From contig NZ_JAQZAN010000005.1 in assembly GCF_028737255.1 (NCBI RefSeq), forward strand, positions 186,001-250,000: a stretch of DNA of 64,000 nucleotides, read 5' to 3'. The stretch is from Actinomycetospora straminea. Lineage in GTDB: Bacteria; Actinomycetota; Actinomycetes; Mycobacteriales; Pseudonocardiaceae. Below the pieces are notes generated by a model that was not told where the DNA came from, made no database searches, and was given only the letters and a program-made list of their open reading frames with translations. Positions 1-64,000 of this stretch are shown in pieces. How positions within the stretch are numbered: the first letter of the stretch is position 1; each line of letters starts with the position of its first letter. A program made the translations under genes and the position numbers.

Positions 1-1
1 C

Positions 2-1666
2 CTGTGGCGCCAGGCCCAGCTCGTGGCCATGCATGGGCTGTTCGAGGTCACCGACGGCATCTACCAGGTCCGCGGGCTCGACCTGTCCAACATGACGATC
101 GTCGAGGGCGACCGCGGCGTGATCGTCATCGACCCCCTCATCTCCACCGAGACCGCCGCCGCCGGCCTCGCGCTCTACCGCGAGCACCGCGGCGACCGCC
201 CGGTCAGCGCGGTGATCTACACCCACAGCCACGTCGATCACTTCGGCGGCGTGCGCGGCATCGTCTCGGGCGACGACGTCGCCGCCGGGCGGGTGCCGAT
301 CCTCGCTCCGGAGGGGTTCCTCGAGCATGCCGTCGCCGAGAACGTCTACGCCGGCGCCGCGATGAGCCGCCGCGCGGCGTACATGTACGGGGCCGCGCTG
401 CCCGTCGGCCCGGCGGGCCAGATGGGTGCCGGGCTGGGCATGACCACCTCCACCGGCACCGTCACCCTGATCCCGCCGACCACCGACATCACCCACACCG
501 GCCAGGAGGAGACCCTCGACGGGGTCCGGATCGTCTTCCAGGTCACCCCGGGCACCGAGGCGCCGGCGGAGATGAACTTCCTTTTCCCCGACCGGCGCGC
601 CCTGTGCATGGCCGAGAACGCCACCCACACCCTGCACAACCTGCTCACCCTGCGCGGGGCTCTGGTCCGTGACCCCCGCGCCTGGGCTCGCTACCTGACC
701 GAGGCCATCGATCTGTTCGCCGACGACACCGACGTCGAGTTCGCCTCGCACCACTGGCCCACCTGGGGCCGCGACCGCATCGTGGCGCTGCTGTCCGAGC
801 AGCGCGACCTCTACGCCTACCAGCACGACCAGACCCTGCGGCTGCTCAACAAGGGCTACGTCGGCGCCGAGATCGCCGAGATGCTCGAGGTCCCGCCCGC
901 CCTCGAGGCCGCCTGGAACACCCACGGCTACTACGGGTCGATCAGCCACAACGTCAAGGCGGTCTACCAGCGCTACATGGGGTGGTTCGACGGCAACCCC
1001 GCCCACCTCTGGCAGCACCCACCGCAGGAGGCGGGCCGCCGCTACGTCGAGGTGATGGGCGGCCCCGACGCCGTGCTCGTCGCGGGACGGCGCGCCTTCG
1101 ACGCGGGCGACTTCCGCTGGACCGCGGAGCTCGTCAGCCACCTCGTGTTCACCGACCCCGCCAACACCGCTGCCCGCGAGCTCGAGGCCGCCGCGCTCGA
1201 ACAGCTGGCCTACGGCGCCGAGAACGGCACCTGGCGCAACTTCTACCTCACCGGCGCCCTCGAGCTCCGCGGCACCTCCGTCGGCACCCCCATCGTCGCC
1301 GCCTCGCCCGACATGATCGCCCAGCTCACCCTCGACCAGCTCTTCGACAGCATCGCCATCCAGGTCGACGGACCGAAAGCCTGGCACCTCACCTCCGCCG
1401 TCGACTGGACCATCGACGACACCGCCTACTGGACCCGGCTCGCCAACGGCGTGCTCACCCACGGCGAGGGCACCGTCCGCGGCGGCGCGGACGCGCGCGT
1501 CGCCGTCGCCCGGACCGGGCTGCTCGCCCTGCTCAGCGGCGCCACCACACCCGAGGCCCTCACCACGTCCGGCGACCTGACCATCGACGGAGCCGGCGAC
1601 GTCCTGACCACCGTTCTCGGCGTCCTCGACCCCCCGGACCCCGGCTTCGCCATCGTCACGCCCTGA
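2..1666 (+). CDS. Alkylsulfatase of the metallo-beta-lactamase fold (5'-truncated by window edge)
   Basis: Probably hydrolyses linear or branched alkyl sulfates (SDS-type detergents) to alcohol and sulfate. The zinc-binding motif THSHVDH lies at about residues 67-73 of the reading frame counted from GTG 23. The last ~140 residues fit the SCP2-like sterol-carrier domain found at the C-terminus of this family. The frame stays open to the window edge, and the residues before GTG 23 (LWRQAQLV) continue family-like sequence, so the true start lies upstream; family members are usually about 620-660 residues and 554 are visible here. Whether it is a retaining (SdsA1-like) or inverting (Pisa1-like) enzyme cannot be told. 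It lies close to a secondary-alcohol dehydrogenase, an esterase and a Baeyer-Villiger-like enzyme, which could process the released alcohol. Confidence 0.9.
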   Translation: MWRQAQLVAMHGLFEVTDGIYQVRGLDLSNMTIVEGDRGVIVIDPLISTETAAAGLALYREHRGDRPVSAVIYTHSHVDHFGGVRGIVSGDDVAAGRVPILAPEGFLEHAVAENVYAGAAMSRRAAYMYGAALPVGPAGQMGAGLGMTTSTGTVTLIPPTTDITHTGQEETLDGVRIVFQVTPGTEAPAEMNFLFPDRRALCMAENATHTLHNLLTLRGALVRDPRAWARYLTEAIDLFADDTDVEFASHHWPTWGRDRIVALLSEQRDLYAYQHDQTLRLLNKGYVGAEIAEMLEVPPALEAAWNTHGYYGSISHNVKAVYQRYMGWFDGNPAHLWQHPPQEAGRRYVEVMGGPDAVLVAGRRAFDAGDFRWTAELVSHLVFTDPANTAARELEAAALEQLAYGAENGTWRNFYLTGALELRGTSVGTPIVAASPDMIAQLTLDQLFDSIAIQVDGPKAWHLTSAVDWTIDDTAYWTRLANGVLTHGEGTVRGGADARVAVARTGLLALLSGATTPEALTTSGDLTIDGAGDVLTTVLGVLDPPDPGFAIVTP

Positions 1667-1690
1667 CCCCGATCAACCGAGGAGCGCGAC

Positions 1691-2050
1691 GTGGGTGCTG
1701 CCATCGGAGCGGTCCTGCCCCTCGGCATCGGCGTGGCACTGAGCCCGGTACCGATCATCGCCGTGGTGCTGATGCTCGCCACACCTCGTGGACGGGTCAA
1801 CGGGCCAGCGTTCATCACCGGCTGGGTCCTCGGACTCGCCGTCGTCGGGGCCGTCGTCCTGGCGCTCTCCGCCGGAGCCGGCGCCGCCGAGGGCGACGAA
1901 CGACCGGCCGCCTGGGTCTCGATCGTGAAGATTCTTCTCGGGGCGGTGATGCTGGTGCTCGCGGTCCGGCAGTGGCGCGACCGACCCCGTGCGTGCGCTC
2001 CCCCGGGGCACCAGGAACGCACACACGGGGCGCGCTCGGTCAGAAGGTGA
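1691..2050 (+). pseudogene. GAP-family (Sap-like) membrane protein, C-terminally truncated
   Basis: The first ~95 residues resemble the N-terminal half of GAP-family proteins, related to mycobacterial Sap proteins that help export surface lipids. Three hydrophobic segments are visible (about residues 5-30, 38-60 and 75-92). Family members normally have about 210-230 residues and six membrane segments. Here the family-like sequence ends at about residue 97 and the frame runs through an inverted repeat (1985-2030) before stopping at 119. I infer a remnant whose 3' half was lost when the repeat or the neighbouring convergent gene came to lie here. The start is GTG 1691, shortly after a GAGGAGC-like Shine-Dalgarno. 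It could still be a short membrane protein. Confidence 0.6.
1985..2030. terminator. Long hairpin between convergent genes, REP-like
   Basis: The arms 1985-1997 and 2018-2030 pair at 12 of 13 positions around a ~20-nt loop that itself contains a C5/G4 inverted repeat. It lies just before the stop codons of the truncated GAP gene (+) and the alcohol dehydrogenase (-), as expected of a bidirectional terminator. There is no U-tract, and the position exactly where GAP homology ends also fits a mobile palindromic repeat. Confidence 0.55.
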
Positions 2051-3101
2051 TGAGCGGCTTGATGATCCCGTCGCGCTTGTGCGTCATCATGTCGAAGGCC
2101 TCCTCGACCTGGTCGATGGCCATCCGGTGGGTGGTCATCGGGGTCGGATCGATCTTGCCGTTCACCATCAGGCGCATCAGGCGCTCCATGCGCAGCCGCC
2201 CGCCCGGGCACAGGTCGGTGACGATCTTCTTGGACGCCATGCCCAGCCCCCACGCGTCCAGCGGCATGGTCACCGTCGGCCCGGACTCCCCGTGGTACCC
2301 GACGTTGGACAACGTCCCGCCGGGCCGGGTGGCGTAGAGCGCCGCCTCGAAGGTGACCTGGTTGCCCAGCGCCTCCACCGTGGAGTCCGCCCCGCCGTCG
2401 GTCAGCTCGACGATCTGCTCGGCGACGTTGCCCGACGCCGGGTCGATGACCACGTCCGCGCCGAAGCGCCGCGACATCTCCTGGCGGTTGGGGATGCCCT
2501 CGACGGTGATGACGAGCCCGGCGCCGCGCAGCTTGGCCCCGATCGTCGCCGACAGGCCCACCGCGCCCTGCGCGAAGATCGCCACCGTGCCCCCGACGGG
2601 GATGTTGGCGTTCTCCGAGCCGATGATGCCGGTGGAGAGCATGTCGCAGGCGTAGACCGCCGCCTCGTCGGAGAGCCCCTCGGGGATCGGCGCGAGGTTG
2701 TAGTCGGCGTCGTTGACGTGGAAGTACTCGGCCATGTTGCCGTCCTTCTGGACGGTGAACCGGTAGCCGCCCAGCGGCCCACCGCACTGCGAGGTGTAGC
2801 CGGCCTGGCAGTTGTCGCACGTGCCGTCGGGCGTCACGGCGTTGACCGCGACCCGGTCGCCGACCTTCATCGAGGTGACGCCCTCGCCGACCTCGTGCAC
2901 GATCCCCACGCTCTCGTGCCCGAGCAGCCGCCCCTCCGGCACCGGCAGCAGCCCGGCGACGGTGTGCACGTCGGAGGTGCAGATCAGCGCCCGCGTGGTC
3001 TTCACGACCGCGTCGCCCGGCCCGGCCCTCGGGATGTCCCGCTCGACCAGACCGAACTTGCCGGTGCCGAGGATCGCGAGCGCCTTCATGGTGTCGGACA
3101 T
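2040..3101 (-). CDS. Zinc-dependent secondary alcohol dehydrogenase (CbADH/TbADH type)
   Basis: Oxidises an alcohol, probably secondary, to a ketone with NAD(P)+. The 353-residue protein has catalytic zinc ligands in the pattern of the Clostridium/Thermoanaerobacter secondary alcohol dehydrogenases: Cys41 (CTSDVHT), His62-Glu63 (GHES) and Asp153 (CDMLSTG). The phrases EYFHVNDAD, AKLRGAG and LCPGGRLR are also typical of that group. Unlike those enzymes it keeps a cysteine cluster (Cys95, Cys98, Cys106) where other alcohol dehydrogenases bind structural zinc. A nucleotide-binding motif GAVGL lies near residue 180. The start ATG 3101 is preceded by a strong AAGGAGG. The esterase-like gene ends 10 bp upstream, so the two form one transcript. 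Confidence 0.9.
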   Translation of the reverse strand: MSDTMKALAILGTGKFGLVERDIPRAGPGDAVVKTTRALICTSDVHTVAGLLPVPEGRLLGHESVGIVHEVGEGVTSMKVGDRVAVNAVTPDGTCDNCQAGYTSQCGGPLGGYRFTVQKDGNMAEYFHVNDADYNLAPIPEGLSDEAAVYACDMLSTGIIGSENANIPVGGTVAIFAQGAVGLSATIGAKLRGAGLVITVEGIPNRQEMSRRFGADVVIDPASGNVAEQIVELTDGGADSTVEALGNQVTFEAALYATRPGGTLSNVGYHGESGPTVTMPLDAWGLGMASKKIVTDLCPGGRLRMERLMRLMVNGKIDPTPMTTHRMAIDQVEEAFDMMTHKRDGIIKPLITF

Positions 3102-3111
3102 GGGTCCTCCT

Positions 3112-4284
3112 TCAGAGGCTCGAGTAGAGGGCGGCTTCGACGTCGCCGTAGAGCTGCCAGGCTTCGTCGGTGATGAACGGCAGCGAGTTGGTGTAGATCG
3201 ACGCGCAGACACCGGTCGAGCGGTCGACGAAGAAGTGCGTGTTGAACAGCCCCGCCCAGGCGCCGGTCCAGGCCCGGCGGGCGCCCGGCAGGTCGACGGT
3301 GTTGAGCAGCAGGCCGTAGCCCCACGTCCAGCCCTCACCGAGGGTCAGGGTGCCGGTGATCGAGGCGTCGGCGCTCTCGATCACGGTCGGCATGGGGGCG
3401 CCGTCGAGCTGGTCGGTGAAGGCCGCGTCGACCGTGGCTTCGTCGAGGATGCGGACCCCGTCGAGCTCGCCGCCGCGCAGCAGCGCGCGCTCGAAGCGGA
3501 TGTAGTCGCGGGGGGTCGAGTGCAGCCCGTGGCCGCCGGCCCACCACTGGGGATCGTCCGGCAGCACGTTCCCGGCAGAGCCCCAGGTGCCGTCCTCACC
3601 CCGCACGTGCACGGCGGTCTTGTTGGCCTGGCGCCCGTCGTCGAGGGCGAACATCGTGTCGTCCATCCCGAGCGGTCCGGTGATCCCCTCCTTGATCACG
3701 ACGTCCAAGGTCGTGCCGGCGACCTTCTCCACGACCTTGCCCAGCCAGTCGGTGTTGATGCCGTACTCGAACTTCGTGCCCGGGTCGGCCACCAGGGGCG
3801 CCCCGAACGCCGCCAGATCGCCCGGCACGACGTTGGGCAGACCGGTGACGTCCTCGTACTTCTTGAGATCGGCGTTCCAGAACCAGTACGACAGCCCCGA
3901 GGTGTGGGTGATCAGATGCTTGACGGTGGCCTGCGACGTCGGCGCGCGCAGCCTCGGGGTGTCGCCGTCGAAGCCGTCGAGCACCGGGAGGTCGGCGAAC
4001 TCGGGGACGTAGTCCGCGACCGGCTGGGAGATGTCCAGCTCGCCGCGCTCCACCTGCTGCAGCGCCGCCGCGGTCGCGACCATCTTCGTCATGGACATGA
4101 TCCGGAAGTGGGTCGAGGTGGAGACCGGCTGCGGGCCGGCGTCGGTCAGACGGACGCCGGCCGCGCCCTCGTAGATCACTCCGTCGGCGTCGGCCGCGAT
4201 GGCGGCCACGTGCGGCACGCCGCCGCGCTCCACCGCGGACGACAGCACTCTGTCGATCCCGGCTCCGTCGATCGATCTGGGCAC
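3112..4284 (-). CDS. Serine hydrolase of the beta-lactamase fold (family VIII esterase-like)
   Basis: Likely a cytoplasmic carboxylesterase; there is no signal peptide, unlike secreted beta-lactamases. Ser64-x-x-Lys67 (SMTK) is the nucleophile/base pair, Tyr174 (YGIN) is the probable second catalytic residue, and WTGAWAG near residue 335 sits where beta-lactamases have KTG/HxG. I chose GTG 4284 because GAGGAGG lies 5 nt upstream; a longer frame from ATG 4320 would start before that Shine-Dalgarno and add 12 non-conserved residues. It is co-transcribed with the alcohol dehydrogenase and divergent from the Baeyer-Villiger-like gene, so hydrolysis of the ester made by that enzyme is the natural guess. 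The substrate is unknown. Confidence 0.85.
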   Translation of the reverse strand: MPRSIDGAGIDRVLSSAVERGGVPHVAAIAADADGVIYEGAAGVRLTDAGPQPVSTSTHFRIMSMTKMVATAAALQQVERGELDISQPVADYVPEFADLPVLDGFDGDTPRLRAPTSQATVKHLITHTSGLSYWFWNADLKKYEDVTGLPNVVPGDLAAFGAPLVADPGTKFEYGINTDWLGKVVEKVAGTTLDVVIKEGITGPLGMDDTMFALDDGRQANKTAVHVRGEDGTWGSAGNVLPDDPQWWAGGHGLHSTPRDYIRFERALLRGGELDGVRILDEATVDAAFTDQLDGAPMPTVIESADASITGTLTLGEGWTWGYGLLLNTVDLPGARRAWTGAWAGLFNTHFFVDRSTGVCASIYTNSLPFITDEAWQLYGDVEAALYSSL

Positions 4285-4341
4285 CTCGGCCTCCTCGGTC
4301 GGTGTCGCTCCCCATGACAACCCCGGAGTGACCCAGGTCTC

Positions 4342-4357
4342 CCACCCCTTCGGGTGG
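4342..4357. promoter_or_regulatory. Palindrome in the divergent esterase/BVMO promoter region
   Basis: CCACCCCTTCGGGTGG forms a 6-bp stem around CTTC. It sits between two divergent starts, where a terminator is not expected. The same 16 bases are the core of a longer palindrome (8890-8913) 58 bp upstream of the LAL regulator gene. I infer a possible shared operator for that regulator; an unrelated hairpin cannot be excluded. Confidence 0.35.
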
Positions 4358-4427
4358 TCGTCTCGGGCCCGGACGCCCGCAGCCTCCGTGCAGGGCGATC
4401 GGGACCACCTGACGAGAGGACCTCACG

Positions 4428-6065
4428 GTGACGACATCAGCTCCTGGGAACACGAGGGAACCCACCGCGACATCGGAGGTCGACGCTGTCGTCCTCGGCG
4501 CCGGGGTCGCCGGGCTCTACCAGCTCCATCAGCTGCGCGAGCAGGGCTTGCGCGTGCGGGCGTTCGACGCCGCCGGAGACGTCGGCGGGACGTGGTGGTG
4601 GAACCGCTACCCCGGGGCCCGGTTCGACTCGGAGGGCTACATCTACCAGTACCTGTTCGACGAGAGCCTCTACAAGGACTGGTCGTGGAGCCAGAAGTTC
4701 CCCGGTCAGCCCGAGATCGAGCGGTGGATGCACTACGTCACCGATCGACTCGGCCTGCGGGAGGACATCCAGTTCAACACCAGGATCACGGTCGCGAACT
4801 ACGACGAGGACCGCGGACGGTGGCTGGTGCACACCGACCAGGGCGACGTCGTCGACACCCAGTTCTTCATCTCGTGCGCGGGGATGCTGTCGGCACCGTT
4901 GAAGAACATCCAGGGCACCGACGACTTCCGGGGAGAGCTCGTCTTCAGCTCCTCCTACCCCGCCGAGGGCCTCGAGCTGGCCGGCAAGCGCGTCGGCGTG
5001 GTCGGGATCGGCGCGACCGGCATCCAGATCATCCAGTCCATCGCCGGCGAGGCCGGGCACCTCACGGTGTTCGCGCGCACCCCGCAGTACGTGCTGCCGA
5101 TGAAGAACCCGACCTACAGCGAGGAGGACCAGCAGGCCTACAAGGCGCGCTTCGAGGAGCTGCGGGAGACCATCCCGCACACCTTCACCGGGTTCGAGTA
5201 CGACTTCGAGCACGCCTGGGCCGACTGCACCCCGGAACAGCGCGAGGCGATCCTGGAGGAGATCTACCAGGACGGCTCGCTGAAGCTCTGGCTCGCGGGC
5301 TTCGGCGAGATGTTCTTCTCCGAGGAGGTCTCCGAGGTCGTCTCGGAGTTCGTGCGCGGGAAGATGCGCGAGCGGCTTCGCCACGACCCGCACCTCGTCG
5401 ACACCCTGGTGCCGACCGACTACGGCTTCGGCACCCATCGCGTCCCGCTGGAGAACGGCTACCTCGAGGTCTACCACCGCGACGACGTCGACCTGGTCAA
5501 CGTGCGGAACAACCCGATCGCGCAGATCACCCCGACCGGTGTCGAGCTGGAGGACGGCACGCACCACGAGCTCGACGTCATCATCCTCGCGACCGGCTTC
5601 GATGCCGGCACCGGAGCCCTGACCCGCATCGACATCCGCGGACGCGACGGCCGGTCCCTGGCCGACGAGTGGGGGCGCGACATCCGCACCACCATGGGTC
5701 TGGCCAAGTACGGCTACCCGAATCTCCTCACCACCGCCGTGCCCCTCGCGCCCTCGGCGGCGCTGTGCAACATGACCACCTGCCTGCAGCAGCAGACCGA
5801 GTGGATCACCAACGCCGTCAAGGACCTGCGGGCGGAGGGCAAGACGACCATCGAGCCCACCGCCGAGGGCGAGGACGCGTGGGTCGAGCACCACGAGGAG
5901 GTCGCGAGCGCCACGATCGTGCCGCGGACCACCTCCTGGTACCTCGGCTCGAACGTCCCGGGCAAGCCACGGCGCCTGCTGTCCTACATCGGCGGGGTCG
6001 GCACCTACCGCCGCAAGTGCGACGACGAGGCGGCCGCGGGCTACCCGGCCTTCACCCGCCGCTGA
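4428..6065 (+). CDS. FAD/NADPH monooxygenase of the Baeyer-Villiger family, altered fingerprint
   Basis: Expected to oxidise a ketone to an ester or lactone with NADPH and O2. The 545 residues contain an FAD Rossmann motif (GAGVAG, 24-29), the GGTWWWNRYPGARFD block typical of cyclohexanone-monooxygenase relatives (53-67), and a second NADPH-binding Rossmann motif (GIGATG, 193-198). The type I fingerprint FxGxxxHxxxWP is present at 167-178, but the His is Phe173 and the Trp is Tyr177. Start GTG 4428 follows GAGAGGA. It is divergent from the esterase and secondary alcohol dehydrogenase genes and is followed by a convergent LAL regulator. The family is certain; true Baeyer-Villiger activity is less so because of the fingerprint changes. 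Confidence 0.85.
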   Translation: MTTSAPGNTREPTATSEVDAVVLGAGVAGLYQLHQLREQGLRVRAFDAAGDVGGTWWWNRYPGARFDSEGYIYQYLFDESLYKDWSWSQKFPGQPEIERWMHYVTDRLGLREDIQFNTRITVANYDEDRGRWLVHTDQGDVVDTQFFISCAGMLSAPLKNIQGTDDFRGELVFSSSYPAEGLELAGKRVGVVGIGATGIQIIQSIAGEAGHLTVFARTPQYVLPMKNPTYSEEDQQAYKARFEELRETIPHTFTGFEYDFEHAWADCTPEQREAILEEIYQDGSLKLWLAGFGEMFFSEEVSEVVSEFVRGKMRERLRHDPHLVDTLVPTDYGFGTHRVPLENGYLEVYHRDDVDLVNVRNNPIAQITPTGVELEDGTHHELDVIILATGFDAGTGALTRIDIRGRDGRSLADEWGRDIRTTMGLAKYGYPNLLTTAVPLAPSAALCNMTTCLQQQTEWITNAVKDLRAEGKTTIEPTAEGEDAWVEHHEEVASATIVPRTTSWYLGSNVPGKPRRLLSYIGGVGTYRRKCDDEAAAGYPAFTRR

Positions 6066-6114
6066 GGACGGCGACGGGGGCGGCACCGATCGGATCGGGC
6101 CGCCCCGTCCGCCG

Positions 6115-8832
6115 TCAGTCCGCGAGGACGCCGGCGCGCCGTGCGACCGCGACGGCCTCCGTGCGGTTCGCTGCCCCGAGCTTGGTGTAGATGGTCTTCA
6201 GGTACCACTTGACCGTGTTGACGGTGACGGCCAACGACCGCGCGACCTGCTGATTGGTCCGGCCGACCGCGAGCATCCCGAGGATCTCGACCTCGCGGCC
6301 GCTGAGGTCGAGCCCACCGGTCGTGGGAGGGTCGTCGAGCGCAGCCAGCGCGGCCAGCCCGGAGAGCGCCTCCGGCGAGCACGGGTCCTCGGTGGGCACG
6401 GGCCACGCGCCGGTGCGGCTCCGTGCGAGCAGGCGATCCACCACCGCCGCGACCGGGGGCCCGCCATCGAGGACGAGTTGCGGAGCGCCGGCCTCGAGGA
6501 CGGGTCCGACCACCGCGGCCAGCGTGCGCTCCGCGGCGAGCCGGCGTGCGGCCAGCTCCTGGATCGCCGCCAGGCGCACCCTCATCGCTGCCTCGGTACG
6601 GCGCTGGCCGCGTGTCGCGGCGTCGGCGACGACGCCCTCGAGCAGCCCCGCGGCCCGGTCGTACTCGCCCTCGGCGGCGTGGACGGCAGCCAACCCCGTC
6701 GTCCGCAGCTGTTCGATGACGACGCCGATACCGCCCCGCTGGTTCGAGCCCTCCGGGAGGTCGCGGACGACCCTGCGCGCCTCCCGCACGCGGCCCGCCG
6801 CGACCAGTTGGTCGATCCGTTCCACCCCGACCGCCGCACGCAACCGCGGCAGGTCCAGGCGCTCGGCGACGCGGTGGCCCTCCGCGAGCAGTTCCGCGGC
6901 CTCGGTCGGCGCGCCGCGGTGGGCCTTGATGCGCGCGAGCAGTGCGTAGCTCGCGACCATGAAGTCCACGACGCCGCTCTCGGCGCCGAGCTCGCCGCTC
7001 TCGACGAGCAGGTTCTCCGCCGCGTCGATCTCGCCGCGCGCGTAGTGCAGCTCTCCGAGCAACGCCCCGGCGAGCTGCGCGGCGTGCGAGCGGCGTCCGG
7101 CGGAGGCCCGGGCCAGCTCGACCGCGTCCCGGAAGTGCTCCTGGGCGCCGCGCACGTCCAGCTGCTCGAGGGCCGCGATCCCGGCGAAGCAGCGCCCGTA
7201 CACGCCGGCGAAAGGTCCCGTCGTGCGGTCGTGGAACGGGCGCGCCCACCGCTGGCGCTCCTGCGCGGCGTGGTGGCGCCGGGCGTAGATGTCGCAGAAG
7301 GACTGGATGTTCGCCGCGACGGCGACCACCCAGGGCCGGAACCTGCGGGGGTGGTCCAGGCTGCGCCGGACGAGCGACTCGGCGCGCTCGGTCCGGTCTC
7401 CGTAGATGTCGATGCAGGCCTGGACGACGTCGGCCTCGTTGTGCAGGTCGTCGTCCCGGTCGGGGGTCGGCAGGACGGGGCGCAACAGGTCGAGAGCCGC
7501 CTGCGCCTCACGCGTGCGCTGGAGCAGGCAGTTCGCCCACGCGACGGCCATCAGGAGCGCAGGGCGGTCGTCCGCGGCCGTGGCCGGCAGCCGCCCGATC
7601 AACCCGAGCAGGCTGACCATGCGGCTGTGCTCGACCAACGGCATGGCGTGCGCTTCGACGAGATCCGTCGCCCGCACCACGTCGCCGGCGGCGAGCGCGT
7701 GGGTCACCGCTTCGGTCACGAGTCCGTGCTCGGCGAACCACGCCGAGGCGGTGACGTGCAGAGCCGCGACCCGGGGGTGCTGGTCGCGCGCCAGCCGCCG
7801 CCGCAGGTGGTCGGCGAACAAGTGGTGGTAGCGGAACCACTCACGATCATCGTCGAGAGGACGCAGGAACAGGTCACGGCGCTCGAGCTCCTCGAGCATC
7901 GCCTGACCGTCGGCACGGCCGGCGAGTGCACCGGCGAGCTCGCCGCAGAGCCGGTCCGCGACCGACGTGGCCAGGAGGAAGTCGAGAATCTCGGAAGGGA
8001 GCGCGTCCAGGACGTTCTCGGCGAGGTACTCCCCCACCGAGTGGTGACGGCCCGAGAACCCGCGGATCAGCTCCGCCGGGTCGGCGGCCGCGCGCAACGA
8101 CAACGACACGAGCTGGAGCGCGGCGACCCAGCCGTCGGTGCCCTCCGAGAGTCGCGCGACGTCGTCACCGTCGAGCCGCAACCCGTTGAGCTCGACGAGG
8201 AACTCGCGGGTCTCGGGGAGATCGAACCGCAACACCTGCGCGTCGAGCTCGATGAGCTGCCCCCGGACCCGTAGCCGGCTCATCGGCAACTCCGGGCGAC
8301 GTCGACTGGTCAGCACGACCGACAGGTTCGGCGGCGCGAAGTCGAGCACGTGCACCAGAGCCCGATGAACATCCGCGTCCTCGACGAGGTGCCAGTCGTC
8401 GAACGCCAGCACGACCGACCGGTCCTGGGCGGCGATCCGCTCCAGCAGCACCGAGAGCGTGTAGCCCTGCATGTCCTCGGCGTTCTGCTCGATCAGCTCG
8501 ACGAGATCGCCGATCACGTCCTCCTCGGCCGGCACGGCGCGCCGGACCGCCTCGAGCAGGTGGGACAGGAACCAGTGCGACGCGTTGTCGTCCCGGTGCA
8601 GGCCGAGCCAGGCGACGACCGCACCACCAGCCCGCAGCCGCTCGAGCCACTGCACGGCCAACGTCGTCTTCCCGTACCCCGCCGGCGCGTGGATCACCGT
8701 CAGGCGGCGTACCCCGCTGTCCTGCAACACCCCCAGCAGCCGACTCCGCTCGATGACGTTGTGGACGTGGGTCGGTGCGCGGAACCGGACCGAGGCGTCC
8801 TGCGGCACCGCACGCCGTTGCGCGACCGTCAT
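6115..8832 (-). CDS. LuxR-family (LAL/MalT-type) ATP-binding transcriptional regulator
   Basis: A 905-residue regulator with the MalT-like plan: an N-terminal STAND-type NTPase with Walker A AGYGKTT (51-57) and a Walker B-like LAFDDWH near residue 135, a long helical TPR-like middle, and a LuxR helix-turn-helix over the last ~64 residues (LSGREVEIL ... NTVKWYLKTIYTKL). Such proteins bind ATP and an inducer, multimerise and activate a few promoters. I use ATG 8832, where the conserved sequence begins; an upstream in-frame ATG (8877) would add 15 unconserved residues. It is convergent with the Baeyer-Villiger-like gene 50 bp away. A palindrome upstream of it recurs in the esterase/BVMO promoter region, so it may control that cluster. 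Confidence 0.9.
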   Translation of the reverse strand: MTVAQRRAVPQDASVRFRAPTHVHNVIERSRLLGVLQDSGVRRLTVIHAPAGYGKTTLAVQWLERLRAGGAVVAWLGLHRDDNASHWFLSHLLEAVRRAVPAEEDVIGDLVELIEQNAEDMQGYTLSVLLERIAAQDRSVVLAFDDWHLVEDADVHRALVHVLDFAPPNLSVVLTSRRRPELPMSRLRVRGQLIELDAQVLRFDLPETREFLVELNGLRLDGDDVARLSEGTDGWVAALQLVSLSLRAAADPAELIRGFSGRHHSVGEYLAENVLDALPSEILDFLLATSVADRLCGELAGALAGRADGQAMLEELERRDLFLRPLDDDREWFRYHHLFADHLRRRLARDQHPRVAALHVTASAWFAEHGLVTEAVTHALAAGDVVRATDLVEAHAMPLVEHSRMVSLLGLIGRLPATAADDRPALLMAVAWANCLLQRTREAQAALDLLRPVLPTPDRDDDLHNEADVVQACIDIYGDRTERAESLVRRSLDHPRRFRPWVVAVAANIQSFCDIYARRHHAAQERQRWARPFHDRTTGPFAGVYGRCFAGIAALEQLDVRGAQEHFRDAVELARASAGRRSHAAQLAGALLGELHYARGEIDAAENLLVESGELGAESGVVDFMVASYALLARIKAHRGAPTEAAELLAEGHRVAERLDLPRLRAAVGVERIDQLVAAGRVREARRVVRDLPEGSNQRGGIGVVIEQLRTTGLAAVHAAEGEYDRAAGLLEGVVADAATRGQRRTEAAMRVRLAAIQELAARRLAAERTLAAVVGPVLEAGAPQLVLDGGPPVAAVVDRLLARSRTGAWPVPTEDPCSPEALSGLAALAALDDPPTTGGLDLSGREVEILGMLAVGRTNQQVARSLAVTVNTVKWYLKTIYTKLGAANRTEAVAVARRAGVLAD

Positions 8833-8889
8833 CCGCAGCCCCCGTCCTCGACCGAGTGACGGACACCACGTTCTCACCTCGAGGTGCCT

Positions 8890-8913
8890 CGACCCACCCC
8901 TTCGGGTGGGTCG
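8890..8913. terminator. Perfect 10-bp-stem hairpin after lysX / upstream of the LAL gene
   Basis: Arms 8890-8899 and 8904-8913 pair perfectly around the loop CTTC. It lies 64 bp beyond the lysX stop and could end lysX transcription. It also sits 58 bp upstream of the LAL gene and shares its 16-bp core with 4342-4357, so an operator role is an alternative. Confidence 0.5.
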
Positions 8914-8976
8914 ACCACAGCGAGGCCCCTGAAGGGGGGCAGATGGAGCGCGTGCTCGCGACGTCGCCGCCCGGCG

Positions 8977-11900
8977 TCAGCGCCCGGGTCGGACGATCGG
9001 GAACAGCAGGCTCTCGCGGATGGTGCTGCCGGTCAGCATCATGACCATGCGGTCGACGCCCATCCCCAGCCCGCCCGACGGCGGCATGGCGTACTCGAGG
9101 GCGAGCAGGAAGTCCTCGTCGAGCTCCATCGCCTCGGCGTCCCCACCGGCCGCCAGCAGCGACTGCTCGGTGAGCCGCTTGCGCTGCTCGACCGGGTCGA
9201 CCAGCTCGGAGTAGGCCGTCCCGATCTCGGCGCCGAAGCAGACCAGGTCCCAGCGCTCGGCCAGCCGCGGGTCGTCGCGGTGCTGGCGGGTGAGGGGGGA
9301 CACGTCGGTCGGGAAGTCGCGGTAGAAGGTCGGTTCGAGGGTGTGGTCCTCGACGAGGTGCTCGTAGAGCTCCAGGACGACGGCGCCGCGGCCCCAGTGC
9401 GGGTCGTACGGGACGTCGACGCGATCGCAGTGGCGGCGCAGCTCCTCGATGGTGGTGTCGGCGGTGACCTCCTCGCCCAGGGCGTGCGAGATGGCCGCGT
9501 TGACGGTCGTCGCGCGCCAGGTCCCGCCGAGGTCGTACTCGCGGCCCTGGTGGACGACGACGGTGCCGCCCAGCGCGGCGCGGGCGGCCTGCTGGATCAT
9601 GTCCTGCACCATCGTCTGCATGGTGTTGTAGTCGCCGTAGGCCTCGTACGCCTCGTACGCCTCGAGCATCGTGAACTCGGGGTTGTGGGTGGCGTCCGCG
9701 CCCTCGTTGCGGAAGTTGCGGTTGAGCTCGAACACCTTCTCCGCGCCCCCGACCATGAGCCGCTTGAGGTACAGCTCGGGGGCGATGCGCAGGTAGAGGC
9801 GCATGTCGTAGGCGTTGATGTGGGTGGTGAACGGCCGGGCGTTGGCGCCGCCGTGCACCGGCTGCAGCATCGGGGTCTCGACCTCGAGGTAGCCCCGCCC
9901 GGTGAGGCACTCGCGCACCGCGTGCACGGCGTCCGACCGTTGCCGCAGCATGCGGCGGGCCCCGCTGTTGACCACCAGGTCGAGGTAGCGCTGCCGGACC
10001 CGGGCCTCGGGGTCGGCCAGGCCGCGACGCTTGTCGGGCAGGGGGCGCAGGCACTTCGCGGTGATCGCCCACTCGGTGGCCAGCACGGACAGCTCCCCGC
10101 GGCGCGACGTCCCGACCTCGCCGGTGACGCCCACGTGGTCGCCGAGGTCGACCTGCCGCGCCCAGTCGCGCACGCCGTCGCGGCCGAGCCGGTCCGCCGC
10201 GAGCATCACCTGCAGCTGCGTGTCGCCCTCCTGCAGCACGGCGAAGCACAGCCCGCCGAAGTCGCGGACGCGCACGACCCGGCCGGTCACGGACACGCGC
10301 TCGCCGGTCGCGGCGTCCGCCTCGAGGTCCCCGGAACGGGCCCGGACCTCCGCGAGGCTCGCAGTGCGCGGGTGCCCGACGGGGTAGGGGTCGACGCCGT
10401 CGGCCAGCATCCGGTCGTACTTCGCGTGCCGCACGCGGACCTGCTCGGGCAGCCGGGAGCGGCGGGCCGCGAGCGTCGCCGCCACGGGATCCTCCGCTTC
10501 GGCCGGGGACGGCGCGGGGAGGACGACGGCCGGACCACCCTCGGCGGCGAGGCCGCGGCGTTGCAGGGTCCGCAGGCTCGGGGTGGTGAGGAACCCCTCC
10601 GCGGCCGCGGCGGCCAGACCGAGCCGCGGGAGGTCGCGGGCGGCGCGGAAGCACAGGTAGCGCGGCGTCCAGATCGGCTGGTACTTGGCGTTCGCGCGGT
10701 AGAGCGACTCGAGCTGCCACCAGCGCGACCCCAGCACGAGCAGGCGCCGCCACAGCCGGACCACCGGGCCGGCCCCGATCCGCTCGCCCTGCTCGAACGC
10801 GGCGCGGAACATCGCGAAGTTGAGCGACAGGCGGTCCACCCCGAGGGTGCGCGCCTGCTCGACGAGTGAGGCGACCATGAACTCGGTCAGGCCGTTCTCG
10901 GCGCTGCGGTCGCGGCGCATGAGGTCCAGGGACAGGCCGTGGCGGCCCCACGGCACGAACGACAGGAGCGCGCGCAGCTCCCCGGCGCCGTCGAAGCACT
11001 CGACCAGCACGCACTGCCCGTCGGCCGGGTCGCCCAGGCGGGAGAGCGCCATCGAGAAGCCGCGCTCGGCGTCGGTGTCGCGCCACGCGTCGGCGCGCTC
11101 GACGACCTCCTTCATCTCGTCCGGGGAGAGGTCGGCGTGCCGTCGGACGCGGACGGTGTGGCCCGCCCGCTCCACCCGGCTCACGGCCTGGCGGACCACC
11201 CGCATCGACCGGCCCTCGACCGAGAACTCCCGGACGTCGAGGACCGCCTCGTCCCCCAGCTCGACGACGCTCAGCCCCGCGCCCGCGTAGGCGCGGGCAC
11301 CGCGCTCGCTCGCGCCCATCGCCGCCGGCAGCCAGCCGTACCGGCGCGCCTCGTCGAGCCACGCCTCGATCGCGCCCGGCCACGCCTCCGGATCGCCGAT
11401 CGGGTCCCCGCTGGCGAGGCTGACGCCGGAGACGACCCGGAAGGTCACCGCGGACTTGCCCGTCCTCGAGAACACGGCGGCCTTGTCGCGGCGGGTGGCG
11501 AAGTAGCCCAGGGAGTCGTCCTCGCCGTACTGGTCGAGCAGGACCCGCAGCCGCTGCTCGTCGGCGGGGTCGAGCCGGCGGCGGTCGGGCCGCGGCCGGA
11601 ACAGCACGTACGCGGCCGCCAGCACGGCGAGGGCGCCGAAGAGCCCGCACAGGAACGTCACCGCGCGCGGTGCGGCGCCGTCGATGCCCACCGCGCCGGG
11701 GTCGCCGAGGCCGCCGAGCACGTAGGTGACCGCCCACCCCAGCCGGTCCGCGGCGCTGGTCAGCGTGCCCGGGAACAGTGCCAGCAGGCCCCAGCCGAGC
11801 AGCGTGCCGGCGAGGACGACGGCGAGGTACGTCCCGAGCGCACGCCACCCGCTGTGCCGCTGCGTCCGCGCGGTGAACCGCGGACGGGCGACGAGCAGGA

Positions 11901-12390
11901 TCGCGAGCGCCGCGACGCCGAACACCAGCCGCAGCCACGTCCCCGTGCCCCCGACGAGGAGGGTGACCGGGTCGGGCGCGTCGGTGTCGATCGTGAGCTC
12001 GACGCCGCCGAGCACGTGGCTCAGCACGACGTAGGCCACGACGAACCACCACGCCGCGCGCATCCGCCGGCGCACGGCGGCGGCGAGGATGCCCAGGAAC
12101 GTCGCGGTGGCCAGGCTCGGCGGCGCCCCGACCGACACGACCTCGATCGCGGTCCGCAGCCACTCCAGGGGTGCGCGCAGGGGCGGCACGACGGCGGTGA
12201 CGGCGCAGAAGACCGCGACGAACGCGAGGTAGCCGGCGAGGAGATCCGGCACCCGGTCGGCGAAGCGCGCCGTCGCCGACCCGCCCGCCGGTGCCGGTGC
12301 GTCACGGCGGGCCGCGGGCGGCGACGGCGGCTGCGCGCGGGACCCGGTCCGGGAGGCCTGGGGCGGCTCGTCGGCCGTCAGCTCGACCAT
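8977..12390 (-). CDS. lysX: Bifunctional lysyl-tRNA synthetase / lysylphosphatidylglycerol synthetase LysX
   Basis: Charges tRNA-Lys and transfers lysine to phosphatidylglycerol at the membrane, lowering surface negative charge and giving resistance to cationic peptides. The 1137 residues show about 6-7 membrane segments (roughly 45-260), an MprF-type DUF2156 transferase domain (about 270-600), an OB-fold tRNA-binding domain (about 680-770), and a class II lysyl-tRNA synthetase core to the end. Motif 2 is FRNEGADATHNPEFTMLEAY and motif 3 is GLGMGVDRMVMMLTG near the C-terminus. This fusion is characteristic of mycobacteria and relatives. A separate housekeeping lysS is expected elsewhere in the genome. 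Start ATG 12390 has only a weak GGAGAG nearby. Confidence 0.95.
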   Translation of the reverse strand: MVELTADEPPQASRTGSRAQPPSPPAARRDAPAPAGGSATARFADRVPDLLAGYLAFVAVFCAVTAVVPPLRAPLEWLRTAIEVVSVGAPPSLATATFLGILAAAVRRRMRAAWWFVVAYVVLSHVLGGVELTIDTDAPDPVTLLVGGTGTWLRLVFGVAALAILLVARPRFTARTQRHSGWRALGTYLAVVLAGTLLGWGLLALFPGTLTSAADRLGWAVTYVLGGLGDPGAVGIDGAAPRAVTFLCGLFGALAVLAAAYVLFRPRPDRRRLDPADEQRLRVLLDQYGEDDSLGYFATRRDKAAVFSRTGKSAVTFRVVSGVSLASGDPIGDPEAWPGAIEAWLDEARRYGWLPAAMGASERGARAYAGAGLSVVELGDEAVLDVREFSVEGRSMRVVRQAVSRVERAGHTVRVRRHADLSPDEMKEVVERADAWRDTDAERGFSMALSRLGDPADGQCVLVECFDGAGELRALLSFVPWGRHGLSLDLMRRDRSAENGLTEFMVASLVEQARTLGVDRLSLNFAMFRAAFEQGERIGAGPVVRLWRRLLVLGSRWWQLESLYRANAKYQPIWTPRYLCFRAARDLPRLGLAAAAAEGFLTTPSLRTLQRRGLAAEGGPAVVLPAPSPAEAEDPVAATLAARRSRLPEQVRVRHAKYDRMLADGVDPYPVGHPRTASLAEVRARSGDLEADAATGERVSVTGRVVRVRDFGGLCFAVLQEGDTQLQVMLAADRLGRDGVRDWARQVDLGDHVGVTGEVGTSRRGELSVLATEWAITAKCLRPLPDKRRGLADPEARVRQRYLDLVVNSGARRMLRQRSDAVHAVRECLTGRGYLEVETPMLQPVHGGANARPFTTHINAYDMRLYLRIAPELYLKRLMVGGAEKVFELNRNFRNEGADATHNPEFTMLEAYEAYEAYGDYNTMQTMVQDMIQQAARAALGGTVVVHQGREYDLGGTWRATTVNAAISHALGEEVTADTTIEELRRHCDRVDVPYDPHWGRGAVVLELYEHLVEDHTLEPTFYRDFPTDVSPLTRQHRDDPRLAERWDLVCFGAEIGTAYSELVDPVEQRKRLTEQSLLAAGGDAEAMELDEDFLLALEYAMPPSGGLGMGVDRMVMMLTGSTIRESLLFPIVRPGR

Positions 12391-12567
12391 GTCGTCTCTC
12401 CGAGAGGGTGTCGCCGGCCCCGGCGCGCGTCCCGGCCCGGGCTTGTGCCGTCAGCATGACGATCAATTCGGTGACCGGATACAGCGATTCGCGTGGCGTT
12501 GGCACACACCTCGTCGTCCGTCGGTCCCGACGGTGGATCGGCGTCGGACGATCCGGGCGACGAGGCG

Positions 12568-12584
12568 GAGGAGGTCACCTCCTC
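12568..12584. terminator. Short perfect palindrome at the 3' end of the GAF/PP2C gene
   Basis: GAGGAGGT and ACCTCCTC are perfect 8-bp arms around a single C. They overlap the stop codon of the phosphatase gene (12583). The arms nearly touch, so a real hairpin would lose a few pairs. A weak terminator is possible. Confidence 0.3.
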
Positions 12585-13806
12585 ACGACGAGGACGGCTC
12601 CTGGTTGGCCCCGTGGCGGGACGCCCGGTCCGCCGATCTGCCGGACCAGTCCAGGCAGAGCACCGTGGCGTCGTCGCGCAGGTTGCCATCGGTGATCCGC
12701 AGGACGGCATCGCCGAGCGCGTGCACGACCTCCCGCGGATGCAGATGGGCGGTGTCCCGCAGCGTCGCGTAGAAGTCCAGGTCCGCCGCATGCCGTTCGA
12801 GCATCCCGTCGGTGACGAACACGATGCGGTCGCCGGGTTCGAGTGCGAGGGACTGCACCTCGAAGGACCGGCCCGGCTCGATCCCGAACGGCAGGTCGAC
12901 AGCCAGCTCGATCGCCTCGACCCGACCCTCCCTCAGCCGGAGAGGAGGCGGATGACCGGCGTTGACGATCAACGCGGTCTCCCGCTCCAGGTCGACCCGT
13001 ACGACCTGCCCCGTGACGAACCAGCCCGTCGGAGAGTGCGCCGCGAGCTCGTCGTTGGCGCTGGCGACCTGGGCACGCAGGTCGGCCCCCGCACGTCGGG
13101 CGTTGCGCAGCGCGCCGACGAGGACCGTCGCCAGCATCGCCGCCTGCACGTCGTGACCCGCGGCGTCCGTGATCGACACGTGCAGGGTTCCGCGGTCGAG
13201 CGCGTAGTCGAAGGTGTCGCCGCCGACGGTGCTGGCGGGCTCGAGCCAGCCGGCGATGGTCAATTGATCCGCCTCGCACGTGAACGCGGGCGGCAGGAGC
13301 CGACGTTGGATCTCGGCGGACAGCGACAGGGCGGTCGTGCGCTGGCCCCACTCGAACAGGTCCGTGTAGCGCCGGTTGACGACCACGATGTGGCCGAGCA
13401 GGTGCCCGATCGCTGCGATGTCCGCCGTCTGCTCGGTGCTCGGTCGGCCGGTGAGCAGGAGGTCCATCGCCCCGATGACGTCTCCACGCACGGTCACGGG
13501 GGCGGTGATCCGGACGCCGTCCTCGACCTCGCGGACCGCGACCTGCTGGGAGCGCAGCACCTCCTCGTACACGGTCCCCGCGACGGGCACCGACTCGGCG
13601 TGCTCGCTGCCCCACGTCCGCCCCTGCACCGCAGCCGGCGTCCGTCCGAGTCGAACGAGGTCCCGGCCGCTGTAGTCCGCCACCAGGAGCGTGACCTCAC
13701 GCGCCCCGAGCCTCGTCGCGAGCTCCTCGGCGGCGACGTCGATCGCGTCGACCGGTGATGCTGCCTCGACGCGCTCCAGCAGCGCGCGGAGGTCGGGGGA
13801 CGACAT
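12583..13806 (-). CDS. GAF domain-containing SpoIIE-type PP2C protein phosphatase
   Basis: A 407-residue cytoplasmic protein: a GAF-like sensor domain (about 5-165) followed by a SpoIIE/RsbU-type serine phosphatase (about 185-395). Metal-binding acidic motifs are visible as GGDTFDY, TDAAGHD, FVTDGMLE and RDDATVL. These enzymes usually dephosphorylate anti-anti-sigma (STAS) proteins and so release stress sigma factors. The GAF domain may sense a small ligand or the cell's redox state. It is monocistronic, with lysX 192 bp downstream on the same strand. A second, larger phosphatase of this class is at 17015-19066. No partner anti-sigma gene is adjacent. Confidence 0.88.
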   Translation of the reverse strand: MSSPDLRALLERVEAASPVDAIDVAAEELATRLGAREVTLLVADYSGRDLVRLGRTPAAVQGRTWGSEHAESVPVAGTVYEEVLRSQQVAVREVEDGVRITAPVTVRGDVIGAMDLLLTGRPSTEQTADIAAIGHLLGHIVVVNRRYTDLFEWGQRTTALSLSAEIQRRLLPPAFTCEADQLTIAGWLEPASTVGGDTFDYALDRGTLHVSITDAAGHDVQAAMLATVLVGALRNARRAGADLRAQVASANDELAAHSPTGWFVTGQVVRVDLERETALIVNAGHPPPLRLREGRVEAIELAVDLPFGIEPGRSFEVQSLALEPGDRIVFVTDGMLERHAADLDFYATLRDTAHLHPREVVHALGDAVLRITDGNLRDDATVLCLDWSGRSADRASRHGANQEPSSS

Positions 13807-13932
13807 GGGATGAGCCTAGGGACATCACCCGGACCGGCGACCCGGCCGGGCACCACGGGAGCCCGGTGTGCGGCGTGACAGCCGACCCGGCACCCGACCG
13901 CGGGAGGGCAGGGGATCCGCCGTCGGCGGCCG

Positions 13933-13984
13933 GACCGCGTCGACCAGGGCCTCTACCCGCAACGACGTCCTCGCAGGACATCAC
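13933..13984. repeat. tRNA-Ala att-like repeat, copy A (arm only)
   Basis: About 50 bp matching the non-tRNA arm of the repeats at 16.5, 32.2 and 36.4 kb (shared core GACCAGGGCCTCTAC, then CGACGTCCTCGC). It has no tRNA-derived part. It ends at the stop codon of the response regulator gene. I read it as the most eroded member of the family. Confidence 0.6.
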
Positions 13985-14667
13985 GAGGGGTCGGGCGGAT
14001 CGACGAGGTGGTTCTGGTAGGCGATGACGACGAGCTGGGCCCGGTCGTGGGCGCCCACCTTGACCATCGCCCGCCCGACGTGGGTCCGCACGGTGGCCCG
14101 ACTGATCGTGAGCGCCTCCGCGATGTCCTCGTTGCTCAGTCCGTGGGCGACGAGTCCGACGATCTCCCGCTCGCGTGCCGTGAGCTGGTCCAGGACCGCG
14201 TGGTCGACACGGGGGGTTCCCGGACGATCGACGAGGCGTGCCACGAGGCGGCGCGTCAGCCCCGGGGACAGCAGGGCCTCACCTCCGGCGACGACCCGGA
14301 TCCCGTGGAGGAGCTGGCGGGGTTCGGTGTTCTTGACCAGGAAGCCGGCGGCTCCGACGCCGAGGGCCTCGATGACGTACTCGTCGTGGTCGAACGTGGT
14401 GAGGACGAGGACGTGGACACCGGCCAGCGCGGGATCGGCGGTGATCTCGCGGGTGGCCGCGAGCCCGTCGACCCCGGGCATCCGGATGTCCATGAGCACG
14501 ACGTGGGGACGGGTCCGGCGTGCGAGCGCGACCGCGGCCTCGCCGTCCCCCGCCTCGCCGACGACGGTCATCCCGGGCTCGGCGTCGATCAACACACGGA
14601 AGCCGCCCCGGACCAGCGCCTCGTCGTCGGCGATCAGCACCCGAAGAACGTCGTCGGTGGACGTCAC
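13981..14667 (-). CDS. NarL/LuxR-family response regulator
   Basis: A 228-residue DNA-binding response regulator. The receiver domain has the acidic pair Asp14-Asp15, phospho-acceptor Asp60 (LMDIRMPG), Thr90 and Lys112. The C-terminal LuxR helix-turn-helix spans about residues 158-222 (LTAREREIVGLVAHGLSNEDIAEAL). Its GTG start overlaps the stop codon of the upstream histidine kinase gene (GTGA), so the pair is translationally coupled. The likely target is the divergent small membrane protein at 16081 and its own promoter. The stop codon lies within repeat copy A. Confidence 0.93.
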   Translation of the reverse strand: MTSTDDVLRVLIADDEALVRGGFRVLIDAEPGMTVVGEAGDGEAAVALARRTRPHVVLMDIRMPGVDGLAATREITADPALAGVHVLVLTTFDHDEYVIEALGVGAAGFLVKNTEPRQLLHGIRVVAGGEALLSPGLTRRLVARLVDRPGTPRVDHAVLDQLTAREREIVGLVAHGLSNEDIAEALTISRATVRTHVGRAMVKVGAHDRAQLVVIAYQNHLVDPPDPS

Positions 14668-15839
14668 CGGACCTCCGGGACCGGGAGCTCCGCGCAGACC
14701 TCGAAGCCGCCGTCGGGGTGCGGGCCGGCCGTCAGCGAACCGGCGAGCGCGCGGGCGCGCTCACGCATGCCGTCGATGCCCTGTCCCCAGCCGTCGGTCG
14801 GCGGATGCGCGGTGCCGTCGTCCCGGATGCGGAGGGTCAGCCGGGGAGGCCGGTGCTCCACCGCCAGCCACACGGTGTGGGCCCCGGCGTGGCGGATCAC
14901 GTTGGTGAGCGCCTCCTGGACGATCCGGTAGGCGGCCAGGTCGACGGGGACCGGCAGCGGTCGTCGGTCGCCACTCATGTCGAGATCGACGCGGAGCCCG
15001 GCGTCCTCGGCGGTCTCGACGAGCGAGGGCAGCCGGTCGAGCCCCGAGGACTGCTCGACCTCTCCGCTCTCGGTGCGCAGGGCCCCGAGAACCGCCTTCA
15101 CGTCGGTCAGGCCGGTGTCGCAGATGCGCTTGATCGCCGCGAGGGCCTCCCCGGCCTGGCCGGGGCGCTGCTCGAGGACGTGAAGACCGACGCCGGCCTG
15201 CACGCTGATCGTCGCCATCGAGTGTCCGACCACGTCGTGCAGCTCCCGCGCGATGCGCAGCCGCTCCTCGGCGATCAGGCGGCGGGTCCGCTCCTCGCGG
15301 AACGAGGTCTCCCTCGCGAGCTCGGCACGCGTGCTGGCCAGCAGGGCCCGGTAGTAGCCGACGGCCGCGCCCGCGCTCCCCGCGGTGGCGGCGAGCAGGA
15401 CCGCCATCGGCACCACGCCGACGGTCGCGACATCCCCGAGGACGACGCGGATCGCCAGGATCTGGACCCCGGCCGTGAGCGCCGCGCCCGCCAGGCCCCA
15501 GCGCCAGCCACGGTCCGCGGCGAGGGCGTAGCAGCCGAGCAACGGAGCCAACGCGACGAGCCGCCCGGGATAGGGCCCGACGAACCAGAGGACGACGACC
15601 GCGTCGAGCCCGGCGAGCGCCGCGACCGGGTATCGGTGCCGGATGCCGACCGCGGCGGCCAGCGCCGCCGCGAGAGCGAACGCTCCGACGTCGAGCGCGC
15701 GGGCATCCGTCGTCGACACCGGGCCGATCCCCGCGAGCGCGGCGACGAGGACCACCGCGGCCACCGTGACGCCGAGACCCACGTCGACCACCGCCCGTGC
15801 CGGGCACCGACGCGCGGCCCCGAGCGCGGTGTCGCCCAT
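14664..15839 (-). CDS. Sensor histidine kinase (HisKA_3 / NarX-DesK type)
   Basis: A 391-residue membrane kinase pairing with the response regulator that follows it. About five hydrophobic segments fill residues 15-165. The dimerisation box carries the phospho-accepting His201 (ARELHDVVGHS), and the C-terminal ATPase domain shows an N-box-like VIRHAGAH and GQGIDGMRERA. There is no clear extracellular sensor domain, so it may sense membrane state, like DesK or LiaS. I chose ATG 15839 because GGGGAGG lies just upstream; the longer open frame to 16115 adds 92 residues of non-hydrophobic, unconserved sequence that would overlap the divergent promoter region. Confidence 0.92.
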   Translation of the reverse strand: MGDTALGAARRCPARAVVDVGLGVTVAAVVLVAALAGIGPVSTTDARALDVGAFALAAALAAAVGIRHRYPVAALAGLDAVVVLWFVGPYPGRLVALAPLLGCYALAADRGWRWGLAGAALTAGVQILAIRVVLGDVATVGVVPMAVLLAATAGSAGAAVGYYRALLASTRAELARETSFREERTRRLIAEERLRIARELHDVVGHSMATISVQAGVGLHVLEQRPGQAGEALAAIKRICDTGLTDVKAVLGALRTESGEVEQSSGLDRLPSLVETAEDAGLRVDLDMSGDRRPLPVPVDLAAYRIVQEALTNVIRHAGAHTVWLAVEHRPPRLTLRIRDDGTAHPPTDGWGQGIDGMRERARALAGSLTAGPHPDGGFEVCAELPVPEVR

Positions 15840-16080
15840 CGGTCCGCCTCCCCGCTCGAGCTCGGGGCACGCGTCCCCTCCCTCATCCTGCGCGTCACCG
15901 GGGGAGCACGCGTCCACCCGGGGACGTGCTCCGGCCCCAGCGCTCCCGCCGTAGGTCCTACGTCCAGGAGCCGACCGTACGGCGGGCACGGCAGACCGGA
16001 CAGACGATCGCGAGCCGATGCCGGCGGGGTCCCCGGGCGCGCACTCTCGGCGTCCTGCTCCCGACCTGGAAGGACCCCTG

Positions 16081-16431
16081 ATGCTCCACGATGTGATCAC
16101 CGCCCTCCGGGGCACGGACTCCCCGATCGCCGGCGCCGGCTACGAGCTCGGCGTGGGGCGGACCGTGCCGACCATCGCGGCGGTGGTGGGACTGGCCGCC
16201 GTGGTCGTGGGTGTGCTGGCCCTGGCTCGCCCGGGCGCGCGTGGCAGGCCCGTCGCGGCCCTGGTGCTCGGGCTGGTCGCCGCGCTCGTGGGCGGGCTGC
16301 ACGCGATGAACGCCGCGGGCGGCCTCGGCACCGGCAACGGTCTGGCCGGGGCCCTCGTCGCCGTGGTCCTGGGGCTGATCGGCGCCGCTCTCGGGGGGCT
16401 CGCCCGCACGCGGTCCCGGTCGTCGGTGTGA
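16081..16431 (+). CDS. Small membrane protein, DUF6223-like
   Basis: A 116-residue protein with three hydrophobic segments (about 22-46, 52-72 and 83-105) separated by short charged turns, resembling the DUF6223 proteins of Streptomyces. The function is unknown. Start ATG 16081 follows GGAAGGA; an upstream in-frame ATG (16018) lacks a ribosome-binding site. It is divergent from the two-component system with about 240 bp between starts, and many DesK/NarX-type systems control an adjacent membrane protein. I infer that it is the regulon target. The family assignment rests on recall of pattern and length only. Confidence 0.65.
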   Translation: MLHDVITALRGTDSPIAGAGYELGVGRTVPTIAAVVGLAAVVVGVLALARPGARGRPVAALVLGLVAALVGGLHAMNAAGGLGTGNGLAGALVAVVLGLIGAALGGLARTRSRSSV

Positions 16432-17014
16432 CCTCGCGCGGGCTCGCCGGGCGGAACGGTTCGACCAGGTCGCCGTCGGGGTCGGCGATCAGGACCCTGT
16501 CGACGGAAGATCACGTCAGTGGATCGTCATCGCAGGTCACACATGGTGGAGACGAAGGGGATCGAACCCTCGACCCCCGCCTTGCAGAGATGGACGATCA
16601 CGCTGTCCAGGGCCTCCACCAGCAACACCGTGCACGACGGCCGTCACTCCGGGCTCCCCAGCAACGATGTGCACCCCGTCTCGTGCCACGAGCCGTGTCA
16701 CGACGGCCGCGGCCCGGCTGGCGAGCCGACGGGTCCTCCTCGCAAGGGGTGGCGATCAGCGCCGGGTGGCACCGGGCCCGCGAGGGGACCGCTTCGGTGA
16801 CGTCGGCGCCGATGCCGTCCCGAACCACGCTCCACTCGTCGACGTTCCCCGGTCCCTGAGCGGGTCATCTCCTCGCGCCACCGAGACGCCGCGGAAGACC
16901 CGGAGGTCAACGGTGTCGGTGTGAACGGCGGCTCGATCTACGCTCTGGGGCAGCGGCGCTCTCGCCGGCGCCGCTCGCGGGCTCGCGCGGAGCGGACTTC
17001 GCAGCCGTGCGGCG
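16432..17014. other. Gene-free stretch containing att-like repeat B
   Basis: No convincing coding region. The only recognisable content is the tRNA-Ala-derived repeat at 16535-16703. The remaining sequence to the phosphatase start at 17015 has no clear promoter or RNA. Short open frames here are translations of the repeat or antisense shadows. Confidence 0.6.
16535..16703 (-). repeat. tRNA-Ala 3'-half remnant fused to att-like arm, copy B
   Basis: Positions 16547-16587 match the 3' half of the intact tRNA-Ala (47119-47191) at about 39 of 41 bases, in the same orientation, from the discriminator base to the anticodon. Beyond the anticodon it switches to a shared ~100-bp arm ending in CGTGCCACGAGCCGTGTCACGA, about 93 bp from the junction. 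The 5' half of the tRNA is absent, so this is not a working tRNA. Displaced tRNA 3' ends of this kind mark the far end of an element integrated into a tRNA gene. Confidence 0.75.
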
Positions 17015-19066
17015 ATGAACTGGAGCGAGATGTCGGACCGCGAGGACGAGCTGCGGCGCAGCGTGGGGGACGCCGAGGAGGTGCGCGCGGCGTTCGAGGA
17101 CCTGCCGCTGATGATGGCAGCGATGGACGGCCCGGAGCTGAGGTTCGTGGCGGCGAACGCGGCCTATCGGGCTCTGGCCGGAGGGTCCGCATTCATCGGT
17201 GAGCCGCTGCGCGGGGTCTTCCCCGAGGTCGGCGGGCAACAGGTCTTCGAAGCGGTCGAGCGCGTCTACGCCACCGCCGAGCCCTACTCGATGCACGAGT
17301 GGCGGATGCAGTTCGGGATCGACGACAGTGGGCAGCCCAAAGAGCTGTACCTCGACGTCCACCTGGTGCCGCGCTTCACGGCCGGGGGAGAGAAGCGCGG
17401 GGTGGTCGGCTACATCACCGACGTCACGGCGCTGGTCATGGCGCGGCTCGCCGCACAGAGCAAGGCTGCCGAGGTCGAGCGCCGTTACGAGCAGGCGCGC
17501 GACGTGATCGCGTTGCTGCAGCGGGAGCTGCTCTCGCCTGGACTGCCGGTGCTCCCGGGGCTACGGGTCGCTGCCAGCTACCTGCTCGCCGACGCCGACA
17601 CCGCCGCGGGCGGCGACTGGTTCGACGCACTGCCACTCTCCGACGGCCGCGTGGGGCTGGTCGTCGGTGACGTCGTCGGGCACGGGGTCGCGGCGTCGGC
17701 GGTGATGGGACAGCTCCGCGCGATCGCGGCCGAGCGGCTCCACAGCGGCGCGAACCTCCCCGATGCGCTGGCCGCGCTCGACGCCGCCGCCGGCCGGATC
17801 CCGGGCGCGCGAGCAGCGACCGTGTGCGTCGTCGTGCTGTATCCGGCCTCCGGCGCCGTGTCCTACTGCACCGCCGGGCACCCGCCGCCGCTGGTCGTCC
17901 CCGTGTCGAACGAACCCCGGTACCTGCCCACCTCCGGGGCGGGCCCGCTGGGCACCGGGTCGGGGTTCCCGCTGGCCCAGGCCACCCTCGAGGTCGGGGA
18001 CGTGCTGCTGTGCTACACCGACGGGATCATCGAGCGGCCCGGCCGAGCGCGTGCGGCCAGCGGCGCGGAGCTCTCCCGGGTCGCCGCGGACGCGGCCGCT
18101 GGGCGTGGCCTGCGCACCGGCGAGTTCTCCGCGGTCGAACGGGTGTGCACCCACACCCTGGAGCTGTTGGTGCGCGCGACCGGACACAGCGACGACATCA
18201 CCCTGCTGGCCGTCCAGCGCCGCGAGCCCCTTCCGCCGCTGGAGGTGAGGCTGACCGCGGAGTACGGCGCCATCGGAGTCCTGCGCACACGGTTGCGCAC
18301 CTGGATCGCCGAACTGGGGGTGAGCCCGGACGATCTCTTCCGCGTGACGCACGCGGTGAACGAGCTGGTCACCAACGCCGTCGACCACGCCTATCCCCGC
18401 CGCGGCCCCATGTGGATGCGGGCCAGCGTGGACACCACCGGGACGCTGCACGCCTCGGTCACCGACCTGGGCCGGACGCCCGGCACGGCCGACCTGATCA
18501 GCGTCGACGACCTCGCCGCGATACCGTCGCATCTCGAGCGTGGCCGGGGGTTGGCGATGAGCCAGCGGCTGGTCGACGTCCTCGAACTCGAGCAGGCCGA
18601 ACCCGGCATGACCGCGCGCATCGCCCACCGGCTCTCCCGCCCGGCGCGGCTGCTGATCGCCGACGACGTACGCGGCGCCCCGTCGCCCGTCCCGGCACCG
18701 GGCGCACCAGCTGAGTTCCTGTTGATCCTCGACGAGCCCTCGCCGCGGGGCCCGCGCATCCGCCTCGCCGGACCCGTCGATGCCGAGACCGCCACCAAGC
18801 TGCGCACCGAGCTCGCCCGCCGCACCGCCAGCCACACCCATACCCTCACCGTGGACCTGAGCGAGGTGACCCTGCTCGCCAGTGCCGGCGTCGCCGCGCT
18901 GGCCGCCGCCCGCGCGGCAGCCCCTGCCGACACGCTGCAGCTGTACGCGCCGGCGGGCAGCGAGGCCGACCAGGTCCTGACCCTGGTCGGGTTCGAGCAC
19001 ACCACCAGCGACCCGGACCGGATCGAAGCCTCCGACGGCGGCGGGGCGGCGACCGGTCCGAGCTAG
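17015..19066 (+). CDS. PAS-PP2C-HATPase-STAS multidomain signalling phosphatase
   Basis: A 683-residue protein that joins a whole partner-switching pathway in one chain. A PAS-like sensor occupies about residues 25-130, and a SpoIIE/RsbU PP2C phosphatase about 170-400 (GGDWFDA, VGDVVGHGV, CYTDGI, HSDDITLL). An RsbW-like ATP-binding kinase domain lies at about 405-545 (NELVTNAVDHAY is the N-box) and a STAS anti-sigma-antagonist domain at about 565-665 (LSEVTLLASAGVAAL, with the usual Ser position). It probably governs a sigma factor or another PP2C/STAS circuit; no sigma factor is next to it. Start ATG 17015 is uncertain: ATG 17030 has GGAGCGAG directly before it. Confidence 0.9.
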   Translation: MNWSEMSDREDELRRSVGDAEEVRAAFEDLPLMMAAMDGPELRFVAANAAYRALAGGSAFIGEPLRGVFPEVGGQQVFEAVERVYATAEPYSMHEWRMQFGIDDSGQPKELYLDVHLVPRFTAGGEKRGVVGYITDVTALVMARLAAQSKAAEVERRYEQARDVIALLQRELLSPGLPVLPGLRVAASYLLADADTAAGGDWFDALPLSDGRVGLVVGDVVGHGVAASAVMGQLRAIAAERLHSGANLPDALAALDAAAGRIPGARAATVCVVVLYPASGAVSYCTAGHPPPLVVPVSNEPRYLPTSGAGPLGTGSGFPLAQATLEVGDVLLCYTDGIIERPGRARAASGAELSRVAADAAAGRGLRTGEFSAVERVCTHTLELLVRATGHSDDITLLAVQRREPLPPLEVRLTAEYGAIGVLRTRLRTWIAELGVSPDDLFRVTHAVNELVTNAVDHAYPRRGPMWMRASVDTTGTLHASVTDLGRTPGTADLISVDDLAAIPSHLERGRGLAMSQRLVDVLELEQAEPGMTARIAHRLSRPARLLIADDVRGAPSPVPAPGAPAEFLLILDEPSPRGPRIRLAGPVDAETATKLRTELARRTASHTHTLTVDLSEVTLLASAGVAALAAARAAAPADTLQLYAPAGSEADQVLTLVGFEHTTSDPDRIEASDGGGAATGPS

Positions 19067-19249
19067 AGGACCTGGCGTTCCGGACTGGTTGGCCCGCGGA
19101 TCGTCAGGACACCGGCGCGCAACAACACCGCTGATGAGCACTGTCGTCAAACCGTCGTTCTCCACCTGCGACGGGTGGTCGCTCGGGACGTGCCCGCGTT
19201 CCGGGAGTTCTACGACCAGGAGTCATACCCACCTCGGCTCGCGTCTCGT

Positions 19250-19879
19250 TCACTGCGCCGCGGCGACGAGCTTCACGAGTGTGTCGGCGAGTTCGTCGAG
19301 AGCACGCTCCCGCGCATCGCTCTCCAGCCCGCCGCACCACAGCGGTGCCTGGGCCATCGCGGCGTGCATGCACTGCAGCGTCGTCTCCAACCCGGTGACC
19401 GCGAACTCCCCGGAAGCGAGGCCCTCCTCGAGGACGCCGCGGAACACCTGGTCGTGGCGCCGGCGAAGTTCCTTGATGCGCTCGCGCGGGTCATCGGGCC
19501 AGGTGCTCGGCACGAGGAAGAGCCGTAGCGCGGCCGGGTACTCGCCGACGGCGATGGCGACGTGCTCACGGATGAGGGCCCGCAGCCGTTCGTGGGGCGG
19601 GCCCTCGGCGGTCGCGGCCAGCCGCTCGAGCCGCCCGGTCCAGTCGGCGCCGAGCGTCTCGATCGCCGCCACGGCCAGCTCGTCCTTGCCGGGGAAGTAG
19701 TAGTAGAGCGACCCCTTGGTGACGTCGAGCCGTTCGGCGACGTCGTCGAGGCTCACCGCGTCGTACCCGCGCTCGCCGAACAGCTCGGCGGCCGTGGAGA
19801 GGATTTCCTGGACCCGGCGTCCCCGCTTGCGCTGCACACGGCCGACCGGCGCAGCGTCCTCCACCGGCTGACTGCTCAT
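19250..19879 (-). CDS. TetR-family transcriptional repressor of the acyl-CoA operon
   Basis: A 209-residue regulator with an N-terminal helix-turn-helix (about 20-65; LDDVAERLDVTKGSLYYYFPGKDEL) and a helical ligand-binding C-terminal domain. I chose ATG 19879 because GAGGAGGG lies 4 nt upstream; the longer frame from 19927 would begin inside the operator. It is divergent from the ten-gene operon starting at 20007. The 127-bp intergenic region is unusually AT-rich and holds two inverted repeats that fit TetR operators. FadR/KstR-like TetR regulators of such operons respond to acyl-CoA esters; the ligand here would be a pathway CoA thioester, by inference. Confidence 0.92.
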   Translation of the reverse strand: MSSQPVEDAAPVGRVQRKRGRRVQEILSTAAELFGERGYDAVSLDDVAERLDVTKGSLYYYFPGKDELAVAAIETLGADWTGRLERLAATAEGPPHERLRALIREHVAIAVGEYPAALRLFLVPSTWPDDPRERIKELRRRHDQVFRGVLEEGLASGEFAVTGLETTLQCMHAAMAQAPLWCGGLESDARERALDELADTLVKLVAAAQ

Positions 19880-19926
19880 CGGCCCTCCTCGTCCATGCCC
19901 CACAGTATCGCGATCATTAACTTCCA

Positions 19927-19963
19927 AGTCAAATCTTGACTACTATATTGACTCTCGGGTCAA
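19927..19963. promoter_or_regulatory. Two tandem TetR operator candidates
   Basis: AGTCAAATCTTGACT (19927-19941) is a perfect inverted repeat with 6-bp arms and a 3-nt centre. TTGAC-N6-GTCAA (19948-19963) is a second one sharing the TTGAC/GTCAA half-sites. Both lie in the AT-rich gap between the divergent tetR gene and the acyl-CoA dehydrogenase operon, where repressor binding would block both promoters. Confidence 0.7.
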
Positions 19964-20006
19964 AGTTTGCCACGGTCGTCAATCAGACACACCGAAGGGG
20001 CACCCC

Positions 20007-21167
20007 ATGGACTTCGAGCTCACCGAGACGCAGCGCGAGTACCGCGACCGTGCTCGCGGCATCGCCGAGAAGGAGCTGCTGCCCGGCTACCGGGCGCGGG
20101 AGCGCAGCGGGCGCATCGACCCCGAGCTCCGCCGTGAGATCGGCCGGCTCGGCCTCATCGCGCCGGAGCTGCCGACAGAGCTCGGTGGCCGAGGTCTGGA
20201 CCGGCTCACCGCCGGCGTGGTCACCGAGGAGATCGGCCGGGGCGACATCAACGTCGCCTACCTGCAGGTCGTCGGGTCGCTGGTCGGCCAGATCCTCGCC
20301 GGCAACGCGACGCCGGAGATCGCTCAGGCGTGGGTACCGCGGATCTGCGCCGGAGAGGAGATCGTCGGGATCGGGCTGACCGAGCCGCAGGCGGGGTCGG
20401 ACGCGGGCATGCCTGCGCTCACGGCCCGCCGCGACGGCTCCGGGGAGGACGCCGACTGGGTGCTCGACGGCGTGAAGTCCCTGTCGTTCGCCGGGGAGGC
20501 GGCGGCGGTCGTCGTGTTCGCCCGGACCGGACCATCACCGTCCCGGGGCAAGGACATCAGCGCCTTCCTGGTACCGCTCGACGCACCCGGAGTCTCTCGC
20601 GAGCCGTACTCCGACATGGGCACCACGGCGGTCGGCCGGGGAGCGGCCCACCTCGACGGGGTGCGCATCCCCGCCGACCACCTCCTGGGCGCGGAGGGCC
20701 GGGGCTTCACCCAGGTGATGCAGGGGTTCGATTTCAGCCGCGCCCTCATCGGGCTGCAGTGCCTCGGGTGCGCGCAGCAGACCGTCGACGAGACGTGGCG
20801 CTACGTGGGCGAGCGCACCGCGTTCGACCGTCCGCTGAGCAAGAACCAGGGCGTGGCGTTCCCGCTGGCCGAGGCCGAGACGCTGCTGTCGGCGGCGCGG
20901 CTGCTGTGCCTGCGGACGCTCTGGCTCAAGGACGTCGGCCGGCCCCACACCGCGGACGCCGCGATGAGCAAGTGGTGGGCCCCGAAGACCGCCTACGACG
21001 TCATCAACCAGTGCCTGTTGCTGCACGGCCAGTACGGCTACCGCACCGAGCTCCCCATCGAGCAGCGACTGCGCGACGTGCTCGGGCTGCAGATCGGCGA
21101 CGGCACCGCACAGATCATGAAGCTCGTCATCGCCCGGCAGTACCTGGGCCGCGAGCTCGCACCGTGA
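20007..21167 (+). CDS. Acyl-CoA dehydrogenase, candidate cyclohexanecarboxyl-CoA dehydrogenase
   Basis: A 386-residue FAD enzyme introducing an alpha,beta double bond into a CoA thioester. The family signatures VGIGLTEPQAGSDAG and the C-terminal four-helix region are present. The usual catalytic-base motif YEGT reads GDGT, so the base is probably Asp365 rather than Glu. It is the first gene of the TetR-controlled operon and is followed at 35 bp by a BadH-like alcohol dehydrogenase. By position and family it would carry out the AliB step (cyclohexanecarboxyl-CoA to cyclohexenecarboxyl-CoA). That substrate is an inference; a branched-chain acyl-CoA is possible. Start ATG 20007 follows GAAGGGG. 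Confidence 0.85.
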   Translation: MDFELTETQREYRDRARGIAEKELLPGYRARERSGRIDPELRREIGRLGLIAPELPTELGGRGLDRLTAGVVTEEIGRGDINVAYLQVVGSLVGQILAGNATPEIAQAWVPRICAGEEIVGIGLTEPQAGSDAGMPALTARRDGSGEDADWVLDGVKSLSFAGEAAAVVVFARTGPSPSRGKDISAFLVPLDAPGVSREPYSDMGTTAVGRGAAHLDGVRIPADHLLGAEGRGFTQVMQGFDFSRALIGLQCLGCAQQTVDETWRYVGERTAFDRPLSKNQGVAFPLAEAETLLSAARLLCLRTLWLKDVGRPHTADAAMSKWWAPKTAYDVINQCLLLHGQYGYRTELPIEQRLRDVLGLQIGDGTAQIMKLVIARQYLGRELAP

Positions 21168-21202
21168 CGACACCAACTCTCGAGGAAGGACCAGGAACAG
21201 CC

Positions 21203-21949
21203 ATGGGCAAGCTGCAGGACAAGATCACGATCGTCACCGGGGCGGGACAGGGCATCGGGCGAGGTATCGCCGAGAAGCTCGCCTCCGAGGGCGCCACGGT
21301 CGTCGTCACCGACATCAACGAAGCGACGGCCAAGGAGACCGCCGACGCCCTGGGCGGAGTCGCGGTCGGGCTGCACACCGACGTCACCTCCCGCGAGTCG
21401 GTGGACGCGATGGTCGCCCAGGCCCACCAGCGGTTCGGGCGGATCGACGTCCTGGTCAACAACGCGGGCTGGGACAAGGCGGGGCCGTTCGTCGACTCCG
21501 ACCCCGCCGACTGGGACCGGGCCATCCAGATCAACCTCTACGGCGTCCTGAACACCTCCAAGGCCGTACTCCCGATCATGGCGGAGCAGGGCTCGGGTTC
21601 GGTGGTCAACCTCGCCTCCGACGCGGGTCGGGTCGGGTCTGCGGGTGAGGCGGTGTACTCCGCGGCCAAGGGCGGGGTCATCTCGTTCACCAAGACCACC
21701 GCGCGGGAGATGGCCCGCCACCAGGTCAACGCCAACTGCGTGTGCCCCGGTCCGACCGACACGGCCCTGTTCGCCTCTGTCGTCGAGGGCAACCCGAAGC
21801 TGCGCGACGCCCTGATCAAGGCGATCCCGCTGCGCCGGCTCGCGCAGCCGGCCGATCTCGCCAACGCCGTCGCGTTCCTCGCCTCCGACGAGGCCGCCTA
21901 CATCACAGGTCAGACGCTGTCGGTCAGCGGCGGCCTGTCCATGAGCTGA
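21203..21949 (+). CDS. SDR-family dehydrogenase resembling BadH (2-hydroxycyclohexanecarboxyl-CoA dehydrogenase)
   Basis: A 248-residue short-chain dehydrogenase with the NAD-binding motif TGAGQGIG (12-19), NNAG (86-89), and catalytic Ser139, Tyr152 and Lys156. Phrases such as NNAGWDK, SDAGRVGSAGEAVY, CPGPTDTALF and ITGQTLSVSGGL closely parallel Rhodopseudomonas BadH as I remember it; BadH oxidises 2-hydroxycyclohexane-1-carboxyl-CoA to the 2-oxo form. This is the main clue that the operon breaks down alicyclic acids. Start ATG 21203 has AGGAAGG and AGGAAC upstream. The 3-hydroxyacyl-CoA dehydrogenase at 23964 could share or replace this step for open-chain intermediates. Confidence 0.87.
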   Translation: MGKLQDKITIVTGAGQGIGRGIAEKLASEGATVVVTDINEATAKETADALGGVAVGLHTDVTSRESVDAMVAQAHQRFGRIDVLVNNAGWDKAGPFVDSDPADWDRAIQINLYGVLNTSKAVLPIMAEQGSGSVVNLASDAGRVGSAGEAVYSAAKGGVISFTKTTAREMARHQVNANCVCPGPTDTALFASVVEGNPKLRDALIKAIPLRRLAQPADLANAVAFLASDEAAYITGQTLSVSGGLSMS

Positions 21950-21979
21950 CCGTCCCGGCAGCGAGGAGGAAGACCGACC

Positions 21980-23185
21980 ATGACGGAGCTGGCCCACGAC
22001 TACCTCGACCTCGACGGCCTGTTCTCGGCCGACGAGCTCGAGCTCCGCGACCGCGTGCGCGCGTTCGTGCAGGAGCGCATCAAGCCCCACATCGCCGAGT
22101 GGTACGAGAACGCCCAGTTCTCCCGCGAGATCGCCCGGGAGATGGGCAAGGCCGGCCTGCTCGGCATGCACCTGAGCGGGTACGGCTGCCCCGGCCGCAG
22201 CGCCGTCGAGTACGGCCTCGCGGCCATGGAGCTCGAGGCCGGCGACTCCGGGCTGCGCACCTTCGTCAGCGTGCAGGGATCGCTGGCCATGAGCGCGATC
22301 CACAAGTTCGGCTCCGAGGACCACAAGCAGCGCTGGCTGCCCGGCATGGCCGCCGGGGAACTCATCGGGTGCTTCGGGCTCACCGAGCCGGGTGCAGGCA
22401 GCGACCCGAGCAGCATGACCACGCACGCCGAGCGCGTCGAGGACGGGTGGGTGCTCCACGGAGCCAAGCGCTGGATCGGCCTCGCCACGATCGCCGACGT
22501 CGCCGTCATCTGGGCGAAGACGAACGAGGGCGACGGTGCCGGCGAGGGGGCAGCATCGATCAGGGGGTTCCTGGTCCCGACCGACACGCCCGGGTTCTCC
22601 GCCACCGCGATCGAGCCCAAGCTCGGGATGCGCGCCTCGATCCAGGCCGGGATCACGCTGACCGACGTCCGGCTCCCCGCCGACGCCGTGCTCCCCGACG
22701 CCCGAGGACTGCGCGGGCCGTTCTCCTGCCTCAACGAGGCGCGCTTCGGGATCATGTGGGGCGCCATGGGCGCGGCGCGCGACGCCTACGAGGACGCGCT
22801 GGCCTACGCCCTCGAGCGTCGCCAGTTCGGCGTCCCGATCGCCGCCTTCCAGCTCACCCAGCAGAAGCTCGTCGACATGGTGCTGGAGATCCAGAAGGGC
22901 GTCCTGGTCGCCCTGCAGACCGGGCGGCTCAAGGACGCGGGCACCCTGCGTCCCCAGCAGATCTCGCTGGGCAAGCTGAACAACGTGCGCGAGGCGATCG
23001 CCATCTGCCGGGAGGCACGCACGGTGCTCGGCGGCAACGGCATCACCCTCGACCACTCCCCGCTGCGCCACGCCAACAACCTGGAGAGCGTGCGGACGTA
23101 CGAGGGCACCGACGAGGTGCACACCCTGATCATGGGCGCAGCCATCACCGGCATCCCCGCCTTCAGCGCGGGACACCAGCCATGA
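21980..23185 (+). CDS. Acyl-CoA dehydrogenase, glutaryl-CoA dehydrogenase-like (first of two)
   Basis: A 401-residue FAD enzyme with GLTEPGAGSDPSSM and HGAKRWIG and the intact catalytic base Glu375 (TYEGTDE). The closest type by eye is the glutaryl-CoA dehydrogenase/ACX4 branch. In an alicyclic route, ring opening gives pimelyl-CoA, a dicarboxylic acyl-CoA of the kind this branch handles. It overlaps the next gene by 4 bp (ATGA). A second homologue is at 24881-26089. Start ATG 21980 follows GAGGAGGAAGA. The order of action among the three dehydrogenases cannot be settled from sequence. Confidence 0.88.
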   Translation: MTELAHDYLDLDGLFSADELELRDRVRAFVQERIKPHIAEWYENAQFSREIAREMGKAGLLGMHLSGYGCPGRSAVEYGLAAMELEAGDSGLRTFVSVQGSLAMSAIHKFGSEDHKQRWLPGMAAGELIGCFGLTEPGAGSDPSSMTTHAERVEDGWVLHGAKRWIGLATIADVAVIWAKTNEGDGAGEGAASIRGFLVPTDTPGFSATAIEPKLGMRASIQAGITLTDVRLPADAVLPDARGLRGPFSCLNEARFGIMWGAMGAARDAYEDALAYALERRQFGVPIAAFQLTQQKLVDMVLEIQKGVLVALQTGRLKDAGTLRPQQISLGKLNNVREAIAICREARTVLGGNGITLDHSPLRHANNLESVRTYEGTDEVHTLIMGAAITGIPAFSAGHQP

Positions 23186-23958
23186 GCTACGAGACGATCA
23201 CCGTCGACGTCGCCGACCGACTCGCCGTGATCACGGTCGACCGGCCCGAGGCGCGCAACGCGCTCAACCGCCAGGTCCTGGCCGACCTACGGGTAGCGCT
23301 CGCCGCACTCGCCGACGACGACCAGGTGGGCGTCGTCGCCGTCACGGGCGCGGGTGAGCGGGCCTTCGTGGCCGGCGCCGACATCACCCAGCTGCAGCAC
23401 TACACGGCGCAGACCGGACTCGACGCCGAGATGCAGCGGCTCTTCGACGACGTCGAGGCGTTCGAGAAGCCGACCATCGCCGCGGTCAACGGCTTCGCCC
23501 TCGGCGGCGGCTGCGAGCTCGCGATGTCCTGCGACATCCGGATCGCGGTGGACACCGCACGCTTCGGCCTGCCCGAGACCAACCTCTCGGTGCTGCCCGG
23601 AGCGGGCGGCACGCAGCGGCTGGCCCGGCTCGTCGGCACCGGACGGGCGATGGAGCTGATCCTGACGGGCCGTTTCCTCGAGGCCGACGAGGCCAGGTCG
23701 GCCGGGCTCGTCACCTCCGTGGTCGCACCGGAGAACCTGCTCGCCGAGACCCGCACCGTCACCGACCGCATCCTCGCCAAGGGCCCGCTGGCGGTCCGGC
23801 TGGCCAAGCTCGTCATCCGGACCGGGATGGACGCCGACCAGCGCACGGGGCAGGTCGTGGAACGCCTCGCCCAGTCGCTGCTCTACACGACCGACGACAA
23901 GCGCGAGGGCGCCGCGGCGTTCCTCGAGAAGCGCACACCTGACTTCCGGGGGAGGTGA
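23182..23958 (+). CDS. Enoyl-CoA hydratase with both catalytic glutamates
   Basis: A 258-residue crotonase-fold hydratase adding water to an enoyl-CoA. The oxyanion-hole region (FVAGADITQL), the first catalytic Glu in GGGCELAMSCD and the second in GLPETNLSVLPGAGGTQRL are all intact, so canonical hydratase activity is likely. In the proposed pathway it would hydrate cyclohex-1-ene-carboxyl-CoA (BadK role) or the open-chain enoyl-CoA. It is translationally coupled to the upstream dehydrogenase (ATGA overlap). Compare the second crotonase at 27799, which lacks both glutamates. Confidence 0.9.
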   Translation: MSYETITVDVADRLAVITVDRPEARNALNRQVLADLRVALAALADDDQVGVVAVTGAGERAFVAGADITQLQHYTAQTGLDAEMQRLFDDVEAFEKPTIAAVNGFALGGGCELAMSCDIRIAVDTARFGLPETNLSVLPGAGGTQRLARLVGTGRAMELILTGRFLEADEARSAGLVTSVVAPENLLAETRTVTDRILAKGPLAVRLAKLVIRTGMDADQRTGQVVERLAQSLLYTTDDKREGAAAFLEKRTPDFRGR

Positions 23959-23963
23959 CGACG

Positions 23964-24884
23964 ATGAGCAGCCAGGACACACCGGGGGTGCACGACGTCC
24001 TCGTCGTCGGCTGCGGCGCGATGGGCTCGCAGATCGCCATGGCCTGCGCGCTCGCGGGCTACCGGGCGACCGCCTTCGACCTCGACGCGGGGGCGTTCGA
24101 CCGCGCCGCGGCCGAGCTGCGCCGTCGGCTCGACCGCGACGTCGCCAAGGGCCGGCGCGACGCGGATGCCGTGACCGAGGCGTTCGAGCGCCTGAGCTTC
24201 ACCACCGATCTCGACGCGGCGGCGCGGCGCGCCGACTTCGTCATCGAGGCCGCCGCGGAGGACCTCGAGGTCAAGCGCGAGGTGTTCGCCCGGCTCGACG
24301 CCCTTGCGCCGGCGCACACGATCCTGACCACCAACTCCTCGGCCATCGCCTCGTCGCGGATCGCCGACGCCACCGCCCGGCCCGACCGCGTCGCCAACAT
24401 GCACTTCTTCAACCCGGCGCTGGTGATGCGCTGCGTCGAGGTCGTCGGCGGGCCCGAGACGTCCGCCGCGACCGTGGCCACGACCACCGCGCTCGCCCGC
24501 CGGCTCGGCAAGGACCCGGTGGTGCTGCGCAAGGAGGTCCCCGGCTTCGTCGCCAACCGCATCCTCGGTGCGGCCCGCGACGAGGCGGTCTCCCTGCTCG
24601 AGCAGGGCGTCGCATCGGTCCAGGACATCGACACGGCCTGCCGCACCGCGCTGGGCCACCCGATGGGCCCGTTCGAACTCATGGATCTCACCGGGATCGA
24701 CATCGGGTACCGGGCCAAGCTCGCCCGCTACGCCGAGACCGAGGACCCGGCCGACCGGCCCAGCCGCACGGTCACCGAGCTCGTCGAGCGCGGCGAGCTG
24801 GGCCGCAAGACCGGGCTGGGCTTCTACCGCTACGCCGACGACGGCACCCAGTACCCCCGCGAGGACGACGGGACCCCACGATGA
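23964..24884 (+). CDS. 3-hydroxyacyl-CoA dehydrogenase
   Basis: A 306-residue NAD-dependent dehydrogenase of the FadB/HbdA type. The N-terminal Rossmann motif reads GCGAMG; the catalytic His is in NMHFFNPA and its Glu partner in KEVPGFVANRIL; the C-terminal domain (GHPMGPFELMDLTGID ... GLGFYRY) is complete. It oxidises a (3S)-3-hydroxyacyl-CoA to the 3-oxo form, feeding the thiolase at 28617. I prefer ATG 23964, 8 nt after GGGGGAGG; the GTG at 23955 overlaps that Shine-Dalgarno. It overlaps the next gene by ATGA. Confidence 0.92.
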   Translation: MSSQDTPGVHDVLVVGCGAMGSQIAMACALAGYRATAFDLDAGAFDRAAAELRRRLDRDVAKGRRDADAVTEAFERLSFTTDLDAAARRADFVIEAAAEDLEVKREVFARLDALAPAHTILTTNSSAIASSRIADATARPDRVANMHFFNPALVMRCVEVVGGPETSAATVATTTALARRLGKDPVVLRKEVPGFVANRILGAARDEAVSLLEQGVASVQDIDTACRTALGHPMGPFELMDLTGIDIGYRAKLARYAETEDPADRPSRTVTELVERGELGRKTGLGFYRYADDGTQYPREDDGTPR

Positions 24885-26089
24885 CGACCATCACCTCCGG
24901 CTCTCCGGAGATCTCCTCCAGCGACTACTACCTGCTCGACGAGCTGCTCACCGACGAGGCGCGCGACGTCCGCGACCGCGTGCGGGGGTTCGTCGACCGC
25001 GACCTGCTGCCGGTCATCAACGACTACTGGGACCGGGCCGAGTTCCCGTTCGAGCTGGTGCCGAAGATCGCGCAGCTGGGGCTCGTCGGGTCGACGATCT
25101 CCGGCTACGGCTGCCCGGGGCTCAGCCGCCTCGCGGCCGGCGTCCTGACCCGGGAGCTGGCGCGCGGCGACGGGAGTGTCAACACCTTCTTCGGTGTGCA
25201 GACCGGGCTCGCGATGGGCTCGATCGCGCTGCTGGGCAGCGAGGAGCAGAAGCAGCGGTGGCTGCCCGGCATGGCAGCCCTGGACGTGATCGGGGCGTTC
25301 GCCCTGACCGAGCCCGGGCACGGCTCGGACGCCGTCCGTCTCGAGACCACCGCCCGCCGCGACGGTGACCACTGGGTGCTCGACGGCGCCAAGCGCTGGA
25401 TCGGCAACGCCAGCTTCGCCGACGTCGTCGTCGTGTGGGCCCGGGACGTCGAGGACGGCCGGGTCAAGGCCATCGTGGTGGAGAAGGACACCGACGGCCG
25501 CTACCCCGACGGCTACTCCGCCGACCTCATCACCGGCAAGATCGGCAAGCGTGCCGTGTGGCAGCCCGACATCACGTTGCGCGGCGTGCGGGTCCCGGTG
25601 GAGAACAAGCTCGACGAGGCCCGGTCGTTCCGCGACGCCACCCGGGTCCTGACCTCCACCCGTGGCGGGGCCGCCTGGGAATCGCTGGGTCACGCGATCG
25701 CCGCCTACGAGATCGCGCTGGCGTACGCGGGGGAACGCCAGCAGTTCGGCAAGCCGATCGCGAGCTTCCAGCTCGTCCAGCACAAGCTCGCCGAGATGCT
25801 CGCCGAGATCACCGCGATGCAGCTCTACTGCTTCCGCATGGCCGACCTGCAGGAACAGGGCCGTCTCACCGGCCCGATGGCCTCGCTGGCGAAGATGCAC
25901 CACGCCCGCAAGGCCCGGCAGGTCTGCCTCGACGCCCGCGACATCCTCGGCGGCAACGGGCTGCTCATCGAGCACCACGTCGCCCGGCACCTGACCGACA
26001 TGGAAGTCGTGCACACCTACGAGGGCACCGACTCGATCCAGTCCCTGATCGTCGGTCGCGACCTCACCGGCATCTCCGCCTTCACCTGA
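24881..26089 (+). CDS. Acyl-CoA dehydrogenase, glutaryl-CoA dehydrogenase-like (second)
   Basis: A 402-residue homologue of the 21980 gene product, with ALTEPGHGSDAV, DGAKRWIGNA and catalytic Glu381 (TYEGTDS). Both share the ending pattern GTD-x-x-x-x-L-I-x-G-x-x-x-TGI-x-AF. The duplication suggests two chain-length or branching specificities, for example pimelyl-CoA and glutaryl-CoA. Its ATG overlaps the upstream stop codon (ATGA). Glutaryl-CoA dehydrogenases also decarboxylate the product to crotonyl-CoA; which of the two does this is unknown. Confidence 0.88.
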   Translation: MTTITSGSPEISSSDYYLLDELLTDEARDVRDRVRGFVDRDLLPVINDYWDRAEFPFELVPKIAQLGLVGSTISGYGCPGLSRLAAGVLTRELARGDGSVNTFFGVQTGLAMGSIALLGSEEQKQRWLPGMAALDVIGAFALTEPGHGSDAVRLETTARRDGDHWVLDGAKRWIGNASFADVVVVWARDVEDGRVKAIVVEKDTDGRYPDGYSADLITGKIGKRAVWQPDITLRGVRVPVENKLDEARSFRDATRVLTSTRGGAAWESLGHAIAAYEIALAYAGERQQFGKPIASFQLVQHKLAEMLAEITAMQLYCFRMADLQEQGRLTGPMASLAKMHHARKARQVCLDARDILGGNGLLIEHHVARHLTDMEVVHTYEGTDSIQSLIVGRDLTGISAFT

Positions 26090-26133
26090 CCCGCCCGCTC
26101 CACCCGGACCACCCTCGACGAAGAGACGCTGCC

Positions 26134-27768
26134 ATGTTCACCTACGACCCGACCGCCTACCGGAACTACTTCGAACGCGAGTTCACCTACCTCGCCGGCT
26201 TCCGCCGCAACACCCGCCGCTACGCCGGCCGGGTCGCGATGACCGACCCCGCGACCGGCGACCGCTGGACCTACGCCGAGCTGGGCCACCGGGTGGACGC
26301 CCTGGCCGCCGGGCTGGCCGCGACCGGCGTGCGCCCCGGCGACGTCGTCGTCCACCAGCTCTTCAACGGTCCCGAGTTCGCCCAGCTCTACCTGGCCACC
26401 CAGGCCTGCGGCGCGGTGGGCTCGCCGGTCAACTTCCGACTCGCCGCCGGCGAGACCGCGCACGTCCTCGACGACAGCCAACCCACCGTCTTCGTGTACG
26501 ACACCGAGCTCTCGGACATGGTCGCGGCCGCACTGGAGCGCGCCCGGCACCGTCCCGCGGTGATCGCCGCGGTCGGTCCCGGCGCGCCCCTGCCGGGAGC
26601 GATCCCGTTCGAGGAGCTGGTCACGCCCGGCAAGCCCGTGCCGGCAGCAACGCGCACGGTCTACGACGAGACCACCCGGCTCTACACCTCCGGCACCACC
26701 GGCATGCCCAAGGGCGTCCCGCTCAACAGCATGGTCGAGATCTTCAGCGCCCATGACGTGATCATGCACTTCCCGCTGTCCCCCGAGGACCGCACGCTGA
26801 ACATGACGCCCTGGTTCCACCGCGGCGGGCTGTACTCCGGCGGGCCCAACCCTGTGTTCTACCTGGGCGCCGAGGTCGTGCCGATGCGCGCGTTCGATCC
26901 GGAGCGCTGCCTCGATCTGGTCGCCGAGCACGGGCTGACCTACCTCATCGGTGCCCCGACCAACCTGGCGATGCTCGCCCGGGCCCAGTCCGACCGGCCC
27001 CGCGACCTCTCCGCGCTGCGCGGCATCGTCACCATGGGCGCCCCGCTCGAGCGCGAGGCGTGCCTGCGCTACCAGGAGCTGCTCACGCCCCGCATCTTCA
27101 ACGGATACGGCACCACCGAGACGTTCTGGAACACCTTCCTGCGCCCGGTCGACCTGCCCGACCACGCCGGTGCCGCGGGCCGCGCGTCCACCGACGACGA
27201 CGTCCGCGTCGTCCAGGTCCACGACGACCGCCCGGGTCGGCCCGACGAGCGGGTCGCCCAGGACAGCACGGAGGTCGGCGAGGTGATCGTCCGGTCCCCG
27301 AAGGCCGGCTACGCCTACGTCAACTCGCCGGCCCAGGAGGCGGAGAAGTTCCACGACGGCTGGGTCCACCTCGGCGACCTCGCCGTCTGGGACGCCGAGG
27401 AGTACGTGACGATCGTCGGCCGCAAGGACGACATGCTCATCTCCGGGGGCGAGAACGTGCACCCGGTGCAGGTCGAGGAAGCGCTCAACGAGCACCCGGG
27501 CATCACCGACTCCCTCGTGATCGGCGTTCCCGACCAGTCCTGGGGACAGCGCGTCGTCGCCTATGTCATCCGCGCCGACCCGTCCCTCACCGCCGCCGAC
27601 TGCGAGGCCCACTGCCGGGCGCACCCGATGCTGGCCCCCTACAAGCGGCCTCGTGCCTACCGGTTCGTCGACGAGCTCCCGCTCACCGCCACCGGCAAGA
27701 AGGTCCACTACCGCGCCCGGGCCCAGGCCGTCGAGGACGACGCCCAGGGCCTGTTCGAGACCCCCTGA
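26134..27768 (+). CDS. Acyl-CoA ligase (AMP-forming), candidate alicyclic acid:CoA ligase
   Basis: A 544-residue member of the adenylate-forming family that activates a free acid with ATP and CoA, the entry step of the pathway. The P-loop-like motif is LYTSGTTGMPKGV (near 190), the acid-binding hinge motif is GRKDDMLISGGENVHP (near 430), and the catalytic Lys is in TATGKKVHYR (near 520). In the proposed pathway it has the AliA role (cyclohexanecarboxylate:CoA ligase). Fatty or aromatic acids cannot be excluded. Start ATG 26134; a 44-bp gap separates it from the previous gene, with GAAGAGA upstream. Confidence 0.9.
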   Translation: MFTYDPTAYRNYFEREFTYLAGFRRNTRRYAGRVAMTDPATGDRWTYAELGHRVDALAAGLAATGVRPGDVVVHQLFNGPEFAQLYLATQACGAVGSPVNFRLAAGETAHVLDDSQPTVFVYDTELSDMVAAALERARHRPAVIAAVGPGAPLPGAIPFEELVTPGKPVPAATRTVYDETTRLYTSGTTGMPKGVPLNSMVEIFSAHDVIMHFPLSPEDRTLNMTPWFHRGGLYSGGPNPVFYLGAEVVPMRAFDPERCLDLVAEHGLTYLIGAPTNLAMLARAQSDRPRDLSALRGIVTMGAPLEREACLRYQELLTPRIFNGYGTTETFWNTFLRPVDLPDHAGAAGRASTDDDVRVVQVHDDRPGRPDERVAQDSTEVGEVIVRSPKAGYAYVNSPAQEAEKFHDGWVHLGDLAVWDAEEYVTIVGRKDDMLISGGENVHPVQVEEALNEHPGITDSLVIGVPDQSWGQRVVAYVIRADPSLTAADCEAHCRAHPMLAPYKRPRAYRFVDELPLTATGKKVHYRARAQAVEDDAQGLFETP

Positions 27769-27798
27769 CCGACCCGACGACCGCAGAGGAGCACTGCC

Positions 27799-28620
27799 AT
27801 GACCTTCTCCGACTACCAGCAGCTCGACTTCGAGCGCCAGGACAACGGCGTCCTGCTCATCACCATCAACCGTCCCGACAAGTACAACGCCACCGACGAG
27901 CAGCTCCACGGCGAGCTCGCCCGGGTCTGGAACGACGTCTCCACCGACCCCGAGACACGCGTCGCGGTCATCACCGGCGCGGGCAAGGCGTTCTCCGCCG
28001 GCGGGGACCTGGCCATGGTCGAGCGGCTGGCCGGCGACCACGAGCGGGTCTCCCACATGCTCACCGAGATGAGCGACCTCGTCTACAACATCATCAATTG
28101 CGAGAAGCCGATCGTGTCGGCGATCAACGGGGTCGCCGTCGGCGCCGGCGTCGTGATCGCGTTGCTCGCGGACATCGCCATCTGTGCCGAGGACGCCAAG
28201 CTCGGCGACGGCCACGTCAAGCTGGGCGTCTCCGCCGGCGACCACGCCGCGATCATCTGGCCGCTGCTGGCCGGGATGGCCAAGGCCCGCTACTACCTGC
28301 TCACCGGCGAGATGCTCACCGGCGCCGAGGCCGAGCGGATCGGCATGGTCGCCAAGGCGCTGCCGCGCGACCAGGTGCTCGACGAGTCACTGCGGGTCGC
28401 GCAGACCCTGGCCACCGGCGCCCAGCAGGCCATCCGGCTGACCAAGCGCTCGCTCAACAGCTGGTTGCGCACCGCCGGACCGACCTTCGACGCGTCCGCG
28501 GCCTACGAGATGCTCTGCTTCATGGGCCCCGACGTCGTCGAGGGTGCCGCCGCACTGCGCGAGAAGCGCGAACCCCGCTTCCCCTCCGCTGCAGCGCAGT
28601 CCTCAGGGGTTCCCTCATGA
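27799..28620 (+). CDS. Crotonase-fold enzyme lacking both hydratase glutamates
   Basis: A 273-residue crotonase-superfamily protein. The oxyanion-hole segment [10 protein letters not shown] and the fold are preserved, but where hydratases have GGGCE this protein has GAGVV, and where they have the second Glu (PE) it has [14 protein letters not shown]. It is therefore probably not a simple hydratase. Crotonases with such changes include hydrolases and C-C bond-breaking enzymes such as BadI and MenB. In an operon that lacks an evident BadI it is the best candidate for the ring-opening step, which is inference only. It ends with an ATGA overlap into the thiolase gene. Confidence 0.8.
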
Positions 28621-29828
28621 CCGACGCGGTGATCTGCGAACCCGTCCGCACCCCGGTCGGCGCCTTCGCCGGCGGCCTGCGCGACGTCCCGGTCCAGGAC
28701 CTGGCCTCGACGGTCGTGCGCGAGCTCGTCGCGCGCACCGGGATCGCGTCGACGGACGTCGACGACGTCGTCTTCGGCCACTGCTACCCCACCATGGACG
28801 CCCCGGCCATCGGCCGGGTGGCGGCGCTGGACGCGGGACTCGACATCGACGTCCCCGGCATCCAGGTCGACCGGCGCTGCGGATCCGGCCTGCAGGCCGT
28901 GCTCTACGCGGCGATGGCGGTGCAGACCGGCGGTGCGTCGCTGGTGCTCGCCGGCGGCGCCGAGAGCATGTCCGGTGCCGCGCACTACTCGCACCAGCCG
29001 CGATGGGGTGTCAAGGCGGGCACCATCGAGCTCAAGGACGCGCTGTCCGTGGGCCGGGTGACCGCGGGCGGGCGCCACCACGAGGTGCCCGGCGGCATGC
29101 TCGAGACCGCCGAGAACGTCCGTCGCGAATTCGCCATCTCGCGGGAGGACCAGGACCGGCTCGCCGTGCGCTCGCACGAGAACGCGGCGGCCGCCCAGAA
29201 GGAGGGGCGCTTCGCCGACGAGCTGGTGCCGGTCACGGTGCGGGGGCGGAAGTCGGACACCGTGGTCGACGCCGATGAGCACATCCGGCCCGACACCTCG
29301 CTGGACAAGCTGGCCGCGCTGCGCCCGATCCTCGGGCGGAGCGACGAGGGGGCCACCGTCACCGCCGGCAACGCCAGCGGCCAGAACGACGGCGCCGCCG
29401 CCTGTCTGGTGACCACCCCCGAGCGCGCCGAGCAGCTGGGGCTGCGCCCCCTCGTGCGGCTGGTCTCGTGGGGCCTGGCCGGCGTCCGCCCCCAGTCCAT
29501 GGGGATCGGGCCGGTCCCCGCCACCGCGGCCGCCCTCGACCGCGCCGGTCTCGGGCTCGAGGACCTCGACGTCATCGAGCTCAACGAGGCCTTCGCCTCC
29601 CAGGTGCTGGCCGTGGCCCAGCAGTGGGGCATCGACCCGGTCGCCGACGAGCGGGTCAACCCCAACGGCTCGGGCATCTCGCTAGGTCACCCCGTCGGGG
29701 CCACCGGTGTGCGCATCCTCGCCACCCTGGCCCGGGAGATGGACCGCCGCAGCGCCCGCTACGGCCTGGAGACGATGTGCATCGGCGGTGGGCAGGGTCT
29801 CGCGGCCGTCTTCGAGCGCGTCACCTGA
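28617..29828 (+). CDS. Acetyl-CoA C-acyltransferase (thiolase)
   Basis: A 403-residue thiolase cleaving a 3-oxoacyl-CoA with CoA to give acetyl-CoA. Nucleophile Cys88 is in DRRCGSGLQA, the NEAFASQVL segment is intact, the catalytic His is in GHPVGATGVR and the second Cys in MCIGGGQG. It completes a full beta-oxidation set in the operon (ligase, dehydrogenases, hydratase, hydroxyacyl dehydrogenase, thiolase). ATG 28617 overlaps the upstream stop codon. Confidence 0.93.
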   Translation: MTDAVICEPVRTPVGAFAGGLRDVPVQDLASTVVRELVARTGIASTDVDDVVFGHCYPTMDAPAIGRVAALDAGLDIDVPGIQVDRRCGSGLQAVLYAAMAVQTGGASLVLAGGAESMSGAAHYSHQPRWGVKAGTIELKDALSVGRVTAGGRHHEVPGGMLETAENVRREFAISREDQDRLAVRSHENAAAAQKEGRFADELVPVTVRGRKSDTVVDADEHIRPDTSLDKLAALRPILGRSDEGATVTAGNASGQNDGAAACLVTTPERAEQLGLRPLVRLVSWGLAGVRPQSMGIGPVPATAAALDRAGLGLEDLDVIELNEAFASQVLAVAQQWGIDPVADERVNPNGSGISLGHPVGATGVRILATLAREMDRRSARYGLETMCIGGGQGLAAVFERVT

Positions 29829-29843
29829 GGAGGCAGGAACATC

Positions 29844-31238
29844 GTGTCCCAGCCGCCCTCCGGAGACCGACACCGGGTCGTGATCGTCGGTGGCGGGTTC
29901 GGGGGCGTGCGCGCCGCGCACGCCCTCAGCCACCTCCCCGTCGACATCACCCTCATCGACCGCACCAACCATCATCTCTTCCAACCGCTGCTCTACCAGG
30001 TGGGGACCGGTGTCCTCTCCCCCGGTCAGATCGCCCCGGCCCTGCGCAGCATCTTCCGGAACAGGCCCAACGTGCGCGTCCAGCTGGCACAGGTCGACGG
30101 CTTCGACCTCGACCGACGGGTCGTGCACGGTGTCGCGGACCACGGCATCGAGGTGCCCTACGACACCCTGATCGTCGCGGCGGGAGCGACCCACTCCTAC
30201 TTCGGTCGTGACGAGTGGGAAGCACACACGCTCGCCATGAAGAGCCTCGACGACGCGAACCGCCTGCGCAGCCGGGTGCTGGGTGCCTTCGAGATGGCCG
30301 AGCAGGCCGACACACCGGCCGAGCGGGAGGCGTGGCTCACCTTCGCCATCGTCGGCGCCGGCCCCACCGGGGTGGAGCTCGCCGGGCAGGTCGGAATCCT
30401 CGCCCACCGGCTCCTGCCGGCCGAGTTCCGCAGCATCGACACCACCAGCGCGAGGGTCCTGCTGCTCGACGCGGCGCCCACCGTTCTCGGTCCGTTCGCC
30501 CGGCCGCTGCAACAGCGTGCCCGGGAAGACCTGCACGAGCTCGGCGTCGAGGTGCAGACGTCCGCCCCGGTCACGACCATCGATCCCGAGGGCATCGAGA
30601 TCGCCGACGACACCGGGAGCCACCACCGGATCACCGCAAAGACGGTCATCTGGGCGGCGGGTGTGAAGGCCTCGCCCCTGGCCGAACGACTCGCCGAAGC
30701 CGCGGGAGCCGAGACCGACCGAGCCGGACGCCTCCTCGTCTCGCCGAACTGCACGGTCCCCGGCCACCCCGAGATCTTCGCCATCGGTGACATGGTCTCC
30801 CTCCCCGGAGTACCCGGAGTGGCACAACCCGCGATCCAGGAGGGCCGCTATGTCGCCGAGGTCATCGGCGCTCGCCTGGCCGGCGCCCCCACTCCGCGGC
30901 CGTTCCGGTACCGGGACAAGGGGGCGATGGCGATCGTCGGCCGGACCCATGCCGTCGCCCAGATCGGCAAGATCCGGCTCACGGGATTCCCGGCCTTCCT
31001 CGTGTGGGGCGTGGTGCACCTGGCCTACCTGGTGGGCTGGGGCAACCGGTTCGAAGCGGTCGCCCGCTGGCTGTGGACGATGATCGCCCGCAACCGCCGG
31101 GAACGGCTGATCAGCGTCGTGAGCCTGGTCCCCGAGGAGACCGCCCGCGACCAGTTGGCCCGGACGGGGATTCGGCGCCGCCGCGAGCGCGCGGGGGTCG
31201 GTCCCGAGCGCCGGGAGAGGGGCACGGTCAGGCCATGA
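29844..31238 (+). CDS. Type II NADH dehydrogenase-like FAD oxidoreductase
   Basis: A 464-residue flavoprotein with two Rossmann motifs (VIVGGGFGG near 15 and IVGAGPTGVE near 172) and the FAD-binding IFAIGDM near 312, plus a basic C-terminal tail after a hydrophobic patch that can dock on the membrane. It matches the NDH-2 family, which passes electrons from NADH to quinone without pumping protons. In this operon it could reoxidise NADH made by the dehydrogenases; electrons from the acyl-CoA dehydrogenases normally go through ETF, which is not encoded here. GTG 29844 is preceded by GAGGAGG. Confidence 0.88.
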   Translation: MSQPPSGDRHRVVIVGGGFGGVRAAHALSHLPVDITLIDRTNHHLFQPLLYQVGTGVLSPGQIAPALRSIFRNRPNVRVQLAQVDGFDLDRRVVHGVADHGIEVPYDTLIVAAGATHSYFGRDEWEAHTLAMKSLDDANRLRSRVLGAFEMAEQADTPAEREAWLTFAIVGAGPTGVELAGQVGILAHRLLPAEFRSIDTTSARVLLLDAAPTVLGPFARPLQQRAREDLHELGVEVQTSAPVTTIDPEGIEIADDTGSHHRITAKTVIWAAGVKASPLAERLAEAAGAETDRAGRLLVSPNCTVPGHPEIFAIGDMVSLPGVPGVAQPAIQEGRYVAEVIGARLAGAPTPRPFRYRDKGAMAIVGRTHAVAQIGKIRLTGFPAFLVWGVVHLAYLVGWGNRFEAVARWLWTMIARNRRERLISVVSLVPEETARDQLARTGIRRRRERAGVGPERRERGTVRP

Positions 31239-31651
31239 TCGAACCGCTGCCGTCGGGACCGATCGTCGAGCAGATCCGCACGTCGATGGGCTACCGGCTC
31301 CACGAACGCTCCGGCTCGCGCGTCCGGGCGACGCTGAGCCTCGGCGAGGCGCACCACCAACCGTTCGGGCGTGTCCACGGAGGGATCTACGCCATCGCCG
31401 TGGAGGGGGTAGCCAGCGAGGGTGCGTGTGCCGCGGTGGCCGAACGCGGCATGTACGCGGTCGGGACCAGCAACACCACCGACTTCCTCCGCCCCGTCAC
31501 CGCCGACGAGGTCGAGGTGCTCGCCGAGCCCGTCTTCCAAGGCCGAACCCAGCAGCTGTGGCAGGTCTCCATCACCCGCCTCAGGGACGGCAAGCTGGTA
31601 GCCCGGGGACAGCTGAGGCTGCAGAACCTGCCCCTGCCCGAGGACGCGTAG
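31235..31651 (+). CDS. PaaI-family hotdog thioesterase
   Basis: A 138-residue hotdog-fold protein with the family's HGG motif (GRVHGGIYAIAVEGVAS). It hydrolyses acyl- or aryl-CoA esters, most likely to rescue CoA from dead-end intermediates. It overlaps the NDH-2-like gene by 4 bp (ATGA) and is the last gene of the operon. No clear terminator hairpin was seen directly after it. Confidence 0.88.
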   Translation: MIEPLPSGPIVEQIRTSMGYRLHERSGSRVRATLSLGEAHHQPFGRVHGGIYAIAVEGVASEGACAAVAERGMYAVGTSNTTDFLRPVTADEVEVLAEPVFQGRTQQLWQVSITRLRDGKLVARGQLRLQNLPLPEDA

Positions 31652-32551
31652 CAACCCTGCGCCACCCACCTGTCGGGGCCCGCACCTCAGCTCCCTCCGA
31701 CCCGAGCTCTTGTTGAGGACCGTGGTGAACAACATCGCGGCAAGCCCCCACCGGCGCGACGGCGAGCGCATGGTGGCGGAGTGTTGGCCGCAGCGTCATC
31801 AGGTGCTGCGCTGGTCGGGCGGCGACGTGGGCGGGCAGAGCAAGCTCGGACTCCGCTCCGGCGTGGAGCTCGCCGCCGGCCTCTCGCGTCGGCAGTCCGG
31901 ACAGCAGCAGCGCGGGACGGCCACGGCCGCCCGACCTCGTGTCCGCGCTCCATCCACCTGTCCCGGCTCCCGGCACCGTTTCGATCCCGCGTCACGGGGT
32001 GCGTCCCGGTCAGCGCACCCTCGACGGCGGTCGCGCATCGAGAAGGTGCTGGTCGGGCGACCAGAACTCGCTCGCACGGGGTGGCCGTGCCACCGAATGG
32101 CGTCCCGTTCCGCGTCACGCCACAGCCGACATGACCCTCCGCGACGTCGCCGTCAGAGCGCTTGGTAGATCACGGTGGGTGGAGACGAAGGGAATCGAAC
32201 CCTCAACCCCCGCCTCGCAAAGATGGACGACCACGTTGACCAGGGCCTCTGCCAGCGACGATGTCCGCGCGGGCCGTCACTCGGTGCTCCTCCGCATCGC
32301 CGGTAGCTCTGGTTTCGTGCCACGAGGCGTGCCACGAAGCGGTGGGTTGGCGCGTCCACTCGCCGCCAGGAGACCCGGTGACCACATGCAGATCCTCCAC
32401 CTGGTCGGCATCTCGCCCTACGTTCTCGGGCTCCCTGATGGCGATCGACCGCGACTGTCCAGGTCGCAGGTCAGCGATCAACGCGCATGGCAAGGTTCGA
32501 CCCTCTATCGCTGTGCAAGCGGTTGTGCGCCCAAAGTGAGTCGCACCGGGC
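31652..32551. other. Gene-free stretch with att-like repeat C
   Basis: About 900 bp with no credible gene. The first 500 bp show no recognisable domain in any frame and may be decayed DNA. Repeat C occupies 32169-32340. The segment 32385-32530 also gives nothing. Several short open frames are antisense or repeat-derived. Confidence 0.55.
32169..32340 (-). repeat. tRNA-Ala 3'-half remnant fused to att-like arm, copy C
   Basis: The best-preserved copy. Positions 32180-32222 match the 3' half of tRNA-Ala (47119 onward) at all but one base, and identity stops just beyond the anticodon. The shared arm follows and ends in two direct repeats of CGTGCCACGA, about 93 bp from the junction, the same spacing as in copy B. 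Direct repeats flanking a tRNA-identity core are typical of tyrosine-integrase attachment sites. Confidence 0.8.
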
Positions 32552-33337
32552 TCAGACTGTCGGAACGGTTCCGCCGTCGATCACGTACTCGGCGCCGACG
32601 ATCGCCGAGGCGCGGTCCGAGACCAGGAACCCGATCAGATCCGCGATCTCCTCGGGGTGCGCGAACCGTCCCAGGGGCACGCCCCCGAGGGAGTCGTAGA
32701 TCGTCTGCTTGGCGGCGTCCCGGGTGAGGCCGTTGCCCTCGGCGATCCGGTCCACGAAGGTCTCGTAGGCCTCGGTCTCGATCCCGCCCGGGCTGATGGC
32801 GTTGACGCGGACCCCCCGTGGTGCGAGCTCGTTGGCGAGTCCCTTGCTGTACGTGCGCAGGGCGGCCTTCGCCGCCGCGTACGCGAGCGACGCGTCGTAG
32901 AGCGGTAGTTCGCGCTGGATCGACGTGGTGTGCACCACCACGCCCGACCCGGACTCGACCATGGCCGGCAGGAGCGCCCGGTCGAGCCGCACCGCACCCA
33001 GGAGGTTCAGGTTCAGCTCGACGAGCCACTGGTCGTCGGTGATGACCGCGAAGCCACCGGGCGGCGTCGACGCACCTCCGACGACGTGCACCAGGATGTC
33101 GAGTGCGCCGCCGGTGGCGATGCGAGCCGCCACGGCGTCGGTGCCGGCCGTCGTGGACGTGTCCGCCGCGATGAAGCGGTCGGGTCGGTCGTAGCCGTCG
33201 GGCATCGTCCGGGCCGTCGTGTACACGTCGGCCCCCATCTCGCGCAGCCTCTCGACCACGGCTTTCCCCGTGCCCTTCGAGCCGCCCGTGACGAGGGCCC
33301 GGCGACCGTCGAGGCGATCGCGATCGGTTCTCTCCAC
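32552..33337 (-). CDS. SDR-family oxidoreductase
   Basis: A 261-residue short-chain dehydrogenase with the nucleotide-binding motif TGGSKGTG (about 18-25), HVVGG in place of the usual NNAG, and a catalytic [19 protein letters not shown] segment holding Ser, Tyr and Lys. The substrate is unknown. It starts at GTG 33337, 6 bp after the stop of the SnoaL-like gene, so the two are co-transcribed and divergent from the MerR gene. An SDR plus a SnoaL-like protein could form a small detoxification unit, but no pathway is evident. Confidence 0.88.
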
Positions 33338-33343
33338 TGACGA

Positions 33344-33706
33344 TCAGTCCTCGTGGTTGGCGATGACGAGCTCGGCGATGAGGTCGTCCCGCAGCGTGAA
33401 CCGGTAGTCGAGCTCGGCGACGCCGCCCGGGAACGTCCCCTCGAGCCGCACGGTGACCACGGCGTGGGTGTCGTCGACGCGGTGGGCCCCGATCTGCTCG
33501 GTCGTGAACTCGAACTGTGACCCGGCGTCCCGCAGGAACGCGTGGACCTGCTCGCGGCCGCGGACGGTCTCGCCCACGTCGACGAGGACCACGTCGTCGG
33601 TGAAGAACGACGAGGCGGTGTCGTCGTCGTGGACGACGTGGGCGGCCATGAAGTCGCGCACGGTGGCCGGAATTGCCTCGGACGGGACGTCGGTGTGCTG
33701 TGTCAT
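33344..33706 (-). CDS. SnoaL-like (NTF2-fold) protein
   Basis: A 120-residue alpha+beta-barrel protein of the SnoaL/NTF2 superfamily: an N-terminal helix, then VVLVDVGETVRGREQVHAFL and a beta-rich C-terminal half (AVVTVRLEGTFPGG). Members include isomerases, cyclases and ligand-binding proteins, so no reaction is assigned. Its start lies across a MerR-type palindrome from the merR gene, and it is the first gene of the two-gene SnoaL-SDR transcript. Confidence 0.82.
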   Translation of the reverse strand: MTQHTDVPSEAIPATVRDFMAAHVVHDDDTASSFFTDDVVLVDVGETVRGREQVHAFLRDAGSQFEFTTEQIGAHRVDDTHAVVTVRLEGTFPGGVAELDYRFTLRDDLIAELVIANHED

Positions 33707-33748
33707 GCGCCCACCGTGCGAGTTCGCGGCGCGGGAAGGTCAAGCCGT

Positions 33749-33773
33749 GGACCCTCCCCCGGGGAGAGGGTCC
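33749..33773. promoter_or_regulatory. MerR-type operator
   Basis: GGACCCTC (33749-33756) and GAGGGTCC (33766-33773) are perfect 8-bp arms separated by 9 bp. GACCCTC/GAGGGTC dyads are typical of actinobacterial MerR-family sites. It lies between the divergent SnoaL and merR genes, 11 bp before the merR start, so it could control both. Confidence 0.7.
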
Positions 33774-33784
33774 AGGCTGCAGGG

Positions 33785-34576
33785 GTGCTGACCATCGGGG
33801 AGTTCTCGCAGCTGACGCACCTGAGCGTGCGCACCCTGCGTCGGTATCACGAGGCGACCCTGCTGGAACCCGCCGTCGTGGACGAGGCCACCGGATACCG
33901 CTACTACGGCGTGGACCAGATCCCGACCGCCCCGGTCATCCACCGGCTCCGCGAACTGGACGTCCCCCTGAGCGACGTCCAGCGGATCCTGCGGACTCCT
34001 GACCCCGGCGTTCGGGCAACGCTGGTCGCGGACCACCTGCAACGCCTGGAGGACGAGCTCGCCCGCACCCGGGCTGCGGTGGTCTCGCTGCGCCGCCTGC
34101 TCCGGCCCGACCCCGCCCCGATCGATGTCGAGCTGCGGGCGGAGCCCGCCCGGACGGTCGCGGCGGTAGAGGGCGTCGTCGGGCCTGACGACGTGGCGGC
34201 CTGGTACGAGGGCGCGATGGCCGAACTGGAGGCGGCCGTCGGCGCCGCTGCGACCGGGCCACCGGGCGGCAGCTATGACGACGCCCTCGTCGAACAGGAA
34301 CGCGGTCACGCGCTCCTCTACCTGCCGACCGCTGCGCCACCTCGGACCGGACGCGTGCACCCCGCGGACCTGCCGCCCGTGGAACTGGCCGTCACCACCC
34401 ACGTCGGCGAGCACGACGGCATCGAGGTCACCTACGGCCAGCTCGGGACCTGGGTGGTGGAGAACGCGATGTCGGCGGCCGGAGTCCGGGAGCGCTACCT
34501 GGTCGGGCCGCGCGACACCCCCGACCCGGGCGCGTGGCGCACCGAGATCGGCTGGCCGGTCTTCCGGGTCGGCTGA
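33785..34576 (+). CDS. MerR-family regulator with effector-binding domain
   Basis: A 263-residue regulator: an N-terminal MerR winged helix (LTIGEFSQLTHLSVRTLRRYHEATLL, 2-27), a coiled-coil dimerisation helix (about 78-110) and a C-terminal GyrI/BmrR-like effector-binding domain (about 125-263), which usually binds bulky hydrophobic or cationic molecules. I set the start at GTG 33785, directly before the helix-turn-helix; the longer frame from 33542 runs antisense through the SnoaL gene. Only 11 bp separate it from the operator, so the mRNA may be nearly leaderless. It is followed by alkC-like and ATL genes in one transcript, suggesting control of alkylation repair. Confidence 0.9.
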   Translation: MLTIGEFSQLTHLSVRTLRRYHEATLLEPAVVDEATGYRYYGVDQIPTAPVIHRLRELDVPLSDVQRILRTPDPGVRATLVADHLQRLEDELARTRAAVVSLRRLLRPDPAPIDVELRAEPARTVAAVEGVVGPDDVAAWYEGAMAELEAAVGAAATGPPGGSYDDALVEQERGHALLYLPTAAPPRTGRVHPADLPPVELAVTTHVGEHDGIEVTYGQLGTWVVENAMSAAGVRERYLVGPRDTPDPGAWRTEIGWPVFRVG

Positions 34577-34590
34577 TCGTCGTGGGAGCC

Positions 34591-35682
34591 ATGGACGAGA
34601 TGATCGACGGGGCCGTTGTCGGACAGCTCGCGCGGCTGCTGAGGCAGGTCGGCGTCGAGCCGACGGCGCTCGAGGCGTGTCGCGTCGCGGATCAGAAGCT
34701 CCGTCGACGGGTCGACGTCGTGCGGGATGCCCTCCTGGTCGATCTCCCTCCGGGGTACGACGAGGCGGCCGCGATGGTGCGCGCGGCGTTCGAGGACGAG
34801 ACGTTCACCGGCTGGATGCTGTGGCCGGTCTCGGAGGCCGTCGTCGACCGGACCCTGGCGTCGGGGTCCGCGCGGAGCTTCGACGACGCGCTGAACGTCC
34901 TCGCCCTGCTCACCACCCGGTTGTCCGGCGAGTTCGCCATCCGCAGGATGCTCGACGCCCGGCTCGAGCGGACGCTCGAGGTGGCCGCGGCATGGACGCG
35001 GAACCCGGATTTGCACGTGCGCCGACTCGCGAGCGAGGGGACGCGCTCCCACCTGCCGTGGGCCCGGGGCGTCCCCGAGCTGGTCCGCCGGCCCGGGGTC
35101 ACCCGCGCCGTCGTCGACGCGCTCTACACCGACGAGTCGGAGTACGTGCGCCGGTCGGTGGCCAACCACGTCAACGACCTCGCGCGAGACGATCCCGACC
35201 TCGCGGCCGACATCGTGGCGGGCTGGCTGGACCACCCGGACGAGAACACGCCTCGTGTTGCCCGTCACGCGATGCGCACGTTGATCAAGAAGGGCCATCC
35301 GAGAGCCCTCGAGCTGATGGGGTTCGAGGGCTCCGATTTCCAGGTGGACGGACCGTCGGTCATCGAGCACGACGTCCCCGTGGGCGCGGAGGTCCGGTTC
35401 ACCGCGCGGATCACCAACACCGGAACCGTCGCGGCGCGGACCGCGATCGACTACATCATGTACTTCCGGAAAGCGCGCGGGGTGCTGCGACCCAAGGTGT
35501 TCAAGATCATGTCTCGGTCGATCGCACCGGCTGAAACGGTCCTCGTCGACACGTCGTACTCGTTCCGGGCTCGGACGACCCGGGCCTTCCACCTCGGCGA
35601 ACACGCAATCGAGCTGCAGGTCAACGGGCGACCCTACGGCCGCGACACCTTTCGACTCATGGACCCGGAGGAGATGTCGTGA
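34591..35682 (+). CDS. AlkC-like DNA alkylation repair glycosylase (HEAT repeats plus Ig-like domain)
   Basis: A 363-residue protein of the AlkC/AlkD HEAT-like repeat glycosylases, which excise positively charged N3-/N7-alkylated bases without flipping them out. The block LASEGTRSHLPWARGVPEL, then SEYVRRSVANHVNDLARD and ARHAMRTLIKKGHPRALELMGF, is characteristic. The last ~100 residues are beta-rich (EVRFTARITNTGTVAARTAIDY) and fit the immunoglobulin-like domain described for AlkC. Start ATG 34591 is 14 bp after merR; GTG 34582 is an alternative. It overlaps the following ATL gene (GTGA). Confidence 0.88.
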   Translation: MDEMIDGAVVGQLARLLRQVGVEPTALEACRVADQKLRRRVDVVRDALLVDLPPGYDEAAAMVRAAFEDETFTGWMLWPVSEAVVDRTLASGSARSFDDALNVLALLTTRLSGEFAIRRMLDARLERTLEVAAAWTRNPDLHVRRLASEGTRSHLPWARGVPELVRRPGVTRAVVDALYTDESEYVRRSVANHVNDLARDDPDLAADIVAGWLDHPDENTPRVARHAMRTLIKKGHPRALELMGFEGSDFQVDGPSVIEHDVPVGAEVRFTARITNTGTVAARTAIDYIMYFRKARGVLRPKVFKIMSRSIAPAETVLVDTSYSFRARTTRAFHLGEHAIELQVNGRPYGRDTFRLMDPEEMS

Positions 35683-36119
35683 CTGCGATGGAGCAGATTC
35701 TCGCGATCGTGGAGTCGATACCGGCGGGGCGGGTGACGACCTACGGGTCGATCGCCGACGTCGTCGAGGGCGCGACCGCGCGCAGCGTGGGTCACGCGCT
35801 CAGGACTGATGGTCATGCTGTGCCGTGGTGGCGTGTTGTCACCGCGAGCGGTCGTCCCGCTCCTGGTGCCGAGCACGCCGCGTACGAGCGTTTCCTCGAG
35901 GAGAAGACCCCTGTGGACACGGCCGACGACGGGACCTACTCGGTCGACGTCGCGGCTGCGATATGGCACATCCCGAGTTCACCATCCCTTTCTGCGGGTC
36001 GGAGCGGGGCGGTTCGTGCTGAGGACGAGACCGGAGGCGCAACGAGTACACGCACCCGGCAGACCAGGGAGCGGCAAGAGATGATCGAACCGCGGCTGGG
36101 CGGGCGCTGCACACGTTGA
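35679..36119 (+). CDS. Alkyltransferase-like protein (ATL, MGMT family without the acceptor Cys)
   Basis: A 146-residue protein. Residues 4-98 form the DNA-binding domain of O6-alkylguanine-DNA alkyltransferases (IPAGRVTTYGSIADVV). The acceptor motif PCHR is PWWR, the hallmark of ATL proteins, which bind O6-alkylguanine and hand it to nucleotide excision repair instead of removing the alkyl group. About 40 residues after residue 98 are not family-like and are rich in Arg, Ser and Thr; family members end near 100. The tail may be read-through into sequence joined by recombination. The GTG 35679 start is coupled to the alkC-like gene; GGAGGAG lies upstream. Confidence 0.88.
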   Translation: MTAMEQILAIVESIPAGRVTTYGSIADVVEGATARSVGHALRTDGHAVPWWRVVTASGRPAPGAEHAAYERFLEEKTPVDTADDGTYSVDVAAAIWHIPSSPSLSAGRSGAVRAEDETGGATSTRTRQTRERQEMIEPRLGGRCTR

Positions 36120-36599
36120 TCGCACACCGTGCCGCATTCGGCCGCTGTGGAGTGGTCATGGGGGCGATCGAGGGGCCGACCTCTGGAGGCCGCCGGCGGC
36201 GCAGACAACGTGTGGGTATGGGAGGTAGTGCAGGAGGAACCGAATCCACGGCTCCCCCTACCGCCCTGTTGGTGTTCGTCGTCGTCGGCCGCGCACATGC
36301 CGGCCATGGCGGCCGAACCGTGAACTCCGTCAACGGATGTGACGGGAGTCGGCGACGAGCACCGCCGTCATCTCGTACCACGTCCGGATACGTACGATCG
36401 TTTCGGCGCAGGTTCTCGCTGGTCACAGTGGGTGGAAACGAAGGGAATCGACCACGTCGACCAGGGCCTCTACCAGCACCAACGTCCTCGCGAGACGTCA
36501 CTTCGTGCTCACAGAGCACGCCACTGACCCTCGTTTCGTGTCACGAGGCGTGTCACGTGTGTGTCTCAACAGGTTCTCGCCCGCGTGGAAGCCGGCCGA
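36120..36599. other. Gene-free stretch with att-like repeat D
   Basis: No supported gene between the convergent ATL and GntR genes. It holds repeat D (36373-36559). Short open frames on both strands lack domains and ribosome-binding sites. Confidence 0.6.
36373..36559 (-). repeat. tRNA-Ala remnant with both flanks conserved, copy D
   Basis: Only 19 bp of tRNA 3' end remain (36433-36451); relative to copy C, about 33 bp are missing before the shared arm resumes. The arm ends in CGTGTCACGAGGCGTGTCACG. The other side matches the flank of the intact tRNA-Ala: GGTCACAGTGGGTGG next to it, and TCGTACCACGTCCGGATACG 60 bp away, against TCGTGCCACGTCCGGGCACG 59 bp from the intact tRNA. Equal spacing on both sides indicates a complete attachment-site region. 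Confidence 0.75.
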
Positions 36600-37400
36600 T
36601 CAGGCCGTGCCGGCGCGCTCGCTCCGGATGATGCCGACGGTGTCGAGGATGTGCCGCTTCATGTGCAACGCGGCGGCGTCCGGGTCCTGCTCGTGCAGCG
36701 CGGCGCGGACGGCTTCGTGGTCAGCATGGCGCTGTTCGAGGGCACTGTGGAGCGGTAGGTCCGAGGGGCCGGTGTTGATGAGGAAGTCGCTGAGGTCCCA
36801 GAGGCGCGCGGCGTAGTCGACGATGATTCGCGAGTGGGCCATGGTGTGGATGACGCCGTGGTACTCCCGGTTGGCGACGCGGTAGCCGTGGGACCTCGCT
36901 GCGGGGTCGTCGTCGTGGGTGAGGGCCTCGATGCGGGCGCCGACCGTGTCGAGCTCACGGAGCTGAGCCTCGGTACGGCGGGTAGCCGCCAGGCCGGCGG
37001 CGGTCGACTCGACGCTGGCGAAGAGCTCGAAGAAGTCGTCGATCTCCTCGGGGGCGTAGCGGGCCACCTCGACCCCGACCTGGGGAATGATCTCGACGAG
37101 ACCGTCGATCGACAGACGCCGTAGCGCGTCCATGACCGGTTGCTTGCTGACTCCGTGCGCCTGGGCGATCTGCTCTACCGAGAGGCGCTCGCCGGCCTCG
37201 TGGTCGCCCTCGAGCAGGCTCTCCTTGATCCCGTCGTAGACCACCGACGAAAGCCGGGAGCCCGTGGGGCGTCGACCACCCGTCGTTGCTGAGGCCAGCC
37301 TCGGGCGCCGGGTCGAGCCCGGTGACGGCGAGGGATCAGGAACGCTCACGAGCCCACCGTAGCGACGACCGAAGGCCGGTTCGGTGTCATCGGCAGGCAT
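36600..37400 (-). CDS. GntR-family (FadR/FCD) transcriptional regulator
   Basis: A 266-residue regulator. The winged helix-turn-helix lies at about residues 50-110 (EQIAQAHGVSKQPVMDALRRLSIDGLVEIIPQVGV) and an all-helical FCD ligand-binding domain fills the rest. FCD regulators typically bind small carboxylic acids. It is divergent from the meta-cleavage operon, with about 120 bp between starts, so it is probably its regulator. I chose ATG 37400, 5 nt after GAGGAG; the open frame extends to 37463 without support. The first ~45 residues are Pro/Ser/Arg-rich and unconserved. Confidence 0.9.
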   Translation of the reverse strand: MPADDTEPAFGRRYGGLVSVPDPSPSPGSTRRPRLASATTGGRRPTGSRLSSVVYDGIKESLLEGDHEAGERLSVEQIAQAHGVSKQPVMDALRRLSIDGLVEIIPQVGVEVARYAPEEIDDFFELFASVESTAAGLAATRRTEAQLRELDTVGARIEALTHDDDPAARSHGYRVANREYHGVIHTMAHSRIIVDYAARLWDLSDFLINTGPSDLPLHSALEQRHADHEAVRAALHEQDPDAAALHMKRHILDTVGIIRSERAGTA

Positions 37401-37522
37401 CGCGGCTCCTCGCAACGTGGGGGTTGTAGGCCTGGAGAGGCCCGCGCTACCTTGCATTGGCACGCTAGCATTTCAGCTGCTCGACGGGGAGCGTTCGGCT
37501 CCCGTTTGTGGAGGTGGCCGCC

Positions 37523-38518
37523 ATGGCATTGGCGCTGTGCGCGATGTCCCACTCGCCGTTGCTGAGCCTCAACGAGCCTCGCAGCGAGGTGCGGGCGCGG
37601 GTGGACGTGGCCCGCGAAGAGGCCCGGGCGTTCGTCACCGCCTACGAGCCGGACCTGGTGGTCGTGATCGGCCCGGACCACTACAACGGCTTCTTCTACG
37701 ACCTGATGCCGCCGTTCTGCATCGGCACCGCGGCGACCTCGATCGGCGACTACGACACCGTCGCCGGCCCGCTGCCGGTCGAGCACGACACCGCCCTGGC
37801 GATGGCCGGCGCGGTGCTCGACGCCGAGGTCGACGTCGCGGTCTCCGAGCGGATGAAGGTCGACCACGGGCTGGTCCAGCCCCTGGAGTTCCTCTTCGGT
37901 AGCTTCCACCGCTGCCCGCCGGTGATCCCGGTGTTCATCAACGGGGTGGCAGTACCGCTGGGACCGGCGCGCCGTGCCCGCCTGTTGGGCGACGCGATAG
38001 GCGGTTTCGCCGCCGGTCTGGACCGCCGCGTGCTGCTGCTCGCCTCCGGCGGCCTGTCGCACGACCCGCCGGTCCCCCAGCTCGCCTCGGCCACCCCCGA
38101 GGTGGCCGAGGGCCTGATCGACGGCCGCAACCCGACCCCGGAAGCGCGTGCCGCTCGGCAGGAGCGCGTGATCGTCGCGGGTCAGCGCTTCGCCGAGGAC
38201 CCCACGACGCTGCAGGACCTCAACCCGGAGTGGGACCAGCTCGTCCTCGACACCCTGGTCTCGGGCCGCCTCGCCGACGTGGACCGCTGGACCAACGCCT
38301 GGTTCCAGGAGCAGGCCGGCAACTCCTCGCACGAGGTCCGCACCTGGATCGCGGCCTACGCCGCGCTCGCCGCCGCCGGCCCCTACGAGGTCGGCACCCG
38401 CTTCTACGAACCGATCCGCGAGTGGATCGCCGGGTTCGCGGTCACCACCGCCACCCCGACCGCCGGCCAGGCCCACCTAGCCATGGCCAGGGCCCACAGC
38501 ACCACCACCGGCGCCTGA
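37523..38518 (+). CDS. mhpB: Class III extradiol dioxygenase, MhpB-like
   Basis: A 331-residue homologue of 2,3-dihydroxyphenylpropionate 1,2-dioxygenase, which cleaves a 3-substituted catechol next to the hydroxyls with Fe(II) and O2. Metal-site and catalytic histidines are visible in MSHSPLL (near 10) and GPDHYNGFFYD (near 55). Further family landmarks are MKVDHGLVQPLEFLF and ASGGLSHDPP. Start ATG 37523 is preceded by GGAGGTGG; GTG 37508 would place the start inside that site. It opens the nine-gene operon. The natural side chain is unknown, so the gene name marks the family and not a proven substrate. Confidence 0.9.
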   Translation: MALALCAMSHSPLLSLNEPRSEVRARVDVAREEARAFVTAYEPDLVVVIGPDHYNGFFYDLMPPFCIGTAATSIGDYDTVAGPLPVEHDTALAMAGAVLDAEVDVAVSERMKVDHGLVQPLEFLFGSFHRCPPVIPVFINGVAVPLGPARRARLLGDAIGGFAAGLDRRVLLLASGGLSHDPPVPQLASATPEVAEGLIDGRNPTPEARAARQERVIVAGQRFAEDPTTLQDLNPEWDQLVLDTLVSGRLADVDRWTNAWFQEQAGNSSHEVRTWIAAYAALAAAGPYEVGTRFYEPIREWIAGFAVTTATPTAGQAHLAMARAHSTTTGA

Positions 38519-38580
38519 CGCGCCGATCTCCCATCTCAGGACGGGCCACTCACCACGAGCGGACCGGCGAAGGAGCAGTC

Positions 38581-39654
38581 ATGGAGTTCTGCGTAGGAAC
38601 CTGCGCGAAGATCGACTCGGTCGGGCTCGTGAAGCAGGCCGAAGACGCCGGCGCCACCCACTTCGGCGTCGGAGACGGCCCGCTGCTGTTCTCCGACCCT
38701 TACCAGTACCTGGCCCTGGCCTCCCAGCAGACCTCGACGATCAACCTGGGGACGTGGGTGACCAACCCGCTGACCCGCATCGCCCCGGTCACCGCCAACT
38801 CCCACGCCACCCTCAACGCGTTGGCCCCGGGCCGGACGTTCATGGGCATCGGTACCGCGAACAACGCGCTGCGCTCGATGGGCTCGAAGCCGGCGACGAT
38901 CAAGGACCTCGACCAGGCGATCCGGGTCGGTCAGAAGCTCATGGCCGGCGAGCGGACCGAGTTCACCTGGCGCGGCGAGACCCGCGAGGTGGAGTTCCTC
39001 GACCACAACGGCTATTGGTACAACGACTCCGACCCGATCAAGACCTGGATCGCCGCCGGCGGGCCGCGCGGCCTGCGGCTGGCCGCCCAGACCGCGGACG
39101 TCATCTGCTACTGCCTGGGTCCGCAGCCCGAGATGATCCAGCTGATCCGCCGCGAGATCGACAAGGGCGTCGCCGACGCCGGCCGCCCCCCGGGCTCGGT
39201 GAAGCTGGCCGGGCTGGCGTGGTTCTACCAGCTCGAGAACGGAGAGGACTGGCAGGACGCGGTCGACAACGGCTTCGGCTCGGGCCCGATCAGCTCCTGC
39301 ATCACCAACTCCGGGCTGATGGCCCAGCACGTCGAGGAGCTCGGCCAGCCCATCGTCGATGCCTCCACCAAGGCCGCGATGGCTTACCTCGGTGACCCGA
39401 ACGACCCGAACCCGCCGCACCACCTCGACGTGTGGTCGAAGTACCTGCGCGGCCTCGACCCCTCGCACCGGCCGCTGATCACCAAGGAGCTCGTCGACTA
39501 CTGGTGCCTCTACGGCACCCCCGACCAGCTGCTGGAGAAGACTCAGCTGATGTACGAGAACGGCGTCGACATCGTCTCGGTGTTCATCTCCAACCCGTTC
39601 CGGGCCACCACCGACATCGACAACATCGGCAACTCGATCATCGCTCGCCTCTGA
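38581..39654 (+). CDS. LLM-class oxidoreductase, probably F420-dependent
   Basis: A 357-residue TIM-barrel protein of the luciferase-like superfamily. The segment LGTWVTNPLTRIAPVTANSH followed by LAPGRTFMGIGTANNALRSMG matches the branch that includes methylene-tetrahydromethanopterin reductase and F420-dependent dehydrogenases, rather than two-component FMN monooxygenases. No flavin reductase is nearby, but an NADPH:F420 oxidoreductase is encoded seven genes downstream in the same operon, supporting F420H2 as hydride donor. The reaction is unknown; reduction of an aromatic ring or a side-chain double bond is possible. ATG 38581 follows GAAGGAG. Confidence 0.85.
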   Translation: MEFCVGTCAKIDSVGLVKQAEDAGATHFGVGDGPLLFSDPYQYLALASQQTSTINLGTWVTNPLTRIAPVTANSHATLNALAPGRTFMGIGTANNALRSMGSKPATIKDLDQAIRVGQKLMAGERTEFTWRGETREVEFLDHNGYWYNDSDPIKTWIAAGGPRGLRLAAQTADVICYCLGPQPEMIQLIRREIDKGVADAGRPPGSVKLAGLAWFYQLENGEDWQDAVDNGFGSGPISSCITNSGLMAQHVEELGQPIVDASTKAAMAYLGDPNDPNPPHHLDVWSKYLRGLDPSHRPLITKELVDYWCLYGTPDQLLEKTQLMYENGVDIVSVFISNPFRATTDIDNIGNSIIARL

Positions 39655-39691
39655 GCCGGCCGACCCACCACCAGCAGAAAGAGGTCCGACG

Positions 39692-40306
39692 ATGGAACTC
39701 GACCCCCGCACGACCGCCGTGGTGGCCGTGCACATGATCAACGACGTCGTCACCCACGAGGGCGCCTTCGGGCAGTTCTTCGGCGAGGGCGTGGAGCGCG
39801 GGCAGATCATCCGCCAGGTCGGCCGGCTGCTCGACGCCGCACGCGGCGCCGGCGCCACCCCGGTCTACACCCGCGTGGTGTTCAAGCCTGGTCACCCCGA
39901 CCTCGTCGTCAACTGCCCGCTGCTCGGCGTCGTCGCCCAGACCGGCGCGGTCGAGGACGGCAAGCCCGGAGCCGAGATCGTCCCCGAGCTCACTCCGCAG
40001 GCCGGCGAGCACGTCGTCGACCACCAGCGCCTCACCGGCTTCCACGGCACCGAGCTCGACGTCCTGCTGCGCGGCAAGGGCATCACGACCGTCGTGCTCG
40101 CCGGTGTCGCCACCAACGTCTCGGTCGAGGGCACCGCCCGCGAGGCAGTCAACCTCGGCTACCGCACCATCGTCGTCTCCGACGCCTGCTCCGCGGCCTC
40201 CGATGAGGCCCACCAGGCCACCCTCGACACCTTCGGCCTGCTGGGCGAGGTCGTCACGGTCAACGAGGTCGAGGCGGCGCTGGAGAGGGCGGCGGTGCCG
40301 GCGTGA
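39692..40306 (+). CDS. Isochorismatase-fold protein with a replaced Asp-Lys-Cys triad
   Basis: A 204-residue protein with the fold landmarks of cysteine hydrolases (AVVAVHMINDVV, RLTGFHGTELDVLL, VLAGVATNVSVEGTAR). All three catalytic positions differ: the Asp of the usual DxQND strand is His14, the Lys before the xxxSAF segment is His111, and the nucleophilic Cys of ATNVC is Ser144. The gene is otherwise intact, with a start at 39692 after AGAAAGAGG and coupling to the next gene (GTGA), so it looks maintained. It may be a non-catalytic partner, or use Ser/His chemistry. Its substrate is not predictable. Confidence 0.85.
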   Translation: MELDPRTTAVVAVHMINDVVTHEGAFGQFFGEGVERGQIIRQVGRLLDAARGAGATPVYTRVVFKPGHPDLVVNCPLLGVVAQTGAVEDGKPGAEIVPELTPQAGEHVVDHQRLTGFHGTELDVLLRGKGITTVVLAGVATNVSVEGTAREAVNLGYRTIVVSDACSAASDEAHQATLDTFGLLGEVVTVNEVEAALERAAVPA

Positions 40307-41175
40307 CCGCAGCGGACACCGAGAAGCTCTCCATCTGGAACACCCTCAAGCTCGTCCCGCACACGGTGCGGTGGGTCCAGGTCGGCGACTGGGACACCCG
40401 TGTCCTCGAAGCCGGTCAGGGCAACCCGGAAGCGCTCGTGCTCATGCACGGCACCGGTGGGCACCTCGAGGCCTACACCCACAACATCGCCCGCTTCGCC
40501 GAGCGCTACCACGTCATCGCCTACGACTTCCCCGGTCACGGCGGCACGACTCACGCCAAGGTCGACCTCGAGCTCGACACCTACGTCGAGCACCTCGCCG
40601 GACTACTCGACGAGCTGGGTGTCGAGAAGGCCCACCTGAATGGGGAGTCCCTCGGCGGCTGGGTGGCGATCAAGTTCGCCGCCGCCCACCCGCAGCGGGT
40701 GGCCAAGAGCGTGCTCAACACCCCGGGCGGCACCATGGCCACCCCCGAGGTCATGGAGCGCATCCGCAGCCTGTCCCAGGCCGCGGCCGACGACCCGACC
40801 CCTGAGCAGGTGCGGGCCCGGCTCGAGTGGCTGATGGCCGACAACGCCACCGTCACCGACGAGCTCGTCGACGTCCGACGCACCCTCTACGCCCGCCCCG
40901 GCTACGCCGAGTCCGCCCGGCACATCCTGTGCCTCCAGGACCCCGACATTCGCCGCCGCAACATGGTCACCGACGAGGACCTCGCCGCCGTGCCCGGACC
41001 GACCCTCGTGGTCTGGACCAGCGACGACCCGTCCGGACCGGCCAAGACCGGCATGGACATGGCCGAGAAGATCCCTGACGCACGGTTCGAGGTCATCACC
41101 GGGGCCGGCCACTGGCCCCAGTGGGAGCAGTCCGAGCACTTCACCGACCTCGTCCTGGCGTTCCTCGAGGACTGA
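40303..41175 (+). CDS. mhpC: Alpha/beta hydrolase, MhpC-like meta-cleavage product hydrolase
   Basis: A 290-residue serine hydrolase that cleaves the C-C bond of the ring-fission product, releasing 2-hydroxypenta-2,4-dienoate and an acid. The nucleophile elbow GESLGG, oxyanion region LMHGTGGH and catalytic His in GAGHWPQWE are visible; the acid is probably in VVWTSDDPSGP. Operon order (dioxygenase before, hydratase after) matches mhp/hpp-type pathways. The start GTG 40303 is coupled to the isochorismatase-like gene. Confidence 0.88.
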   Translation: MTAADTEKLSIWNTLKLVPHTVRWVQVGDWDTRVLEAGQGNPEALVLMHGTGGHLEAYTHNIARFAERYHVIAYDFPGHGGTTHAKVDLELDTYVEHLAGLLDELGVEKAHLNGESLGGWVAIKFAAAHPQRVAKSVLNTPGGTMATPEVMERIRSLSQAAADDPTPEQVRARLEWLMADNATVTDELVDVRRTLYARPGYAESARHILCLQDPDIRRRNMVTDEDLAAVPGPTLVVWTSDDPSGPAKTGMDMAEKIPDARFEVITGAGHWPQWEQSEHFTDLVLAFLED

Positions 41176-41259
41176 CCAGGACCCGCCCGTCCCCGGTCGC
41201 TCCACACCGGGGACTGGCCGCGCCGGTCCCACCCGATATCTGTCAGGAAGGACGCCTCG

Positions 41260-42141
41260 GTGTCGTCCCCCAGCTCCGCCGCGCATGTCGACCAGGCCGC
41301 CGTCCTGGACGCGGCCGCCCGACTGATCTCGGCCGCCGACGAGCGCCGGCCGTGCCCGCCGGTGCGCGACCTGATCGGGCGCGACGACGTGCGCGCCGCC
41401 TACGCGGTCCAGAGCGTCCTCCACGAGCGCGCACTGGCTGCCGGACGGCGCGTCGCGGGCCGCAAGATCGGTCTCACCGCGCCGGCCGTCCAGGCCCAGC
41501 TCGGAGTCGATCAGCCCGACTTCGGCGTGCTCTACGCCGACATGGACGTCACCGCCGACGCCACGCGCAGCGGCGTGGAGACCACGAGGCTGCTGCAACC
41601 CAAGATCGAGGCCGAAGTCGCGTTCGTGCTGGCAAAGGACCTGCACAGCCCCACCGCGGACGGGACCTTCCGAGCCGAGGAGCTGGCCGACGCCATCGCC
41701 GCGGTGGTCCCGGCGCTGGAGATCGTGGACTCTCGCGTAGCCGGGTGGGACATCTCCTTCGGGGACACGGTCGCCGACAACGCTTCGTCCGGGCTCTACG
41801 TGCTCGGCACTGACCGTGCAGAGCCTGACCTCTTTGGGCCCGACCTCGACGCCGGCCTCGCCGCAGTGTCGATGACCATGATGCGCGGCGACGCGGCCGA
41901 TGCGGAGCAGGTCTCCGCCGGACACGGCGCCGACTGCCTGGGCAGCCCGCTCCGGGCACTGGCCTGGCTCGCCAGTACGGCCGTCCGCTTCGGCGACCCG
42001 CTGCGCGCCGGCCAGGTAGTCCTCGCCGGCGCCCTCGGACCGATGGTGCCGGTCGCCGCCGGCGACACCTTCCGGGCCGACATCACCGGCCTGGGCTCCG
42101 TCGCCGCCCGCTTCACCCCCTCCTCCCGGGAGCACTCATGA
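41260..42141 (+). CDS. mhpD: 2-keto-4-pentenoate hydratase
   Basis: A 293-residue member of the 2-oxopent-4-enoate hydratase family that adds water to 2-hydroxypenta-2,4-dienoate to give 4-hydroxy-2-oxopentanoate. The segments [36 protein letters not shown] (acidic metal ligands) and [17 protein letters not shown] are characteristic. GTG 41260 follows AGGAAGGA. It is about 20 residues longer at the N-terminus than E. coli MhpD. Overlaps the next gene by ATGA. Confidence 0.92.
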
Positions 42142-43112
42142 CCACCACGAAGGTCGCCATCATCGGCTCGGGCAACATCGGCTCCGATCTCATGCTCAAG
42201 ATCGTTCGGCTCTCCGAGAAGCTCGAGGTCGCGGCACTGGTCGGCATCGACCCCGACTCCGACGGACTCGCCCGGGCCCGGCGCCTCGGCATCGCCGCGG
42301 TCGACACCGGCGCGCAGGGGCTCGTCGAGCTCGAGGGCTTCGACGACATCGACATCGTCTTCGACGCCACGTCCGCCAAGGCGCACGTCGCCAACGCCGA
42401 GCTGCTGCACCCGCACGGCAAGCGCCTGGTCGACCTGACGCCCGCGGCGATCGGCCCCTACGTCGTGCCGCCGGTGAACCTCGAATCGCTGGTCGACGCC
42501 GGAGACGTCACCGACGTCAACATGGTGACCTGCGGCGGCCAGGCCACGATTCCGATCGTCACTGCGATCTCCTCGGTGGCCCCGGTGCCGTACGCCGAGA
42601 TCGTCGCGTCGATCGCCTCGAAGTCCGCCGGCCCCGGCACCCGGGCGAACATCGACGAGTTCACCGAGACCACCGCGGCCGCGATCGAGCACGTCGGCGG
42701 CGCGGAGCGCGGCAAGGCGATCATCGTCCTCAACCCCGCCGACCCGCCGCTGATCATGCGCGACACGGTGCTCTGCCTCGTCGGCGACGCCACGAACCCG
42801 CCGGATGAGCAGGTCCTCGCCGCGGAGATCACGGCAGCGGTCGAGGCGATGGTCAAGACCGTCGCCGAGTACGTGCCCGGCTACCGCCTCAAGCAGGCCG
42901 TCCAGGTCCGGCCCGTCCCCGACGACCAGGCCCTGCACACGCTCATCGGCGAGCACGCCGCCTCCGAGCACCGCCCGACCCACCAGGTGTCGGTGTTCCT
43001 CGAGGTCGAGGGCGCCGCGCACTACCTCCCGGCCTACGCCGGCAACCTCGACATCATGACCTCGGCCGCCCTGCGCGTCGGCGAGGAACTCGCCACCCGG
43101 AGCGCCTCATGA
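42138..43112 (+). CDS. mhpF: Acetaldehyde dehydrogenase (acetylating)
   Basis: A 324-residue enzyme converting acetaldehyde, NAD+ and CoA to acetyl-CoA. The N-terminal Rossmann motif reads [10 protein letters not shown] and the catalytic Cys132 is in [12 protein letters not shown]. It normally forms a channelling complex with the aldolase encoded next. Coupled by ATGA overlaps on both sides. Length and motifs match MhpF/BphJ/DmpF. Confidence 0.95.
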
Positions 43113-44143
43113 GCACCCCGAACCTCTACGTCCAGGACGTGACCCTGCGGGATGGCATGCACGCCATCCGCCACCGCCTCGCCCCCGAGACCGTCGGCAC
43201 CATCACCCGCGCCTTGGCCGACGCCGGCGTCGACGCCATCGAGGTCTCCCACGGCGACGGGCTCGCCGGCGCGAGCCTGACCTACGGGCCCGGCTCGAAC
43301 ACCGACTGGGAATGGATCAGCGCCGCGGCCGAGGCGATCGACGCCGCCGAGAACAGCCCGGTGCTGACCACGCTGCTGCTGCCCGGCATCGGCACCATCG
43401 CCGAGCTGCGTCGCGCCTACGACCTCGGGGTGCGCTCGGTACGGGTCGCCACCCACGCCACCGAGGCCGACGTCGCCGCCCAGCACGTGGCCACCGCCCG
43501 CGAGCTGGGCATGGACGTCTCCGGCTTCCTCATGATGAGCCACATGGCTCCCGCCGAGGAGCTCGCCCGGCAGGCCAAGCTCATGGAGTCCTACGGCGCC
43601 CACTGCGTCTACGTCACCGACTCCGGCGGCCGCCTCACCATGGACGACGTCCGCGACCGCATCCGCGCCTACCGCGACGTCCTCGAGCCGGTCACCCAGA
43701 TCGGCATCCACGCCCACGAGAACCTCTCGCTCTCGGTCGCCAACTCCGTCGTCGCCGTCGAGAACGGCGTCACCCGCGTCGACGCCTCCCTCGCCGGTCA
43801 AGGCGCCGGCGCCGGCAACTGCCCGATCGAGGCCTTCGTCGCCGTCGCGAACATCCACGGCTGGACCCACCGCTGCGACCTGTTCGCCCTGCAGGATGCC
43901 GCCGACGACCTCGTTCGCCCGCTGCAGGACCGGCCGGTGCGTGTCGACCGCGAGACGCTGACCCTCGGCTACGCGGGCGTCTACGGCAGCTTCCTGCGCC
44001 ACGCAGAGAACGCCGCCGCCCACTACGGGCTCGACACCCGCGACATCCTCGCCGAGATCGGACGGCGCGGGCTCGTCGGCGGCCAGGAAGACATGATCGT
44101 CGACGTCGCGCTCGACCTCGTGACCGAGCGGGGTGCCGCATGA
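43109..44143 (+). CDS. mhpE: 4-hydroxy-2-oxovalerate aldolase
   Basis: A 344-residue Mn-dependent class II aldolase of the DRE-TIM family splitting 4-hydroxy-2-oxopentanoate to pyruvate and acetaldehyde. The N-terminal [13 protein letters not shown] carries the catalytic Arg and metal-binding Asp; [10 protein letters not shown] supplies metal-binding histidines; and [14 protein letters not shown] is conserved. The communication domain follows ([26 protein letters not shown]). Coupled to both neighbours by overlapping start and stop codons. Confidence 0.95.
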
Positions 44144-44817
44144 CGGCACAGATCGACCCGACGACGCTCACCGTCGGGGTGCTGGGCGGCACCGGCGCCC
44201 AGGGCAAGGGCCTGGCCCTGCGCTGGGCTTGTGCCGGCATCAGCGTCGTCATCGGATCCCGCGACGCCGGTCGCGCCGAGGTCGCCGCCAAGGAGTACCG
44301 CGAGGCCACCGGTGTCGACCACGTTCGGGGCACCGACAACGCCACCTGCGCCGCCGAGTCCGACGTCGTGCTCGCCGCGATCCCGTGGGAGTCGCACGCC
44401 GAGACGCTGCGCAGCCTGGCTGCACCACTAACGGGCAAGATTCTTGTCGACTGCGTCAACCCGATCGGGTTCGACAAGAAGGGTCCGTACCCGCTGCCGG
44501 TCGAGGAGGGCAGCGTCGCCCAGCAGGCCGAGCACCTCCTTCCGCAGTCCCGGGTCACGGCGGCGTTCCACAACGTCTCGGCGGTGCTGCTCGCCGACCT
44601 CGAGCAGTCCGAGGTCGACTGCGATGTCCTCGTCCTGGGCGACGACCGCGACGCCACTGACGTCGTCCGCGCCCTCGCCGACGCCATCCCCGGCATGCGC
44701 GGGATCTACGGCGGGCGGCTGCGCAACGCCTACCAGGTGGAGTGCCTGACCGCGAACCTCATCGCGATCAACCGCCGCTACAAGGTCCACGCCGGCATCA
44801 AGATCACCGACCTCTGA
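44140..44817 (+). CDS. npdG: NADPH:F420 oxidoreductase
   Basis: A 225-residue F420-dependent NADP reductase: Rossmann motif [17 protein letters not shown], followed by SRDAGRAE at the end of strand 2, which suits NADP(H) rather than [31 protein letters not shown] and [14 protein letters not shown] are further family signatures. It supplies F420H2 from NADPH. Inside a catechol meta-cleavage operon this is unexpected and links to the LLM-class protein at 38581. The name follows the picrate-degradation genes of Rhodococcus/Nocardioides; 'fno' is an equal alternative. ATG 44140 overlaps the aldolase stop codon. Confidence 0.9.
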
Positions 44818-44880
44818 GCTGCGACGCCATCAGCGCCGCGCCACCTCCGAAGACCTCCTCGAGCACGACCTGGAGACGTC

Positions 44881-46761
44881 ATGTCAACGCCAGCCACCAC
44901 TCCCAGCACCTACACCGGCCGACTGCCCCAGGGCGCCCTCACCTCCGAGGCACCCGGCGCCCGCGTCGTCGCCGGACCGGACGCGGACGGCTTCGACACC
45001 GACGTCCTGGTCATCGGCACCGGACCCTTCGGCATCGCCACCGCTCTCGCCCTGGCCACCTACGGCATCCGGGTCCGCACGGTCACCCGCTGGAACTGGG
45101 TCGCCAACGGCCCCCGCGCCCACATCACCAACCAACGCACCCTCGAGGTCCTGCGCGACCTCGGCGTCGAGCAGGAGGCGCTCAAGCACGCCACCCCGTG
45201 GGAGCTGATGGGCGACACCCTGTTCGCGAGCAGCCTCACCGGCGACGAGATCGCCCGGCTGCGCACCTGGGGCACCGGCGACGAGCGCCACGGCGACTAC
45301 GTCCTCGGCAGCCCCTGTCCGCTCGCCGACATCCCGCAGCCCTACATGGAGCCCGTGCTGGTCGCCGCGGCCGCGGAGCGGGGCTGCGTCTTCGACTTCA
45401 ACACCGAGTACTGCGGCCTCGACCAGGACGACGACGGCGTCACCGTGCACCTCGCCAACGCCCTCGACGGACGCATCTACGACCTGCGCGCCCGTTATGT
45501 CGTCGGCGCCGACGGCGCACGCTCCCAGGTCGTCGCCGACCTCGACCTGCCCATCGAGGGCACCATCGCCCGCGCCGGCACCCTCTACACCCGCTTCCGC
45601 GCCGACCTCTCACGTCACGTCGAGCACCGGCCGAGCATCCTGCACTGGTTCATGCGCCCCGGCGCCAGCTTCGGCGAGATCGGCATGGGCCTGCTGCGCG
45701 CCATCCGCCCGTGGGACGACTGGATCGCCGGCTGGGGCTACGACATGGCCGACGGCGACCCCGACACCGACCCCGAGCGCGTCACCGCCAAGATTCGCGA
45801 GCTGATCGGCGACCCCGACCAGGACATCGAGATCGTGTCCTGCGCGCCCTGGTACGTGAACCAGGCCAACGTCACCCAGTGGTCGAAGGGCCGCGTGTTC
45901 TGCGGCGGCGACGCCGTGCACCGCCACCCACCGTCGAGCGGGCTGGGCTCCAACACGTCGATCCAGGACGGCCACAACCTGGCCTGGAAGCTCGCCTACG
46001 TCGTCCGCGGCTGGGCCAGACCCGAGCTGCTCGAGACCTACAACGACGAGCGCCGCCCCGTCGGCGAGCAGATCGTCGCTCGCGCCAACAAGTCGCGCGT
46101 CGACTACGCCCCGCTCAACGAGTGCTTCCGCACCGAGGGCGAGGCGGACCCCATCGCCGCCGGACTCGCCAAGCTGCGCGACCCCTCCCCGGCTGGCGTC
46201 GAGGTGCGCGCTGCGCTCACCGAGGCCCTCGAGCTCAAGAACCACGAGTTCAACGCTCAGGGCGTCGAGCTCAACCAGCGCTACACCTCCACCGCCGTCG
46301 TTCCCGATCCCGATGCCGCCCCGGAGGAGTGGCCTCGGGACCCCGAGCTCTACCTGCAGGCCACGACCAGGCCGGGCGCCAAGGTTCCGCACACCTGGCT
46401 GGTCGACGCGCGCGGACGGCGCACCTCGACCCTTGATGTCACTGGGCACGGCCGGTTCAGCCTGCTCACCGGATTCGCCGGGCAGGCGTGGGTCGCCGCG
46501 GTCCGCAAGCTCGACCTGCCGTTCCTCGACGCGGTCGTCGTCGGCGCCAAGGGGACCGAGGACCCCTACCGCGGTTGGGACCGCCTGCGTGAGGTCCACG
46601 AGGCCGGCGCCGTCCTCGTGCGACCCGACGGGTTCGTCGCCTGGCGGCACCTCGACGCCCAGTGGGACGACGACGACGCGCAGCGGGCGCTCGAGGACGC
46701 CCTTCACCAGGTGCTCGGGATCAAGGAGCCGCCGACAGCATCGGGAGCAGGGCCCTCGTGA
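44881..46761 (+). CDS. FAD-dependent phenol hydroxylase, TfdB/MhpA-like
   Basis: A 626-residue class A flavoprotein monooxygenase that would ortho-hydroxylate a phenol to a catechol, feeding the dioxygenase. The FAD motif VIGTGPFG is near 42-49, NGPRAHITNQRTLEVLRDLG follows, VVGADGARS is near 205, and GGDAVHRHPPSSGLGSNTS is near 342-360. The last two segments are closer to 2,4-dichlorophenol 6-monooxygenase (TfdB) than to MhpA. The C-terminal thioredoxin-like domain is present (LVDARGRRTSTLDVTG). This suggests a substituted phenol as pathway substrate. It starts 63 bp after npdG, at ATG 44881 after GGAG, and ends the operon. Confidence 0.9.
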   Translation: MSTPATTPSTYTGRLPQGALTSEAPGARVVAGPDADGFDTDVLVIGTGPFGIATALALATYGIRVRTVTRWNWVANGPRAHITNQRTLEVLRDLGVEQEALKHATPWELMGDTLFASSLTGDEIARLRTWGTGDERHGDYVLGSPCPLADIPQPYMEPVLVAAAAERGCVFDFNTEYCGLDQDDDGVTVHLANALDGRIYDLRARYVVGADGARSQVVADLDLPIEGTIARAGTLYTRFRADLSRHVEHRPSILHWFMRPGASFGEIGMGLLRAIRPWDDWIAGWGYDMADGDPDTDPERVTAKIRELIGDPDQDIEIVSCAPWYVNQANVTQWSKGRVFCGGDAVHRHPPSSGLGSNTSIQDGHNLAWKLAYVVRGWARPELLETYNDERRPVGEQIVARANKSRVDYAPLNECFRTEGEADPIAAGLAKLRDPSPAGVEVRAALTEALELKNHEFNAQGVELNQRYTSTAVVPDPDAAPEEWPRDPELYLQATTRPGAKVPHTWLVDARGRRTSTLDVTGHGRFSLLTGFAGQAWVAAVRKLDLPFLDAVVVGAKGTEDPYRGWDRLREVHEAGAVLVRPDGFVAWRHLDAQWDDDDAQRALEDALHQVLGIKEPPTASGAGPS

Positions 46762-47118
46762 ATCCCGGCCGGAGCCCGCCGGGACCGACAGCCCAGACCG
46801 CGACACAGCTGTCCCCGGCGCCGCTCTCAGCCCAAGGGCCGAGCGCGCCGCCGGGCAAGTCCTCGTCGGCAGCTTGATCGCCTTCGACCTCGTCTTCGTG
46901 CTCGCGACACTGACCAACCCGACGTGGTGGCGGTGGCTCGTGCTGGTCGTGATCGTCGTCGCGCAGTGGCCTTCGCGCACTTCACGCGTCTCTTCCGCTC
47001 GCCGTAGCGCGCTCGAGCTCGCTGGGCGACGTATCGAGCGGAAGAGCACCGCCTCGATTTCGTGCCACGTCCGGGCACGGACGATCACGTACTTGAGCGT
47101 TTTTCAGGTCACAGTGGG
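46762..47118. other. Intergenic region with att-like flank of tRNA-Ala
   Basis: No convincing gene. One frame (about 46850-46990) would encode a short hydrophobic segment, without a good start. Positions 47060-47080 hold CGTGCCACG and an inverted GGGCACG 59 bp from the tRNA end, matching the corresponding flank of repeat D. A run of T at 47099-47104 is on the wrong strand for tRNA termination. Confidence 0.5.
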
Positions 47119-47191
47119 TGGAGACGAAGGGAATCGAACCCTCAACCCCCGCCTTGCAAAGGCGGTGCTCTGCCAATTGAGCTACGTCCCC
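47119..47191 (-). tRNA. tRNA-Ala (anticodon TGC)
   Basis: A complete 73-nt cloverleaf. The acceptor arms GGGGACG and CGTCTCC pair with one G-T wobble, the D-arm reads TAGCTCAATTGGCAGAGCA, the anticodon loop is TTTGCAA, and the T-loop is TTCGATT; the discriminator is A and CCA is not encoded. In actinobacteria tRNA-Ile and tRNA-Ala usually follow gyrA together; here 3.5 kb separates them. Its 3' half recurs at 16.5, 32.2 and 36.4 kb, so it appears to be the parental integration site. Confidence 0.97.
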
Positions 47192-47196
47192 GAGGG

Positions 47197-47310
47197 TCAG
47201 GACGAGGTGGTCGCCTCGCGCCAGACGTCTCGCGTCGGTCGTTGATCGCGGTGGCGCCGGAGGAGCAGGGCGGCACCGGCGGCCAGGGCGAGCGTCACGA
47301 GTGCCTTCAC
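47197..47310 (-). CDS. DLW-39 family small membrane protein
   Basis: A 37-residue protein immediately upstream of tRNA-Ala on the same strand. It begins with a hydrophobic segment (LVTLALAAGAALLL), then a basic stretch, and ends in a RDVWREATTSS tail that corresponds to the DLW-containing tail of DLW-39 proteins found next to gyrA and tRNA genes in actinobacteria. GTG 47310 follows GGAAGGGG. The function is unknown. It is small and easily missed in automatic gene calling. Confidence 0.72.
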   Translation of the reverse strand: MKALVTLALAAGAALLLRRHRDQRPTRDVWREATTSS

Positions 47311-47574
47311 TGCACCCCTTCCGACGACGACCAGGCCTACGGTACCGCAGCACCCACACTCGTCCCCGAGCACGCGACGGGCACGTTGCGCATGATCGAC
47401 GGCCTCGCGGACCTGCCGGACGTGCTCCTCGCCGCCGCGAGGCACTCGCACGACATCCCTCGAGGGACCCGTCGCTCGGACCTGCCCCGGTGATCGTCCA
47501 CGGGTATCGCCGGGTGGCGGGCGGGCGGTAGGACTCACCCGTCGGACGACGAGGTCTCGTGGACGGGAGCGCGG

Positions 47575-48777
47575 ATGGCCGGGACGGATCGTGCCTACGT
47601 GGTGGGCACGTTCGACACGAAGGGCGAGGAGCTGCGCTACGTCGCCGGGCTCCTGCGCGACGCGGGGCACGCGGTGACGACGGTCGACGTCGGCACCAGC
47701 GACCCGGACGGGAGCACCGCGGACGTCACGTCGCGCGAGGTCGCCGGCGACGACGCGTTCACCGGCGACCGCGGGAGCTCGGTCGCGGCGATGTCCGCGG
47801 CTCTCGAGCGGTGGCTGCCGGCGCGCGACGACCTCGCCGGCGTCCTCGCGCTGGGCGGCTCCGGGGGGACCGCGATCACCACGCCGGCGCTGCAGCGCCT
47901 GGCGGTCGGCGTGCCGAAGGTCGTGGTGTCGACGGTGGCGTCGGGCAACGTCGCGCCGTACGTCGGCGCGGTCGACATGACGCTGATGTACTCGGTCACC
48001 GACGTGGCCGGGCTCAACCGCATCAGCCGCCGCGTGCTCGCCAACGCCGCGCACGCGCTGGGCGGGATGATCGCGGCTGAGACGCCGCCGGCGCAGGACC
48101 GGCCCGCGCTCGGCCTGACGATGTTCGGGGTGACGACGCCGTGCGTCACCGCCGTGGCCGAGGCCGTCGGCGACCGCTGGGACTGCCTCGTCTTCCACGC
48201 CACCGGCACCGGCGGGCGGGCGATGGAGAAGCTCGTCGACGACCGGCTGGTCGAGGCCGTCGTCGACGTGAGCACCACCGAGATCGCCGACCTCGTCGTC
48301 GGCGGCGTCATGGCCGCCACCGAGGACCGCCTCGGAGCTGTCGCGCGGACCGGCGTGCCGTGGGTGGGGTCGGTCGGCGCCCTCGACATGGTCAACTTCG
48401 GGGCGCCCGACACCGTGCCCGAGCAGTTCCGCGGGCGCACCTTCTACGAGCACAACGCGCAGGTGACGCTCATGCGCACCACGCCCGAGGAGAACCGGGC
48501 CGCTGGTGAGTTCCTCGCGCGGCAGCTCAACACCTGCCCCGGCCCCGTGCGCCTCGTGCTGCCGACCGGCGGCGTCTCGGCCCTCGACGCCCCCGGCATG
48601 CCCTTCGCCGACGCCGAGGCCGACGCCGCGCTCTTCGACACCCTGCGGCGGGAGTTCCGGGAGAGCGACGACCACCGCATCGTCGAGAGCCCCCACCACG
48701 TCAACGACCCCGAGTTCGCCGCGACGCTCGTCGCGGCGCTCGCCGAGGTCACCGAGAACCCCGGAGGACGCCCGTGA
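47575..48777 (+). CDS. Tm-1-like ATP-binding domain protein (UPF0261)
   Basis: A 400-residue protein of the UPF0261 family, corresponding to the N-terminal half of tomato Tm-1, a tobamovirus-resistance protein. The N-terminal [24 protein letters not shown] and the glycine-rich [19 protein letters not shown] are family landmarks. The molecular activity in bacteria is unknown. It is coupled (GTGA) to a TIM-barrel gene that corresponds to the other half of plant Tm-1. ATG 47575 follows GGGAG. Confidence 0.92.
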
Positions 48778-49613
48778 CCCGCGCCGAGATCCTCGATCGC
48801 CTGCGCGCCAAGGTCGACCGCGGCGAGCCGATCGTCGGCGGCGGGGCCGGGACCGGCCTGTCCGCCCGCTGCGAGGAGGACGGCGGGATCGACCTCATCG
48901 TCATCTACAATTCCGGCCGATACCGCATGGCCGGCCGCGGTTCGCTCGCGGGATTGCTGGCCTACGGCAACGCCAACGACATCGTCGTCGAGATGGCGCG
49001 CGAGGTCATCCCCGTCGTGCGGCACACCCCGGTGCTCGCGGGGGTGAACGGCACCGACCCGTTCCTCATCCGTCCCCGCTTCCTGCGCGAGCTGCGCGAG
49101 CTCGGGTTCGCCGGCGTCCAGAACTTTCCGACCGTCGGCCTCATCGACGGCACCTTCCGGGTGAATCTCGAGGAGACCGGGATGGGGTTCGACCGCGAAG
49201 TCGAGCTCATCGCCGCCGCGCACGAGGAGGATCTGTTGACGACCCCGTACGTGTTCTCCGCCGACGACGCCCGCGCGATGACCGACGCCGGCGCCGACAT
49301 CGTCGTCTGCCACATGGGACTCACCACCGGCGGCTCGATCGGCGCGCAGACCGCGAAGTCGCTGGACGACTGCGTCGCGCTCGTCGACGAGTGGGCGCAG
49401 GCGGCGCTGTCGGTGCGCGACGACGTCCTGGTCCTCGTGCACGGCGGGCCCGTCTCGTCCCCGGACGACGCCGCGTACGTCCTGTCCCGCACGCGCACCT
49501 GCCACGGCTTCTACGGCGCCAGCAGCATGGAGCGCCTCCCCACCGAACAGGCCCTCACGGCCACGACCCGCGCGTTCGTCGACCTGCGCCCCACCCCCCT
49601 GGAGGAGATCTGA
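48774..49613 (+). CDS. TIM-barrel 'phosphoenolpyruvate hydrolase family' protein
   Basis: A 279-residue TIM-barrel protein: [19 protein letters not shown] at the N-terminus, [20 protein letters not shown], and [13 protein letters not shown]. It matches the family annotated as phosphoenolpyruvate hydrolase, equivalent to the C-terminal region of plant Tm-1-like proteins. The annotated activity has weak experimental support, so I treat the function as unknown. Its start overlaps the Tm-1-like stop codon and its own stop overlaps the next start. Confidence 0.9.
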
Positions 49614-50059
49614 TGCCCGAGACCCGCAGCAGCACGGTCATCCCGGCCGACGTCGACGCCGTCTGGCGCGTGGTGCGCGACTTCGACAGCCTGCCCGCCT
49701 GGGTGCCCGCGGTCGCCGCCTGCCGGCTCGACGGCGACGTCCCGGCCGACCAGGTCGGCGCGGTCCGCCGGCTCGCCCTCGACGGTGACGGCGGCACGGT
49801 CGTCGAGCAGCTGGTCGCCCTCGACGACCGCGAGCGGACGCTCACGTACGCCATCCTCGAATCGCCCTTCCCCGTGCAGGACTACCGCGCGACCATCCGC
49901 GTGTTCCCCGTGACCTCCTCGGGCGAATGCTTCGTCTCCTGGTCGGTCCTCTTCGACTGTGACCCCGGTGACGCCGAACGGCTCATGGCGTTCTTCTCCC
50001 GGGATGTGTTCGCCAGCGGACTGGAGGGCCTCGCGGCGCATTTGTCCTCGGCAGCGTGA
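49613..50059 (+). CDS. SRPBCC (Bet v 1-like) ligand-binding protein
   Basis: A 148-residue START/Bet v 1-fold protein: STVIPADVDAVWRVVRDFDSLPAWVPAV at the N-terminus, an antiparallel-sheet core (TYAILESPFPVQDYRATIRVF) and a long C-terminal helix. Such proteins bind hydrophobic ligands or act as cyclases. It is coupled to the TIM-barrel gene through TGATG with GGAGGAG upstream, so the three genes form one operon and may act on one small molecule. Confidence 0.87.
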   Translation: MPETRSSTVIPADVDAVWRVVRDFDSLPAWVPAVAACRLDGDVPADQVGAVRRLALDGDGGTVVEQLVALDDRERTLTYAILESPFPVQDYRATIRVFPVTSSGECFVSWSVLFDCDPGDAERLMAFFSRDVFASGLEGLAAHLSSAA

Positions 50060-50105
50060 CGCGCACGGCACGAATCGGGACCGGTGCGAACACCTCGTCA
50101 TTTCT

Positions 50106-50134
50106 TTGCTAATCTCGCGAGAGCAACGAATAGA
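50106..50134 (+). promoter_or_regulatory. lsr2 promoter with palindromic spacer
   Basis: TTGCTA (50106-50111) and AATAGA (50129-50134), separated by 17 bp, fit a vegetative promoter. The spacer contains the perfect palindrome TCTCGCGAGA (50113-50122), and the flanking TTGCT and AGCAA form a wider dyad, suggesting an operator. The segment is AT-rich compared with its surroundings. Confidence 0.45.
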
Positions 50135-50179
50135 CGGCACCTCATCGGTTCGATGAAGTAGTGAGGAGTCACGCCCGCC

Positions 50180-50590
50180 ATGGCGCAGAAGACCATCGTC
50201 ACCCTGGTCGACGACCTGACCGGCGAGGAGGCCGAGGACATCACGACGGTCGAGTTCGCTCTCGACGGTGTGACGTACGAGATCGACCTCGACGACAAGA
50301 ACAGCGCGAAGCTGCGCGACGCGCTCGCCGACTACGTCGCCGCGGCCCGCCGCACCGGCGGCCGGCGTTCCTCGGGCAGCGGCGGTCGCCGTCGCTCGGG
50401 CGCGGGGACGGGCACGCCGCGCGCGACCTCGCCCGGCGGCTACGACCGCGAGACCTCCAAGCAGATCCGCGAGTGGGCCAAGGCCCAGGGCTTCGAGGTG
50501 TCCGACCGCGGCCGCGTGCCCAACAACGTGGTCGAGGCGTGGGAGGCCCAGCGGAAGGGTTCCGACCACTCCGCGACCTTCTCGGGCTGA
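50180..50590 (+). CDS. lsr2: Lsr2 family nucleoid-associated protein
   Basis: A 136-residue xenogeneic silencer and DNA bridger. The N-terminal dimerisation domain (MAQKTIVTLVDDLTGEEAEDITTVEFALDG) is followed by an Arg/Gly/Ser-rich linker and the C-terminal DNA-binding domain with its AT-minor-groove motif RGR (SDRGRVPNNVVEAWEA). It is longer than M. tuberculosis Lsr2 (112 residues) because of the linker. ATG 50180 follows GAGGAG. The position between tRNA-Ile and tRNA-Ala is unusual. It could silence the AT-richer promoters of the acquired modules to the left, by inference. Confidence 0.96.
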   Translation: MAQKTIVTLVDDLTGEEAEDITTVEFALDGVTYEIDLDDKNSAKLRDALADYVAAARRTGGRRSSGSGGRRRSGAGTGTPRATSPGGYDRETSKQIREWAKAQGFEVSDRGRVPNNVVEAWEAQRKGSDHSATFSG

Positions 50591-50608
50591 GCACGACCCC
50601 CGAGCACG

Positions 50609-50645
50609 ACGACGGCCCCGGAGCGCGATGCTCCGGGGCCGTCGT
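50609..50645 (+). terminator. Strong terminator hairpin after lsr2
   Basis: A perfect 16-bp stem (50609-50624 with 50630-50645) around the loop GCGAT, 18 bp after the lsr2 stop. No long T-tract follows, as is usual in actinobacteria. It also shields the convergent tRNA-Ile. Confidence 0.85.
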
Positions 50646-50668
50646 GTCGTGGGGTGCACCCGTGGGGG

Positions 50669-50742
50669 TGGGCCCAGCTGGATTTGAACCAGCGACCTCG
50701 TCGTTATCAGCGACGCGCTCTAACCAACTGAGCTATGGGCCC
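50669..50742 (-). tRNA. tRNA-Ile (anticodon GAT)
   Basis: A complete 74-nt cloverleaf with acceptor GGGCCCA/TGGGCCC, D-arm TAGCTCAGTTGGTTAGAGC, anticodon loop CTGATAA and T-loop TTCAAAT. The discriminator is A and CCA is not encoded. It is downstream of gyrA and the DUF3566 gene, its usual actinobacterial place. Confidence 0.97.
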
Positions 50743-50824
50743 TCGCGGCGACCAACCGGTGCGGGCGCCACGGTACCGGACGGTCACGCGGCGCCGGACA
50801 CCCGGCCCCTGCCCTCCCGCCGCG

Positions 50825-51946
50825 CTAGTCGCGCTCGGAGAGGGTGACCTCGATGCCGCCGGCGACGTCGGCGGAGATGTTGTAGATGAACGCCGAGACG
50901 CTGGCCAGCGCGGTGAACAGGATGATGTTCACGACCCCGATCACCGCCGCGACGCCGAACACGCCGCCCGCGGTGATGAGCTCGCCGCCACCGCCCGAGT
51001 CCGACGTCAGGTCCTGGTAGGTGCCGTTGAGCTGCGCCCAGACGCCCATCCCGTCGAGCACCGCGTAGAGCACACCGACGGCGAACATCCACACGAAGAA
51101 CAGGGCCACGCCGAGCACGAGCGCGAGCTTGAGCACCGACCACGGGTCGAAGCGGCGCACCTGCAGGCTCGCCCGCCGCGGCGCCTTGGCCGTACGCGGA
51201 CGGCCCGCCGAGAGCTCCGTGACGTCGTCGGGCTCGCGGCGCGGCTCGTCGTCGTCACGGCGCATCCCGAGCTGCTCGGGGGTGAGCTGGTTGGTGGGCG
51301 CGTCGATGCCGGATCCGCTCGGCGCGCCCGTGCTGTCGGGCCGTGCGGTGCCCGACGCCGGCGCCGTCCGCACGGCGACGGGGATGCCGCCCGACGGCGT
51401 CCCCGACCCCTCGCCGGGTGGGCGCCCGTAGCCGGGGCCGCCACCCTGCGGACCGGGGCCGCCGGGGCGCGGGAACGGGCCCGACGGCGGCTGCGAGCCG
51501 CCCGGGCCGCCGGGACCCGCGGGGCCGGCCGGGCCACCCGCTCCGGGGCCCTGACCCGCCGGGCCACCGGGGCCCCCCGGGCCGCCCGGTCCGGGCCGCG
51601 GCGGCCCCGACGGCGCACCGCCGGGACGTCCCGCCGGCACCGGGCCCGACGGCGGGCCGGTCGCCACGCCGCCGCGCTGCCACGGCGGGGGCGGGCCCGC
51701 CGGGCCACCCGCGGGCGACTCGCCGCCGTCCGCGCCCGACCCGGACGCCGCGCCCGGCTCGCCGTCCGCCGGCTCGCCGGGCTTGCCGGGCTTGCCCTCG
51801 TCGACGGTCCCGACCTGCGTGGTCGAGTCCGCCTCACGGGTCCCGGGGTCCCCCGACCGATCGGCCTCCTGCGTGCCCGTCCGCGACCCGCCCGACGTCT
51901 CCGACGTCGCGGGGTTCGGCTCGTCCGGCTTGCTGGGTGTGCTCAC
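50825..51946 (-). CDS. DUF3566 domain-containing membrane protein
   Basis: A 373-residue protein. Residues 1-250 are low-complexity, rich in Pro, Gly, Ser and acidic residues (PGGPGGP-like runs), and probably disordered in the cytoplasm. The C-terminal ~120 residues form the conserved DUF3566 domain with two membrane helices (LALVLGVALFFVWMFAVGVL and GVAAVIGVVNIILFTALAS). The family always lies after gyrA in actinobacteria (Rv0007 in M. tuberculosis) and has no settled function. The GC-rich repeats in its DNA reflect amino-acid composition, not a mobile element. Confidence 0.92.
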   Translation of the reverse strand: MSTPSKPDEPNPATSETSGGSRTGTQEADRSGDPGTREADSTTQVGTVDEGKPGKPGEPADGEPGAASGSGADGGESPAGGPAGPPPPWQRGGVATGPPSGPVPAGRPGGAPSGPPRPGPGGPGGPGGPAGQGPGAGGPAGPAGPGGPGGSQPPSGPFPRPGGPGPQGGGPGYGRPPGEGSGTPSGGIPVAVRTAPASGTARPDSTGAPSGSGIDAPTNQLTPEQLGMRRDDDEPRREPDDVTELSAGRPRTAKAPRRASLQVRRFDPWSVLKLALVLGVALFFVWMFAVGVLYAVLDGMGVWAQLNGTYQDLTSDSGGGGELITAGGVFGVAAVIGVVNIILFTALASVSAFIYNISADVAGGIEVTLSERD

Positions 51947-52008
51947 GGCAGGACTCGTCTCGTCGCTCGGTGACGGGGCCGGGGGCGTCGGGGGACGACC
52001 GGGGCCGA

Positions 52009-54519
<2,511 letters not shown>

Positions 54520-54548
54520 GCGGCTCTCACCTTTCGCACTGTATCGGG

Positions 54549-54568
54549 GCCGGGGGTGCTCCCCCGGC
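54549..54568 (-). terminator. Hairpin in the gyrB-gyrA gap
   Basis: Perfect 8-bp arms (54549-54556 and 54561-54568) around TGCT, 29 bp upstream of gyrA. It may attenuate read-through from gyrB or shape the gyrA leader. Confidence 0.45.
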
Positions 54569-54637
54569 TCCCCGGTCGGCCCGTGCCGGCGTGTCCACGC
54601 AGGTCACCGGGCCGTCCGGGTCGCGGGCGAGGGCTCC

Positions 54638-54651
54638 GTTCCACGGGAAAC
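54638..54651. promoter_or_regulatory. parS-like ParB-binding site
   Basis: GTTCCACGGGAAAC matches the ParB site consensus GTTTCACGTGAAAC at 12 of 14 positions. It lies in the gyrB-gyrA gap about 7 kb from the oriC candidate, where parS sites cluster in actinobacteria. The two mismatches break the perfect dyad, so it may be a weak site. Confidence 0.5.
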
Positions 54652-54747
54652 GTCGCCACCCGCCCTCGACCTCGACTCGTTGGCCGCGCCAAGGGGATGC
54701 GCACGCCAGCACTCCTTCGTCGCGCTGTCCTGCGATCCCCGGCACGA

Positions 54748-56844
<2,097 letters not shown>

Positions 56845-56984
56845 CCGGGTCGCTCGTGCAGAAACGGCCCGGGCACGCGGCTCAGCGCGTCACACGGCGC
56901 ACGAAACGACCGTCGGAGGGTGCGACCGGCCGGGAAGGGTGGTTCGGGGCTCGTTCGCGGCTCTGACGCGGCTTCCCGACGCGC

Positions 56985-57725
56985 TCAGCCGTAGGTGTCG
57001 CGCGGCCCGCGGCCCGACACGTGGCGCGGCCCGCGCCGCCAGCTGGGGGCCGCGGGGCCGTGGATGCGCATGGAGGTGACGACGCCGTCGCCGAGCCCGG
57101 CGGCGAGGCGGGCGACGAGCTGGCGCTGGAGCAGGCGCAGCTGGGTCGCCCACGCCGTCGAGTCCGCCTGCACGGTCAGCACGCCGTCACGGAGGGACTC
57201 GGGACGGGCGTGCTCGGCGACCTCCGCACCCACCAGCTCGGCCCAGCGCCCGAACACCGAGCCGTTCGCCAGCTTCGGCGCCCAGCCGCGGTCGCCGGAG
57301 AGGCGGGAGGCGAGGCGGCCGAGGGTCTGGGGGTCGCGGTCGTCGGCGCCGGACCCCGACCAGCCACGACGCCGGGGTCGGCCGAGGCCGCCGCCGCGGC
57401 GCACCGGCCGCACCCCCGCAGCCCCGCCGCCCGGACCGCCCTCCCGCGCCCGGCGCTCGGCCGACGCGGCCCGGGCCGCGGCGAGCGCGTCGCGGGCGAG
57501 GTCGGCGCCCCGGCGCGGGCCGTCGTGACCGCTCGGCGCAGCGCTTCCGTCCGTACCCGGATCATCCGGCTCGGGGGTGTGGACAGCGTGGTCGGGACGG
57601 CGCTGCTGGTCGCGGCCCGGATCCGGACCCGGAGCACCCGCCGGCCGGCCCACGTCGCCCGAGTTGTCCACAGCATCCACAGGTCTGTCCCCAGGACCTC
57701 CACCGATGTCACGCGTCCGGGCCAC
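56985..57725 (-). CDS. DUF721 (DciA-like) protein
   Basis: The C-terminal ~100 residues are the DUF721 domain ([53 protein letters not shown]). The family is linked to loading of the replicative helicase (DciA) and always sits between recF and gyrB in actinobacteria. The N-terminal half is a disordered Arg/Gly/Ala-rich stretch. Start choice is open: GTG 57725 is 8 nt after AGGGGG and overlaps recF by 17 bp; GTG 57749 is also in frame. The product is 246 or 254 residues. Confidence 0.85.
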
Positions 57726-58887
57726 CAGAACCACCCCCTGTCGTCCCACCGACCGCCGTCATCTCACGCACCGTGCCGGAATCGACCACGTAGCGTGCTC
57801 CCTGCAGGTCGTCGGGCACGTCGTCGTCCACGGCCGCAGTGACGAGGACCTGCTCGGCGCGCGCGGCGGTCCGCGCGAGCGCCCGGCGGCGCCGCACGTC
57901 GAGCTCGGCGAACACGTCGTCGAGCACGAGCACCGGCTCCGAGCCCTCGCCGCTCAGCAGCTCGAACCCGCCCAGGCGCAGCGCGAGCGCCAGCGACCAC
58001 GACTCGCCGTGGCTGGCGTAGCCCTTGGCCGGGCCCTCGCCGAGGGTGAGCTCGAGGTCGTCGCGGTGCGGGCCGACCAGACACACCCCGCGCTCGATCT
58101 CCTGGTGGCGCCGCCGGCGCATCTCCTCGAGCAGCAGCGCCTCGACCTCCGCCGCCCGGGGGACGCCCGCCGCCGGCGCCCCGAGCGCGTCCACGCTCTC
58201 GGCGCGGGAGCGGTAGCGCGCGCCGACCGGCTCGGACTCGGGCGCCACCTCGGCGTAGGCCTGGGTCACGTGGGGCGCGAGGGCCGCGGTCAGCTCGAGG
58301 CGGCCGGTGACGAGCGCGGCCCCGGCCCGGGCGAGGTGGGCGTCCCAGACGTCGAGGGTGCTCGTGTCGCCGCGGGCGTTCTTCGCGGTCTTGAGCAGCG
58401 CCGAGCGCTGGCGCAGCACCTTGTCGTAGTCGGCGCGCACCCCGGCCCAGCGCGGCGCGCGGGCGACCAGCAGCTCGTCGAGGAAGCGCCGGCGCTCACC
58501 GGGGTCGCCGCGGACGAGCGCGAGGTCCTCGGGCGCGAACACCACGGTGCGCACGATCCCGAGCACCTCGCGCGGGCTGCGCACCGGCGCGCGGTTGACC
58601 CGCGCCCGGTTGGCCCTCCCGCTCGCGATCTCGACCTGGACCGTCAGCTCGCGGCCCTCATTCACCGCCACCGCCCGCACCGTCGCCGACGAGGCGCCGC
58701 GCCGGATCAGCGGCGCGTCGCCCGCGACGCGGTGCGAGGCGAGGGTCGCGAGGTAGCCGACGGCCTCGACCAGGTTCGTCTTGCCCTGGCCGTTGGCCCC
58801 GACGAGCACCGAGACCCCGGGCGCGAAGGTCAGGTCGGCCTGCTCCCAGGAGCGGAAGTCGGTGACCGAGAGCGCCCGGACGTACAT
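57709..58887 (-). CDS. recF: DNA replication/repair protein RecF
   Basis: A 392-residue SMC-like ATPase that loads RecA at gaps via RecOR. Walker A is GANGQGKTN (about 31-39), the ABC signature region is [20 protein letters not shown], and Walker B is [13 protein letters not shown]. Length and motifs are normal for the family, with a Gly-rich C-terminal tail. It starts at ATG 58887, about 50 bp after gnd, and its 3' end overlaps the DUF721 gene. Confidence 0.96.
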
Positions 58888-58936
58888 CTGCTCCTCCCGT
58901 CGCTCCGCTCTTCCCGGATCTTCCCGGACGAACCGC

Positions 58937-59848
58937 TCAGCCCCCGGTGGGCGGCTCGTTCGCCGCCTCGCCGGCCTTGTGCGTCGCGTGCCCGCCGAAC
59001 TGGGCGCGCAGGGCCGCCACGGCCTTCATCGCGGGCGAGTCGACCTGCCGCGAGGCGAACCGGGCGAACAGCGCCGCCGAGATCACGGGCAGCGGCACCG
59101 CGTGCAGGATCGCCTCGTCGACCGTCCAGCGTCCCTCGCCGGAGTCCTCGGCGTAGCCGGTGATCTCGTCGAGGTGCGGGTCGGCCTCGAGCGCGCGGAC
59201 CATGAGGTCGAGCAGCCAGCTGCGCACGACGGTGCCGCGGCTCCACGCCTTCATCACCGCGCCGACGTCGGTGACCGGGCCGCCGGCGTTGAGCAGCTCG
59301 TAGCCCTCGGCGTAGGCCTGCATGAGGCCGTACTCCACGCCGTTGTGGACCATCTTCGCGTAGTGCCCCGCGCCGACCGGGCCGGCGTGCACGAAGCCCT
59401 CCTCGCGCGGGCCCTCGGGCCGCAGCGCGTCGAAGACGGGCATCATCCGCTCGATGTCGGCCGCGTCGCCGCCCGCCATGAGGCCGTAGCCCTCGGTGCG
59501 CCCCCACACGCCGCCGGAGACGCCGCAGTCGACGTAGCGGACACCCTGGGCGTCGAGCAGCTCGGCGTGCACGGTGTCGTCGGTGAACTTGCTGTTGCCG
59601 CCGTCGACGACGAGGTCGCCCTCGTCGAGGAGGTCCGCGAGGCTGCGGACCGTGGAGTGCGTGGGCTCGCCCGCCGGGATCATCAGCCACAGCGTGCGCG
59701 GCGCCGAGAGCGCCTTGACCAGCTCGTCCAGCGACGCCACGTCACCGGACCCGTCGTTGGCGTAGCCCACGACCTCGTGGCCGGCGGCACGCAGCCGCTC
59801 GGCCATGTTGCCGCCCATCCGGCCGAGTCCGACCATCCCCAGCTGCAC
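58937..59848 (-). CDS. gnd: 6-phosphogluconate dehydrogenase (decarboxylating), short form
   Basis: A 303-residue enzyme giving ribulose-5-phosphate, CO2 and NAD(P)H. The Rossmann motif GLGRMGGNM is at the N-terminus, [12 protein letters not shown] and [20 protein letters not shown] follow, and the catalytic Lys is in [22 protein letters not shown]. The short form, often NAD-dependent, is typical of actinobacteria, where it lies between dnaN and recF. GTG 59848 follows AGAGGAA. Confidence 0.95.
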
Positions 59849-59928
59849 GTCGCGTTCCTCTCGGTCGGCCACCCCCGGACGGGGCGGCACCTGCGCACGG
59901 GTCGGGATACGCGCCGAACCGTAGGGGC

Positions 59929-61164
59929 TCAGCCCGGGAGACGCACCGGCATGAGGAGGTACAGGTACCCCGGACGGGGCTCGGGGAGGTCGTCCACCTG
60001 GTCGCCCGGGCCGGGCTCGACGGCGGTGGCCCCGGCCTCGGCGGGCGCATCGGCCGCCCCCGCGTCGTCGCCGGACCCGCCGGGCGCGGAGGCCGGGCGC
60101 AGCAGGGCGGGGCGGCTGGGCGTGGTGAACGACAGGTGCGCGTGCTCGGCGCCCAGCGCGGAGAGGCCGTCGAGCAGGTAGCCCGGGTTGAACGCAATGG
60201 TCAGCGGCTCGCCGACGAAGCGGCAGGCGAGCTCCTCCTCGGCGCTGCCCTCGTCGTCGCCGCCCGCGGTGAGGCGCAGCGTGTCGTCGGCGAACTCGAG
60301 GCGGACCTGCGTGCCGCGCTCGGCCACCAGGGAGACGCGCTTGATCGCCTCGACCAGCGGCGCGATCTCGATGACCGCCGCCGAGGTGTGCTCCTTGGGC
60401 AGCAGCTGGCGGTAGCGCGGGAACTCGGCGTCGAGCAGCCGCGTCGTCGAGCGACGGCCGCCGCCGGCCAGCCCGAGCAGGCCGTCGCCGCGGGCCAGGG
60501 CGAGCTCGATGCGCGAGCCCGACGAGGTCAGCGTCTTGGCGGCCTCGGCGAGGGTCTTGGCCGGGGCGAGCAGCGCGACCTCGCCCGACTCGCCGCCGCC
60601 CGCGCTCTCGCCCGGCTCCCACGAGAACTCGCGGACCGCGAGGCGGAACCGGTCGGTGGCCGCGAGCGTCAGCGTCGAGCCGTCGATCTCGATGCGGATG
60701 CCGGTGAGCATCGGCAGCGTGTCGTCGCGGCCGGCGGCCACCGCCACCTGCGAGACGGCCTGCGCGAACACCTCGGGCGCGAGCGCGCCGGCGACCGGCG
60801 GCATGTCCGGCAGCTGCGGGTAGTCCTCGGCCGACATCGTCGGGAGGCTGAACCGCGCGTTGCCGCAGGCGATGGCGGCGCGCGGCCCGTCGACGGTGAC
60901 GTCCACGGGGTGCGGCGGGAGGGCGCGCGTGATGTCGGCGAGCAGGCGACCGGAGACGAGCGCGCGGCCGGCGTCGCCGATCATCGCCGGCACCTCGACG
61001 CGGGCGGAGACCTCGTAGTCGAAGCCCGAGACCGTCAGCGTGCCGTCGCCCTCGGTGTCGAGCAGGACGCCGCCGAGGACCGGGACGGGCGCGCGGCTCG
61101 GGAGGCTGCGGGCGACGAAGGCCACGGCGTCGGCGAGGGCGTCGCGTTCGACGCGGAACTTCAT
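59929..61164 (-). CDS. dnaN: DNA polymerase III beta sliding clamp
   Basis: The 411-residue processivity clamp. Three repeated clamp domains are recognisable, beginning [24 protein letters not shown] and ending [12 protein letters not shown]. It is about 30 residues longer than usual because of an acidic Ala/Gly-rich insert near residues 350-390, just before the last strand, as in some Pseudonocardiaceae. GC-rich codon usage matches its neighbours. It is separated from dnaA by the ~950-bp origin region. Confidence 0.96.
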
Positions 61165-61745
61165 CGCGGGTCCTCCCCCTGCTGGGCCGGTGGCTGAGTC
61201 CGTCCGGCGTGGGTGCCGTCGAACGGAGGCGCCCCCGGCGCGGGTGCATCACGGTAGAGCGTGCAGGAGGGGTCCGACACTCCGGGCCCGGTCTCGGTGC
61301 GAGCCGATCGGGTGGCCCTCCGGGTCGTCCTGTCGCGTCCTCGGCGTGGCGCGCTCCACGCGTCCACACCACCTGTTCTCTTGGAGTTCCCTGAAGAGAG
61401 AAGAACAGTAGAAGCAGTAAGTCCTGTGCGTGGTGTGGATCGGGGCGATCGCCGCAGGTCGGGCGGCCGGATCCGGTGTGGACACCTCGGCGTCGGCGGT
61501 ACCCGGATCCGGGGACGCAGCGGCGTGTCCGGTGGACGGACCGCGCCCCGGGCCTGCTCGTCCCGCCCATTTCCACCGGCGAGCGGCGGATGTCCACAGA
61601 CTTGTCCCCAGCTGTGGGTCGATCGGGAGTCGAACGATCGCCGTGTGCTACCGCACACGGAGCCCGGCGCGCGGCACCGTCGTCTCGGCGCGTCGGCCCT
61701 GCTCCAGTGGTCACTCTGCGTCGCTCAACGTGACGCCGTATCTCG
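61165..61745. other. Candidate chromosomal origin (oriC)
   Basis: The dnaA-dnaN gap is where actinobacterial oriC lies. Five 9-mers are within one or two mismatches of the DnaA box TTGTCCACA: 61360-61368, 61434-61442 (minus), 61477-61485 (minus), 61590-61598 and 61602-61610. A locally AT-richer purine stretch at 61378-61425 could be the unwinding element. No gene is seen here. Confidence 0.75.
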
Positions 61746-61833
61746 ACGCAGCGTGAGATGTCGGCGTCTGCGGCGCGGGTCGGCGTCCTCGGGGCGGGCG
61801 TCGCGGGCGCGCGGGGAGGGCGCGCGGGGAGAG

Positions 61834-62101
61834 GCAGCGAGGGCGTCCCTCGCTGCGTGGGAGGCAGCGAGGGTGACGTTCGCTGCGCGGGAAGCGGGGC
61901 GGCAGCGGGCGAGCGCGAGGGGTGTGCAGGAGCAGCGAGGGCGTCGTCGGCTGCGTGGGAGGCAGCGGGGGTGACCTTCGCTGCGCGGGAAGCGGGCGGC
62001 CGAGGGCGAGCAGGGGCGCCGGTTCGAGCGGGGAGTGCACGCGGAGGAGCAGCGAGGGCGTCCCTGGCTGCGTCGGAGGCAGCGAGGGTGACGTTCGCTG
62101 C
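61834..62101. repeat. Three 53-bp paired-palindrome units between dnaA and oriC
   Basis: Units at 61834-61886, 61932-61984 and 62049-62101. Each is a 23-bp palindrome (arms GCAGCGAGGG and CCCTCGCTGC, centre CGT), a 7-bp spacer and a second 23-bp palindrome (arms GCAGCGA and TCGCTGC, centre GGGTGACGT). Unit 1 is perfect; the others have a few changes. The last ends 13 bp from the dnaA stop. The paired layout resembles BIME/REP elements. They may also terminate dnaA transcription. Confidence 0.8.
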
Positions 62102-62114
62102 TCCCCCCGGGCCC

Positions 62115-63791
62115 TCAGCCGCGGGCGCGCTGCTTGATGCGCGCGGTGAGCTCCTGGACCTGCTCGTAGGTCCGGCGGCGCTCGGCCATCTCCTTGCGGA
62201 TCTTCTTGTCCGCGTGCATGACCGTCGTGTGGTCGCGGTTGCCGAACATCTGTCCGATGCGGGGCAGCGAGAGGTCGGTGAGTTCGCGGCAGAGGTACAT
62301 CGCGATCTGGCGGGCCAGGGCGAGGGCCTTCGTCTTGCCGGGGCCGCAGAGGTCGTCGATGGAGACGCCGTAGAACTCGGCGGTCACCGCCATGATGGTC
62401 GGCGCGGTGATCTCGGACTGGCGGGAGTCCGGGATGAGGTCGCGCAGCACGATCTCGGCGAGCTGGAGGTCGATCGGCTGCCGGTTGAGCGACGCGAAGG
62501 CCGTGACGCGGATGAGCGCGCCCTCGAGCTCGCGGATGTTGCGCTCGATGCGGTCGGCGATGAACTCGAGCACCTCGGGCGGGGCGGCCATCCGCTCGCC
62601 GGCGGCCTTCTTGCGCAGGATCGCGATGCGGGTCTCGAGCTCGGGGGGCTGGATGTCGGTGATGAGGCCCCACTCGAACCGCGTGCGCAGCCGGTCCTCG
62701 AGCGTCTCCAGCCGCTTGGGCGGGCGGTCCGACGACACGACGATCTGCTTGTTCGCGTTGTGGAGGGTGTTGAAGGTGTGGAAGAACTCCTCCTGGGTCC
62801 CTTCCTTGCCCTCCAGGAACTGGATGTCGTCCACCAGCAGCACGTCGACGTCGCGGTAGCGGCGCTGGAAGGCGACCTTGCGGTCGTCGCGCAGGCTGTT
62901 GATGAAGTCGTTCGTGAACTCCTCGGTCGACACGTAGCGCACGCGCATGCCCGAGAAGAGGCGCTGGGCGTAGTGGCCGACGGCGTGGAGCAGGTGGGTC
63001 TTGCCGAGCCCGGAGTCGCCCCAGACGAACAGCGGGTTGTACGCCCGGGCCGGCGCCTCGGACACCGCGACGGCCGCGGCGTGCGCGAAGCGGTTCGAGG
63101 CCCCGATGACGAACGTGTCGAACGTGTACTTCTCGTTGAGGCGGGTCTGCGAGCGGGGGGCGCCGCGGGCCGGGTCCGGGCCCGTGTCGCGCATCTCGCC
63201 GACCGGCTCGCCCGGCGTGCGCGGGGCCCAGATCTCGTGGACGGCGGCGAGGCCGTCGCGGACCTCGTCGACCTCCTCCTCGGGGTGGGCCCGGTCCGGG
63301 TTGTGCGTGACCCGCCCGACGCCGGCGGCCGCGGCGATGGCCTCGGCGCGGTGGGACGACGTGGGTGCGCTCGGCGACGAGGTCGCGGCGAGGTAGCCGG
63401 TGTCGGGCCCGGTGTCGGGGTGGTGACCGTCGCCCGACGGGTGACCACCGTCGGCGGAGAGCGACACCCGCGGCAGCGGCGAGGTGCTCGGGCCGACGTC
63501 CGGCGTCGGGCGGGCGCTGTGGTCGACGCGCACCGCGAGCGAGACGGGCCGGCCGATGTGGCGGGAGAGGCAGGCGACGATCGGGTCGCGCAGGGCGCGC
63601 TCGATCGCCTCCTTGGCGAACTCGCTGGGTGCGGCGAGCAGTGCGGTGTCGTCGAGCAGCCCGAGCGGGCGGGTCACGCGCACCCACGCCCGCTGCTGGG
63701 GGGAGAGCATGGCCCCGTCGCCCGAGCCGGCGGTGAGCTCGGCGACGACCTGGCCCCAGGTCTCGTCGAGGTCGAAGAGCTGGTCCGACAC
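62115..63791 (-). CDS. dnaA: Chromosomal replication initiator DnaA
   Basis: A 558-residue initiator. Domain I (about 1-85) begins [16 protein letters not shown]; domain II is a long, poorly conserved linker (about 90-225); the AAA+ domain III has Walker [11 protein letters not shown] and Walker [16 protein letters not shown]; and domain IV ends with the DnaA-box-binding [20 protein letters not shown] 63791 follows GGAGGGGG; the longer frame to 63965 adds unconserved residues over the promoter. It is the right-most gene, with replication genes following to the left. Confidence 0.97.
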
Positions 63792-63852
63792 CGCGCACCC
63801 CCTCCGTCCCCTGACACCGTCGTGGGTACCGCCGACCCGTCGATGGGCACAC

Positions 63853-63873
63853 GTGTCCACAGCCCTGTCCACA
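63853..63873. promoter_or_regulatory. Two DnaA boxes upstream of dnaA
   Basis: GTGTCCACA (63853-63861) and CTGTCCACA (63865-63873) each match TTGTCCACA at eight of nine bases. They lie 62-82 bp upstream of the dnaA start and probably mediate autoregulation, or belong to the origin. Confidence 0.65.
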
Positions 63874-64000
63874 ACTGTGCACGACGGCGCGCTGAGGGTG
63901 GCGAGCGGGTGCGACGGACGCCCCCCGACGCCCGGGTCCTCCACCCCCCGCTGGAGCCGATCCACCGGCCCCGCGCCGAGGCCGCGCCCTCGGCGAGTGG

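Follow-up and report, generated by a model that had tools for sequence, protein, structure and literature searches.

The 33 kb tract that ends at a tRNA-Ala(TGC) gene of Actinomycetospora straminea is best filed as a tandem accretion of integrase-less, att-flanked islands that resemble CIMEs. We are highly confident that DNA was inserted at this tRNA gene and that the modules moved horizontally as units. The analyzed stretch of 64 kb, referred to as the window, lies on contig C52. Stepwise accretion of islands by integration at tRNA-Ala had already been proposed in a preliminary description of the sequence, and it is supported by the half-tRNA scars, by base-exact junctions, by the sharing and excess identity of modules and by an integrase present in relatives.

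The intact tRNA-Ala(TGC), which serves as attachment site and would have been rebuilt by the youngest module, was located by ARAGORN at 47117..47191 on the minus strand (Rfam match at 47119-47191, 71.3 bits). Displaced copies of its 3′ half recur on the same strand, as described before, at about 16545..16588 (scar B, reaching the anticodon loop) and about 32178..32222 (scar C) and as a shortened 3′ piece at 36433..36451 (scar D); the three share one orientation with the 3′ end leftward. In scars B and C identity to the tRNA is lost just beyond the anticodon loop, where both continue into the same arm, again in agreement with the preliminary description, while scar D stops in the T-loop region and meets its arm at CGA. 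The inserted DNA has the 3′ part of the tRNA as a direct repeat at its far end, as expected of islands that a tyrosine integrase places in a tRNA gene. The count of four tRNA-Ala scars holds for the three with tRNA sequence; the fourth, A, consists of an arm only, and neither scar D nor arm A carries an intact core. At the gathering score Rfam reports the intact tRNA-Ala and a tRNA-Ile in the window and gave no match to the scars, whereas ARAGORN reads scar C as a whole tRNA (32178-32250). With scar C as query the whole genome yielded seven matches at E ≤ 1e-4 (40/60 candidates scored), six in the tract and one on contig C27. Partial tRNA copies can originate by duplication, and local duplication or slippage could in principle leave such pseudogenes with no integration at all. 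However, copies and shared modules stop at one and the same core, the copies continue into a conserved arm, and this arm also delimits integrase-bearing elements in four relatives, so that we give this origin virtually no weight.

An arm of ∼110 bp is joined to each of the scars B, C and D. Arm model R1 was built from 20 arms including these three, with A left out; arm A alone is therefore an independent test of the model. On the plus strand R1 matches the arms of scar B (16587..16702, 90.4 bits), scar C (32220..32336, 106.9 bits) and scar D (36448..36557, 91.8 bits) as well as the partial arm A, which lacks tRNA sequence (13933..14005, 41.9 bits). With 150 candidates scored over the whole genome, R1 gave six matches at E ≤ 1e-3: four in the tract and one each on C27 and C8. 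After the sixth match scores fall from 34.5 to 21.4 bits. The arm is thus not scattered hundreds of times over the genome, and these whole-genome controls exclude a chance origin of scars and arms. Across 390 genomes of the family at least 122 match R1 at E ≤ 1e-3, a rough count that took the best nine candidates per genome; the counts within the genus that we rely on took 150 candidates per genome. Near 80 integrase loci from many genera R1 produced 13 matches at E ≤ 0.1, mostly weak. The idea that the arm is a hidden tRNA half was rejected: at a loose Rfam threshold 10 scar or arm loci gave at least seven weak tmRNA-type matches, all below the gathering score and with one overlapping match of the same clan left out of the count.

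A shorter motif within the arm, a twin 12-bp repeat, generalized across integrase loci, whereas the full arm model did not. Its matrix was learned from 74 tRNA-integrase spacers by EM seeded with a motif seen by eye, with shuffles treated likewise: the motif reached 23.6 bits compared to a mean of 6.7 and a maximum of 7.2 bits in 20 shuffles. As the training set contains L140, L141, L142 and L185, which are the four loci with a tRNA-Ala integrase in the genus, and a few other loci from it, the test is not fully independent. Applied to 84 kb, the matrix places arms B, C and D on top of all matches, with putative integrase arm-type sites on the minus strand at 16680..16702 (25.7 bits), 32314..32336 (23.8 bits) and 36535..36557 (23.6 bits), in this order. 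Across the core, at a distance of ∼50 bp from the 3′ end of the tRNA, the window has a single CGTGNCACG (47061..47069) that scores below 8 bits as a twin repeat; the tRNA-side repeat is half only. With 15.0 bits the arm repeat of genome G008 is weak, and the matrix matches include no junction of G013. Reading the repeats as CGTGNCACG palindromes was dropped, since many other loci have direct repeats, for example CGTGGAGC...CGTGGAGC. The twin repeats flanking the core are probably arm-type sites of the integrase.

Genes between the scars were called with a home-made caller based on codon usage and their domains assigned by Pfam. Module A (13984..16496) encodes a LuxR-type response regulator, a histidine kinase and a DUF6223 protein and is 92.1% identical at the nucleotide level (blastn) to G003:C22:292160-294675. 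Module B (19222..32177) consists of a TetR regulator and an acyl-CoA operon of the beta-oxidation type; it is found with 97.9% nucleotide identity in G008 and 95.4% in G004 and adjoins the tRNA in both. Between arm B and module B lies an extra segment (16704..19221) with a SpoIIE/HATPase/STAS protein (17030-19066) that does not belong to the module in G008 and G004, and because module B starts there near 19.22 kb without the SpoIIE-type gene, a further boundary is placed at this position. The name ‘alicyclic-acid operon’ previously given to module B is over-specific and not supported, as models for cyclohexanecarboxyl-CoA enzymes stay far under cut-off (e.g. TIGR03207 with 135 of 575 bits). 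Module C (32337..36432) encodes an SDR protein, a small SgcJ/SnoaL-like protein (weak match) and a protein with an MGMT DNA-binding domain; the latter, a single PF01035 match (35679-36116), is what remains of the ‘alkylation repair’ module, a name that says too much given two adjacent ORFs without Pfam match. Module D (36558..47116) contains a meta-cleavage set and a GntR/FCD regulator, with genes for a LigB dioxygenase, a luciferase-like protein, an isochorismatase, a hydrolase, a FAH protein, an acetaldehyde dehydrogenase, an aldolase, an F420 oxidoreductase and a FAD monooxygenase, and is 95.3% identical to G016:C3:449435-460007. Among the module proteins scanned with Pfam no integrase or relaxase family was found, nor did PF00589 occur on the contig stretches of module B in G008 and module D in G016. 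The earlier division of the tract into integration modules stands, but it had missed the boundary at 19.2 kb, used two over-specific names and did not foresee that the same cargo carries differing left arms.

Within the genus, scars at tRNA-Ala(TGC) occur in 9 of the 18 genomes searched, in varying number and position (contigs around the tRNA measure ∼5 kb in G011 and G015); the scars are thus not fixed in all close relatives. Where modules are shared, homology passes through the tRNA half to CCGCCT(T/C)GCAAAG and forks at the anticodon loop, either into the intact tRNA or into the arm that comes next. As anticipated in the preliminary description, some relatives do lack single modules and show exact scar boundaries: in G008 and G004 module B runs straight into the intact tRNA, as would be expected of the window prior to the arrival of C and D. 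A genome with the tRNA directly abutting the DNA left of 13.9 kb, also anticipated, was not seen in the same clade; that flank is itself mosaic. The core is present on both sides of module B in G008 and of module D in G016 (attL and attR kept, no integration or transfer genes found), as in CIMEs; eroded ends are seen in the window at scar D and at the left end of B, which is eroded in G004 as well.

The presence of scars at the same tRNA in half of the genomes searched is also what an ancestral array inherited vertically, with differential loss of modules, would leave. Identity at 4-fold sites, however, is far higher in the modules than in neighbouring core genes: 94.8% (2475 sites) versus 68.2% (566 sites) for module B with G008, 89.0% versus 63.4% for B with G004, 88.9% versus 68.9% for D with G016 and 87.0% versus 65.1% for A with G003. 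This excess of 20-27 points, with 87-95% in modules against 63-69% in the core, indicates that modules passed between species as units. Moreover, the module order differs, since D is adjacent to the tRNA in the window and farthest from it in A. succinea (G016), and G007, the closest by core genes among eight genomes compared, carries none of A, B and D at its tRNA. Vertical inheritance with loss was rejected because of the 4-fold sites and the module order, and we regard it as very improbable. For module C nothing points to a recent transfer to the tRNA; its relatives (86-88%) lie at other places in G007, G003 and G005. Among 297 genomes of the family (at most two candidates scored for each) near-identical copies of B or D were found in G008 and G004 (98 and 96%) and in G016 (96%) only, and none inside an integrase-bearing element.

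The ends of the modules complicate the transfer as intact units. Left arms of one and the same module diverge more (79-81%) than the right end (90.8-97.5%) or the bodies (95-98%), and in module D the spacer behind the arm is non-homologous. Pure integration of a circle would bring arm and body jointly, so the differing left arms count against simple insertion. They would fit homologous recombination that, once DNA had been transferred, took place between repeated scars made up of tRNA half and arm, with site-specific integration confined to the distant past, and the scars do offer stretches of 100-180 bp at about 71-91% identity. But identity on the right side switches exactly at the anticodon-loop core, adjacent core genes were not transferred and the spacer after the arm of D gives no homology to recombine, which leaves this explanation rather improbable.

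As described previously, no integrase is left in the window, and contig C52 has no PF00589 match at E ≤ 1e-5. In contrast, an integrase gene (PF00589 plus GntR) lies ∼90 bp from the same tRNA-Ala in G016, G003, G001 and G007; these four of the 18 genomes have a protein at least 85% identical to that of G016, with at most 62% in the others. A C-terminal GntR domain was found in all 36 tested integrases of the tRNA-targeting family (36 of the 80 integrase loci were taken for the Pfam scan). All four elements encode a TrwC relaxase and a T4SS coupling protein, and their far ends bear the same arm as the window scars, so that the suggested search for the arm in elements with an integrase beside tRNA-Ala was successful. 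Among the element proteins scanned with Pfam (12 from G016, 11 from G003, two each from G001 and G007) there was no match to VirB4, and the elements may thus be mobilizable and not self-transmissible; an FtsK/SpoIIIE translocase or Rep was likewise not found among them, the TrwC/coupling-protein set standing in their place. Apart from the arms, comparing the window by blastn with the elements revealed no shared backbone piece of at least 300 bp at 80% identity or more, as decay of an ICE or IME might leave. An origin of the integrase from plasmids or phages is unsupported, as neither the plasmid collection (E ≤ 1e-30) nor the phage collection (E ≤ 1e-20) contains a match to the G016 protein.

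In G016 module D is stacked at one tRNA with two more modules and an integrase element, as expected for tandem accretion; unlike this, the window array has no integrase-bearing element beside its modules. The modules might instead be satellites served in trans, their att sites being used, without stacking, by the integrase (and relaxase) of an element at another place in the cell. Consistent with this, none of the three genomes with module B has a PF00589 match on the contig stretch of the module, and related GntR-integrases (54 and 49% identity) are encoded elsewhere in the window genome. One of these resident integrases (C27), however, adjoins a tRNA-Lys and therefore probably has a different specificity; we consider mobilization in trans unlikely. 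Mobilization in cis of the CIME type, taken by itself, appears to us somewhat favoured.

The tract would then have arisen from a series of site-specific insertions into the tRNA-Ala(TGC) anticodon loop. An incoming circle would bring the core and a tRNA 3′ half, so that a complete tRNA is restored on the right and the former 3′ half stays behind as left scar before the incoming left arm; by this order the rightmost module D would be the latest insertion. The enzyme is most likely a tyrosine integrase like that beside tRNA-Ala in the four sister species with TrwC relaxase and coupling protein elements, and probably recognizes the twin 12-bp repeats flanking the core as arm-type sites. Modules would cross species most readily via an integrase element stacked beside them, i.e. 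by CIME-type mobilization in cis.

The process of accretion is known already; new here are another group of bacteria and the resolution to a single base. CIMEs and the tandem accretion of ICESt1-related elements, as described in PMC5704250, comprise att-flanked units without integration or transfer genes that lie stacked, together with relatives carrying an integrase, at the end of one gene. The modules of the window and the genus are likewise att-flanked, integrase-less and stacked at one site, but the target is the anticodon loop of tRNA-Ala in an actinobacterium and transfer in cis is our reading. Dehalococcoides ssrA islands, in the account of PMC3146451, are tandem, bounded by repeats of an RNA gene 3′ end, strain-variable and loaded with catabolic cargo, with 15 lacking an integration module; they share these traits with the present array and differ by a serine recombinase, a tmRNA target and a 15 bp motif by the repeat in place of the ∼110 bp arm. 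PAISt of Streptomyces is also an actinobacterial modular island, for which PMC4057263 describes modular excision at one internal and two flanking repeats by a tyrosine recombinase, with relatives fixed by erosion; it targets the bacA 3′ end, however, and has two modules in 674 kb. At a Streptomyces tRNA-Arg several AICEs and a remnant are stacked in a strain-variable manner according to PMC9513070; AICEs carry traB, whereas we found elements with TrwC and a T4SS coupling protein and catabolic modules without transfer genes. Tycheposons of marine and freshwater bacteria, as described in PMC10872708, are tRNA-bounded cargo islands with a tyrosine recombinase and are similar in this respect.

A practical consequence is that an automatic tRNA finder may call scars of this kind extra tRNA-Ala genes. 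Conversely, the arm model, the twin-repeat motif and the GntR-integrase together provide a search key for such arrays in other Actinobacteria. The locus offers a base-exact, multi-species record of catabolic gene sets that were added singly beside a tRNA, one and the same set occupying different positions in the stack. Since every event used this site, the question of which integrase moves integrase-less cargo can be tested directly. We tentatively suggest that integrase-less modules could be the normal unit of exchange in the genus and not dead relics: cargo bodies of 2.5-13 kb with a replaceable left arm, for which the tRNA-Ala locus near gyrA might act as a cassette rack that GntR-fused integrases read via the twin 12-bp arm sites.

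The intact tRNA-Ala(TGC) gene lies on the minus strand of the window at 47117-47191, and displaced 3′ pieces of it recur to its left in the orientation of the tRNA: scar B (~16545-16588), scar C (32178-32222) and the shortened scar D (36433-36451). In scars B and C the match to the tRNA stops just beyond the anticodon loop and gives way to a conserved arm of ~110 bp; a fifth, partial arm (arm A), starting at 13933, carries no tRNA sequence. An arm model built from 20 arms, which included B, C and D of the window with arm A outside the training set, scored C at 106.9, D at 91.8, B at 90.4 and A at 41.9 bits. When the whole 6.29 Mb genome was searched, scar C yielded seven matches (E≤1e-4), six of them in the window tract, and the arm model six (E≤1e-3), four of them in the tract, after which scores fall from 34.5 to 21.4 bits. 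The pattern is not due to chance. These coordinates, searches and scores confirm what the preliminary description had proposed: a tRNA-Ala 3′ half repeated leftward in one orientation, a common arm behind it in B and C, and a tRNA-less arm near 13.93 kb. It had also stated that no integrase remains in the array, and indeed PF00589 gave no match at E≤1e-5 on the window's contig.

A scar search in 18 Actinomycetospora genomes found a match in the tRNA region of every one. At least one scar or arm lies 3′ of tRNA-Ala in nine: the window genome (G000), A. callitridis (G001), A. chibensis (G003), A. lemnae (G007), A. succinea DSM 45775 (G016), G004, G008, G012 and G013, the last with a tRNA half and an arm stub as its sole remnant there. 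The arm model matched anywhere at E≤1e-3 in 12 of the 18 genomes and nowhere in the other six (G002, G005, G009, G011, G014 and G017, of which G011 is incomplete); matches in A. endophytica (G006), G010 and the likewise incomplete G015 are weak only (22 to 39 bits) and on other stretches. The outermost A. succinea scar (G016:C3:449314-449399, L050) holds two tRNA-Ala 3′ halves ~63 bp apart, which looks like the trace of an additional insertion that was almost wholly lost. In A. lemnae, ~480 kb from tRNA-Ala and oriented as the tRNA, ~8 kb with a 1346-aa ORF lie between two arms, one of them with a tRNA half (G007:C26:504333-512528, L075). Three arms (L049:11858-11976, L075:17409-17528 and L076:9825-9947) are preceded by a common GAGCACCANC.TGC and not by the tRNA-Ala 3′ half. 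Judged by eye, this sequence looks like a reversed 5′ half of tRNA-Ala; it is possibly another attachment core, or the near-palindromic anticodon loop may have been used in inverted orientation.

In A. succinea, A. chibensis, A. callitridis and A. lemnae this tRNA-Ala is followed, ~90 bp from its end, by a tyrosine integrase gene in the same direction, and the far end of each element, 25 to 86 kb from the integrase end, is the same arm. The latter three integrases share 85-89% identity with the A. succinea protein; the relatives in the window genome reach only 54% and 49% and lie on other contigs. Each of the four elements encodes a T4SS coupling protein besides a TrwC relaxase; none of the element proteins scanned matched VirB4. 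The A. succinea element also encodes SSB and an IrrE-type peptidase, and genes for an HMA-domain P-type ATPase, a multicopper oxidase and antiporter subunits are found in that of A. chibensis. Near its arm end the A. succinea element has genes for an ECF sigma factor and an ATP-dependent DNA ligase (L051:17486-19716). The A. callitridis and A. chibensis elements are 93-95% identical across most of their length and differ in gene content just inside the arm end (G001:C3:18742-22244 and G003:C22:329781-335342), which is likely a cargo site. At this tRNA-Ala A. endophytica bears a 9 kb element (G006:C9:1457548-1466618, L068) with a different integrase and a displaced tRNA half but without the arm. 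A second element of the family, with an arm, lies beside tRNA-Lys(TTT) in the window genome (G000:C27 21730-41989; L049, L089, L090); its GntR-type integrase is 54% identical to the tRNA-Ala integrase, and ~7.5 kb match the A. succinea element at 80% identity.

Integrase relatives (the best 80 of 239 loci) come from Pseudonocardia, Amycolatopsis, Micromonospora, Lentzea, Kribbella and other genera. A same-strand tRNA, of many isoacceptors, ends ≤500 bp upstream of the integrase in 75 of the 80 and ≤250 bp upstream in 74, and PF00589 occurs together with a GntR domain in all 36 of the 80 members tested. The spacers that separate tRNA and integrase in 74 loci share CGTGg..c.a..CGTGg.gCGA, a repeat with a 12 bp period (23.6 bits; 20 shuffles averaged 6.7 and did not exceed 7.2). 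With a matrix trained on these 74 loci, the genus's four tRNA-Ala loci among them, the top three matches in the window plus 20 kb were arms B (25.7 bits), C (23.8) and D (23.6), followed by one of 14.8 bits left of scar C; in A. succinea the five best matches are the five junctions. The window's own tRNA-side site has only a half repeat (score <8), the G008 arm matches weakly (15.0 bits) and no G013 junction is among the matrix matches. We read the repeats as putative integrase arm-type sites flanking the core, the anticodon-loop sequence where homology splits, on both sides. Their pairing with GntR-type tyrosine integrases was not found in a literature search that left subscription papers mostly outside. 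We hold it very probable that a tyrosine integrase inserted each module into the anticodon loop.

Module D, the meta-cleavage set (36455-47040), is 95.3% identical over 10.6 kb to A. succinea 449435-460007, where it lies between two scars at the array end farthest from the tRNA, whereas in the window it adjoins the tRNA. Module B, the acyl-CoA operon, matches G008 at 97.9% (19222-31669) and 90.6% (31893-32222), and G004 at 95.4% (19222-31844) and 90.4% (31840-32222); in both it adjoins the intact tRNA. Module A, with regulators (13984-16496), is 92.1% identical to A. chibensis 292160-294675, left of the array on the same contig, where no arm was detectable. At module junctions homology crosses the tRNA half up to CCGCCT(T/C)GCAAAG and then divides, one genome continuing into GCGGTGCTC of the intact tRNA and the other into the next arm. 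We compared fourfold degenerate sites of shared modules with those of core genes right of the tRNA: identity was 94.8% (2475 sites) versus 68.2% (566) for module B with G008, 89.0% (2425) versus 63.4% (610) for module B with G004, 88.9% (1941) versus 68.9% (485) for module D with A. succinea and 87.0% (501) versus 65.1% (558) for module A with A. chibensis. The nearest of eight relatives by core genes, A. lemnae (94.3% nt), has none of modules A, B and D at its tRNA. From these comparisons, modules A, B and D very probably move as units. Left of the array, a LysX-type lysyl-tRNA synthetase/LPG synthase gene (8977-12390) may be an earlier module that has lost its scar, because its fourfold-site identity with G008, G012, G013 and A. 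succinea is 86-89%, against 68-70% for core genes.

At a single tRNA A. succinea combines module D with two other modules and an integrase element, a stack of the type on which cis mobilisation depends. That integrase-less modules were transferred in cis with a stacked element is the reading we favour, with some reserve; it ranks above mobilisation in trans, which seems unlikely, and above homologous recombination between scars, which seems less likely still.

The left ends of the modules fit less well. The left arms of module D in the window and A. succinea are identical at 82/104 positions and the right ends at 316/348, and a short non-homologous spacer lies behind the arm; for module B in G008 and G004 the values are 90/111 and 277/284. 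Part of this contrast could reflect fast-changing att DNA, since the last 110 bp of module D ahead of the tRNA half are also more divergent (83/102). Between arm B and module B the window has 2.5 kb of DNA, including a SpoIIE-type gene, that is absent there in G008 and G004. Integration of a circle holds arm and body together; therefore another process altered the left ends, perhaps deletion, re-capture or an exchange of arms by homologous recombination.

By definition, CIMEs retain attL and attR but have lost the genes for integration and transfer, and the integration of another element beside a CIME gives rise to tandem structures (PMC5704250). In pattern and type of cargo, the islands at ssrA in Dehalococcoides come closest to the window array (PMC3146451). 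Modular excision was demonstrated for PAISt of Streptomyces (PMC4057263), and accretion at a tRNA is known from Streptomyces (PMC9513070). Tandem AICEs at tRNA genes are mentioned in a survey of ICEs in actinobacteria (PMC3218068). Given these precedents, the array is of a known kind. No report of it was found in the literature on Actinomycetospora genomic islands, in a search with subscription papers mostly outside its reach.

Chimeric scars, composed of a tRNA 3′ half and an arm, are called tRNA-Ala genes by ARAGORN, with one such case in the window (32178-32250), three in A. succinea, two in A. chibensis and one each in A. callitridis and G004. Rfam made no call for the window case at its gathering score. 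The output of annotation pipelines may contain phantom tRNA-Ala genes.
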